Assembly (NCBI RefSeq): GCF_009906315.1
Contig: NZ_JAAALL010000013.1
Location: forward strand, 1-32,457
Source of the DNA: Kineococcus vitellinus
GTDB taxonomy: Bacteria; Actinomycetota; Actinomycetes; Actinomycetales; Kineococcaceae
Direction: 5' to 3'
Length of the DNA: 32,457 nucleotides
This document shows, piece by piece, positions 1-32,457 of this stretch. Every line of letters starts with the position of its first letter. The stretch's first letter is position 1. Under the pieces are notes generated by a model, which saw only the letters and a list, made by a program, of their open reading frames with translations, was not told where the DNA came from and ran no database searches. Both the position numbers and the translations under genes were made by a program.

Positions 1-1
1 C

Positions 2-136
2 GTGCGCCGCGCCGGCGACCCGGACCGCGCGCTGATGGACTTCCTGCAGAGCACGTACGCGGCCGCCGCCGAGCACGGGCGGTGGGACCGCGCTGCGCTG
101 GAGGACGACCCGGCGCGCTGGGACCACCTGCGCTGA
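2..136 (+). CDS. DUF5996-like protein, C-terminal fragment
   Basis: The window opens inside a + strand gene; only the last 44 residues and the TGA at 134-136 are present. The tail has the pattern FLQSTYAAAAEHGRWDRAAL, which I recall from the C-terminus of the uncharacterised DUF5996 family, where a FLQSTYEAAA-like helix precedes a WDRAALE segment. The assignment rests on memory of that short motif. The function of the family is unknown and the rest of the gene lies outside the window. Confidence 0.55.
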   Translation: MRRAGDPDRALMDFLQSTYAAAAEHGRWDRAALEDDPARWDHLR

Positions 137-215
137 CCGCACCGCCGGCACGACCGCCCCGCGAGTCGCACCGCACCGCACGACTCATGCAGCAGAGAGA
201 GGATCGGCGAGGGAC

Positions 216-521
216 ATGGACATCACCGTCACGCACGACGCCGCCGGCAAGCGCTACGAGGCTCACGAGGGGGGTTCGCGCCTGGGGCTGGCGGCCTACG
301 TGCTCGCGGACCGGATGATCGTCTTCACGCACACCGAGGTCGACCCGGCCCACGAGGGGCGCGGGGTGGGCAGCGCGCTGGCGCGGGCCGCCCTCGACGA
401 CGCCCGTGCTCGTGGCCTGGCGGTGATGCCGCTCTGCCCCTTCATCAAGGGGTGGATCCAGCGCCACCCGGAGTACGCCGACCTGCAGTTCAACGCCCCG
501 CCGAGCACCGCCACCGACTGA
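216..521 (+). CDS. small GNAT-fold N-acetyltransferase (COG2388/YidJ-like)
   Basis: A 101-residue protein with the compact single-domain layout of the COG2388 acetyltransferases. Residues about 38-60 hold the strand-helix core with the acetyl-CoA pyrophosphate loop (HEGRGVGSAL), followed by a C-terminal CPFIKGWIQRHPEY segment, the most typical signature of this subgroup. GAGGGA lies just before the ATG and supports this start. The substrate is unknown; members are generally taken to acetylate small amines or protein N-termini. It stands alone between the DUF5996-like gene and ridA, on the same strand as both. Confidence 0.85.
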   Translation: MDITVTHDAAGKRYEAHEGGSRLGLAAYVLADRMIVFTHTEVDPAHEGRGVGSALARAALDDARARGLAVMPLCPFIKGWIQRHPEYADLQFNAPPSTATD

Positions 522-603
522 GCGGCGCCCGAGCGGGGAACGGACCCCGGTCGCGGGCCCCGCGCTCGATCACACCGGGTGCTCTGCACCCCGGCACCGG
601 TCC

Positions 604-1074
604 ATGATGCCCACCGTGACCGACGCAGCCATCACCTTCGTCCGCCCTGCCGCACTGACCGACCGGGTCCCCTACGCCTACGCCGCGACGACGAGCGCCC
701 ACCGCGCCGTCTACACCGCGGGCGCCTGCCCCCTGGACGCCGACGGGAACACGGTCGCCGTCGGCGACCACGTCGGCCAGGCGCGGCAGGTGATGGCCAA
801 CCTGGTCACCACGCTGCGCGCGGCCGGCGCGGGGCTGACCGACGTCGTCAAGAGCACCGTCTACGTCGCCTCCGGCCGGCGCGAGGACCTCGACGCCGTC
901 TGGGACGTCGTCCGCAGCGCCTTCGGCGAGCACGACGCGCCCAGCACCCTGCTCGGCGTGAGCGTCCTGGGCTGGCCGGACCAGCTGGTGGAGGTGGAGG
1001 CGATCGCGGTGGTGGCGGGCGAGGCTCAGGCGGCGCCGCGGGGGTCGTCCAGCACGTCGCGCCAGGAGTGCTGA
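604..1074 (+). CDS. ridA: RidA family (YjgF/YER057c/UK114) enamine/imine deaminase-like protein
   Basis: A 156-residue protein with the RidA fold: an early VYTAGACPLDADGN segment, the QARQVMANL helix, a VVKSTVYVA strand, and the C-terminal VEVEAIAVV strand that closes the domain. RidA proteins hydrolyse reactive 2-aminoacrylate-type enamines and act as trimers in the cytosol. The expected active-site arginine of the archetype (in the sequence before EVEA) is replaced by DQL here, so it may belong to a Rid subgroup of different activity. The last 17 or so residues exceed the usual family end and overlap the convergent epimerase gene by 49 bp. A second ATG follows at 607. Confidence 0.85.
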   Translation: MMPTVTDAAITFVRPAALTDRVPYAYAATTSAHRAVYTAGACPLDADGNTVAVGDHVGQARQVMANLVTTLRAAGAGLTDVVKSTVYVASGRREDLDAVWDVVRSAFGEHDAPSTLLGVSVLGWPDQLVEVEAIAVVAGEAQAAPRGSSSTSRQEC

Positions 1075-1943
1075 GGGACGTAGCCGAGCAGGTCGCGGGC
1101 CTTGTCGATGCTGTAGAACGTCTCGTCGCGGCCCATCTCGCGGCGCACCTCGACACCGGCGTAGAAGGTGTCGATGACCTCCCGGGTGGTCGCGGCGACC
1201 GACATGTCGGCGTTGGCGACGTTGAACACCTCGAAGCCGAGCCCGTCGGTCTCCAGGGCGCGCAGGGTCAGCTGGCCCAGGTCGCGGGTGTCGATGTAGG
1301 CGAAGAAGTTGCGCCGCCGCAGGGACGGGTCCGCCAGGAAGGCCGGGAACTTCTCGGCGTACTCGTGGGGCTCGATGACGTTGTTGATCCGCAGGCCGTA
1401 GACGTCCGCGCCGGTGCGGGCGTGGAAGGAGCGCGCGACCACCTCCCCGGCCACCTTGGAGATGGCGTAGGAGTCCTCCGGCACCACGGGGTGCTCCTCG
1501 TCGACGGGCACGTACAGCGGTTTGCGCTCGCCCCGGGCGAAGCAGATCCCGTAGGCCGTCTCCGAGGAGGCGAAGACCACCTTGCGGACGCCGAGCCGGG
1601 TCGCGGCCTCCAGCACGTTGTAGTGCGCCGAGATGTTGGCCGCGAACGTCGTGGCGTCCGGGGCGATGAAGGAGCTGGGGATCGCGGCGAAGTGGACGAC
1701 GGCGTCGTAGGCCGACGCGGTGGACGCGGCGGGGGCCGGGCCGTCGAGGTCGGCCGCCGTGGGCGTGCCCGCCAGCGCGGAGTAGACCTGGCCCGCGTCG
1801 GTCAGGTCGACGCGGAGGTCGGTGACGTCGGGGTGGCGCAGCGGGGTGAGGTCGGCGTTGGTGACCTGGTGCCCCTGGGAGGCCAGGTACGGGGCGACGT
1901 GGTGACCGGCCTTGCCGCTGCCGCCGGTGAAGAAGATGCGCAT
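1026..1943 (-). CDS. NAD-dependent epimerase/dehydratase (extended SDR)
   Basis: A 305-residue extended short-chain dehydrogenase. The N-terminus MRIFFTGGSGKAGHHV carries the TGGxGxxG NAD-binding loop. The catalytic region SSETAYG..YAISKVAGE gives the Ser and the YxxxK pair. The frame stays open far upstream of 1943, but the ATG at 1943 is chosen because the Rossmann fold begins there and the upstream translation is arginine/proline-rich noise antisense to sigJ. It lies 68 bp downstream of the sigma factor gene on the same strand. This fits the epimerase partner typical of ECF41 loci. Substrate unknown, probably a sugar nucleotide or other small hydroxy compound. Confidence 0.9.
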   Translation of the reverse strand: MRIFFTGGSGKAGHHVAPYLASQGHQVTNADLTPLRHPDVTDLRVDLTDAGQVYSALAGTPTAADLDGPAPAASTASAYDAVVHFAAIPSSFIAPDATTFAANISAHYNVLEAATRLGVRKVVFASSETAYGICFARGERKPLYVPVDEEHPVVPEDSYAISKVAGEVVARSFHARTGADVYGLRINNVIEPHEYAEKFPAFLADPSLRRRNFFAYIDTRDLGQLTLRALETDGLGFEVFNVANADMSVAATTREVIDTFYAGVEVRREMGRDETFYSIDKARDLLGYVPQHSWRDVLDDPRGAA

Positions 1944-2011
1944 GCCTGCAGCGAACCACCTCCGCTCGCCCCCGGCGCGACGAGGCGGTCGGCCGGGCGG
2001 CGCGGGGACCA

Positions 2012-2893
2012 TCAGCCCGGTCCCGCGCCCCTCGCCGCCACCAGCTTGTCGGGGTTGCGGACGAGGTAGACGCCGTCGATCCGGCCGCGCCGGTTCAGTC
2101 CGAGGGCCAGGGCCAGGTCGACGCGCGCGCCGACGTGGACGAGGACGCCGCGGCCGCCGTTGAGGCCGACGACCTGCGCACCGGTGCCGGGGTCGGCGGT
2201 GGCGGTGATCGACAGCAGGAACGCGGCGACCCGTTCGGCCCCGAGGACGGGCTTGCGAGCCGCGACGACCTTGCCGCCGCCGTCGGAGAGCAGCACCGCG
2301 TCGGGCGCCAGCAGCGACAGCAGCGCCTGCAGGTCGCCGCCGGCGACGGCGGACAGGAACGCGGAGAGCACGGCGTCGTGCTCGGCGGCCGCACCCGCGG
2401 CGAGGCGCGCCGACGCCAGGCGGGTCCGGGTGCGGTGCGCGATCTGGCGCACCGCCGCCTGCGTCTTGCCCAGCGCCTCGGCGACCGCCGGGTAGGGCAG
2501 TTCCAGGACGTCGTGGAGCACGAACACCACCCGCTGCTCGGGACGGGCCTCCTGCAGCAGCACGGTCAGCGCGTAGCCGAGCTGCTCCCTGCGCAGGAAC
2601 TCCTGCTCGGGGCCCTCGTCGGCGACCAGCGGCTCGGGCAGCCACGGCCCCGGGTAGTCCTCGCGTCGACGGGCGGTGCGGCGCACGGCGTTCAGCGCCG
2701 TCCGGGCCGAGATGGTGGCCAGGTACGCGCGCGGGTCGCGCACCCGCTGCAGGTCGACCTCGCGCCAGCGCAGGTAGGTGTCCTGGGTGACGTCGTCGGC
2801 GTCGGCCCTGGTCCCGAGGACCTCGTAGGCGACGGCGAAGACCACGGTCCGGTGCAGCGCGAACAACTCGTCGTGCTGCGCCGTCGTGCTCAC
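2012..2893 (-). CDS. sigJ: SigJ-like ECF41 sigma factor with C-terminal SnoaL-like regulatory domain
   Basis: A 293-residue ECF sigma factor. Region 2 covers about 5-75 (DADDVTQDTYLRW), a WLPEPL linker lies at 84-89, and region 4 at about 105-160 (PYPAVAEALGKTQAAVRQIAHR). A SnoaL-like domain follows, with DGGGK at 204-208 and a terminal NPDKL at 280-284; these two motifs are the hallmark of group ECF41, where the extension replaces an anti-sigma factor. The GTG start sits 5 bp after the upstream oxidoreductase stop, so the two are probably co-transcribed. ECF41 sigma factors usually direct adjacent genes for a carboxymuconolactone decarboxylase, oxidoreductase or epimerase; two of the three types are here. 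The inducing signal is unknown. Confidence 0.95.
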   Translation of the reverse strand: MSTTAQHDELFALHRTVVFAVAYEVLGTRADADDVTQDTYLRWREVDLQRVRDPRAYLATISARTALNAVRRTARRREDYPGPWLPEPLVADEGPEQEFLRREQLGYALTVLLQEARPEQRVVFVLHDVLELPYPAVAEALGKTQAAVRQIAHRTRTRLASARLAAGAAAEHDAVLSAFLSAVAGGDLQALLSLLAPDAVLLSDGGGKVVAARKPVLGAERVAAFLLSITATADPGTGAQVVGLNGGRGVLVHVGARVDLALALGLNRRGRIDGVYLVRNPDKLVAARGAGPG

Positions 2894-2898
2894 GCACC

Positions 2899-4077
2899 TC
2901 ACCCTAGGAGCCCTCGTGCGCCGTCCCCGCCGCGGCCCTCCACCGGCCGCGGACCGCGGGGCCAGCGGTGGGAGCCGGGTCGCCGGGCCTCGCGGGTCAG
3001 CCACGACAGCGTCGCCGCGCAGACGCGCTCCTTCACCGCTCCGCCCAGGTGGCCCCCCAGCCCGGCGCGCGCACCCCACCGGTCGCCGTCGTCGGGGCGG
3101 ACGAGCTGCGCGTGGCCGTGACCACCTCCCAGGTCCAGGCACTGCAGCAGGAACCCGACGTCCACCCGCGGCGCGCTGGCGCCCGAGAGCCGGGCCAGGA
3201 CGACGTCGGCGGCGTGCGCGCCCAGCGGGATCGCGGTGGCGCAGGACATCCGCAGGTGCGCGGCGCCGGGGTCGTCGACGGCCGCCGCGTCCCCGGCGGC
3301 GACGATGCGCTCGTCCCCGCGGACGGTGAGGGTGGCGTCCACCAGCAGGCGCCCGTCACCGGTGGTGGGCAGACCGCTGGCAGCCGCCAGCCGCGGCACC
3401 GCCAGGCCCGCCGTCCAGATCGTGGCCGACGCGGCGGCGCGCCGGCCCCCCGCGGTGCTCACCGCCCCCGTGACGGGGTGGACGACCCCGACCTCGACGC
3501 CGATCCCCAGCCGCCCCAGGCGCCTGGCCACCGCGGGCCGGCGCAGCGGTGTCGTCGGCGACGAGGCGGTGACGAGGGTGACCTCCAGGTCGGCGCGCGC
3601 GACCGCGAGCGCGCAGGCGACCTCCACCCCCGTCGCCCCGGCACCGACGACCGTGACCGTGCCGCCCGGCGCCAGGGCGGCGATCTCCTCGCGGGTCGCC
3701 GCCGCCGCCGTCGCGTTGGTCACCGACGACGCCGTCGTGGGCGCCTCGCCGCTGCCGACGGCGTAGACCAGGTGGTCGTACCCGAGCCGTCTCCCGCGTC
3801 CGGTGACCACCGCTCGCGCCGCGGCGTCGATGCCGACCACGCGGTCCTGCACCCGTTCCACGTCCGGGTGCAGGACCTCCTCCCACGCCACCCCGGCCGA
3901 GGCGCGGGTCCCGGCGGCGACCTGGTGCAACCTGATGCGCTCGGTGAACCGCGCGCCCGGGTCCACCAGCGTCACCCGCACGCGCGGGTGGCCCGCCCGC
4001 TCCCCGGACAGCCGGTCGGCGGCCATCACCCCCGCGTACCCGCCACCGACGACGACCACCCTCACCGCACCGGACAC
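2899..4077 (-). CDS. FAD/NAD(P)-dependent oxidoreductase (NDH-2-like fold) of the ECF41 locus
   Basis: A 392-residue flavoprotein. An N-terminal GGGYAGVMAA binds FAD, a second dinucleotide site VVGAGATGVEVA lies near residue 160, and IVAAGDAAAV near the C-terminus is the late FAD-binding motif of pyridine nucleotide-disulphide oxidoreductases. The GTG at 4077 is preferred to the ATG at 4107 because GGAGGA sits just before it and the flavin loop then begins at the normal distance. It is first in the leftward run oxidoreductase-sigJ-epimerase. Such flavoproteins next to SigJ are common in actinomycetes; the physiological electron acceptor is not known. Confidence 0.9.
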   Translation of the reverse strand: MSGAVRVVVVGGGYAGVMAADRLSGERAGHPRVRVTLVDPGARFTERIRLHQVAAGTRASAGVAWEEVLHPDVERVQDRVVGIDAAARAVVTGRGRRLGYDHLVYAVGSGEAPTTASSVTNATAAAATREEIAALAPGGTVTVVGAGATGVEVACALAVARADLEVTLVTASSPTTPLRRPAVARRLGRLGIGVEVGVVHPVTGAVSTAGGRRAAASATIWTAGLAVPRLAAASGLPTTGDGRLLVDATLTVRGDERIVAAGDAAAVDDPGAAHLRMSCATAIPLGAHAADVVLARLSGASAPRVDVGFLLQCLDLGGGHGHAQLVRPDDGDRWGARAGLGGHLGGAVKERVCAATLSWLTREARRPGSHRWPRGPRPVEGRGGDGARGLLG

Positions 4078-4115
4078 CCCGTCCTCCTCCCGTCGACGAC
4101 CTTCCACGACAGGAG

Positions 4116-4142
4116 GACACCGGCCACGTCCCGCTCGTGACA
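4116..4142 (-). promoter_or_regulatory. candidate ECF41-type promoter of the oxidoreductase-sigJ-epimerase run
   Basis: Read on the minus strand there is TGTCACG (4142-4136), exactly 16 nt, then TGTC (4119-4116). The ECF41 target consensus as I remember it is TGTCACA, 16 nt, CGTC, so this matches 6 of 7 and 3 of 4 positions with the exact spacing. The -10 element ends 38 bp before the GTG of the first gene. This suggests autoregulation by SigJ; it is an inference from a short motif. Confidence 0.55.
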
Positions 4143-4227
4143 GGACCGCGCCGCAGGGCGCCGCACCGCTCGGCCCGCCCGCTCGTCGCTCGAGCGGCGT
4201 CGCGGTGGTCCGGCGCGCCCGTGGAGC

Positions 4228-4560
4228 TCAGGCCGTCGGGGCGGTGCCGGGCAGGAAGACCAGCCGGCGGCGCAACGCGGTCGCGGCGATCTCGCGGGCC
4301 GGGGCGTACTCCGGGGAGTCGTACCAGGCCTGCAGGGTCTCCATGTCGGGCCACTCGACGACCGCGAGCGCGACCCCGGCCTCGCCCTCGGCGACCGTGG
4401 GCGAGGCCCCGAGGACGACGAAGCGGCCTCCGAACCTCTCGACCGCGATCGGGGTCAGCTCGGCGTAGCGCTGGGCGCCCTGCGGGTCGAGGACCTCGAG
4501 GACTTCGGTGATGCTGTACGCCGGCGTGCGGCCGGTGGTGGTGCTGGTGCTCTCGGACAC
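4228..4560 (-). CDS. DUF1330 family protein
   Basis: A 110-residue protein with the DUF1330 pattern: an early YSITEVLEVLDPQGAQRYAELTP strand-helix, a GGRFVVLG strand, and the C-terminal VVEWPDMETLQAWYDSPEYAPAREIA segment, which is the family signature. It has a ferredoxin-like dimeric alpha/beta-barrel fold with no established reaction. GAGGAG is placed correctly before the GTG at 4560. It follows the SDR gene on the same strand after 123 bp and may be co-transcribed with it. The 4141-4227 interval to the next gene shows nothing recognisable apart from the end of the ECF promoter. Confidence 0.85.
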   Translation of the reverse strand: MSESTSTTTGRTPAYSITEVLEVLDPQGAQRYAELTPIAVERFGGRFVVLGASPTVAEGEAGVALAVVEWPDMETLQAWYDSPEYAPAREIAATALRRRLVFLPGTAPTA

Positions 4561-4683
4561 GGTGTTCTCCTCGGGTGGTGGTCGTCCGGTTCGGGGTTCA
4601 GGGCGCGGTGCGGGAGGTTCGGCGGCCGGCGACGTCGGTTCCGGGCGTCACCGGCGTCACCTCGACGGACCCGCGGGCGGGCG

Positions 4684-5460
4684 TCAGGTGGCGGGCAGTT
4701 CGCCGCCGTCGACGGTGAGGGTCGTCCCGGTGACCCACTGGGCCCGCTCCGAGGCCAGGTAGGCGACGGCCTCGGCGACGTCGCGCGGGTCCCCGGGGCG
4801 ACCCAGGGGGACGCCGGCGGCGATGTCGTCGAGCGAGGCGCCCACCGCGTCGGCGATGCCCTGGCGGATCGCGTCGCCGCCCGGGGTCACCACGTTGCCG
4901 GGCACGACCGTGGTGACGCGGATCCCGGCGGGGGCGAGCTCGGCGGCCAGCGCCTTGCCGTAGGCGTTGAGCGCGGCCTTCGCGGCGGCGTAGTGGGCCA
5001 GCGGCGGCGTGGGCGTGAGCGCCGCGACCGAGGAGATGTTGACGACGGCGCCGCCCGCCCCGGCCTCGCGCAGCGCGGGGAGCAGCGCACCGGTGACCCT
5101 GACGGCGGAGAGGTAGTTCAGGTCGAGCGCGTCGAGCCACTCCTCGTCGGGGATGGACGAGGTGCCCCCGAGGTGCAGGCGGGCCGCACCCGCGTTGTTG
5201 ACGACGACGTCGACGCCGCCCAGCACCTCCAGCGCTGCGGCGGCGAACGTGCGCACGCCCGCGGGCGTGCTGACGTCGCCCGCGATGAAGGTGGCCGCCT
5301 GCGGCGTCTCACCGGTGGCGCTGCGCGCGGTGGTGACGACGTCGGCGCCGCCGTCGAGGAAGCGCTGGACGACGGCCGCGCCGATGCCGCGGGAGCCTCC
5401 GGTGACGACCACGCGCTTGCCGGCGAACTCGGTGGGGGACGGGGTCACAGTTCTGAACAT
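4684..5460 (-). CDS. short-chain dehydrogenase/reductase (SDR, classical)
   Basis: A 258-residue classical SDR. It has TGGSRGIG for cofactor binding near residue 20, NNAG near 90, catalytic Ser in NISSVAAL, YAAAK for the Tyr/Lys pair near 160, and the usual PGNVVTPGG and VTGTTLTVDGG near the C-terminus. It oxidises or reduces an unknown alcohol/ketone. It diverges from a TetR gene, and the ATG at 5460 lies inside the long palindrome between them, so repressor binding would occlude its translation start and promoter. A GTG at 5447 is an alternative start that would place the palindrome just outside the gene. Confidence 0.92.
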   Translation of the reverse strand: MFRTVTPSPTEFAGKRVVVTGGSRGIGAAVVQRFLDGGADVVTTARSATGETPQAATFIAGDVSTPAGVRTFAAAALEVLGGVDVVVNNAGAARLHLGGTSSIPDEEWLDALDLNYLSAVRVTGALLPALREAGAGGAVVNISSVAALTPTPPLAHYAAAKAALNAYGKALAAELAPAGIRVTTVVPGNVVTPGGDAIRQGIADAVGASLDDIAAGVPLGRPGDPRDVAEAVAYLASERAQWVTGTTLTVDGGELPAT

Positions 5461-5499
5461 GCGGTCCACAATACGCGTTGTGGACCGTTTGTCCAGAAC
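5450..5499. promoter_or_regulatory. 50-bp imperfect palindrome, probable TetR operator between SDR and tetR
   Basis: The arms 5450-5471 and 5478-5499 match at 19 of 22 positions when one is reverse-complemented, around a 6-nt centre TACGCG. The inner part, CGGTCCACAA and TTGTGGACCG (5462-5487), is perfect. It lies in the divergent SDR/tetR gap, the normal place for a TetR-family operator. Its length would fit two dimers. Confidence 0.8.
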
Positions 5500-5515
5500 G
5501 GCGTAGGATCGGGGC

Positions 5516-6136
5516 ATGGCACGACCACGGAAGTTCGAGGAGCACGACGTCGTCGTCGCGGCTCGCCGGCAGTTCACCGAGACCGGCTACCACGGCACCT
5601 CGGTCGAGGACATCTCCCGCGCCACGGGCCTGAGCAAGGGCAGCCTCTACGGTGCCTTCGGCGACAAGGAAGCGCTGTTCCAGCGGGTCCTCGACGACTA
5701 CTGCACGGCGGCCGAGGAGAGCGCCGCAACCCTGCTCGACGGCCCGGAGGACCAGGCGCTCGAGCGCCTGCGCAGCTGGCTCCTCGCGCCGCTGGACCAC
5801 GTCGACCGGCGCGGCTGCCTGCTCGCCAGGGCCACGGCCGAGCTGGCGTGGGAGGACGACGCCGTCGCGACCCGCTCGCTGGCCGCCTACGAGACGCTGC
5901 TCGACACCTGCCGCCGCCTCGTCGAGCAGGCGCAGCGCGCCGGGCTCGTCGACCCAGCCGCCGACGCGGAGGCGCTCGGCGGGGTCGTCCTGGCCACCCA
6001 CCGCGGGCTCGAGGCGCTCGGCAAGGCGGGGATGGACCCGGAGACGATGAAGCGCATCGCCGGCGCGGCCGTCGACGGCATCGCGCTCACCGCCGCGCCG
6101 GTCCGGGGCCGACGGCGCAGGACCGCCTCGGCCTGA
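5516..6136 (+). CDS. TetR/AcrR family transcriptional regulator
   Basis: A 206-residue TetR regulator. The N-terminal DNA-binding domain (about 8-55) contains FTETGYHGTSVEDISRATG and LSKGSLYGAFGDKEALF, the classic helix-turn-helix and following helix. The rest is the helical ligand-binding and dimerisation domain (RGCLLARATAEL). It diverges from the SDR gene across a 50-bp palindrome, so the simplest reading is repression of the SDR and itself, relieved by a compound the SDR acts on. AGGA lies before the ATG. The 3' end overlaps the convergent cupin gene by about 50 bp. Confidence 0.93.
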   Translation: MARPRKFEEHDVVVAARRQFTETGYHGTSVEDISRATGLSKGSLYGAFGDKEALFQRVLDDYCTAAEESAATLLDGPEDQALERLRSWLLAPLDHVDRRGCLLARATAELAWEDDAVATRSLAAYETLLDTCRRLVEQAQRAGLVDPAADAEALGGVVLATHRGLEALGKAGMDPETMKRIAGAAVDGIALTAAPVRGRRRRTASA

Positions 6137-6685
6137 TCTCCTGCGACTGCGCCGTCCCCCGCGGGCGCCGCCGGGATCGGCGGGAGCGCTGCTCAGGCAG
6201 CGGGCCGAGGACCTCGATGCCGTGCTCGGCGGCGATCCTGGTGAGTTCCTCCGGTGCCGGGAGGACCGCTCCGGGCGGGGGCGTCGGGTTCTCGCCGGGC
6301 GCGTCCACGACCGCGGGGAACCCCACCCGGTGCGCGAAGCGGTCGAAACCCCCGGGGTGCGCAGGGTCAGGAACCGCGCGCTCGAGCTGGCCACGACGAA
6401 CCCGTCGACGGTGTGCTTCGGGAGGAGGACCGCGGACCCGGCTCGAGCGGTGTGCTCGTCCCCGTCGACCACGAGTTCGACGCTGCCGTCGAGGACGAGG
6501 AACGTCTCGTCCTCGCGCAGGTGCCGGTGCAGGGGGCTGTTGCAGCCGTTGCGCCCGCGGTGCTCCAGCACGGCGAGGGCGTCGTCGATCGCGGCGCCGC
6601 CGAGCCGGGTCGTGCCGTCAGCGCGCCGTCCCGGCGCCGTCCCGGTGCCGCCGACACCTTCCGCCGGAGGGCCGGACGCGGCCAC
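6087..6685 (-). pseudogene. cupin-domain protein, interrupted by a one-base frameshift
   Basis: On the minus strand one frame encodes a good cupin core (SPLHRHLREDETFLVLDGSV and later VLLPKHTVDGFVV), ending FLTLRTPG. The natural continuation (VGFPAVVDAPGENP then AAEHGIEVLGPLPE) lies in the next frame and runs to the stop at 6087. One nucleotide appears missing in the C run at 6349-6353 (+ strand); adding one restores a PGGFDRF junction, as in related cupins. The 5' limit is uncertain: GTG at 6685 is in frame, but this end overlaps the LysR remnant on the other strand. Either a real mutation or a homopolymer error. Confidence 0.65.
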
Positions 6686-7061
6686 GACGAGGTCGTCGAC
6701 GTCCCAGACCACCTGCAGGCGCAGGCGCTGCGCGAGGAGGAGACCGTGGCCCTCCTGCGGGCCGACCACCCGCTGGTGCCGGCGGGGGCGATCTCCCTGT
6801 CGGAGTTCGCCGCGCAGGCGCTGCTCCTCCCCGTGGCCGAGCGGCAGCACTGCTGGCGGCAGCACTGCTGGCGGCCGCCTGGGCGCGGGCGCCGGTCTCG
6901 CCTTCGTCCCCGCGGACGACCTGCGCCCGAACCGGACCACCCTGCCGTGGCGGGTCGGCGAGCAGGACCCGGCCGTCCTGACGTTCATCGCGACGGCCCG
7001 TGCCGCCGCACGCACCCTGGCCGCGGTGAGCGGCGGTCCCTGGGACGAGCCCGCCACCTGA
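6672..7061 (+). pseudogene. decayed LysR-type regulator remnant
   Basis: One + frame from about 6680 reads LQAQALREEETVALLRADHP and then SLSEFAAQALLLPVAERQ, the usual wording of a LysR substrate-binding domain. About 6875 the homology moves to another frame, GAGAGLAFVPADDLRPN to the stop at 7061, as in the LysR C-terminus. Some 50-60 residues normally between these parts are absent, no DNA-binding domain is present, and the junction holds a 15-bp tandem duplication. I infer a deletion-scarred pseudogene. It is in conflict with the cupin 5' end on the opposite strand. Confidence 0.5.
6841..6870. repeat. 15-bp tandem duplication in the LysR remnant
   Basis: GCGGCAGCACTGCTG occurs twice in direct succession (6841-6855, 6856-6870), at the point where the LysR-like reading frame breaks. 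It is consistent with slippage in a decaying gene. Confidence 0.85.
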
Positions 7062-7151
7062 GCACCGGCACCCGCTGGGCGGAACCTCCCCGACCCCCTG
7101 GCCGGTGGTCCGGCGAGGTCGCGCCGGCTCGATCCGGGCGTCATGCCGCAG

Positions 7152-7188
7152 GACATGGGTGACAGTTCCGCACCAAGACATCGGTGAC
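7152..7188. mobile_element. possible insertion-sequence end remnant
   Basis: GACATGGGTGAC (7152-7163) and GACATCGGTGAC (7177-7188) are near-identical direct repeats 25 bp apart. I associate paired ACCGATGTC/ACCCATGTC motifs with the termini of actinobacterial IS481-type elements. No transposase sequence is present, so at most this is a scar. Low certainty. Confidence 0.3.
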
Positions 7189-7387
7189 GCTTTCAGCCGT
7201 CTTGGTAGTACTTCCCGGACCTGGGCCCTGCCCTGGTGCGCTCCGCCGGCCACCGCACAGCGTGGACCTCACTCCTGCGCCGAGCGGCGTGCACGGGGTG
7301 AGTGCGCGGCGGGCGGACGGGCCCGGCCAGGACGAGCACCACGGGAGCGTCAGCGACTCACCCGTGCCGCCCCGGCCTCATGCTCAC

Positions 7388-7415
7388 CGACATCACGGTC
7401 ATGGCGAAGAGCGGA
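7388..7415 (+). repeat. co-oriented intergenic repeat, locus 1 (short variant)
   Basis: CACGGTCATGGCG, the second-module form of the family, with core CGGTCAT at 7396-7402. First copy in the window; it marks the left edge of the repeat-bearing region. Confidence 0.6.
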
Positions 7416-7474
7416 TGGTCATTGACGAGCCGATCACCCTCGCTGCTTCCTGCAGCAGTCTTGGCGTACAGCCC

Positions 7475-7506
7475 GAACACGGTGGACGACGAACACGGTG
7501 GACGAC
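7475..7506. repeat. 16-bp tandem duplication
   Basis: GAACACGGTGGACGAC occurs twice without a gap (7475-7490, 7491-7506), just upstream of the GTG chosen for the next gene. No function is evident. Confidence 0.9.
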
Positions 7507-7534
7507 GTGCGGGCGCACCGCACATGATCGACCC

Positions 7535-8890
7535 GTGCGGTTCCTACGCCCCGGCTGGCTGATCGAGCTCGACTGCGGCCTGTGGGCGGTGGATGCCACC
7601 CAACCGCTCGCCGCCGTCCTCGACCCCCACGACGGGCAGGTACGGCACGTGGTCACCTGGCCCGCCGTGCCCCCGCCACAGGTGCACGCACGCCCGGTCG
7701 TGCTCGGCGACGGCACCTCGCTGTGGGTGCAGCCGCACCCCGGTGGACCCGTCGTGCGCATCGGCCTCGACGGCGTCGCCGCCGCCGGGTGGGTCGGCGG
7801 CCCCAGCCACCCCCTCGCACGCCAGCACCTGGCCGCGTGCGGCCCGGGCGCCGCCTGGTGCGCCACAGCCGCGCCGGAGGCGGAGTACGTGCGCCGCGGG
7901 GAGCAGCCGCGCACCTTCCTCGGTTACGGGCAGCTGCAACGGGTGGACGCCGAGGGCCGGGTGCTCACCGTCGCGATGGACCGCGGCGTGCAGGCCCTGC
8001 GCGCCAGCCCCGAGGGGCTGCTGGTGGCCGCCGTCGGAGACGGTCACGGGCTGCGCCGCTGGGACGAGACGCAGGACCGGGTCAGCCGCGACACCCGCTG
8101 GTACCTGCTGCCCTGGAAGCTGCCCTGGAACCAGGAGCCACCGCAGGCCCTGACCGAGGACCATGCGCTGCCGCGGACGTTCCAGCCCCCGCCAGCTGAT
8201 GACCCCTCGTCCCTGGTCTCCCAGGACGTGCCCGGCCACGGGCCCATCGCGCGCCGGGGAGAGCTGGAGTGGTTCGCCGAGCCCAGCCAGCAGGCGCCCA
8301 GCGGCGGGCGGGCGTGGACGCGTCCGCTGGTGAGCGCACGCGATGCCTCAGGGCAGGTGCTGGCCTCCTGGGACCTCGCTGACGGCTGGATCGAGACCAT
8401 CAGCGCCTCCGGCTCCCGTCTGCTACTCGCCGTGGCGCGCCGCCCTCGCACCTGGACCTCATCAGCGGCGCAGCACCCGGTGGACGTCATCGCCCTGGAC
8501 GCCGCTGACGGCTCGCTCACCGAGCTGCTGCCCGCAGGCTCCGTGGACATCAGCGAGCACTGCCGGCCGCTGCGGCCGCGGCCGCTGGAGGCGGACTCCT
8601 ACGCCCGGCAGGTGCTGCAGGAGGTGCAGGATCGCGCCGGCCGGCTGCAGCAGGTGGGCGCCCGGGACCTCGAGCACCGCTTGGAGGGGTCCTGGCCGCA
8701 CACGGTGCTGGAGCTGACCATGTCGGTGCTCGAACGATCTGGGGTGCGGCTGCGGCGGCGGGTGCCGCTCTTCGATGAGCTGGGCCGCATCCTGGGCCCG
8801 CAGTACCCCGACGCTCACCTGGTGGATCAGTACCAGGCGCACATGTTGCCGCCTCTCAGCCAGGCGCGTGACGGCTTCCTCGACGTCTGA
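7535..8890 (+). CDS. uncharacterised 451-residue protein, possible beta-propeller
   Basis: I do not recognise a named family. The protein is soluble, without signal peptide or membrane segment. Its first 270 residues are strand-rich, with recurring short blocks such as SPEGLLVAAVGDGHGLRRWDE that look like propeller blades of WD40/SMP-30 type. The C-terminal 120 residues are helical and charged. GTG at 7535 is chosen because sequence character becomes protein-like there (VRFLRPGWLIELDCGLW); the frame upstream is built from repeat and duplication sequence. The gene sits alone between repeat loci 1 and 2. Role unknown. Confidence 0.7.
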   Translation: MRFLRPGWLIELDCGLWAVDATQPLAAVLDPHDGQVRHVVTWPAVPPPQVHARPVVLGDGTSLWVQPHPGGPVVRIGLDGVAAAGWVGGPSHPLARQHLAACGPGAAWCATAAPEAEYVRRGEQPRTFLGYGQLQRVDAEGRVLTVAMDRGVQALRASPEGLLVAAVGDGHGLRRWDETQDRVSRDTRWYLLPWKLPWNQEPPQALTEDHALPRTFQPPPADDPSSLVSQDVPGHGPIARRGELEWFAEPSQQAPSGGRAWTRPLVSARDASGQVLASWDLADGWIETISASGSRLLLAVARRPRTWTSSAAQHPVDVIALDAADGSLTELLPAGSVDISEHCRPLRPRPLEADSYARQVLQEVQDRAGRLQQVGARDLEHRLEGSWPHTVLELTMSVLERSGVRLRRRVPLFDELGRILGPQYPDAHLVDQYQAHMLPPLSQARDGFLDV

Positions 8891-8937
8891 GCACCGCCGC
8901 TGCTGACGGCATCTGAGCGATCAACGCCGCGCCGCCG

Positions 8938-8966
8938 TGTGCACGGTCATCCCGCGGCCCGGGCGA
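8938..8966 (+). repeat. co-oriented intergenic repeat, locus 2
   Basis: GCACGGTCATCCCGCGGCCC, core at 8944-8950, between the converging 7535-8890 gene and vapC. Confidence 0.8.
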
Positions 8967-9028
8967 CCATGAGGCTGGCAGGAACGGCCGCCGAAGACGC
9001 AGCTCGTCCTTGCTGCCGATCGGTTCCC

Positions 9029-9442
9029 CTACGTGGTCGTTCCACGCGGAAGCACCCACCGCTGCCGGACGCCCGCGCACTCCTCGATCAGCTCGAAGTC
9101 TCGGTCGTAGTGCAGGACGGCGGCCCCTTCTACGGCGGCATGGGCTGCGACCAGGATGTCCACCGGGCCGGGTCCGCGGTGCTGCCCCTTGGCGACGAGC
9201 CCGCCCTGGATGGTCCGAGCTTGGACATCCACCTCCTCTGACCCGTGGAGCGTACGCATCGCAGCGGCCAGGTACTGCCACTGCCGCACGTGATCGACCT
9301 CATTGCGGGTAGAGACCCCGACCTCGAGCAAGGTCGGCACGCAGATGACCAGCTCGTGATCAGCCCGCAACGCCTCCACGGCATCCCGGACGCGCGGCTT
9401 GCTGAAGCGCTGGATGACGCTGTTGTCGAGGACGAACCTCAC
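9029..9442 (-). CDS. vapC: VapC-type PIN-domain ribonuclease toxin
   Basis: A 137-residue PIN domain with the four acidic metal ligands in the usual places: Asp6 (FVLDNSV), Glu40 (PTLLEVG), Asp95 (PVDILVAA), and Asp113/Asp115 (HYDRDFE). PIN toxins cleave RNA, often tRNA or rRNA, when their antitoxin is lost. The start overlaps the end of vapB by ATGA (9439-9442), giving translational coupling. All catalytic residues are present, so the toxin looks intact. Confidence 0.93.
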   Translation of the reverse strand: MRFVLDNSVIQRFSKPRVRDAVEALRADHELVICVPTLLEVGVSTRNEVDHVRQWQYLAAAMRTLHGSEEVDVQARTIQGGLVAKGQHRGPGPVDILVAAHAAVEGAAVLHYDRDFELIEECAGVRQRWVLPRGTTT

Positions 9443-9723
9443 GCAGCGCCCTCGCTGCCGCTACTGCCCGGCCTTTGCGCGTACTCGTCCACCTTGGCCT
9501 GCTCGTGGGCGAGGTGTTCACGCTCGGCTTCGAGGTACGCGGTGTTGGAGAAGCCGCCGGCATCGACGTAGTCCCACAGGTGACTCCACGCCTGGTCCTT
9601 CTCGGCCTTCTCGACGGCAGCGCGCAGGGCGGCTTCGACGGTGTCCTTCTTCTGCTTGGTGCCCAGCGCGCTAGCTGCGCGACCCAGCAGATCGTCATCG
9701 ATGTCGATGTGCGTGTAGGTCAT
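9439..9723 (-). CDS. vapB: VapB-type antitoxin
   Basis: A 94-residue antitoxin. Residues 1-45 (THIDIDDDLLGRAASALGTK, then TVEAALRAAV) match the DNA-binding N-terminus of the VapB/DUF2191-type antitoxins. The acidic, Gly/Ser-rich tail is the likely toxin-wrapping part. GGGGAG before the ATG is a strong ribosome site. It is first in the vapBC operon, and two palindromic half-sites upstream indicate autorepression by the complex. The promoter faces the recombinase promoter region. Confidence 0.9.
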   Translation of the reverse strand: MTYTHIDIDDDLLGRAASALGTKQKKDTVEAALRAAVEKAEKDQAWSHLWDYVDAGGFSNTAYLEAEREHLAHEQAKVDEYAQRPGSSGSEGAA

Positions 9724-9739
9724 GAAGACTCCCCGGGTC

Positions 9740-9770
9740 GACGTACGTCAATCATAAGCCTGACGTACGT
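9740..9770 (-). promoter_or_regulatory. vapBC promoter with paired operator
   Basis: Self-palindromic GACGTACGTC at 9740-9749 and a second GACGTACGT at 9762-9770 lie 22 bp apart, about two helical turns. Between them, on the minus strand, TATGAT (9756-9751) is a good -10 box 27 bp before the vapB ATG. The operators bracket this box, as expected for conditional autorepression by a VapBC complex. Confidence 0.7.
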
Positions 9771-9873
9771 GAAGGTCGAGGTATCCACCTCCACCCCGGA
9801 CCTGCGGCACGCACCTGAGCCTGCAGTGCGACCGGCCTGGCGCGATCAGGGCGCAGCGGAAGCACGCTCCTCT

Positions 9874-10800
9874 ATGAGCCTCACCCCTGACCATCTACCC
9901 ATCGCCCTCGGTGACGGCACCTGGCGCACCGACCCCCTGCGCCTGGCCATCGCCGCCTACCTGGCTCGCTACCGCGGCGAGACCCGGCGCCACGCCGAGT
10001 CCGACCTGCGCGCCTACCTCACCTGGTGCCGACTGCGCGGCCTCAACCCGCTGGCTGCCCGGCGCCCGCACATCGAGCTGTACGTGCGGTGGATGCAGGA
10101 GAACCAGCGCTTCGCCGCCTCCACCGTCTCCCGGCGCATGTCGGTCGTCGCCGGCTTCTACCGGACCTGCGTCATCGACGCCGTCCTCGAGCACTCACCG
10201 GCCGACTACGTCCGCCGCCCCAACGTGCCACCGGAGTCACCCACCCTGGGCCTGTCGCACCTGCAGCTCGAAGCGATGCTCGCCACCTCGCGGGACTCGG
10301 CCAACCCGTGCGACTTCGCCCTGGTGTGCCTGCTCGGGCTGCTGGGCCTGCGGATCTTCGAGGCCTGCGCCCTGGACATCACCGACCTCGGCGAGGAGCA
10401 CGGCCACCGCGTCCTGCGGGTGGTCGGCAAAGGTCACAAGGTCGTCCTCGTCCCGCTGGCGCCAGCGGTTGGCCGAGCTGTGGACCGCGCCATCAGCGCC
10501 CGCATCACCGGCCCACTGCTGCTGAACACCCGCGGCGGTCGCCTGGACCGCCACTCCGCCACCCGACGGCTGCGTCACCTCGCCGCCGACGCCCGCATCC
10601 GGCTACCGCGGATGCACCCGCACATGCTGCGCCACACATACGTGACCACCATGCTCGACGCCGGAGTGGACCTCAGAGACGTCCAGATTGCCGCCCGCCA
10701 CGCCGACCCCAGGACGACGATGCGCTACGACCGGGCCCGCACCACGCTGGATCGCCACCCCAACTACATCCTTGCCGCGTACATGGCCTCAGGCACCTGA
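9874..10800 (+). CDS. tyrosine recombinase / integrase (XerC/D-like)
   Basis: A 308-residue site-specific recombinase. An N-terminal SAM-like core-binding domain (about 20-110, YRGETRRHAESDLRAYLTWC) is followed by the catalytic domain with Arg160 (LLGLRIFEA), Lys187/189 (GKGHK), His250 and Arg253 (HPHMLRHTYV), His276 and nucleophile Tyr285 (MRYDR). All catalytic residues are present. The ATG at 9874 begins the recognisable protein. I see no IntI-specific insertion between the central catalytic boxes and no adjacent tRNA or excisionase. It is the only recombinase in the window and lies within the repeat-separated region, so it is a candidate to move modules; that is inference. Confidence 0.9.
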   Translation: MSLTPDHLPIALGDGTWRTDPLRLAIAAYLARYRGETRRHAESDLRAYLTWCRLRGLNPLAARRPHIELYVRWMQENQRFAASTVSRRMSVVAGFYRTCVIDAVLEHSPADYVRRPNVPPESPTLGLSHLQLEAMLATSRDSANPCDFALVCLLGLLGLRIFEACALDITDLGEEHGHRVLRVVGKGHKVVLVPLAPAVGRAVDRAISARITGPLLLNTRGGRLDRHSATRRLRHLAADARIRLPRMHPHMLRHTYVTTMLDAGVDLRDVQIAARHADPRTTMRYDRARTTLDRHPNYILAAYMASGT

Positions 10801-10987
10801 CGGGGCCACCCCGACTTCACTCATCTGCCGATGACCAGATGGTCGAGGTAGGGCGCGATCACCTGTCGAGCGCCGACCAGCAGGTGCACGCGGTCGCCCT
10901 CTGCTCCCAGGGCGGGGGACGTGTGACGACCGGGTCCACCAACGCCCTAACCTCCTGGACGTCGACCGCGGGGCCCGTCCGAACCGC

Positions 10988-11506
10988 TCAGCGCAACTGC
11001 AGCGAAGCCGGCAACGGCGTCGTGGCAGTCACATCGCTCAAGCTGCCGTCGGGCTCCACCCGCACCGCGCCCCAGTACCCATCGCTGGTGCATCGAGGAC
11101 CGTTCACGTCAGAGCTGACCGCCCGCGCGGCCACCGGCACGCTGACCTCACGAACGACCGGACCTCCCTCGTCGTGCAGGCGCAGGTGCGCCGTCGGCGC
11201 GGCGCTCATGTCCAGGTCGAAGATGAAGGCACTGCTCATGTCTGCACCGCCAGTGATCGCCGGGTCAGCGGTGAACAAGCGCACGTAGGTGCCTTGGCAG
11301 GCGTCATCGGCGCAGTAATCGGCAACCAGCGGACTGTCGGGGGGCTGGGGCGGGTCGTTCAAGGCCCTCATGTCGAAGGTCAACCCGAACGGCGGGCCGA
11401 TCGCCGTGCACGCCTGAGCCGTCATGCCGCTCGAACACGCGGTGAGCAGCATCAGGCAGCTGTCTGCGGCGAAGGGTCCTAGGCGCACGCCCCTGGGACG
11501 CCGCAC
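10988..11506 (-). CDS. putative lipoprotein, uncharacterised
   Basis: A 172-residue protein beginning with two arginines, a short hydrophobic stretch and the lipobox LLTAC at about residue 20-24, so it should be exported and lipidated. The hydrophobic part is short and contains charged residues (RLGPFAADSCLMLLTAC), weaker than a typical signal. The mature part has several cysteines (CSSG, QACTA, YCADDACQG, RCTSDG), suggesting disulphides outside the membrane. No family recognised. The 10801-10987 gap to the recombinase shows no repeat copy. Confidence 0.65.
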   Translation of the reverse strand: MRRPRGVRLGPFAADSCLMLLTACSSGMTAQACTAIGPPFGLTFDMRALNDPPQPPDSPLVADYCADDACQGTYVRLFTADPAITGGADMSSAFIFDLDMSAAPTAHLRLHDEGGPVVREVSVPVAARAVSSDVNGPRCTSDGYWGAVRVEPDGSLSDVTATTPLPASLQLR

Positions 11507-11586
11507 ACCGGCTCAGCGTTCCACACCCTTTCAGCCCACTGAGGACCCCGATGGGAGGACGCCGCGACGTGATGCCCGCGTACTCC

Positions 11587-11660
11587 GCGGCATGACCGCG
11601 ACGTCGCGGTCATCCCGCCCTACGGGCGACGTCACGGTCATGGCGCAGACATCGCGCTCC
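11587..11660 (+). repeat. co-oriented intergenic repeat, locus 3 (double, 28-nt spacing) with perfect palindrome
   Basis: Cores CGGTCAT at 11607-11613 and 11635-11641, 28 nt apart; the first is followed by CCCGCCC, the second by GGCG. Bases 11592-11613 form a perfect 22-bp palindrome (ATGACCGCGAC and its complement) that extends, after one mismatch, by four more pairs. CGCCC/GGGCG (11617-11629) makes a small second hairpin. Confidence 0.85.
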
Positions 11661-11692
11661 TGCTGAAGAGTGAGCAGCCGTAGGCCACGACG

Positions 11693-12049
11693 TCAGTCCA
11701 CGTGCCTCGCGGCCGCAGCGACTACCAGACGGGTGTCGGGCTCACCGGCACGGTGTCGCCCGTACATGCGAACGACGGCCTCACCACTGCTGGCGCTGCG
11801 CTGGAAGTCCTCATCAGCCAGCACCTTGGCCAACAGCGACGGTGAGAGCTCGACGCACTTGCCGAAGGTGAGCAGGTAGGCCGGCCGTCCCCGCTCGGCG
11901 TGAGCCACCGCCTCCTGGGCCGTCAGCTCACGCCCCCACGTCCGCCGGACACCCTCCACGACCAGGAACTGCGGAGGGCACCCGAGCAGCACCTGAGCCA
12001 CCAAGTCCGGTCGGTCAGGCATATCGCGCAGCACAGCCGACAAGCTCAC
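11693..12049 (-). CDS. uncharacterised 118-residue protein
   Basis: No family recognised. A soluble protein with an aliphatic core (LVAQVLLGCPPQFLVVEGVRR) and a hydrophilic helical C-terminus ending ARHVD. GTG at 12049 is chosen since protein-like sequence begins there and upstream codons in the frame overlap the end of the broken gene at 12117. It may have formed a two-gene unit with that gene. It is bounded by repeat loci 3 and 4. Confidence 0.6.
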   Translation of the reverse strand: MSLSAVLRDMPDRPDLVAQVLLGCPPQFLVVEGVRRTWGRELTAQEAVAHAERGRPAYLLTFGKCVELSPSLLAKVLADEDFQRSASSGEAVVRMYGRHRAGEPDTRLVVAAAARHVD

Positions 12050-12116
12050 AGCCCCAGCTTCCCGGACGCGCCTGGCCGACGCACGATCCCGCCCCCGATC
12101 ATGCTGCTCTGGACGC

Positions 12117-12448
12117 TCAGCACTGCCCAGTGAGCACCAGCACCTCCCGGTCGTCATCGCTGACCCAACGCCCGCCCATCCAGACGACCTCGCCACCCGG
12201 CTGCGGCGCCCGGGTGGTCACCGCTGGCCGCACGACCTGCCACTGCTGCACCGCGTCAGGGCCGTCGAGGTAGTCCAGCTACTGGCCGCCGTACCAGTAC
12301 AGGACTAGGGGCACGCCGGCTGCAATGAGGGCGTCCGCGTCTCGACGCTCGATACGGCTGGAGCCGCAGGTGAACCGCCGACCGGCCGGGGTGGTCAGCT
12401 GCCCCGACTCCACAGCGTCCACTGCTCATCGACCAGACTCACTCGCAC
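12117..12448 (-). pseudogene. broken gene of unknown function (one-base frameshift plus in-frame TAG)
   Basis: This minus-strand gene is hidden because no frame is open throughout. From GTG at 12448 the reading VRVSLVDEQWTLW is followed, after an apparent one-base loss near 12405, by SGQLTTPAGRRFTCG and ALIAAGVPLVLYWYGGQ. A TAG in place of a probable CAG/other sense codon comes next, then LDYLDGPDAVQQW and GGRWVSDDDREVLVLTG to the TGA at 12117. Both halves have strong coding character in the same frame around the TAG. Not matched to a family. Two independent lesions make real inactivation more likely than here a single error. Confidence 0.6.
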
Positions 12449-12464
12449 CGACTCAGCATGGCTG

Positions 12465-12495
12465 ACGACCGCGCGGTCATGGCGCGTTGAGGGCG
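12465..12495 (+). repeat. co-oriented intergenic repeat, locus 4 (short variant)
   Basis: GCGCGGTCATGGCGCGTTGA, core at 12474-12480. It separates the broken gene (minus) from the Nudix gene (plus), so it sits in a divergent gap. Confidence 0.7.
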
Positions 12496-12533
12496 CGAAT
12501 GCGGTCCGACCCGGCGCCGTTGCGAGCGTCTGC

Positions 12534-12971
12534 TTGGCTTCACCGGTGCACACCGTTGCCGTCGGCATCCTCATCCGGGACCACCGCGTGCTCCTGGCCC
12601 TGCGCAGTGCAGACCGCCGCGCTCACTCCGCCCGGTGGGCCCTGCCCGGAGGCCACGTCGAGCCCGGCGAGTCCGAGCCCGAAGCCCTGCGCCGAGAGCT
12701 ACACGAGGAGCTCGGCATCAACGTCCTCGACTGCGACGACGAACCCGCCTCCCGGCTGCACCTCACCCCCGGCGCACCCGACACCGAGCTGCACCTGAGC
12801 ACCTGGCGGGTGCGGACCTGGAGCGGGCAGCCCAGCAACACCCGCCCCGACGAAAACGACCGTCTCACCTGGTTCAGCGCCGACGAGCTCGACCAGCTGC
12901 TCTGGGCGCACCCTGAGCACCAGCAGATGCTGAGCGACATGCTCAGCCAACTCACTCCTGGGGCGACCTGA
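12534..12971 (+). CDS. Nudix hydrolase (MutT-like)
   Basis: A 145-residue Nudix protein with a complete Nudix box from Gly40 to Gly61 (GHVEPGESEPE, then RRELHEELGI): metal-binding Glu58/Glu59 and Arg54-Glu55 are all present. Such enzymes hydrolyse nucleoside diphosphate derivatives; the N-terminal RSADRRAHSARWALPGG resembles MutT/NUDT15-type pyrophosphatases. The start is TTG 12534 or GTG 12546; neither has a strong ribosome site. It lies alone between repeat loci 4 and 5. Confidence 0.92.
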   Translation: MASPVHTVAVGILIRDHRVLLALRSADRRAHSARWALPGGHVEPGESEPEALRRELHEELGINVLDCDDEPASRLHLTPGAPDTELHLSTWRVRTWSGQPSNTRPDENDRLTWFSADELDQLLWAHPEHQQMLSDMLSQLTPGAT

Positions 12972-12981
12972 CGAGACCAAC

Positions 12982-13012
12982 GCGACGTCACGGTCATCCC
13001 GCGTCCTGCGTG
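12982..13012 (+). repeat. co-oriented intergenic repeat, locus 5
   Basis: GACGTCACGGTCATCCCGCG, core at 12991-12997, 20 bp after the Nudix stop, in a convergent gap. Confidence 0.88.
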
Positions 13013-13056
13013 ATCGGGTCGCTGCCGCGACTTACGCGCACAGCACCATCCGCCGA

Positions 13057-13872
13057 TCAGTCGAAACCGCGGAACACGCCGTCGGGATCAGCAGCACCCG
13101 CGAAGTCCTCCCAGTCCATGTTGGCGATGGACAGGTTGTTCTCCACCGACGCCAGAGCCTGCGGAGCCACGCGCAACTCCTGGACTGCACCGTCGCGGAC
13201 CTCGAGCACCAGCAGCGGCATCTCCGGTGAGGAAAGCGTCGTCGCGTCGGCGAGCACGAGCAGCACGTACGGCGGGGCAGCGGCAGCCAGGTCGGCGACG
13301 GACGCCCCGGCCCACCGCTGGTGCTCGACCGTGCTCAGGTAGGGCACGAACCCGTCCGGACTCGGCGTCTGCACCGCGTTCAGCAGCGCCTCCCACTGCG
13401 GCTGGTGGGTGAAGTCGGTGCGGATCAGCAGCGATCCGCGATCCGCCGGCAGATCCCCGGACGCCGCCAGCGCGTCGTCCTCGGCAGTGAGCTCGGGGGG
13501 TTCGGCCTCGTACTCGGCCATCACTTGCCGCAGCCGTTCGTTGTCGGCCCGTTGCGCGTCCTCGTCTGACCACCCTGCTGTCTCCTGCGCCAGGGCAGCC
13601 AGCCGCTCCTGCTCGGCTTGCGGGTCGGGCGTGGTCTCCTCCACGCACAACCAGACGTCGCCCTCCGCGGCGTCCTCCGGCGGTTCGCACGCCGGACCGG
13701 GGTCGTCGACCCAAGAGGAGTCCGAGCTCACCGTCGGCGTCTCGAGCTCGCTCTGGCCTGCGGTGGAGGTTCGTACCGGGTCGGTCGGGGAGCTGCAGGC
13801 GGTGATCGCCACCAGCAGGGCGGTCAGGAGGAGGACGCGGCGCACGCTTCGAGTCTGCTTGAGGACCGGCAC
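13057..13872 (-). CDS. putative lipoprotein, uncharacterised
   Basis: A 271-residue secreted protein. The signal VRRVLLLTALLVAITAC ends in a clear lipobox (ITAC), followed by the Ser/Thr/Pro-rich linker usual in actinobacterial lipoproteins and an acidic domain (QAEQERLAALAQET helix, then a mixed C-terminal domain). GTG at 13872 gives a short basic n-region; GTG at 13845 would give MRRVLLL and is equally good. The frame is open to 13968, but that part is translated from repeat locus 6 and is not protein-like. No enzyme family recognised. Confidence 0.75.
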   Translation of the reverse strand: MPVLKQTRSVRRVLLLTALLVAITACSSPTDPVRTSTAGQSELETPTVSSDSSWVDDPGPACEPPEDAAEGDVWLCVEETTPDPQAEQERLAALAQETAGWSDEDAQRADNERLRQVMAEYEAEPPELTAEDDALAASGDLPADRGSLLIRTDFTHQPQWEALLNAVQTPSPDGFVPYLSTVEHQRWAGASVADLAAAAPPYVLLVLADATTLSSPEMPLLVLEVRDGAVQELRVAPQALASVENNLSIANMDWEDFAGAADPDGVFRGFD

Positions 13873-13950
13873 CCGGAGGGGGCCAACCCCCGTGCCGACC
13901 CCGGTCGGAGCAGTGGGCGCCCGCACCCAGAGCACTCCGATCGAGAGCGT

Positions 13951-13982
13951 CGACGACTTCGCGGTCATCCCGCGGTGTGCGC
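13951..13982 (+). repeat. co-oriented intergenic repeat, locus 6
   Basis: GACTTCGCGGTCATCCCGCG followed by GTGTGCGCGG, core at 13962-13968, a near-consensus copy between two minus-strand genes. Confidence 0.9.
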
Positions 13983-14111
13983 GGGCGCCAGTTGGCCGGC
14001 GATCGCGCGGACACGGCGATGTCTGGAGACGAGCGGCACGCGTCGACCGCCCGTGTCGTCGAGACGCCGGGCAGGCCGGTGACGCGGCTTGCCCAGCGTC
14101 ACCGCCTGGAG

Positions 14112-15038
14112 TCAGTGTTCAGAGACCACCCCCGCGACCGGGGCGTCGGCGTCGTGGAAGAAGGGAAGGAGAGCGGCAGCGACCTTCTCCGGTGCTTCCA
14201 GGGCCGCGTAGTGCCCCACGCCCTGCAGCTGGACGGAGCGGACACTGGAACCGACGGCCGCGGACAAGGTGGCCTCGGTGAAGGCGCCACCACCGGCACC
14301 CACGGCCAGGACCGGGACCGCCAGCGGGTGCGCGGCGGCGAGGGCGGTGATGTCAGCTCCCTCGCTTAGCATCGAGCGGTAGAGGCCACTGGCCCCGCGG
14401 AAGCCTGCGGGTCGGGAGTAAGTCCGGGCGAACTCGCTCACATCGGCATCGGTGACCGACCCCGGCACCGCCATCATGGCGGGGAAGGCGAAGTTCCCCA
14501 GGAACTCCCGCTCGCGTCCGGCGAGCAGCATCTCCGGAATGCCCGGTGCGGCCAGGACACCGATGTGCCACGACCCGCCGTGGGTGACGTCGGCCAGCCC
14601 TTCCAGCCCGAAGCCGGCCAGACCCATCTCGATGGCGGTGAAGCTCAGGACGTCTGCGGGGTGGGAACTGGCGAACCGGAAGACCGCCGCGCCGCTGATG
14701 TCCTGCCCCACGACATGGACGGCACCCAGGCCAAGGTGGTCGACCAGGGCGTGCAGGTCCTGCGCCGAGGTGGCGCTGTCGTAGTCGCCGGGGCCGTTGC
14801 CGGAGTCACCGAAACCCCGCAGGTCGACGGCGATGACGCGGTGGTGCTCGGCGAGGAGGGGAATGAGGCGGTGGAAGGCCCACCACGTCTCCGGGAAGCC
14901 GTGCACGAGCAGGACGGCAGAGCCGGTGGTCCCGGCCTGGACGTAGTGGATCTTCGTCCCGTTGAGGTCAGCGTCGTGGTGGCTGACCTCGGGGATGGAG
15001 GCAGGTGTTGTGATGGGTGCGGTGGCGGGCGTGGACAT
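14112..15038 (-). CDS. alpha/beta hydrolase, epoxide hydrolase-like (Asp nucleophile)
   Basis: A 308-residue alpha/beta-hydrolase. HGFPETW at 46-52 is the oxyanion motif of epoxide hydrolases and haloalkane dehalogenases. The nucleophile elbow GQDISG puts Asp113 in the nucleophile position, favouring an epoxide hydrolase or dehalogenase over an esterase. His276 (GVGHYAALE) completes the site. GAGGAGG stands correctly before ATG 15038, which is preferred to the ATG at 15083 because the longer form would run through the MarR operators. It diverges from the marR gene and is probably its regulatory target. Substrate unknown. Confidence 0.9.
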   Translation of the reverse strand: MSTPATAPITTPASIPEVSHHDADLNGTKIHYVQAGTTGSAVLLVHGFPETWWAFHRLIPLLAEHHRVIAVDLRGFGDSGNGPGDYDSATSAQDLHALVDHLGLGAVHVVGQDISGAAVFRFASSHPADVLSFTAIEMGLAGFGLEGLADVTHGGSWHIGVLAAPGIPEMLLAGREREFLGNFAFPAMMAVPGSVTDADVSEFARTYSRPAGFRGASGLYRSMLSEGADITALAAAHPLAVPVLAVGAGGGAFTEATLSAAVGSSVRSVQLQGVGHYAALEAPEKVAAALLPFFHDADAPVAGVVSEH

Positions 15039-15051
15039 CGTGTCCTCCTCA

Positions 15052-15095
15052 TAGACAAGCGGCTTGTCGATGAAGTTAGACAAGATGCTTGTCTA
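15052..15095. promoter_or_regulatory. twin MarR operators in the divergent hydrolase/marR gap
   Basis: Two palindromes: TAGACAAG-CGG-CTTGTCGA (15052-15070) and TAGACAAG-ATG-CTTGTCTA (15077-15095, perfect 8-bp arms). Centres are 25 bp apart. The first lies just before the hydrolase ribosome site, the second 28 bp before the marR start. This is a typical arrangement for a MarR dimer repressing both genes. Confidence 0.88.
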
Positions 15096-15122
15096 TGTCC
15101 AGCGCCCGACTAAGCTGGGCGG

Positions 15123-15635
15123 GTGTCTCGATCCGGTGCCGACCTCGCCCTCCTCCTGCTCGGAGGGTTCCGCAGCCTGGTGGACGCAGCTCAGGAGGAG
15201 CTGGGCCGGCGCGGGTACGAAGACGTGCGACCGGTCCACGACTTCGCGATCCGAGCCATCGCCGCGGGCGCGGACAGCGCCTCGGAGCTGAGCCGGCGCA
15301 CGGCGGTGACCAAGCAGGCCGCGGCGCAGACGATCAGCGTGCTGCAGGACCGGGGATACGTGGTGCGGCAGGCAGACCCCGGCGACGCCCGGCGCAAGCG
15401 CCTGCACGTCACGGACCGGGGGTTCGATCTGCTCCGCGAGGGTGAAGCAATCTTCGACGAGCTGCGTGAGCAGTGGGCACGACGCATCGGGATCGAACGG
15501 CTGCAGCAGCTCGAGGCTCAGCTGAGCGAGCTCGTGGGCTCTGCCGCGGTGCGCGTTGACGCACCGGGATGGGTCGCGACCCAGGACTTCGGGCCCAGCG
15601 CGGCCGTGGAAACGACGACCCGCTCCGGCGCGTAA
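15123..15635 (+). CDS. MarR family transcriptional regulator
   Basis: A 170-residue winged-helix regulator. The recognition region is SASELSRRTAVTKQAAAQTISVLQ, and the wing RGYVVRQADPGDARRKRLHVT has the DxRxxR-type pattern of MarR proteins. Flanking helices form the dimerisation part. Starts at GTG 15123. It diverges from the epoxide hydrolase-like gene across two clear palindromes, so it probably represses that gene and itself, with a phenolic or other lipophilic ligand as the usual type of inducer. The C-terminal 25 residues are extra and low-complexity. Confidence 0.92.
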   Translation: MSRSGADLALLLLGGFRSLVDAAQEELGRRGYEDVRPVHDFAIRAIAAGADSASELSRRTAVTKQAAAQTISVLQDRGYVVRQADPGDARRKRLHVTDRGFDLLREGEAIFDELREQWARRIGIERLQQLEAQLSELVGSAAVRVDAPGWVATQDFGPSAAVETTTRSGA

Positions 15636-15657
15636 CCGTCCAGCCGTCGTCGATGCG

Positions 15658-15722
15658 TCCGGTCATCTCGCCGTGCGCGCTATCGCCGGCGCCCCACGAC
15701 GTCACGGTCTTGCCGAATTGCG
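15658..15722 (+). repeat. co-oriented intergenic repeat, locus 7 (bipartite, 45-nt spacing)
   Basis: CCGGTCATCTCGCCGTGCGC (core 15660) and GACGTCACGGTCTTGCCG (core 15705), exactly 45 nt apart, as in loci 10 and 14. The first module is somewhat diverged. The 15636-15761 gap holds nothing else. Confidence 0.75.
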
Positions 15723-15761
15723 GGTGGTTCCCGTTCCACACCGTGGTGCCTGGAGAGAGCG

Positions 15762-16280
15762 TTGCGCGTGGAGGACAGCGTCCTCGACGCTGAGTCCATG
15801 CACCACCACTGGCAGCTCGAGCCACCACCTGAAGACGTCGGCGTCCTGGCGCACGGCCGCATGCCGTTGAGCCGAGGCCAGGGCATCAGCGCCGAGCTGC
15901 ACCACCTGCAGGCCCACGCCCAGGGGCTGATGCTGCACCTCGTGCTACGGGCCGACGGCGTCTACGCCGAGGCGGCCAAGCGCCAGCTGACGCCCCGGCC
16001 GATGATGCCCCGGCGCGACGCCGCGCCTGATGGGGACGGCCCCACGGCCGCCGCGGACTCGAGCCCGCTCCTGCACATCGAGGTCAACGACCTCGTCGAG
16101 CAGGTGCCGCCGCAGCGGAGCGAGGCCCACGGCACCAATGACGCCTTTGAGATGCAGGCGCAGTTCTGGATCGGCGAGCTGCCCCGCGATGGCCGGGTGG
16201 CTGTGGCTGTGCAGTGGCCACAAGCAGGACTTCCGCTCGGCGGCACCGTCCTCGACATCGCCGCCGGCACGGCGCGCTAG
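15762..16280 (+). CDS. uncharacterised protein, paralogue of the 17956-18447 product
   Basis: A 172-residue soluble protein with no family that I recognise. It is clearly related to the protein encoded at 17956-18447: both have a LHLVLRADGVYAEAA / LPFVLRAEGVQAEAA block, an HIEVND / HVEVND strand, and a C-terminal block FEMQAQFWIGELPRDGR / FEMQARYWIDELPRDGR followed by WPQAGL. The conserved strands and single WPQAGL turn suggest a small beta-rich domain. TTG 15762 and GTG 15768 are possible starts. Bounded by repeat loci 7 and 8. Confidence 0.75.
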   Translation: MRVEDSVLDAESMHHHWQLEPPPEDVGVLAHGRMPLSRGQGISAELHHLQAHAQGLMLHLVLRADGVYAEAAKRQLTPRPMMPRRDAAPDGDGPTAAADSSPLLHIEVNDLVEQVPPQRSEAHGTNDAFEMQAQFWIGELPRDGRVAVAVQWPQAGLPLGGTVLDIAAGTAR

Positions 16281-16299
16281 ACGAGCAGAGCTGCCCCCG

Positions 16300-16402
16300 C
16301 AACGCTCGCGCATCCCGCGCTGCACGCGACGTCACGGTCATCCCGCGGTGCGGGCAGCGCACGGTCATCGCGCGTTGCGGGCGGCGTCACGGTCAGAACG
16401 CC
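16300..16402 (+). repeat. co-oriented repeat, locus 8: tandem run of four units, period 27-28
   Basis: Successive units start at CATCCCGCG 16311, CGGTCATCCCGCGG 16335, CGGTCATCGCGCG 16362 and CGGTCAGAACG 16390; the intervals between equivalent bases are 28, 27 and 28 nt. Unit consensus: CGGTCATCCCGCGTTGCGGG plus about 8 nt ending in CGTCA. CCCGC-GGT-GCGGG can form a hairpin. The only clear multi-unit tandem in the window. Confidence 0.9.
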
Positions 16403-16490
16403 CCACGTGCCCAAGGCACGATCAGGCACGACCTCAACAATGCCTGCTGAGGACACCTCCACCAACGCGCAATACCTGACGTGGAGCGGC

Positions 16491-16994
16491 TCATCCCGGC
16501 TCCGCCGGGTGCAGCGACAGGTCCGCGTGAGCGGCGCGGAAGTCCACTAGCAGCGCCCAGGTCTGCAGCCGGAACCAGTCACCAGCGGCGTAGTCCAGCA
16601 AACGCACCTGCGCGTCGCTGCCCGAGGCAAGGTCCCACCCGTCCTCGTCGACTTCCATGCTTTCCACCACAACGTCGGTGAAGTGCAGCCGCACCACCGG
16701 AGTCGCCTCAGCCCCGGCCGGCACCCAGTCAGGATCGAAGCGGCACCACAAGGTCAGCTCCGCCCGCGGCGCGGCGGCCACCTCCAGCCGCACCAGCTCG
16801 GTCTCGTGCAAGGTGACGTGCACACCGGCGTCGCTGATCACTTCATACAGTCCGGTGCCGGCATCCAGGACCTCTTCGCGGCTGACGCCGGAGAACGTCG
16901 CGACCCGCTCCGGGGCTGTCTTATCCGATGCTGACGTCCCCTCCGACGAGTCAGGAGCCGACCGACGACCGAACCACCACCGCACCACGATCAT
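16491..16994 (-). CDS. uncharacterised 167-residue protein
   Basis: No family recognised. It starts MIVVRWWFGRR, a short basic, aromatic N-terminus without a true membrane segment, then a Ser/Thr-rich linker to about residue 35, then a strand-rich domain (VHVTLHETELVRLEV, AELTLWCRFDPDW, VVRLHFTDVVVESMEVDEDGWDL) of jelly-roll or immunoglobulin-like appearance. Diverges from the 17112 gene. Bounded by repeat loci 8 and 9. Confidence 0.65.
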   Translation of the reverse strand: MIVVRWWFGRRSAPDSSEGTSASDKTAPERVATFSGVSREEVLDAGTGLYEVISDAGVHVTLHETELVRLEVAAAPRAELTLWCRFDPDWVPAGAEATPVVRLHFTDVVVESMEVDEDGWDLASGSDAQVRLLDYAAGDWFRLQTWALLVDFRAAHADLSLHPAEPG

Positions 16995-17041
16995 CGACCT
17001 TAGAGGCGATCAGCGAGACAGTGCACTCCCCTTTCGTGCAC

Positions 17042-17088
17042 TGCGACGTCGCGGTCATCCCGCCTTCCGGGCGGGATCACGGCGGGGC
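17042..17088 (+). repeat. co-oriented repeat, locus 9, hairpin form
   Basis: Core CGGTCAT at 17052-17058. ATCCCGCC (17057-17064) pairs with GGCGGGAT (17070-17077) across a TTCCG loop, an 8-bp stem; the right arm continues CACGG, 28 nt after the first core, so the whole locus is an imperfect palindrome. It lies in a divergent gap. Confidence 0.88.
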
Positions 17089-17111
17089 GCAGGCTCGGGC
17101 ATCCTTGCGCT

Positions 17112-17825
17112 GTGAAGTGGCTACCGTGGCAACGAGACATCCCCGTCAGCCCACTGGCCGCGCTGCCGGTCGCTGCGGTGCAGCTGGCGCGGCGACTCCC
17201 CGCCCCCGAGACGCTGCGCCGTCGCGCCCAGGGCCTAGCGATGCTGGAAGCCGTGCTGGTCGAGGACGAGGACAGCCGCGTCTTCGACGTCGACACCTAC
17301 TGGGACACGAACGAGGAGCTGGCCTCGATGGACGACGGCAGTGGCAACGCCTGGTCGATGACCTTCACCCCCGCCGGGGTGTGGCTGCGCGGCTTTGACC
17401 ACGAGAGCCCGATGAGCCCGTGGGCCGAGGAGCACGACCTCGACTGGCTGGCGGCGGTGCCCGAGGCGCTGCGTCGGGCCGCGGCGGAGCCGGCCTTCAC
17501 CGGCGATGGCCTGCCCATGGTGACCGTCGCGTGCTGGCGACTGCCAGAGGACGAGCACTGGCACCCGGTGCAGCTGCGCAGCTCCGTCGTCGCGGACACC
17601 TCCGACGGCTCGGACTGGCTGTTCGCCGAACTCGAAGGCGACGGTGCAGCCGTCGTCGCCTACTTGGAAGAGATCCACGAGATCGAGGTGGACCTGCGAG
17701 ACGTCGAGCACGTGCTGGGCCTGCAGCCACTGAGCGAGGAGCTGGTGCACCGCCTCAACCCCCAGCGACGACTGGCAGACCTGGCGAAGAACATCACGCG
17801 GATCGGCTACCCCGGCTCCACCTGA
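17112..17825 (+). CDS. uncharacterised 237-residue protein with GFDHESPMSPW motif
   Basis: A soluble, acidic protein. The central part, SMDDGSGNAWSM then GVWLRGFDHESPMSPW and LAAVPEALRRAAAEPAF, recalls a widespread family of uncharacterised, immunity-like bacterial proteins with a DGSGN strand and an FDHES.MSP turn; I cannot name it with certainty. The C-terminal 60 residues are helical (YLEEIHEIEVDLRDVEHVLG). Starts at GTG 17112. Lies alone between repeat loci 9 and 10. If the resemblance is right, it may protect against a toxin or be a stray immunity gene; that is conjecture. Confidence 0.65.
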   Translation: MKWLPWQRDIPVSPLAALPVAAVQLARRLPAPETLRRRAQGLAMLEAVLVEDEDSRVFDVDTYWDTNEELASMDDGSGNAWSMTFTPAGVWLRGFDHESPMSPWAEEHDLDWLAAVPEALRRAAAEPAFTGDGLPMVTVACWRLPEDEHWHPVQLRSSVVADTSDGSDWLFAELEGDGAAVVAYLEEIHEIEVDLRDVEHVLGLQPLSEELVHRLNPQRRLADLAKNITRIGYPGST

Positions 17826-17845
17826 GCCGACCCGTCACAGTCAGG

Positions 17846-17921
17846 CGAGCATCCGGTCATCCCGCGTTGTGCGCAGTCCTGAGCTACCGGCGGCGTCGCG
17901 ATCATGGCGAGATCAGAGCGT
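17846..17921 (+). repeat. co-oriented repeat, locus 10 (bipartite, 45-nt spacing)
   Basis: CCGGTCATCCCGCGTTGTGC (core 17854-17860, exact consensus) and GGCGTCGCGATCATGGCGAG (core 17899-17905), 45 nt apart. It fills the gap between two + strand genes. Confidence 0.9.
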
Positions 17922-17955
17922 TGTGCTTCGGACCTCGTACCACCACGATCAAGGG

Positions 17956-18447
17956 ATGACGCTGCACCGTTGGCCGCCGACCGTCCCTCCAGACGAACTC
18001 GGCGCGGTAGTGCACGGGCCGGTCATCCTCGCCCGCGCGACGGGCATCGTGGCTGGCTTGCGCTGCGTCTTCGCTCACACCACAGGACTTCTCCTGCCCT
18101 TTGTCCTGCGCGCTGAAGGCGTCCAAGCTGAAGCCGCCTCCCGCCAGGTCTTCGGCCACATCCACGAGCCGATCAACGACCCCCACGACACCCGGTCCTG
18201 GTCGCTGCCGCAGGTGCACGTCGAGGTCAACGATCAGGCTGGCTTCGCCGACTCCTCCGGAGGCCCTAGCTCCGGTGGCGACGACGACTTCGAGATGCAA
18301 GCGCGTTACTGGATCGACGAGCTCCCGCGCGATGGGCGACTGAGCATCACCGTCGCCTGGCCCCAGGCCGGCCTTTCCCAGACCCGGACCACCCTCGTCC
18401 TCGATGACATCGATGACTTGGAGACGAAGGTCCTCCGGCTGCTCTGA
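17956..18447 (+). CDS. uncharacterised protein, paralogue of the 15762-16280 product
   Basis: A 163-residue protein sharing the LRAxGVxAEAA, HxEVND and FEMQAxxWIxELPRDGR...WPQAGL blocks with its paralogue 1.7 kb upstream, in the same order and at similar spacing. It differs by a tail VLDDIDDLETKVLRLL. ATG 17956 directly follows AAGGG, too close for an ideal ribosome site; an in-frame GTG upstream is possible. Between repeat loci 10 and 11. Two repeat-bounded copies separated by unrelated modules suggest duplication or separate acquisition of one module family. Confidence 0.75.
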   Translation: MTLHRWPPTVPPDELGAVVHGPVILARATGIVAGLRCVFAHTTGLLLPFVLRAEGVQAEAASRQVFGHIHEPINDPHDTRSWSLPQVHVEVNDQAGFADSSGGPSSGGDDDFEMQARYWIDELPRDGRLSITVAWPQAGLSQTRTTLVLDDIDDLETKVLRLL

Positions 18448-18448
18448 C

Positions 18449-18480
18449 CACTTCATGGTCATCCCGCAGATGGCGTGACG
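18449..18480 (+). repeat. co-oriented intergenic repeat, locus 11
   Basis: CTTCATGGTCATCCCGCAGA, core at 18456-18462, immediately after the stop of the 17956 gene. Confidence 0.8.
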
Positions 18481-18510
18481 AGCGCGATCCTGCCCGCTAC
18501 GGTGACCAGC

Positions 18511-18555
18511 ATGATCACCAAGACGTGCACCCGCCAGTGGCGGACCGGCCGCTAG
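18511..18555 (+). other. possible 14-residue leader peptide upstream of the tautomerase gene
   Basis: ATG at 18511 opens MITKTCTRQWRTGR and stops at 18553-18555. It is followed 20 bp later by a strong hairpin and then the tautomerase-family gene, the order of an attenuator. The ribosome site is weak (GGTGA). It may be chance. Confidence 0.35.
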
Positions 18556-18575
18556 GCCGGGCACGTCCTCACCGA

Positions 18576-18602
18576 CGCACACCCCGCCCCAGCGGGTGTG
18601 CG
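18576..18602 (+). promoter_or_regulatory. strong RNA hairpin in the tautomerase leader
   Basis: CGCACACCCCGC (18576-18587) pairs with GCGGGTGTGCG (18592-18602) around a CCCA loop, 11 pairs with one bulged C. It ends 52 bp before the gene start. No T-run follows, so it is not a standard terminator; attenuation or mRNA protection is possible. Confidence 0.65.
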
Positions 18603-18654
18603 GGCGCTGCTCCCGCCGGCCCGCGAAGGCCGACCCGAGGGGAACCCGCCCACC

Positions 18655-19044
18655 ATGGCCCAGTTCAAGATCTACGGCCGAGACGACGTCCTGCGCCCGC
18701 TGCGCACACTCCTATCCGACACCGTCCACGCCGCCGCTGTCAACGTCCTGGGCCTGCCCGCCACCAAGCGCTTCCACCGCTTCTTCCCCATGAGCGAGGA
18801 GGACTTCCCCACGCCTGAGGGGCGCAGCGAGAGGTACACGATCATCGAGGTCCTCATGTTCACCGGGCGCAGCGTGGCGACGAAGAAGGCGTTCTACCAG
18901 CGCCTCTACTGCGACTTCGCTGAGCACCTGGGCATCGAGGCCGTCGACCTGGAGATCACCGTCGTGGAGGCACCGCGTCATGACTGGGGCATCCGCGGCC
19001 AAGCCGGGGACGAGCTGACCCTGACCTACCAGGTGGAGCAGTGA
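18655..19044 (+). CDS. tautomerase-superfamily protein (MIF/4-OT fold, YusQ-like) lacking Pro-1
   Basis: A 129-residue protein of the tautomerase_2 type: KRFHRFFPMSEEDFPTPEGR, ERYTIIEVLMFTGRSVATKKAFYQ and the C-terminal APRHDWGIRGQAGDELTL are its usual blocks. Catalytic tautomerases expose Pro as residue 1 after Met removal; here the sequence starts MAQFKIYG, so the amino-terminal residue would be Ala. My recollection is that such Ala forms occur in this subgroup; proton-transfer activity by the standard mechanism is doubtful. Possible leader peptide and hairpin precede it. Between repeat loci 11 and 12. Confidence 0.85.
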   Translation: MAQFKIYGRDDVLRPLRTLLSDTVHAAAVNVLGLPATKRFHRFFPMSEEDFPTPEGRSERYTIIEVLMFTGRSVATKKAFYQRLYCDFAEHLGIEAVDLEITVVEAPRHDWGIRGQAGDELTLTYQVEQ

Positions 19045-19052
19045 CCCCGCGG

Positions 19053-19084
19053 CATCGACCGGTCATCCCGCGTTGTGCGCGCGT
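19053..19084 (+). repeat. co-oriented intergenic repeat, locus 12
   Basis: ACCGGTCATCCCGCGTTGTG then CGCGCG, core at 19060-19066, full consensus, in a convergent gap. Confidence 0.92.
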
Positions 19085-19130
19085 CTGGCGACGGCCGGGC
19101 CGTCTTCCAGTGCCGCAGGTCTGCGCATGA

Positions 19131-19577
19131 TCACCAACCGTGCAGCAGCAGGGGCTCGCCCCGCTCGATCGCGTGGAGCGCGTCCGCGACGTAGTCGACG
19201 ACATCAGCCGGCAGCGCGGACAGGGTCACCCAGACCAGCTCACTGCACTTGTCCGGCTCGCCGATGACCGGCTTCCCGCTCCACCGTTCCACGACGAAGA
19301 AGAGGTGCAGGTACTCCAGATCGCCCTCGTCCTCGGGCGCTGAGTGCACCAGCAGCGCCAGGCGACAATCAGCCGGTACGGCCTCGACGCGGACCTCCTC
19401 CCGCAGTTCCCGCAGCAGGCCGGCCACGGCGTCTTCCCCGCCCTCCAGGTGCCCGGCGGGCAGGCTCATCTGACCGGAGCGGAAGGTGGTGCCCGCCCGG
19501 CGCAGCATCAGGAGCCGCTCTCCATCGCGGAGGACCCCGTAGACGGCGGCGGGCAGGCGGAAGCGATCGCGAGGCAC
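19131..19577 (-). CDS. Nudix hydrolase
   Basis: A 148-residue Nudix protein. The box runs from Gly42 (GHLEGGEDAVAGLL, then RELREEVRV). The catalytic Glu57, Glu60 and Glu61 and Arg56 are present, but the terminal Gly of the consensus is Arg63, a tolerated but uncommon change. The C-terminal half (DLEYLHLFFVVERWSGKPVIGEPDKCSELVW) resembles the nucleotide-type Nudix proteins. GTG start at 19577. It precedes nothing on its strand until the repeat; the GlxA-like gene lies 55 bp upstream on the same strand and may drive it. Confidence 0.9.
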   Translation of the reverse strand: MPRDRFRLPAAVYGVLRDGERLLMLRRAGTTFRSGQMSLPAGHLEGGEDAVAGLLRELREEVRVEAVPADCRLALLVHSAPEDEGDLEYLHLFFVVERWSGKPVIGEPDKCSELVWVTLSALPADVVDYVADALHAIERGEPLLLHGW

Positions 19578-19632
19578 GAGCGGACGGTACCGAGCAGAAG
19601 GAACCCGGTCAGCTCACGGCACGATCGTCAGC

Positions 19633-20337
19633 TCACGGCGCGGTAGTGCCTCGACCGGTGTCCTGCGCCAAGCGGTGAGCGGCCTGCTGAACCCGCGGCC
19701 AGCGGCTGGCTCGGGCCCGCTCTCGTCCCCGTCGCACCGCTTCCGGGTCAGCGGTCTGTGGGGAGCCGTAGTCGAAGGGCGGGGCGGGGTCGTACTCCAA
19801 AGCCAACTGCACCCACCGGGCCAGATCCTCACCGCACTCCAGCGCCGCCAGGTGCAGCGCGAAGTCGATGCCGGAGGTGATCCCGGCACCGGTGACCACT
19901 GCACCATCGACGACGACGCGCTCGGCGACCGGCTCGACGCCGAACTCGGCCAGCATTGGCAGGGAGGCCCAGTGGCTGGTGGCCCGCTTGCCCTCGAGCA
20001 GCCCCGCCGCCGCCAAGGCGAAGGAGCCGGTGCACACCGAGGTGACCCACCGCGCCGTAGCGGCTTGTCGGCGCAGGAAGTCCAGGGCGACGTCGTCGTC
20101 GAAGAGGTCGAAGGCGCCCTCCCCGCCGGGGACGAACAGGATGTCCGCTGGTGGGCAGTTGGTGAGGGTGGTGGTGGGCACGATGGACCAGCCGCAGTCG
20201 GTGACGACCGGGGCGGTGTCGTGCCAGGCGAGGTGGACCTGGGCGCCGGGGAGGCGGTCCAAGACCTGCGCGGGTCCGGTGAAATCCAACTGCGTCACCT
20301 TGGGGAAGAGCAGGACGACGATCTGCAGGTCAGCCAC
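19633..20337 (-). CDS. DJ-1/PfpI (GlxA-like) protein, isonitrile hydratase type
   Basis: A 234-residue DJ-1/PfpI-domain protein without the AraC helix-turn-helix domain of GlxA regulators. Cys102 sits in the nucleophile elbow SVCTGSFALAAAGLLEGKRATSHW, the wording typical of isonitrile hydratase and its relatives; Asp18 (TQLDFTGP) and TSGIDFALHL also match. The plausible activity is hydration of an isonitrile to an N-formamide, but family members differ. The C-terminal 45 residues are basic and poorly conserved. Start GTG 20337. Possibly co-transcribed with the Nudix gene downstream. Confidence 0.85.
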   Translation of the reverse strand: MADLQIVVLLFPKVTQLDFTGPAQVLDRLPGAQVHLAWHDTAPVVTDCGWSIVPTTTLTNCPPADILFVPGGEGAFDLFDDDVALDFLRRQAATARWVTSVCTGSFALAAAGLLEGKRATSHWASLPMLAEFGVEPVAERVVVDGAVVTGAGITSGIDFALHLAALECGEDLARWVQLALEYDPAPPFDYGSPQTADPEAVRRGRERARASRWPRVQQAAHRLAQDTGRGTTAP

Positions 20338-20371
20338 GGGCCCAGCGTAGGCAGCCGGGGTAAGGGGATGG

Positions 20372-20400
20372 GCGACGCACAGTCATCCCGCTGTCGTGGA
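20372..20400 (+). repeat. co-oriented intergenic repeat, locus 13
   Basis: GACGCACAGTCATCCCGCTG, core CAGTCAT at 20380-20386 with one change from consensus, between two minus-strand genes. Confidence 0.75.
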
Positions 20401-20451
20401 CGTTGACCGGCGCTGTGAGCACCGGTCATGTGCTCGTTTTCACGGACCTGA

Positions 20452-20940
20452 TTAGCCGAAGTCCCGCACGAAGCGACGCTCCGCACGCCCCGCCGACCCG
20501 CGCACCTCGACGTCACCGGTAGCCACCCAGCCTGCCCGCTCGTAGGCGCTGATCGCTCGTGCGTTGTCGGCGATGACCCACAGCTCACCGCGAGACAACG
20601 CCGCCCGACGGGCGTGCTCCTGCACGTGCTCGAGCAGCGCCCGCCCGCCACCAGAGCCCCACACCTCGGGATCGGTCGCCAGATAGCGGATCTCCACGGA
20701 CCCCTCCTGAGGGATCAAGATGCAGAAGCCGACGGCGCGCTGGCCACGGCGCGCCAGGTGCAGCGAGGCGCCCACCTCGGCCAGCGTCTGCTGGATACCC
20801 GCGAGCTTCTCCTCCACCGGGGCCACCGAAGGCAGCTGATCCCTCCTCGCGGTCGCGCGGGCCCAGATGCCTGCTGCCTCGCGTTCGGCGTCGATGCCTT
20901 CCGCCCGCTCGACCGTCAGCTCCTCATCGGTGATCTGCAT
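20452..20940 (-). CDS. GNAT family N-acetyltransferase
   Basis: A 162-residue acetyltransferase. After an N-terminal helical part, AVGFCILIPQEGSVEIRYLATDPEVWGSGGGRALL gives the beta4 strand and the acetyl-CoA pyrophosphate loop (Q/RxxGxG variant GSGGGRA). NARAISAYERAGWVATG is the standard GNAT C-terminal motif. ATG 20940 is preferred to 20988 because the fold starts there. Substrate unknown. It is the sole gene between repeat loci 13 and 14. Confidence 0.9.
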   Translation of the reverse strand: MQITDEELTVERAEGIDAEREAAGIWARATARRDQLPSVAPVEEKLAGIQQTLAEVGASLHLARRGQRAVGFCILIPQEGSVEIRYLATDPEVWGSGGGRALLEHVQEHARRAALSRGELWVIADNARAISAYERAGWVATGDVEVRGSAGRAERRFVRDFG

Positions 20941-21292
20941 CGGTCCATGCTGCCGGATGGCGGGGACCAGCCAGCCACCGCATCCCACTCGGGTTCACAG
21001 CAGGGAGCGACCCTCGGGGGACTTCACGGTCATCCCGCGTTGTGCGCGCTCTCAAGCGGCTGACGACGTCGCGGTCTTGGCGATGGCCGCAAGATCATCC
21101 TTCCCCCATGACGACTACTGCCACGGTCCAGACCAGGCTCAAACGCCGGTCACCCCGTTAGGCTTGATCCATGGAGTGCTTCCCCGCCACGCGCACCCGC
21201 TGAGGAATGACCTCCCAGCGCGGGGCGGTCAGCAGCCGCCCACCACGAAGGTGGTCGGCCCCCCTTCGAGCCCTTGAGCAGGAAGCAACCCC
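20941..21292. other. 352-bp gap with repeat locus 14 and a hairpin-rich leader
   Basis: It contains repeat locus 14. It then has a short open frame at 21171-21203 (ATG, 10 residues), a GGCGG/CCGCC hairpin (about 21224-21240) and ACCAC-GAAG-GTGGT (21242-21255), before AGGAAG (21280-21285), the ribosome site of the P-loop gene. The hairpins may be part of the gene's 5' leader; no known riboswitch recognised. Confidence 0.5.
21018..21092 (+). repeat. co-oriented repeat, locus 14 (bipartite, 45-nt spacing; best consensus)
   Basis: ACTTCACGGTCATCCCGCGT followed by TGTGCGCGC (core 21027-21033), then GACGACGTCGCGGTCTTGGC (core 21072-21078), 45 nt apart. It is the cleanest two-module copy and a good query for a genome search. 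Confidence 0.93.
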
Positions 21293-21958
21293 ATGACCTC
21301 CCCTGCCACACCCACGCCCTTCAGTAGCAACCAGACGTCACCAACCGACCCGATTGCCAACACCTTCGACACCTGTGTTGTGTTCATGCTGGGCTACCCC
21401 GGCACGGGCAAGCGCACCGTCGGCGGGCAGCTCGCGCAGCAGCTCGGCGGCGTCCTGGTCGACAACGCGCTCATCAACCGCCCCCTGCTGGAACTGTTCC
21501 AGTGGGACGGTGTCGCGCTGCTTCCACCGGCGATCTGGGACTACGTCGTACCCATCCGAGATGCCGTGCTGCGCACCATCGAGGATCTGGCGCCGCCCAC
21601 CAACAGCTACGTCTTCACCAACGTCATCGAAGACGGCCCGACCGCAGCTGCGACGTACGACACGCTCCGGTCCCTGGCCCACCGACGGGGATCACTGTTC
21701 CTGGCGGTCATGCTCAGCTGCGAGATCGAGGAGCAGGTGAGCCGGATCGACAACCCCGACCGGGTGGCCTTGCGGAAGGGCTGCGACCCGGAGGGCTACC
21801 GCGCGTACACCCTGACCACGCCCCTGTACCAGCCGCCGCCGACCGAGGTCCTCCACCTCGACACCACCCAGACCGCACCGGCCGACAACGCCCGACGCGT
21901 CCTCGACGAGCTGCACAGCCGAGGCTTCGTCGGCGGGATGGGGGCAGGCCCCAGCTAA
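21293..21958 (+). CDS. P-loop kinase-like protein (AAA_33/zeta-toxin-like NTPase)
   Basis: A 221-residue P-loop protein. Walker A is GYPGTGKRT at about residue 34-42, preceded by a hydrophobic strand (VVFMLG); VDNALINRPL after the first helix resembles the DNHLI region of small-molecule kinases. No lid arginine motif could be placed with confidence. Family members phosphorylate small molecules, sugars or nucleotide sugars; as a stand-alone gene, a zeta-toxin-like role is only a possibility. The first 25 residues are a Ser/Thr/Pro-rich extension. AGGAAG is well placed before the ATG. Confidence 0.8.
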   Translation: MTSPATPTPFSSNQTSPTDPIANTFDTCVVFMLGYPGTGKRTVGGQLAQQLGGVLVDNALINRPLLELFQWDGVALLPPAIWDYVVPIRDAVLRTIEDLAPPTNSYVFTNVIEDGPTAAATYDTLRSLAHRRGSLFLAVMLSCEIEEQVSRIDNPDRVALRKGCDPEGYRAYTLTTPLYQPPPTEVLHLDTTQTAPADNARRVLDELHSRGFVGGMGAGPS

Positions 21959-22028
21959 GGCCGGTGCAGGCTGGCGGGGAGGCTGGGTCCACCGACACCT
22001 CCTCGCCGGCGAGCCACAGTCGCCCTTA

Positions 22029-22075
22029 CGTCGTCATGGTCATGCCGCGGAGCACGAACGCTCGATGATGGCGAT
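22029..22075 (+). repeat. co-oriented intergenic repeat, locus 15 (diverged, double)
   Basis: CGTCATGGTCATGCCGCGGA (core 22037-22043), then CGATGATGGCGATGG about 26 nt further. A diverged copy in a convergent gap. Confidence 0.65.
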
Positions 22076-22105
22076 GGCACCCACAGGTCGGACGGGTCAA
22101 CTAGA

Positions 22106-23125
22106 TCAACGGGCGACTGCTGCCTCCAGCAGCGACAGCGCTGGTGCCTCAGCATCGAGAGCTACCTGGATGCCGACCGGCATCGGCAGGTTCGGGCCGG
22201 CGTGCCCGAACTCGACCCCACCCAGGACGGGGATGTCCCGGTCACCGAGGACGTCCAGCACGATCTCGCGCAAGGACGGTGATGGATCCGGCTCTGCAAG
22301 GCCCTCGATGGCGTGCGGGACACCCACCACCATGCCGCTGATCCGATCCAGGATGCCGGCGTGACGCAGCACGTGCAGGTAGCTCCACACGTACGAGGCG
22401 AGCCCACCCATCTCCTCCCAGAACAGCACCGCACCGCTGAAGCGCTCCAGCGGCAGGGCGTACTGCGTGGCCTGGACTAGCGCGATGCGGTTGATGACCC
22501 CGCCCATGAGGGGTCCCTCCGCACGCCCGGGGCGCCAGCACTGCCAGGAGGAGGTGGCGGGCAGGGCGCCGATCGCCTCGGTCCCGGTCAACAGCCTGCG
22601 GTAGAGGTCCTCGAGCTCGCCTCGGCGGGCGGTCGCGGATCGGCGCCAGGCGCCGCCGATCCCGGGGGTGGCCAGGTCGGCGTGGAACCCGACCAGGCCC
22701 GTGCGCTGGTGCAGCACCAGGTGCAGCAGGGAGATGTCGCTGTAACCCAGGATCGGTTTGGGGTCGTTGACGATCGCGTCGAGGTCGATGAGGTCGAGGT
22801 AGCCGAAGGCCGTCTGCCCGCCGTCGTGGGCGATGATCGCGCGCACCTCCGGGTCGCGGAGGAGGCCGTTCAGTTCCTTGGCGATGCGCGCCGGGGTGGC
22901 GGCGCTCCACCAGTGCTGCAGGCCCACCTGCAGCAACGGGGCACGGCGCACCCGGAACCCCATCCGCTCCAGGACCGCTTCCGCTTCCTGCAGGTCGGGC
23001 TCGTACTGGGCGTGCAGGGGTCCTGACAGCGAGGCGATGACCACGAGGTCTCCCGGCCTCAGGGCGTGAGGTCGCAGGAGTCCGGGCGAGCCATCGGTGA
23101 TCACCGGGGCAGTCTCACGGCCCAC
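22106..23125 (-). CDS. S66 family serine peptidase (LD-carboxypeptidase / MccF-like)
   Basis: A 339-residue protein with the S66 catalytic triad: Ser129 in LGYSDIS, Glu237 in LFWEEMGG, His308 in GGVEFGHAGPN. The N-terminal LRPGDLVVIASLSGP and AIIAHDGGQTAFGYLDLIDLDAI are the usual family segments. S66 enzymes trim L,D-linked peptidoglycan peptides or, in the MccF branch, inactivate microcin C-type peptide nucleotides; the WEE and GxGH wording leans towards MccF but does not decide. Cytosolic, no signal peptide. Starts at GTG 23125; a later GTG is possible. Between repeat loci 15 and 16. Confidence 0.9.
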   Translation of the reverse strand: MGRETAPVITDGSPGLLRPHALRPGDLVVIASLSGPLHAQYEPDLQEAEAVLERMGFRVRRAPLLQVGLQHWWSAATPARIAKELNGLLRDPEVRAIIAHDGGQTAFGYLDLIDLDAIVNDPKPILGYSDISLLHLVLHQRTGLVGFHADLATPGIGGAWRRSATARRGELEDLYRRLLTGTEAIGALPATSSWQCWRPGRAEGPLMGGVINRIALVQATQYALPLERFSGAVLFWEEMGGLASYVWSYLHVLRHAGILDRISGMVVGVPHAIEGLAEPDPSPSLREIVLDVLGDRDIPVLGGVEFGHAGPNLPMPVGIQVALDAEAPALSLLEAAVAR

Positions 23126-23170
23126 CTCGACCGCCCGCCACTTCTTTGCAGCATTGCTGTCAGACCTCTA

Positions 23171-23205
23171 ACGACTTCACGGTCAGCCCGCGTTGTGCGC
23201 GGCGG
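23171..23205 (+). repeat. co-oriented intergenic repeat, locus 16
   Basis: ACTTCACGGTCAGCCCGCGT followed by TGTGCGCGG, core CGGTCAG at 23180-23186, one change from consensus. Confidence 0.9.
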
Positions 23206-23226
23206 GTTCTGCCCGATGAGCAGGAG

Positions 23227-23883
23227 TCAGGTGAGCAGCTGACCGGTCTCCTGGGCCAGGAGGACGCGCAGGTGACCAGCCGGCAGCCCCCGCAGCCAGA
23301 CGTTCGCCTCCTCCAGCGCTGCCCGCAGCACCTGCACGGGACTGCTCCCCTCCCACTCACTGGCCGGGTACTCCGTCCCCGGCACCGGGATCGCCACCGT
23401 CCAGCTCCACGACCCCGACTCCCCGGCCGGGACGTACCCGACGCTCACGTCCATCCCCGCATCGTCGTCGGGCAGGTGGCAGCACAAGCGGGCCACCTCC
23501 GCCAGCAGCTGCGACCACCCTCGCCACGACCGGGCCGCCCCCTGGACGAGGTCGTCCACCTCACTCGGCACCGTGACCTCGCATGAGGTGGAGAGGGTCT
23601 TGGCGAGCTCCTCGATCACTGCGGCGGGATGACCGGCCAGCTCGTAGGCGTCCTCGCCGGAGTGGGGAAGCTCGAAGTTGACCTCCCAGGACAGGTCGAC
23701 TCCCTCGTCCTCACCTAGGCGGCTGTAGGGCACGTAGGCCAGGGTGAAGCCGCAGCCCGCAGGATCCAAGGCGATCATCGAGGCCAGCACCATCGTGGTG
23801 GCCTGCTCCACCTCTGACCAGGGGCGAGGGTCGTCCCATCCCTTCGCGTCTGGCGGGACGGCGAGGCCTTCTCGGTGAGCCAC
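23227..23883 (-). CDS. uncharacterised 218-residue protein
   Basis: No family recognised. A soluble acidic protein with alternating strands and helices: VLASMIALDPAGCGFTLAYVPY, VDLSWEVNFELPHSGEDAYELAGHPAAVIEEL, and WSWTVAIPVPG. GTG 23883 (VAHREGLAVPP) is chosen; ATG 23934 is in frame but lies in repeat locus 17, and its extra residues are encoded by the repeat. A 13-bp exact reverse match to the repeat core lies at 23624-23636 within this gene, probably by chance. Between loci 16 and 17. Confidence 0.65.
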   Translation of the reverse strand: MAHREGLAVPPDAKGWDDPRPWSEVEQATTMVLASMIALDPAGCGFTLAYVPYSRLGEDEGVDLSWEVNFELPHSGEDAYELAGHPAAVIEELAKTLSTSCEVTVPSEVDDLVQGAARSWRGWSQLLAEVARLCCHLPDDDAGMDVSVGYVPAGESGSWSWTVAIPVPGTEYPASEWEGSSPVQVLRAALEEANVWLRGLPAGHLRVLLAQETGQLLT

Positions 23884-23918
23884 GGATCGAGCATGGCCAG
23901 GCAGCGGGTCCCATGCCA

Positions 23919-23950
23919 CCGACTTCACGGTCATCCCGCCGGTCGCGCGT
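23919..23950 (+). repeat. co-oriented intergenic repeat, locus 17
   Basis: GACTTCACGGTCATCCCGCC then GGTCGCGCG, core at 23928-23934. It ends directly before the stop codon of the zinc-ribbon gene (23952) and would supply a false in-frame ATG to the gene downstream. Confidence 0.9.
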
Positions 23951-23951
23951 A

Positions 23952-24161
23952 TCAGGCCGTCCAACCTGAAGCCTCGACCCTGCAGATGCGCTCAGGCGCG
24001 TCTGGATCTTCGTGCTCAATCTCGTACAAGCACTCCCCGCACCCCTCGGTTGGATCATGCTCTCGCCAGTCATGACGACAGGTCGGGCAATCTCCGTAGT
24101 AGGCCCACTCGGCCCACTCCTCCTGCCGGCGGCTCCACCACTGCCTCAGCGTCTGGCGCAC
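23952..24161 (-). CDS. small zinc-ribbon protein, 69 residues
   Basis: A miniprotein, MRQTLRQWWSRRQEEWAEWA, followed by CPTC and, 15 residues on, CGEC: two CxxC knuckles that can bind one zinc ion. The N-terminal Trp/Arg-rich helix is amphipathic. The spacing and the HDWREHDPTEGCGECLYE segment resemble zinc-ribbon proteins of actinomycetes, function unknown; nucleic-acid or protein contact is the usual role of such ribbons. It is the sole gene between repeat loci 17 and 18, the smallest module in the series. Confidence 0.7.
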   Translation of the reverse strand: MRQTLRQWWSRRQEEWAEWAYYGDCPTCRHDWREHDPTEGCGECLYEIEHEDPDAPERICRVEASGWTA

Positions 24162-24185
24162 GTCGTGAGCATGGCAGGAGCGGCG

Positions 24186-24247
24186 ACGACTTCACGGTCA
24201 TCCCGCAGTGCGCGAGCGCACGGTCATCCCGCCGTCAGTGCGCGGCG
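24186..24247 (+). repeat. co-oriented repeat, locus 18 (double, 26-nt spacing)
   Basis: GACTTCACGGTCATCCCGCA (core 24195) and GCACGGTCATCCCGCCGTCA (core 24221), 26 nt apart. The second unit contains the stop codon of the minus-strand acetyltransferase gene (24235-24237), so repeat and gene overlap by about 13 bp. Confidence 0.9.
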
Positions 24248-24744
24248 ACCGGGACGAAGGCCATCACCTCCCTCTCGCGCCCCTCGTCTAGCCCGCGCTC
24301 ACCCGTCGGCACGAAGCCGGCCCGCCGCCAGGCCCGCACCGCCCGCACGTTGGCCACCGCCGGATCGACCGTCAGAGGCCGCCAGCGGCGAGCGGTCAGC
24401 TCCTCAGCCAGCGCCCGGGCAACCACCGGCCCCAGCCCTCGGCCCTGCGCGCCGGCGGCCAGGAACATGTCCAGCCCACAGCGAGCACCCTCCTGCCAGG
24501 CCTGGATGAGCCCGACCGGTGCTTCCGCCGTCTCGATGATGTACACCACCACCCCGGGCAGGCGTACCCCGGTGTACTTCGCGACCACCTGCTCCAGCGC
24601 CACCGGTGCACCGCCCCACCAGCGGTGCACCTCCTCCTGCGCCAGCCAGGCGGTGATGCTCTCCGCATCGGCGGGGCTGGACAGGCGCAGGCGCAGGCCC
24701 TGCGAGGGCTCGCTCGTCAGCTCCGATGGGTAGCTGCGCGCCAT
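24235..24744 (-). CDS. GNAT acetyltransferase, AAC(6')-like (Acetyltransf_8 type)
   Basis: A 169-residue acetyltransferase with the layout of the AAC(6')-Ib/IIc-type group: LRLSSPADAESITAWLAQEEVHRWWGG at the N-terminus, then GLIQAWQEG, GLDMFLAAGAQGRGLGPVVAR (acetyl-CoA loop QGRGLG) and VDPAVANVRAVRAWRRAGFVPTGER. Relatives acetylate aminoglycosides, other amines or siderophore precursors; resistance cannot be concluded from sequence alone. Its last codons and stop fall within repeat locus 18. Between loci 18 and 19. Confidence 0.88.
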   Translation of the reverse strand: MARSYPSELTSEPSQGLRLRLSSPADAESITAWLAQEEVHRWWGGAPVALEQVVAKYTGVRLPGVVVYIIETAEAPVGLIQAWQEGARCGLDMFLAAGAQGRGLGPVVARALAEELTARRWRPLTVDPAVANVRAVRAWRRAGFVPTGERGLDEGREREVMAFVPVAAH

Positions 24745-24789
24745 CCTCCGACGCTAGGCCAGGATGCACTCCGCCAGCTCGATGGTGCG

Positions 24790-24816
24790 GCGCGTCCAGT
24801 CATCCCGCGGTGCGTG
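24790..24816 (+). repeat. co-oriented intergenic repeat, locus 19
   Basis: GCGTCCAGTCATCCCGCGGT then GCGTGTG, core CAGTCAT at 24797-24803, same change as in locus 13. Confidence 0.78.
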
Positions 24817-24846
24817 TGCTTCTGCCGCATCGGCCGGCGGTGGCTC

Positions 24847-25536
24847 TCAGTGCGGGTGCGGTAGGGGACGTAGCCGCGTCGAGGCCCAGTCCTTGACCAA
24901 GGCGCTCACCGCCACGACCGGCGGCAGGTGCGCCCACACCTCCACGTTGAACCCCGGCGACGGTGTCGTCACAGACCAGGCCAGGCGGGTCAAAGCGGCG
25001 CGGCGACGTTGCACCCCGATGAGGGCGCTCCCCAGGGGGACGACGACGGAGTCGCCACTGGCCTCACTGCTGCGGACCTGCCAGGTCGGGCGCGGTACTT
25101 GAGGCCAGGGTGCGCCGTAGCCGGTCAGCAGGGACACGGTGACCATCCCGCGCTCAGCGGCGGCGGCGTAGGAGCCTGGCGCAGCCCACGCGATGTCGGC
25201 GGGCACGTACAGGACACTGAAGGTCACGTTGGTTCCCGGCGGGATGGCCCGACGCGGAGGGCGTTCCTCGAAGGGGTGCACGACGAAGTGGTCGATCAGT
25301 CCGTGGTCGGCGGTGAGGCTGGGCAAGGTGGGGGGCTCGAAGCCCAACCAGTCCCGCAAGCTGGCCTGGGAGGTGGGTTGCCAGGCTTCGGCGAGGGTGT
25401 CCGGCGGGCGGTTGTAGCCGCGGCGGCTGCGTCCGCGCATGGGCAGCAGGGAGTCCAGGATGCGCACCGCTGGCGGTGGCAGGGGCAAGCCGGTGAGCGG
25501 CTCGTTCCAGCCTTCGGCGTCGGTCGGCTCCGTCAT
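24847..25536 (-). CDS. uncharacterised 229-residue protein
   Basis: No family recognised. The first 80 residues are proline-rich and hydrophilic; the rest alternates strands and short helices (VTFSVLYVPADIAWAAPGSYAAAAERGMVTVSLLTGYG, then SVVVPLGSALIGVQRRRAALTRLAWSV and FNVEVWAHLPP). No signal peptide or membrane segment. The LYVPADIAW turn is faintly similar to LAYVPYSRL in the 23227 gene product, too little to claim kinship. Between repeat loci 19 and 20. Confidence 0.65.
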   Translation of the reverse strand: MTEPTDAEGWNEPLTGLPLPPPAVRILDSLLPMRGRSRRGYNRPPDTLAEAWQPTSQASLRDWLGFEPPTLPSLTADHGLIDHFVVHPFEERPPRRAIPPGTNVTFSVLYVPADIAWAAPGSYAAAAERGMVTVSLLTGYGAPWPQVPRPTWQVRSSEASGDSVVVPLGSALIGVQRRRAALTRLAWSVTTPSPGFNVEVWAHLPPVVAVSALVKDWASTRLRPLPHPH

Positions 25537-25607
25537 GGCTTCGACGATGCCAGCGCCAGGGCGCTGTTCGCTCCCTCCCGGCCAGAGGAGCCGGCCCAGG
25601 TGTCCGA

Positions 25608-25636
25608 CGATCTACCGGTCATCCCGCGATGAGGGT
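25608..25636 (+). repeat. co-oriented intergenic repeat, locus 20
   Basis: CTACCGGTCATCCCGCGATG, core at 25616-25622, in front of the mazF 3' end. Confidence 0.82.
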
Positions 25637-25653
25637 GGCTCCCGTCACCAGCC

Positions 25654-26001
25654 TCACAGGGCCAGGTGCAGCCGCAAGGCGTTGTCGAGGGCGTCCAACG
25701 CCTCGAGCGGCAACCGCCCCAACGCCGGTCCCAGCCGGTCGACCGAGACGGCGCGGACCTGCTCGGCCTGGGCCTTGGAGTCGACGTGCAGTCCGGTGTC
25801 CTGGGCGGTGAGCAGGACCTGGAAGGGGAACACCCTGGCGGTGCCGCTGGTCACCGGGACCACGGTGACCACGCCCCGACCCAGGCGCTCAGCGACCGCG
25901 TTGGCCCGGTCGTTGCTGACCACGACCGCGGGCCGGCGCTTGTTCGCCTCACTGCCCTGGACGGGGTCGACGTCGACGAGGCGGACTTCCCCGCGGCGCA
26001 T
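25654..26001 (-). CDS. mazF: MazF/PemK-type endoribonuclease toxin
   Basis: A 115-residue MazF toxin. MRRGEVRLVDVDPVQGSEANKRRPAVVVSNDRAN holds the typical beta1-beta2 hairpin and the RRPAVVVSN motif with its catalytic Arg; VTVVPVTS carries the Ser/Thr and LTAQDTGLHVDSKAQAEQVRAVSVDRL the rest of the fold. MazF cleaves mRNA or tRNA at short motifs. It starts within the stop of the antitoxin gene (TGATG overlap at 25999-26003), so it is translationally coupled. The toxin looks intact while its antitoxin frame is broken, which is noteworthy. Confidence 0.92.
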   Translation of the reverse strand: MRRGEVRLVDVDPVQGSEANKRRPAVVVSNDRANAVAERLGRGVVTVVPVTSGTARVFPFQVLLTAQDTGLHVDSKAQAEQVRAVSVDRLGPALGRLPLEALDALDNALRLHLAL

Positions 26002-26218
26002 CAGCGCAGTCCGTCAGCCGCGACGCCCTCCCACACCTCACGCTCCCCGGAGTCGTCCCAGTCCTTCCAGGCGGCGGCGTAGTCCTGCTCCAGCTGCTGG
26101 TGGGTCAGTGCCCGGATGGCCCGCTGACAGCCGCGGACCGGGACGGCAGACCGGCCTGGCGGACGTGCTCGTCGAGGGCGGCGACGTCGGCTTCGGAAAG
26201 GCTGATGCTGAGCTTCAC
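26001..26218 (-). pseudogene. MazE-like ribbon-helix-helix antitoxin with one-base frameshift
   Basis: From GTG 26218 one frame encodes a ribbon-helix-helix N-terminus (VKLSISLSEADVAALDEHVRQ, LPSRSAAV). The expected continuation, QRAIRALTHQQLEQDYAAAW to WEGVAADGLR and the stop at 26001, lies in the adjacent frame. One base seems missing at about 26124-26128. If real, the DNA-binding half would end in a short foreign tail and the toxin-binding half would be lost, hard to reconcile with an active mazF. A sequence error, a rescuing frameshift or a silent toxin would explain it. No classic slippery site is visible. Confidence 0.75.
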
Positions 26219-26250
26219 GAGTCGATGCCACTCAGGTAGCACCGCCGATG

Positions 26251-26281
26251 CCACCTTCCGGTCATCCCGCAGGCCGGAGTG
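26251..26281 (+). repeat. co-oriented intergenic repeat, locus 21
   Basis: CTTCCGGTCATCCCGCAGGC, core at 26259-26265, in the divergent gap between mazE and the membrane-protein gene. Confidence 0.82.
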
Positions 26282-26360
26282 CCGGGAGCTGGCCAGATCG
26301 AGCTCGCGATCTTCCTGAGGAGTTCCACGAGCACCTGCACCCACCCCCTGTGGTCGGTGC

Positions 26361-26815
26361 ATGTTCACGAGCATCGTCGACCACCCCTGGGTGCTGGTCC
26401 CGCTCATCGTGCTCGTGGTGGTCGTCGTGGCGGCGGTGCTCGCCATCCGCGGCGTGCTGAACCGCCGCCAGCAGCGACCGCCCTCCCCGCCGTCCTCCCC
26501 GTCGTCTTTCGGCGATCCGCGGGGACTGAGGCCCCATCCCCGTGGTGAGAGCAGCCGGGCGCAGCACGCTGCCCGCCCCACCACCTCGCATCCCCTTCGA
26601 GGCGCTGACCGACCCGACCAGGACCCGAATCGGCCCTGGTTGCTCCTGCACCCGACGAGCAGCGACCCCAGGGCCAGCCACCCCGCCTGGACCCTGTTGC
26701 TGCAGAACCCCTCGCCGGTCCGGCGGAGGTTCGCAGGCTGCGGCGCCGCATCGACCAGCTCGTCGACGGGAACCTGCGAGACCGCTTCGACGACTGGAGC
26801 CGGCCGCACGGTCAT
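26361..26815 (+). pseudogene. single-pass membrane protein gene with apparent frameshift
   Basis: ATG 26361 opens a protein with a strong membrane helix (WVLVPLIVLVVVVVAAVLAI) followed by a basic stop-transfer segment and a Pro/Ser-rich stretch. About 26605-26680 coding character passes to another frame: ESALVAPAPDEQRP, then RRLRRRIDQLVDGNLRDRFDDW up to 26808, where repeat locus 22 begins. Loss of one base explains the switch. The second frame has no stop before or in the repeat, so its original end may have been replaced when the repeat arrived. Function unknown. Confidence 0.5.
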
Positions 26816-26832
26816 CCCGCGTCGTGCGTGGT
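26801..26832 (+). repeat. co-oriented intergenic repeat, locus 22
   Basis: CCGCACGGTCATCCCGCGTC then GTGCGTGG, core at 26809-26815, directly joined to the coding end of the broken membrane-protein gene. Confidence 0.88.
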
Positions 26833-27007
26833 CTCGAGCAGCCGAGGACGACCTCCCGTGCGAATCCTGTTGGTTGCCCTGGTGCCCGGCGGCTGGCACA
26901 GACCAGCGCCCACGCTGAACCGACCTGATCTCCCACACGACGGTGCCGGTGATGCGACGATCACCTCAGCGTGCCCACTACGGCACACACCGCCTGAGAG
27001 GCCGCCG

Positions 27008-27442
27008 ATGACCAAGGACGAGAACCGCCGCCGCTGGGCCGGCACCGCCCGCACCGCAACCGCCGGCGCGCTGGTCGGAGCCATCGGCGGAGCGGTCGCC
27101 GGCACCACTTCACTGCTGGGCGACGGAGGGTTCTCCACCGGAGCCGCCGTGGTCTTCGGCGGCGGGTTCGGCGCCGTGTTCGGTGCCCTCTTCGGTGTGG
27201 CGACCGGCGCTGTCGGAGGCTGCTTGGCGGTGCACGTGGTCCGTCGACGCATCCGGCTCGCCCGGACGCTGCTGGCGGTGTGCAGCGGTGTCCTGATCGC
27301 CCTGGCAACGGCGTGGAGCCTGGGGCCCGAGGTTGATCAGCTCGGGTGGATCGTCCTGGCCGGAGCGATCGCCTCGACCGCCGCGTGGCTTTGCGCTCCG
27401 TGGTGCCTGCGTCCTCTCCGTGCGGCCGACTCGCCTGCCTGA
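27008..27442 (+). CDS. small multi-pass membrane protein, uncharacterised
   Basis: A 144-residue protein with four likely membrane segments: about 15-35 (TATAGALVGAIGGAVAGTT), 42-68 (Gly/Ala/Phe-rich GAAVVFGGGFGAVFGALFGV), 82-102 (LLAVCSGVLIALATAWSL) and 110-130 (LGWIVLAGAIASTAAWLC). The Gly-rich second helix suggests close helix packing. GAGAGG before ATG 27008 supports the start, although the frame is open further upstream through repeat-derived sequence. Role unknown. Between repeat loci 22 and 23. Confidence 0.75.
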   Translation: MTKDENRRRWAGTARTATAGALVGAIGGAVAGTTSLLGDGGFSTGAAVVFGGGFGAVFGALFGVATGAVGGCLAVHVVRRRIRLARTLLAVCSGVLIALATAWSLGPEVDQLGWIVLAGAIASTAAWLCAPWCLRPLRAADSPA

Positions 27443-27474
27443 ACCGCTGATCGCCGCGCAACACCATGGTGCGA

Positions 27475-27508
27475 GCGATTCCACGGCTGTCCCGCGTTGC
27501 GCGCTGTC
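27475..27508 (+). repeat. co-oriented intergenic repeat, locus 23 (diverged)
   Basis: TCCACGGCTGTCCCGCGTTG then CGCGCTG, core CGGCTGT at 27484-27490. The core is changed but the CCCGCGTTG part and position are preserved. Confidence 0.7.
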
Positions 27509-27648
27509 GTGGGCGGCCGCGACACCTGCTCAGCTCCGCGACTGTCACCGAGGTCCTGAGGCATCGCACCAGCCCGGTCCGGGTTCTCCGGGTTCCGCGA
27601 GCGGATCGGGTCGCCTCCGCGCGGTGCTCCTGCGGTCCTTCGGTCCCG

Positions 27649-28482
27649 TCAACGACGGTCGGCGGCCGGCGGCGCGCATGAAGCCTGCGCGAGCAGGAAG
27701 GAGTCGATCGCCGCCCAGGTGGCCTCGGGGTTCTCGAGGTGCGGCAGGTGCCCGGCGGCGGGGACCTCGACGAACTGCGCGCCGGGCACCGCCCGCGCGA
27801 CGGCCCGCCCGTAGGCGGGGGTGACGATGCGGTCGCTGGCGCCCCAGGCCACGAGGGTGGGCACGGCCACCGCGCCGAGCCGCTCCAGCAGCGTCGGGTC
27901 GCTCATGCTCCTCCCCGCCACGACGGCCATCGTGGCCGCGTTCCCCTGCTGCAGCGCGCGCTGCTCGTCGCTGAGGCCGGCCGGGTCGAGGTGGCCGCGC
28001 TCGGGGTCGTGCCAGGCGGCTTCGGCGAGCCCGCGGGCGTCGAGGGCGAAGAAGTCGGCGATCGGCTCGCCGTCGACGACCGCACCGACGCCGTCGACGA
28101 CGACCACGGCCCCGACCAGCCCGGCGCAGCGTTCGTCCGCGCCCGCTCGCACGGCGGCCTGCACGGCCACTTCCAGGGCGATCCAGCCGCCGATCGACGA
28201 CCCGACCAGCACGACGTCCCGCTCCCCGTGCTCGAGCAGGCGGGTGAGGTAGGCGGTGGCGAGGTCGGCGATCGAGCCGATGGAACCGGGGCGCTCGGTG
28301 CCGTCCCAGCCGGGGTGGGTCGGGGCGCAGGCGTGCAGGGTGCTCGCGAGGTGGGCCACGACCGGGGCGACGGTGCGGAGCCCGCCGCCGCCGTGCAGGA
28401 CGAGGGCGGTGCGTGCGTCCGGGTCGCCGGCCTGGAGGACGGGCAGGTCCGTGGGAAGCGTGGGGGGCGGGGAGGCGGGCAT
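27649..28482 (-). CDS. alpha/beta hydrolase
   Basis: A 277-residue alpha/beta-hydrolase with HGGGGLRTV near residue 30 as the oxyanion region, Ser in the nucleophile elbow VGSSIGGW, Asp in WGASDRIV and His in AAGHLPHLENP: a complete Ser-Asp-His triad of an esterase/lyase type. AGGAG stands before ATG 28482. It diverges from a MarR gene across direct repeats and is the likely target of that regulator. The 27649-28998 pair has fewer features of the accessory modules and resembles the 14-15.6 kb hydrolase/MarR pair in plan, though the proteins are not close. Confidence 0.9.
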   Translation of the reverse strand: MPASPPPTLPTDLPVLQAGDPDARTALVLHGGGGLRTVAPVVAHLASTLHACAPTHPGWDGTERPGSIGSIADLATAYLTRLLEHGERDVVLVGSSIGGWIALEVAVQAAVRAGADERCAGLVGAVVVVDGVGAVVDGEPIADFFALDARGLAEAAWHDPERGHLDPAGLSDEQRALQQGNAATMAVVAGRSMSDPTLLERLGAVAVPTLVAWGASDRIVTPAYGRAVARAVPGAQFVEVPAAGHLPHLENPEATWAAIDSFLLAQASCAPPAADRR

Positions 28483-28497
28483 GGTGCTCCTGATCGA

Positions 28498-28526
28498 GTC
28501 AACGTGTTGATATACGGGTGTTGATA
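28498..28526. promoter_or_regulatory. probable MarR operator: paired GTGTTGATA direct repeats
   Basis: GTGTTGATA at 28504-28512 and 28518-28526, 14 bp apart. With the preceding TCAAC (28499-28503) the first also forms the short palindrome TCAAC-GT-GTTGA. It is the AT-richest stretch in this part of the window and lies in the divergent hydrolase/marR gap. Confidence 0.7.
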
Positions 28527-28536
28527 CCGTAGCACC

Positions 28537-28998
28537 GTGACGACCGACCTCGAAGCCCTCGGGCAGGCGATCAAGCGTGCGCAGCACCGCAACCACCGCA
28601 CGATGGACGCCGCGCTGCGCGAGGTCGGGATCAGCCTCGTGCAGTGGGACGCCCTGCGCGCCGTCGCCCGACTGCCGGGAGCCTCCGGGCACGAGCTGGC
28701 CCTCGCCACGTTCCAGAGCGACCAGGCGTTCGGCACCCTGGCGACCCGGCTCGTCGAGCGCGGGCTCATCACCCGCTCCGCGGGCCGCGGGCGGCGCCTC
28801 GAGCACGCCCTCACCGAGGCGGGGCGGGCGGCGCTCGCGGACGGCCGGCGGTTGTCGGTCGGCGTCCTGCAGGACCTCTTCGCGCCGCTGGGCGAGGAGC
28901 AGCGCAACGACCTGCTCCGGCTGCTCCAGGACCTCCTCGGCGGCGACGCTCGCCGGTCGCCGGTCGAGGACGCCCAGGAGCCGCCCTGCAGATCATGA
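28537..28998 (+). CDS. MarR family transcriptional regulator
   Basis: A 153-residue winged-helix protein: SLVQWDALRAVARLPGASGHELALATFQSDQAFGTLATRLVERGLI is the helix-turn-helix region, and TRSAGRGRRLEHALTEAGRAAL the wing and following helix. GTG start at 28537. It diverges from the alpha/beta hydrolase gene with clear direct repeats between, so it probably represses that gene and itself. Ligand unknown. Confidence 0.9.
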   Translation: MTTDLEALGQAIKRAQHRNHRTMDAALREVGISLVQWDALRAVARLPGASGHELALATFQSDQAFGTLATRLVERGLITRSAGRGRRLEHALTEAGRAALADGRRLSVGVLQDLFAPLGEEQRNDLLRLLQDLLGGDARRSPVEDAQEPPCRS

Positions 28999-29008
28999 GG
29001 GGTGCCTG

Positions 29009-29042
29009 ACACGTCCGCCCACGCCACACGTCCGCCCACGCC
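29009..29042. repeat. 17-bp tandem duplication
   Basis: ACACGTCCGCCCACGCC occurs twice without a gap (29009-29025, 29026-29042), between the marR stop and the TPR-like gene. This gap has no copy of the co-oriented repeat family. Confidence 0.9.
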
Positions 29043-29095
29043 GATGGCCGCTGCGCCGCGGGTGAGATGTCGGTGGCCTTCGACAGGCTGTGTCC

Positions 29096-29590
29096 ATGAG
29101 TGACGAGACACCGAACGTGGCTGCCCCTGACGACGTGATGACGCGCATCGGCCGCGGCATCGAGTTGAACCAGCGCGGCGAGAAGGCGCGAGCCCACGCG
29201 CTGTTCACGGACCTGTGGTCTCAGATCGGCCCCGACGGCGACGCCGTGCACCGCTGCGCACTGGCGCACTCCATGGCCGACACCTGCGATGACCCGCACG
29301 AGGAGCTGCGGTGGGACCTCGAGGCCCTGCGGGCAGCAGACTCGGTCACCGATGAGCACGCCTCCGCTGCGGGCATGGCCGGGCCGGTGGCCGCGTTCTA
29401 CCCCTCTCTCCACCTCAACCTCGGCGAGGTCCACCGCAAGCTCGGCGACCTCGACGCCGCTCGACGCCACCTCGACCTGGGGGGTCGAGCCGTGAGCACG
29501 CTTCCAGACGACGACTACGGACAGATGATCACCGCGGGCCTCGACGCTCTCCGTCAGCGACTCGACTCCGGGGAGCAGCCCACTTCGTGA
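29096..29590 (+). CDS. TPR-like protein, 164 residues
   Basis: A helical protein with tetratricopeptide character: IGRGIELNQRGEKARAHALFTDLWSQIG is one repeat-like helix pair, and PSLHLNLGEVHRKLGDLDAARRHLDLGGRA is a second, closer to the TPR consensus (LGEVHRKLGDLDAARRHL). Such proteins mediate protein contact. Relatives of this length occur widely as stand-alone genes in actinomycetes. ATG 29096 or the GTG two codons before. Last gene on the + strand before repeat locus 24. Confidence 0.8.
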   Translation: MSDETPNVAAPDDVMTRIGRGIELNQRGEKARAHALFTDLWSQIGPDGDAVHRCALAHSMADTCDDPHEELRWDLEALRAADSVTDEHASAAGMAGPVAAFYPSLHLNLGEVHRKLGDLDAARRHLDLGGRAVSTLPDDDYGQMITAGLDALRQRLDSGEQPTS

Positions 29591-29601
29591 CTGCCGCCCT
29601 C

Positions 29602-29665
29602 GGCGTTGCGCGCTGCCGGCGCACGTCGCGGCCATCCCGCGATCCGGGCGCGATCACGGCTGTCC
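29602..29665 (+). repeat. co-oriented repeat, locus 24 (double, 28-nt spacing), right-most copy
   Basis: GCACGTCGCGGCCATCCCGC (core CGGCCAT 29629-29635) and GATCACGGCTGTCC (core 29657), 28 nt apart; a CGGCGTTGCGCGCTG fragment precedes. The second unit overlaps the stop of the next minus-strand gene (29654-29656). Confidence 0.75.
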
Positions 29666-29950
29666 ACGATCCGCAGGACGGGCCTGTACGACCCCCGCCG
29701 CCCTCCGGCGCCGCAACCGCGCGACGCCGACGGCGAGCGCCATCGTCAGACCGGCGACGGCGACCTGCACGAACGGCGCGAAGTGCAGACCGAGCACCGC
29801 CGTCGAGGACTCGGAGGTGTGCACGCTCCACAGCCCCCACACCGTGAGGACCGCGAACAGCACCGCCCCCGCGCTCTCGGTGACCAGCTCCCAGCTCGTC
29901 CAACCGGCCGCCGCCACGCGCTGGGCGACGGAGACGCCGGCCGCGACCAC
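29654..29950 (-). CDS. small membrane protein, 98 residues
   Basis: From GTG 29950 the protein begins with an amphipathic segment and has two membrane helices: AGAVLFAVLTVWGLWSV (about 30-48) and FAPFVQVAVAGLTMALAVGVA (about 60-80), followed by a basic tail RLRRRR, so N- and C-termini should lie in the cytoplasm. It starts 7 bp after the ybaK-type stop and is probably co-transcribed with it. No family recognised. Its 3' end is covered by repeat locus 24. Confidence 0.65.
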   Translation of the reverse strand: MVAAGVSVAQRVAAAGWTSWELVTESAGAVLFAVLTVWGLWSVHTSESSTAVLGLHFAPFVQVAVAGLTMALAVGVARLRRRRAAGVVQARPADRGQP

Positions 29951-29957
29951 CGGCGAC

Positions 29958-30434
29958 CTACCGGGTGACGTCCACCCACGTCGCGCCCGTGAGGTCCGCG
30001 AGCTGCTGGGGCGTCGTGCGGACAGCGCTGCGAGGGCTGCCGCCGGCCGGGTAGACGACCTCGAAGGCGCGCAGCGACTCGTCGCAGTAGACGTCGAGGG
30101 CGCGCGGGTGCCCGAAGGGGCTGACACCACCGACGGGCTGGCCGGTGAGCTCCTCGGTCTCCTGCGCCGCCAGCATGCGGGGCTTGGCGCCGAAGCGGGC
30201 GCGGAACTTCGCGTTGTCGAGCCGGGAGTCGCCACCGGTGACCAGCAGCAGGACGCGCTCCCCCGCACGCAGGGCCAGGGTCTTGGCGATCTGGGCGGGT
30301 CGCACGCCCAGGGCGCCGGCCGCCGCGGTGACGGTGGAGGTGTCGGCCGCGGTGTGCACGACGCGCAGCCCACCGTCGCGGGCGTCGAGGAAGGCCTGCA
30401 CGCGCGCGGTGCTGGAGGTTCCGGAGGTGCTCAC
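29958..30434 (-). CDS. YbaK/EbsC family aminoacyl-tRNA deacylase
   Basis: A 158-residue YbaK/prolyl-tRNA editing domain: STVTAAAGALGVRPAQIAKTLALRAG holds the substrate-pocket Lys, VTGGDSRLDNAKFRARFGAKPRMLAAQETEELTGQPVGGVSPFGHP is the family's most typical stretch, and DVYCDESLRAFEVVYPAGGSPRSAVRTTPQQL the C-terminal part. These enzymes clear mischarged tRNA, classically Cys-tRNA(Pro). GTG 30434 with AGGAG upstream. Head of a two-gene unit with the small membrane protein; diverges from the HAD gene. Confidence 0.93.
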   Translation of the reverse strand: MSTSGTSSTARVQAFLDARDGGLRVVHTAADTSTVTAAAGALGVRPAQIAKTLALRAGERVLLLVTGGDSRLDNAKFRARFGAKPRMLAAQETEELTGQPVGGVSPFGHPRALDVYCDESLRAFEVVYPAGGSPRSAVRTTPQQLADLTGATWVDVTR

Positions 30435-30539
30435 GGGCGGTTCGCTCCTGTTCTGCCGGGGCCCTGCCGCGCCGGCGGCGGAGTGCGGACGCGGTGGACG
30501 GCGGAGGCGTCGGTGCCCACTGTTCCCTAGGCTGCGGCC

Positions 30540-31313
30540 GTGGCGCTGGCGGCGGTGGTCTTCGACCTCGACGACACCCTCTTCGACCACTCCACCGCCG
30601 CGCTGAGCGGCCTGCGCACCTGGGTGCGCTCCCTGGGCCGGAGCAGCACCCCCGAGCTGGAGAGCGCGTGGGCGGCCGCCGAGCAGCGCCACTTCGCCTC
30701 CTGGCGCGAGGGGCGGATCGGCTTCGCCGAGCAGCGCCGCCGGCGGCTGCGCGAGGTGCTGCCCCTGCTGCAGCTGCCCGTCGGCGAGGACGCCGAGCTC
30801 GACGCGCTCTTCACCGGCGGTTTCCTGGTCGCCTACCAGGCGGCGTGGACGGGTTTCGACGACGTGGACGCGGCCCTGCGGCTCGTGCACGCGGCGGGGC
30901 TGCGCACCGCCGTGCTCACCAACGGCACCCGCGAGCAGCAGAACGCCAAGATCGAGGCCATCGGCCTGCGCGGCCGCCTGGGTCCTGTCCTCACCGCCGA
31001 GGAGCTCGGCGTGGCCAAGCCCCGCCCGCAGGCGTTCCGGGCGGTGTGCGAGCACCTGCGGGTGGCGCCCGAGCAGACCCTGTACGTCGGCGACGACCAC
31101 GACGTCGACGTCCTGGGCGCGCGGGCGGCGGGTCTGCACGCGGTGCACCTGGACCGCGGCGGCGCCGCAGCGGTGCAGGAGGAGGACCGGATCACCTCGC
31201 TGCACGAGCTGGCGGCGCACCTGGACCGGCCGTGGCCCGGCGCGGTCAGCGGGCCGCGGGGCGGGCCACGACCAGCAGCGCCACCAGCGAGACGGCCGCG
31301 CCCAGGCTCATGA
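30540..31313 (+). CDS. HAD superfamily hydrolase
   Basis: A 257-residue HAD phosphatase: Asp9 and Asp11 in VVFDLDDTLFD (motif I), LTNGT (motif II), Lys in VAKPRPQAF (motif III) and GDDHDVDVLGARAAG (motif IV). A helical cap lies between motifs I and II (about 15-95), subclass I. Likely a small-molecule phosphatase, similar in plan to 2-haloacid dehalogenase/phosphoglycolate phosphatase. GTG start. The C-terminal 20-25 residues are proline/arginine-rich and overlap the convergent transporter gene by 68 bp, so the functional end is probably before 31250. Confidence 0.92.
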   Translation: MALAAVVFDLDDTLFDHSTAALSGLRTWVRSLGRSSTPELESAWAAAEQRHFASWREGRIGFAEQRRRRLREVLPLLQLPVGEDAELDALFTGGFLVAYQAAWTGFDDVDAALRLVHAAGLRTAVLTNGTREQQNAKIEAIGLRGRLGPVLTAEELGVAKPRPQAFRAVCEHLRVAPEQTLYVGDDHDVDVLGARAAGLHAVHLDRGGAAAVQEEDRITSLHELAAHLDRPWPGAVSGPRGGPRPAAPPARRPRPGS

Positions 31314-32457
31314 GCAGCGCCACCGGCACCGCGCTGTGCTCGCCGCCCAGACCGGCCAGCGGGGCGGCGATGCCGGCGGTGCCCCACTGCACCATCCCCA
31401 GGACGGCCGATCCGGTGCCCGGGTGCTGCGGCACCGCCGCGTTGGCCAGCGCTCCCGCGTTGCCCAGCACCAGCCCGACGGCCACCATCAGGGCGAAGAA
31501 GCAGACCAGCGCCAGGACCAGCGGCGTGCCCAGCCACAGCGCCCCGACGAGCATCGCCACCCCGGCGCCCAGGGCCAGCACCTGGCCCACCGCGATGACG
31601 GTGCGGGTGGGCACTCGCCCCGCCAGGCGGGCCGCGAGCAGCGCCGCGAGGGTCATGCCGCCGGCGTTGGCGGCGAAGGAGACCGCGTAGGCGATGGGCG
31701 ACAACCCGTTCATCGAGCGCAGCACGAACGCCGAGGTCGCGACGTAGGCGAAGAGGGCGACCATGATCGAGGAGCACACCAGCAGGTAGCCCACGTAGTC
31801 GCGGTCGCCCAGGACCTGCCGGGCCGCTCCGGCGAAGCTCGCCAGCCCCCCGGTGTGGCGATCGCGGGGCGGCAGCGTCTCCGGCACGACCGCCCAGACG
31901 GCCACCCCGGTGGCGGCGGTGATGAGCGCGATCGCCCAGAACGGCGCCCGCCAGTCGGCGACCTGCAGGATGAGCCCGCCCAGCAGCGGCGCCAGGATCG
32001 GCGCGATGCCGCCGACGCCCTGGACGAGGTTGAGGGAGCGCACCAGCTGCGGTCCGCGCGCCAGGTCGACGACGACCGCGCGCCCGATGACCATCGCCCA
32101 GCCGCCGGCGAACCCCTGCACGAACCGGGCGGCCGCCATCGCCGCGATGCCGGGAGCCGCGGCGCAGGCGATCGAGGCGAGCAGGACCACGGCCACGGCC
32201 ACCAGCAGCGGGCGCCGCCGGCCGCGCTGGTCGGAGAACGGACCGCCGGCGAGCTGGCCGGCGGCCATGCCGACGAAGAAGGTCGTCAGCGTCAGCTGCA
32301 CCGCGGTGGCCGAGGTGCCCAGGTCGCGGGCGACGTCGGGGAAGGCGGGGACGTACATGTCGGTGGCGAGCGGCGCGATGGCGGTGAGCAGGACGACGGT
32401 GCCGATGAGGGCCGCCGAGACGGGACGCGGGCGCTCAGCCGGGGTGGCGGGGACGGC
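31246..32457 (-). CDS. Bcr/CflA-type MFS drug efflux transporter, 5' end outside window
   Basis: A major facilitator with about 12 membrane segments. The reading frame continues to the window edge: upstream of the ATG at 32358 it still encodes a membrane helix (ALIGTVVLLTAIAPLATD) leading into DMYVPAFPDVARDLG, the Bcr/CflA signature, so the true start lies beyond 32457. GPFSDQRGRRRPLL is the MFS loop 2-3 motif A; GFAGGWAMVIGRAVVVDL and GGIAPILAPLLGGLI follow family wording. It exports drugs or metabolites by proton antiport; substrates cannot be read from sequence. Confidence 0.93.
   Translation of the reverse strand, partial: AVPATPAERPRPVSAALIGTVVLLTAIAPLATDMYVPAFPDVARDLGTSATAVQLTLTTFFVGMAAGQLAGGPFSDQRGRRRPLLVAVAVVLLASIACAAAPGIAAMAAARFVQGFAGGWAMVIGRAVVVDLARGPQLVRSLNLVQGVGGIAPILAPLLGGLILQVADWRAPFWAIALITAATGVAVWAVVPETLPPRDRHTGGLASFAGAARQVLGDRDYVGYLLVCSSIMVALFAYVATSAFVLRSMNGLSPIAYAVSFAANAGGMTLAALLAARLAGRVPTRTVIAVGQVLALGAGVAMLVGALWLGTPLVLALVCFFALMVAVGLVLGNAGALANAAVPQHPGTGSAVLGMVQWGTAGIAAPLAGLGGEHSAVPVALLMSLGAAVSLVALLVVARPAAR

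Follow-up and report, generated by a model that had tools for sequence, protein, structure and literature searches.

The closest described counterparts of the locus analyzed here are chromosomal integrons and the Xer (dif/pdif) modules of Acinetobacter. Chromosomal integrons such as the Vibrio superintegron are long arrays of mostly one-gene cassettes with co-oriented sites, a tyrosine recombinase nearby, and toxin-antitoxin genes and genes of unknown function as passengers; the cassette is the unit of exchange, and some arrays lack a recombinase. The arrays of Kineococcus resemble them in each of these respects, and the integron criterion of tandem co-oriented sites with mobile cassettes describes what we found there. 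Integrons, however, rely on IntI and on attC sites, which carry R boxes (GTTRRRY/RYYYAAC) and a long imperfect hairpin, whereas the Kineococcus array recombinase is Xer-like and its site is a two-arm element of about 30 bp without enriched attC boxes or attC-like folding. Integron cassette genes are also co-oriented with their site, whereas Kineococcus genes occur in both orientations. In integrons, the primary site attI adjoins the integrase at an array end; here, the recombinase is flanked by sites to its left and right, with a candidate attI-like site after its stop. To our knowledge, integrons are almost absent from Actinobacteria, and we found no description of a system such as this one in the open-access full-text literature.

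Acinetobacter Xer modules share short two-arm sites, a small spacer and toxin-antitoxin genes with the Kineococcus arrays. PMC12907356 describes their 28-bp sites as 11+6+11, with C/D alternating with D/C, whereas those of Kineococcus have an 8-bp spacer, run in one direction and are associated with an array recombinase. The simple tyrosine recombinases XerC, XerD and XerA give the best family scores and the best solved relatives of that recombinase, but it falls below every curated Xer cut-off and is tied to cassette arrays.

Here, we analyzed a window of 32,457 nucleotides of the soil actinobacterium Kineococcus vitellinus (contig NZ_JAAALL010000013.1). Judging from sequence comparison, we think it quite likely that the repeats in this window serve as recombination sites in an array of gene cassettes that resembles an integron but employs a different recombinase, acting on a short site that is probably double-stranded.

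A co-oriented repeat array

The first-pass annotation had reported 24 repeat cores, all on the + strand, and each was read at its coordinate and on that strand. Direct reading and a profile trained on the 24 cores, which recovers those 24 by construction, place putative recombination sites at cores 7396 (7388-7417; GGCGA type, the left end of the array), 8944 (8936-8965), 11607 (11599-11628), 12474 (12466-12495), 12991 (12983-13012), 13962 (13954-13983), 15660 (15652-15681), 16335 (16327-16356), 17052 (17044-17073), 18456 (18448-18477), 20380 (20372-20401; a weak site with the lowest score of the 24), 22037 (22029-22058), 23928 (23920-23949), 24797 (24789-24818), 26259 (26251-26280), 27484 (27476-27505) and 29629 (29621-29650; the right end). 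Those at 17854 (17846-17875), 19060 (19052-19081), 21027 (21019-21048), 23180 (23172-23201), 24195 (24187-24216), 25616 (25608-25637) and 26809 (26801-26830) were found by direct reading and by a 20-mer search with at most three mismatches, which gave 11 matches in the window, all on the + strand, where 0.01 were expected.

The site also occurs in tandem doublets at fixed spacings, and the 24-core profile detected partial second copies 26 to 45 bp past a listed core, all on the + strand. These are the tandem copies at 11635 (11627-11656), 16362 (16354-16383; also found by the 20-mer search) and 24221 (24213-24242), and those 45 bp on at 15705 (15697-15726), 17899 (17891-17920) and 21072 (21064-21093), the last two with low profile scores. 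Direct reading and the 24-core profile also gave a single minus-strand match, at 11598, which arises because the 11607 site lies in a palindrome, of which this match is the overlapping half. A second profile, built from 61 sites of the same genome, gave 25 + matches and 1 - match in the window. Cores 13962, 23928 and 26809 overlap the longest-ORF gene list. We take them as intergenic because the best-scoring start of the ORFs overlapping the first two falls within the cassette, and because the interval 26259-26809 has no ORF above threshold.

No site was found before 7396 or after 29629 with the 24-core profile at its threshold, and GC content is 70.5% inside the array region versus 75.6% and 76.0% outside it in the window. 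The proposed confinement to accessory DNA thus holds within the window; in two other complete genomes, chromosome samples taken at even steps contained 8 sites in 790 kb. Rfam returned 0 matches in the window at gathering score, in agreement with the initial remark that no described family with this sequence was known, and an RNA element was rejected on this result.

Site architecture

The site spans about 26-30 bp and consists of the imperfect inverted arms CKCACGGTC and GTGCGCGCG flanking an 8-bp spacer, ATCCCGCG. The best symmetry centre is +8.5, which gives the 8-bp spacer, and the next centre is close in score. R boxes of attC were not enriched: GTTRRRY occurred in 2 of 465 sites versus 6 in control windows, and RYYYAAC in 23 of these sites versus 32. 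Folding was only about 0.3-0.7 sd beyond shuffles among 150 sites sampled from the 465 isolated ones. We therefore rejected attC identity for the repeat, and the lack of attC boxes and attC-like folding suggests that the recombination substrate is probably the double-stranded site.

Distribution and orientation of the arrays

The same sites were present in all 11 Kineococcus genomes searched. With the 61-site profile, the fetched regions held 722 sites in co-oriented arrays (217 of them in the regions of one genome), versus 0 in a reversed, not complemented, control covering all fetched regions (2.5 Mb, counting both strands). When two regions that each contain two opposite arrays are left out, 566 sites follow the majority strand and 4 the opposite one. 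The genes follow no such rule, with 183 oriented with the site and 175 against it (92 intervals had no ORF above threshold). Three of the initial claims are supported: the direction of the repeats is fixed per array irrespective of the genes, the repeats act on DNA, and they are linked to accessory DNA. Across the class, the Kineococcus site model, with 17 candidates scored per genome, matched in 43 of 394 genomes of the class, 42 of which had one weak match each.

Two mechanisms had been offered for this fixed direction, replication-strand bias and recombination. As a rule, the former was not borne out. By majority strand, the fetched arrays of genomes G005 (8 of 8 regions) and G001 (3 of 3 regions) point toward dnaA, but in the complete genome G010 only 3 of 8 clusters do, and opposite arrays stand side by side there, with 62 - sites followed by 71 + sites. 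The GC skew of the chromosome samples was too noisy for mapping replichores. Recombination is the mechanism that the evidence favors.

Cassettes as units of exchange

Comparing cassettes in different contexts reveals the cassette boundary. Whole cassettes were shared between different contexts in 52 pairs, of which 15 came from a single genome and 37 joined two genomes. On both sides, the point at which similarity switches is the end of CGGTCATCCCGC; this comparison could use 52 sites on the left and 49 on the right, as three right sites whose outer flanks also matched were dropped. The 511 intervals contain 41 multi-member cassette families, and both neighbors differ in all 46 homologous-cassette pairs with known neighbors. 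Insertion pairs of the form A-B-C versus A-C were not found in the cassette-family comparison of these intervals. Passengers in the window include VapBC toxin-antitoxin genes (9029-9723, - strand) and, at 25654-26231 on the - strand, a PemK/MazF-like toxin (25654-26001) with an unassigned partner ORF (26001-26231). No PADLOC match to anti-phage genes was obtained for the 10 array proteins tested.

These patterns make it hardly credible that the repeats are dispersed REP/MITE-like elements, or that ordinary homologous recombination between short repeats acts with no site-specific system: the repeats are short, intergenic, partly palindromic, numerous and arranged in fixed-spacing doublets, but they keep a single direction per array rather than inserting in either direction, exchange occurs at one core position, homologous cassettes differ in both neighbors, and the repeats are tied to one recombinase family.

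The array recombinase

A Xer-like tyrosine recombinase of 308 aa, the likely cassette integrase, is encoded at 9874-10800 on the + strand, its start chosen from conservation. Neither this gene nor the cassette logic featured in the initial remarks on the repeats. It scored 118 bits against XerC and 115 bits against XerD, both below their cut-offs, and matched NCBIfam TIGR02249 only partially, with 52 bits against a cut-off of 265. Among solved relatives by sequence, XerD (1a0p) ranked first and XerA (5hxy) third, and there was no IntI at 1e-5. An AlphaFold2 model was poor at the C terminus (mean pLDDT 69.5, pTM 0.46); a Foldseek search with it was led by XerA and XerD at low TM scores, with IntI (2a3v) further down, and no conclusion rests on the model. 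Sequence alignment to XerD showed no extra block corresponding to the IntI-specific catalytic-domain insertion, which PMC8138268 describes as not fully conserved; the quality of the model is too low to confirm this absence.

The recombinase was present at 1e-60 in only 17 of 394 genomes of the class. The best 80 of 185 relatives were retained. The alignment comprised the window protein and 45 of 62 clean relatives, while six others were excluded for carrying an in-frame stop. For SOS control, the motif considered was the LexA box, GAACN4GTTC. It was found upstream with at most one mismatch in 9 of 73 loci versus 7.7% of random windows, and 0 matches were exact; we did not regard this as enrichment and rejected SOS control.

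Directly after the recombinase stop lies a variant site of the TGCCGA type (10812-10836, + strand), recognized by eye and not scored by the Kineococcus profile. It is a candidate for either a primary attI-like site or the 3' end of the recombinase's own cassette. At this position, the motif resembles the pan-actinobacterial TGCCGA form more closely than it does the array site of Kineococcus.

Association of the recombinase with the sites

Each of the 12 Kineococcus copies or remnants of the recombinase (>80% family) has sites nearby on the strand that it occupies. At 75 loci outside Kineococcus, selected solely by the recombinase, a lineage-specific site occurred 235 times on the recombinase strand and 34 times on the other, versus 14 in reversed controls. 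The bias per locus was 64 versus 2 (p = 4e-38), with some loci coming from one genome and so not fully independent; a refined profile trained on the plus-strand matches was not used as evidence. A TGCCGA-type motif lay no more than about 60 nt from the stop codon of the recombinase at 31 of the 75 loci versus 5% of random windows. Sites are equally dense to the left and right of the recombinase, at 0.41 and 0.45 per kb, and the polarity of an integron is thus lacking.

The median site count was 9 in nine genomes with a close recombinase versus 2 in 24 genomes without one. This comparison is not fully independent, as some genomes probably supplied training sites and the 24 are a non-random draw, many having had one chance match in the class-wide scan; the outlier G168 was retained. 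No site excess was seen in genomes whose recombinase is distant (45-52% identity; median 1). G168 has 35 co-oriented matches without a close recombinase, and G003-G006 have 21-155 profile matches yet no recombinase match at 1e-20.

Arrays that persist in genomes without the array recombinase fit the strongest of the rival readings, in which the sites are dif-like and served by host XerC/XerD, with the array recombinase as a mere passenger. The site is similar in size to dif, and every Kineococcus genome has other tyrosine recombinases. The strand bias at the recombinase-chosen loci and the motif after the recombinase stop, far above chance, speak against this, as does the alternation of C/D and D/C in the modules described in PMC12907356, which differs from a single direction. 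Overall, we consider a Xer-module system unlikely.

Still less probable is a site-specific cassette system run by another enzyme, with the array recombinase as a frequent passenger cassette. Consistent with it, in two partial copies of genome G008 a site borders the recombinase gene and the left flanks are dissimilar, copies of the recombinase have differing flanks, and several arrays lack the gene. No other family showed such an association, however, in searches of PF00589 and PF00239. Serine recombinases are absent from 6 of the 11 Kineococcus genomes at 1e-8; five have one, with one match (G010, 237.8 kb) at the sparse edge of an array, and we rejected them as candidates. The arrays of G010 also contain other tyrosine recombinases, only 25-30% identical, as repeated gene pairs.

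A proposed cassette mechanism

Returning to the integron-like array, we propose that strands are exchanged at the right end of the spacer or close to it. A cassette then consists of the right-hand portion of a site, in most cases a single gene, and the left-hand portion of the site that follows, the boundary being the one shown by the cassette comparison. Since each cassette end would carry part of a directional site, excision and reinsertion would always restore sites in one direction, which may explain how this direction stays fixed while genes face both ways. From its association with the sites, the enzyme is most likely the array-encoded Xer-like tyrosine recombinase or a relative, and the recombinase gene can reside in a cassette itself. 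Several observations count against this proposal: the arrays that lack a close recombinase, the absence of a site excess in genomes with a distant one, the form of the motif after the recombinase stop, the equal site density to its left and right, the other tyrosine recombinases in the G010 arrays, and the lack of A-B-C versus A-C pairs. The orientation of the passenger genes suggests that they probably need their own promoters. Arrays without the recombinase may be remnants or may be served by an enzyme encoded elsewhere.

With somewhat less confidence, we favor the broader view that Actinobacteria possess a second kind of integron, independent of IntI and attC. It would combine a Xer-like recombinase, able to travel as a cassette, with short two-arm sites, up to hundreds of them per Kineococcus genome and lineage-specific in other genera, and would need neither single-stranded folding nor a common promoter. 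If this is true, Actinobacteria have their own means of capturing cassettes, which should escape attC-based tools, and neither IntI nor attC is required for cassette arrays to evolve. Comparison would then allow a test of what single-stranded folding does in integrons, and small accessory genes, namely toxin-antitoxin pairs, hydrolases, acetyltransferases and unknowns, would become available as a pool in a host group of importance to soil and natural products.

Co-oriented repeat arrays across Kineococcus

Direct reading of the sequence placed each of the 24 repeat cores reported in the first-pass annotation at its coordinate, every one on the plus strand, and all 11 matches to the 20-mer core with up to three mismatches lie on that strand as well (0.01 expected in the window). 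As the annotation had proposed, the repeat has limits: a profile trained on the 24 sites had no match at its threshold outside 7396-29629, and within them it showed six cores to be followed at 26-45 bp by a partial second copy. The sole minus-strand match lies at 11598, where it overlaps the palindrome of the 11607 site. The window is one contig (C44) of a genome in 698 contigs, and further runs of the repeat occur in this genome on contigs C16, C244, C673, C125, C28, C322, C270, and C466, and direction is uniform within each run except for one weak opposite match each on C322 and C466.

A sequence-only profile was built from 61 sites of this genome. The many copies that the annotation looked for in relatives are present, with 11/11 Kineococcus genomes matching this profile 21 to 159 times each (E 0.1). 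The fetched Kineococcus array regions contained 722 above-threshold sites, 217 from genome G010 and 153 from G005, versus 0 in the reversed control, and only 8 sites were found in 790 kb sampled at even steps from G010 and G005. With two regions of opposite arrays apiece set aside, the majority strand carries 566 sites and the other strand 4. In G010, G005, and G001, dnaA sits about midway along the main contig. Replication-strand bias, one of the explanations suggested for this orientation, agreed with only some of these genomes. All fetched regions in G005 (8/8) and G001 (3/3) point toward dnaA by majority strand, but by our count only 3/8 do so in G010. Orientation is fixed for each array, not for each replichore.

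Site architecture

Across 718 sites, the conserved stretch is limited to positions -8 to +23. The best symmetry centre, +8.5, to which other centres score close, yields the arms CKCACGGTC and GTGCGCGCG and the spacer ATCCCGCG, and tandem sites have preferred spacings of 26-29, 35, and 43-47 bp. Integron boxes follow the consensus sequences GTTRRRY and RYYYAAC, neither of which is enriched at 465 sites (2 versus 6 in control windows and 23 versus 32, respectively). Folding of 150 sites barely exceeded that of shuffles on either strand, and the exchange substrate is probably double-stranded DNA.

Cassettes as the moving unit

The median interval between neighbouring sites, here called a cassette, is 769 bp (n=490 intervals of 200-4000 bp). 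Site direction proved independent of gene direction, as the annotation had held, with the best-scoring ORF co-directional with the site in 183 cassettes and opposed in 175; 92/450 cassettes have no ORF above threshold. Passenger genes presumably carry their own promoters, and those of the window encode VapBC, a PemK/MazF toxin, two NUDIX proteins, two acetyltransferases, two alpha/beta hydrolases, two MarR regulators, a tautomerase, a DJ-1/PfpI protein, an LD-carboxypeptidase, a DUF6924 protein, and several unknowns.

The cassette is the unit that moves, with a switch in similarity at the end of the co-oriented core. Comparing all cassettes with one another identified 52 whole-cassette pairs occurring in two contexts, 15 within a genome and 37 between genomes. 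Per position, the left sites of shared cassettes (52 sites) show approximately background identity upstream of the conserved block and are similar past the core; at the right sites (49 sites), similarity continues through position 11 and falls from 12. Agreement at the variable core positions 7, 8, and 11 is 0.81, 0.88, and 0.88 at left sites and 1.0, 1.0, and 0.94 at right sites, and the lower left-site values therefore put the switch at or after these positions. Multi-member cassette families number 41 and cover 93/511 intervals. Among homologous pairs for which both neighbours are known, 46/46 have different neighbours on either side, and none has a neighbour in common. Such a difference is predicted by one-cassette exchange and not by random short-repeat recombination. 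Movement would proceed via circles.

The array recombinase

The gene at 9874-10800 (plus strand) encodes a 308-aa Xer-like tyrosine recombinase whose catalytic residues R160, K186, H250/R253, H276, and Y285 were assigned by alignment with XerD. Among 46 aligned sequences R160, K186, R253, and H276 are invariant, and H250 and Y285 are nearly so. The tail past the presumed catalytic tyrosine, LDRHPNYILAAYMASGT (10741-10800), shows strong conservation in the same alignment. Model scores were 118 (XerC), 115 (XerD), 94 (XerA), and 52 bits (integron-integrase), each below the curated cut-off of its model.

Of the Kineococcus genomes, 5/11 (G000, G002, G008, G009, and G010) carry copies with >80% identity along the full protein or a portion of it, and G001 has a remnant. 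For 12/12 copies or remnants, array sites are found close by on the recombinase's own strand. Similarity between copies ends at the gene, and therefore their flanks differ. Two partial copies in G008 begin directly after a site and have unlike left flanks, so the recombinase gene can form a cassette in its own right. Visual inspection shows a variant site 3' of the stop codon in 10/10 Kineococcus copies whose 3' end is readable; the Kineococcus profile scored it only weakly, in 3 copies. A TGCCGA-type motif falls within about 60 nt of the recombinase stop at 31/75 loci versus 5% of random windows.

Sites and recombinases outside the genus

Relatives were gathered by recombinase alone, as the best 80 of 185. 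Genera represented among the loci include Micromonospora, Actinoplanes, Nocardioides, Terrabacter, Knoellia, Cellulomonas, and Kribbella. Locus L137 of Pimelobacter simplex has its own array, with the site consensus CGCCCGCACATGCCGCGATCCGCGCG. This second, dense array lies at 4.6-20.4 kb, and downstream stretches recur in pairs (6760/18071, 12394/19571, and 14655/16756), which suggests duplicated cassettes. On the 75 other non-Kineococcus loci, the L137 profile found 235 sites on the recombinase strand versus 34 on the opposite strand and 14 in reversed controls; plus exceeded minus at 64 loci versus 2 the other way (p = 4e-38), and covariance-model searches showed the same strand lean. In the pooled consensus, the 8-bp centre MTGCCGCG is flanked by the arms CGYMCKSWY and RTSCGSGCG, a layout matching that of the Kineococcus site. 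In another genome, about 18 tandem actinobacterial sites at 34-bp spacing (G038:C6:51822-52425, minus strand) resemble empty mini-cassettes.

Class-wide, the recombinase was found in 17/394 genomes at 1e-60. The pooled site model had a median of 9 matches in nine genomes whose recombinase has at least 63% identity, compared with 1 in the seven genomes with a distant recombinase and 2 in the 24 lacking it. The sites are associated with one recombinase family, and we infer that the array recombinase carries out the exchange, although several observations count against this. Arrays in G003-G006 have no close recombinase, and G168 has 35 co-oriented pooled-model matches with no recombinase match at 1e-60; a less probable alternative is exchange by host XerC/XerD. 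G168 belongs to the window's taxonomic order, and among the matches listed most lie at C8:546-563 kb and C4:463-464 kb. Also counted against the array recombinase are the lack of site excess in genomes with a distant recombinase, the even distribution of sites on both its sides, and the presence within G010 arrays of other tyrosine recombinases in repeated gene pairs. Such pairs (e.g., C1:165999-171423, 78166-79733, and 470016-471583) lie partly inside arrays and partly elsewhere, and resemble a two-recombinase transposon.

Relationship to known systems

Searches of the open full-text literature, which covers few subscription papers and preprints, listed no description of a Kineococcus-type cassette system. 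IntegronFinder 2.0 is reported to detect no complete integron in Actinobacteria (PMC9024848), while a review names Actinobacteriota among integron-bearing phyla (PMC8618304). Acinetobacter Xer modules are similar in site size but differ from Kineococcus in site layout and arrangement (PMC12907356). Although it has neither of the two features that define a chromosomal integron, IntI and attC, the Kineococcus system works like one.
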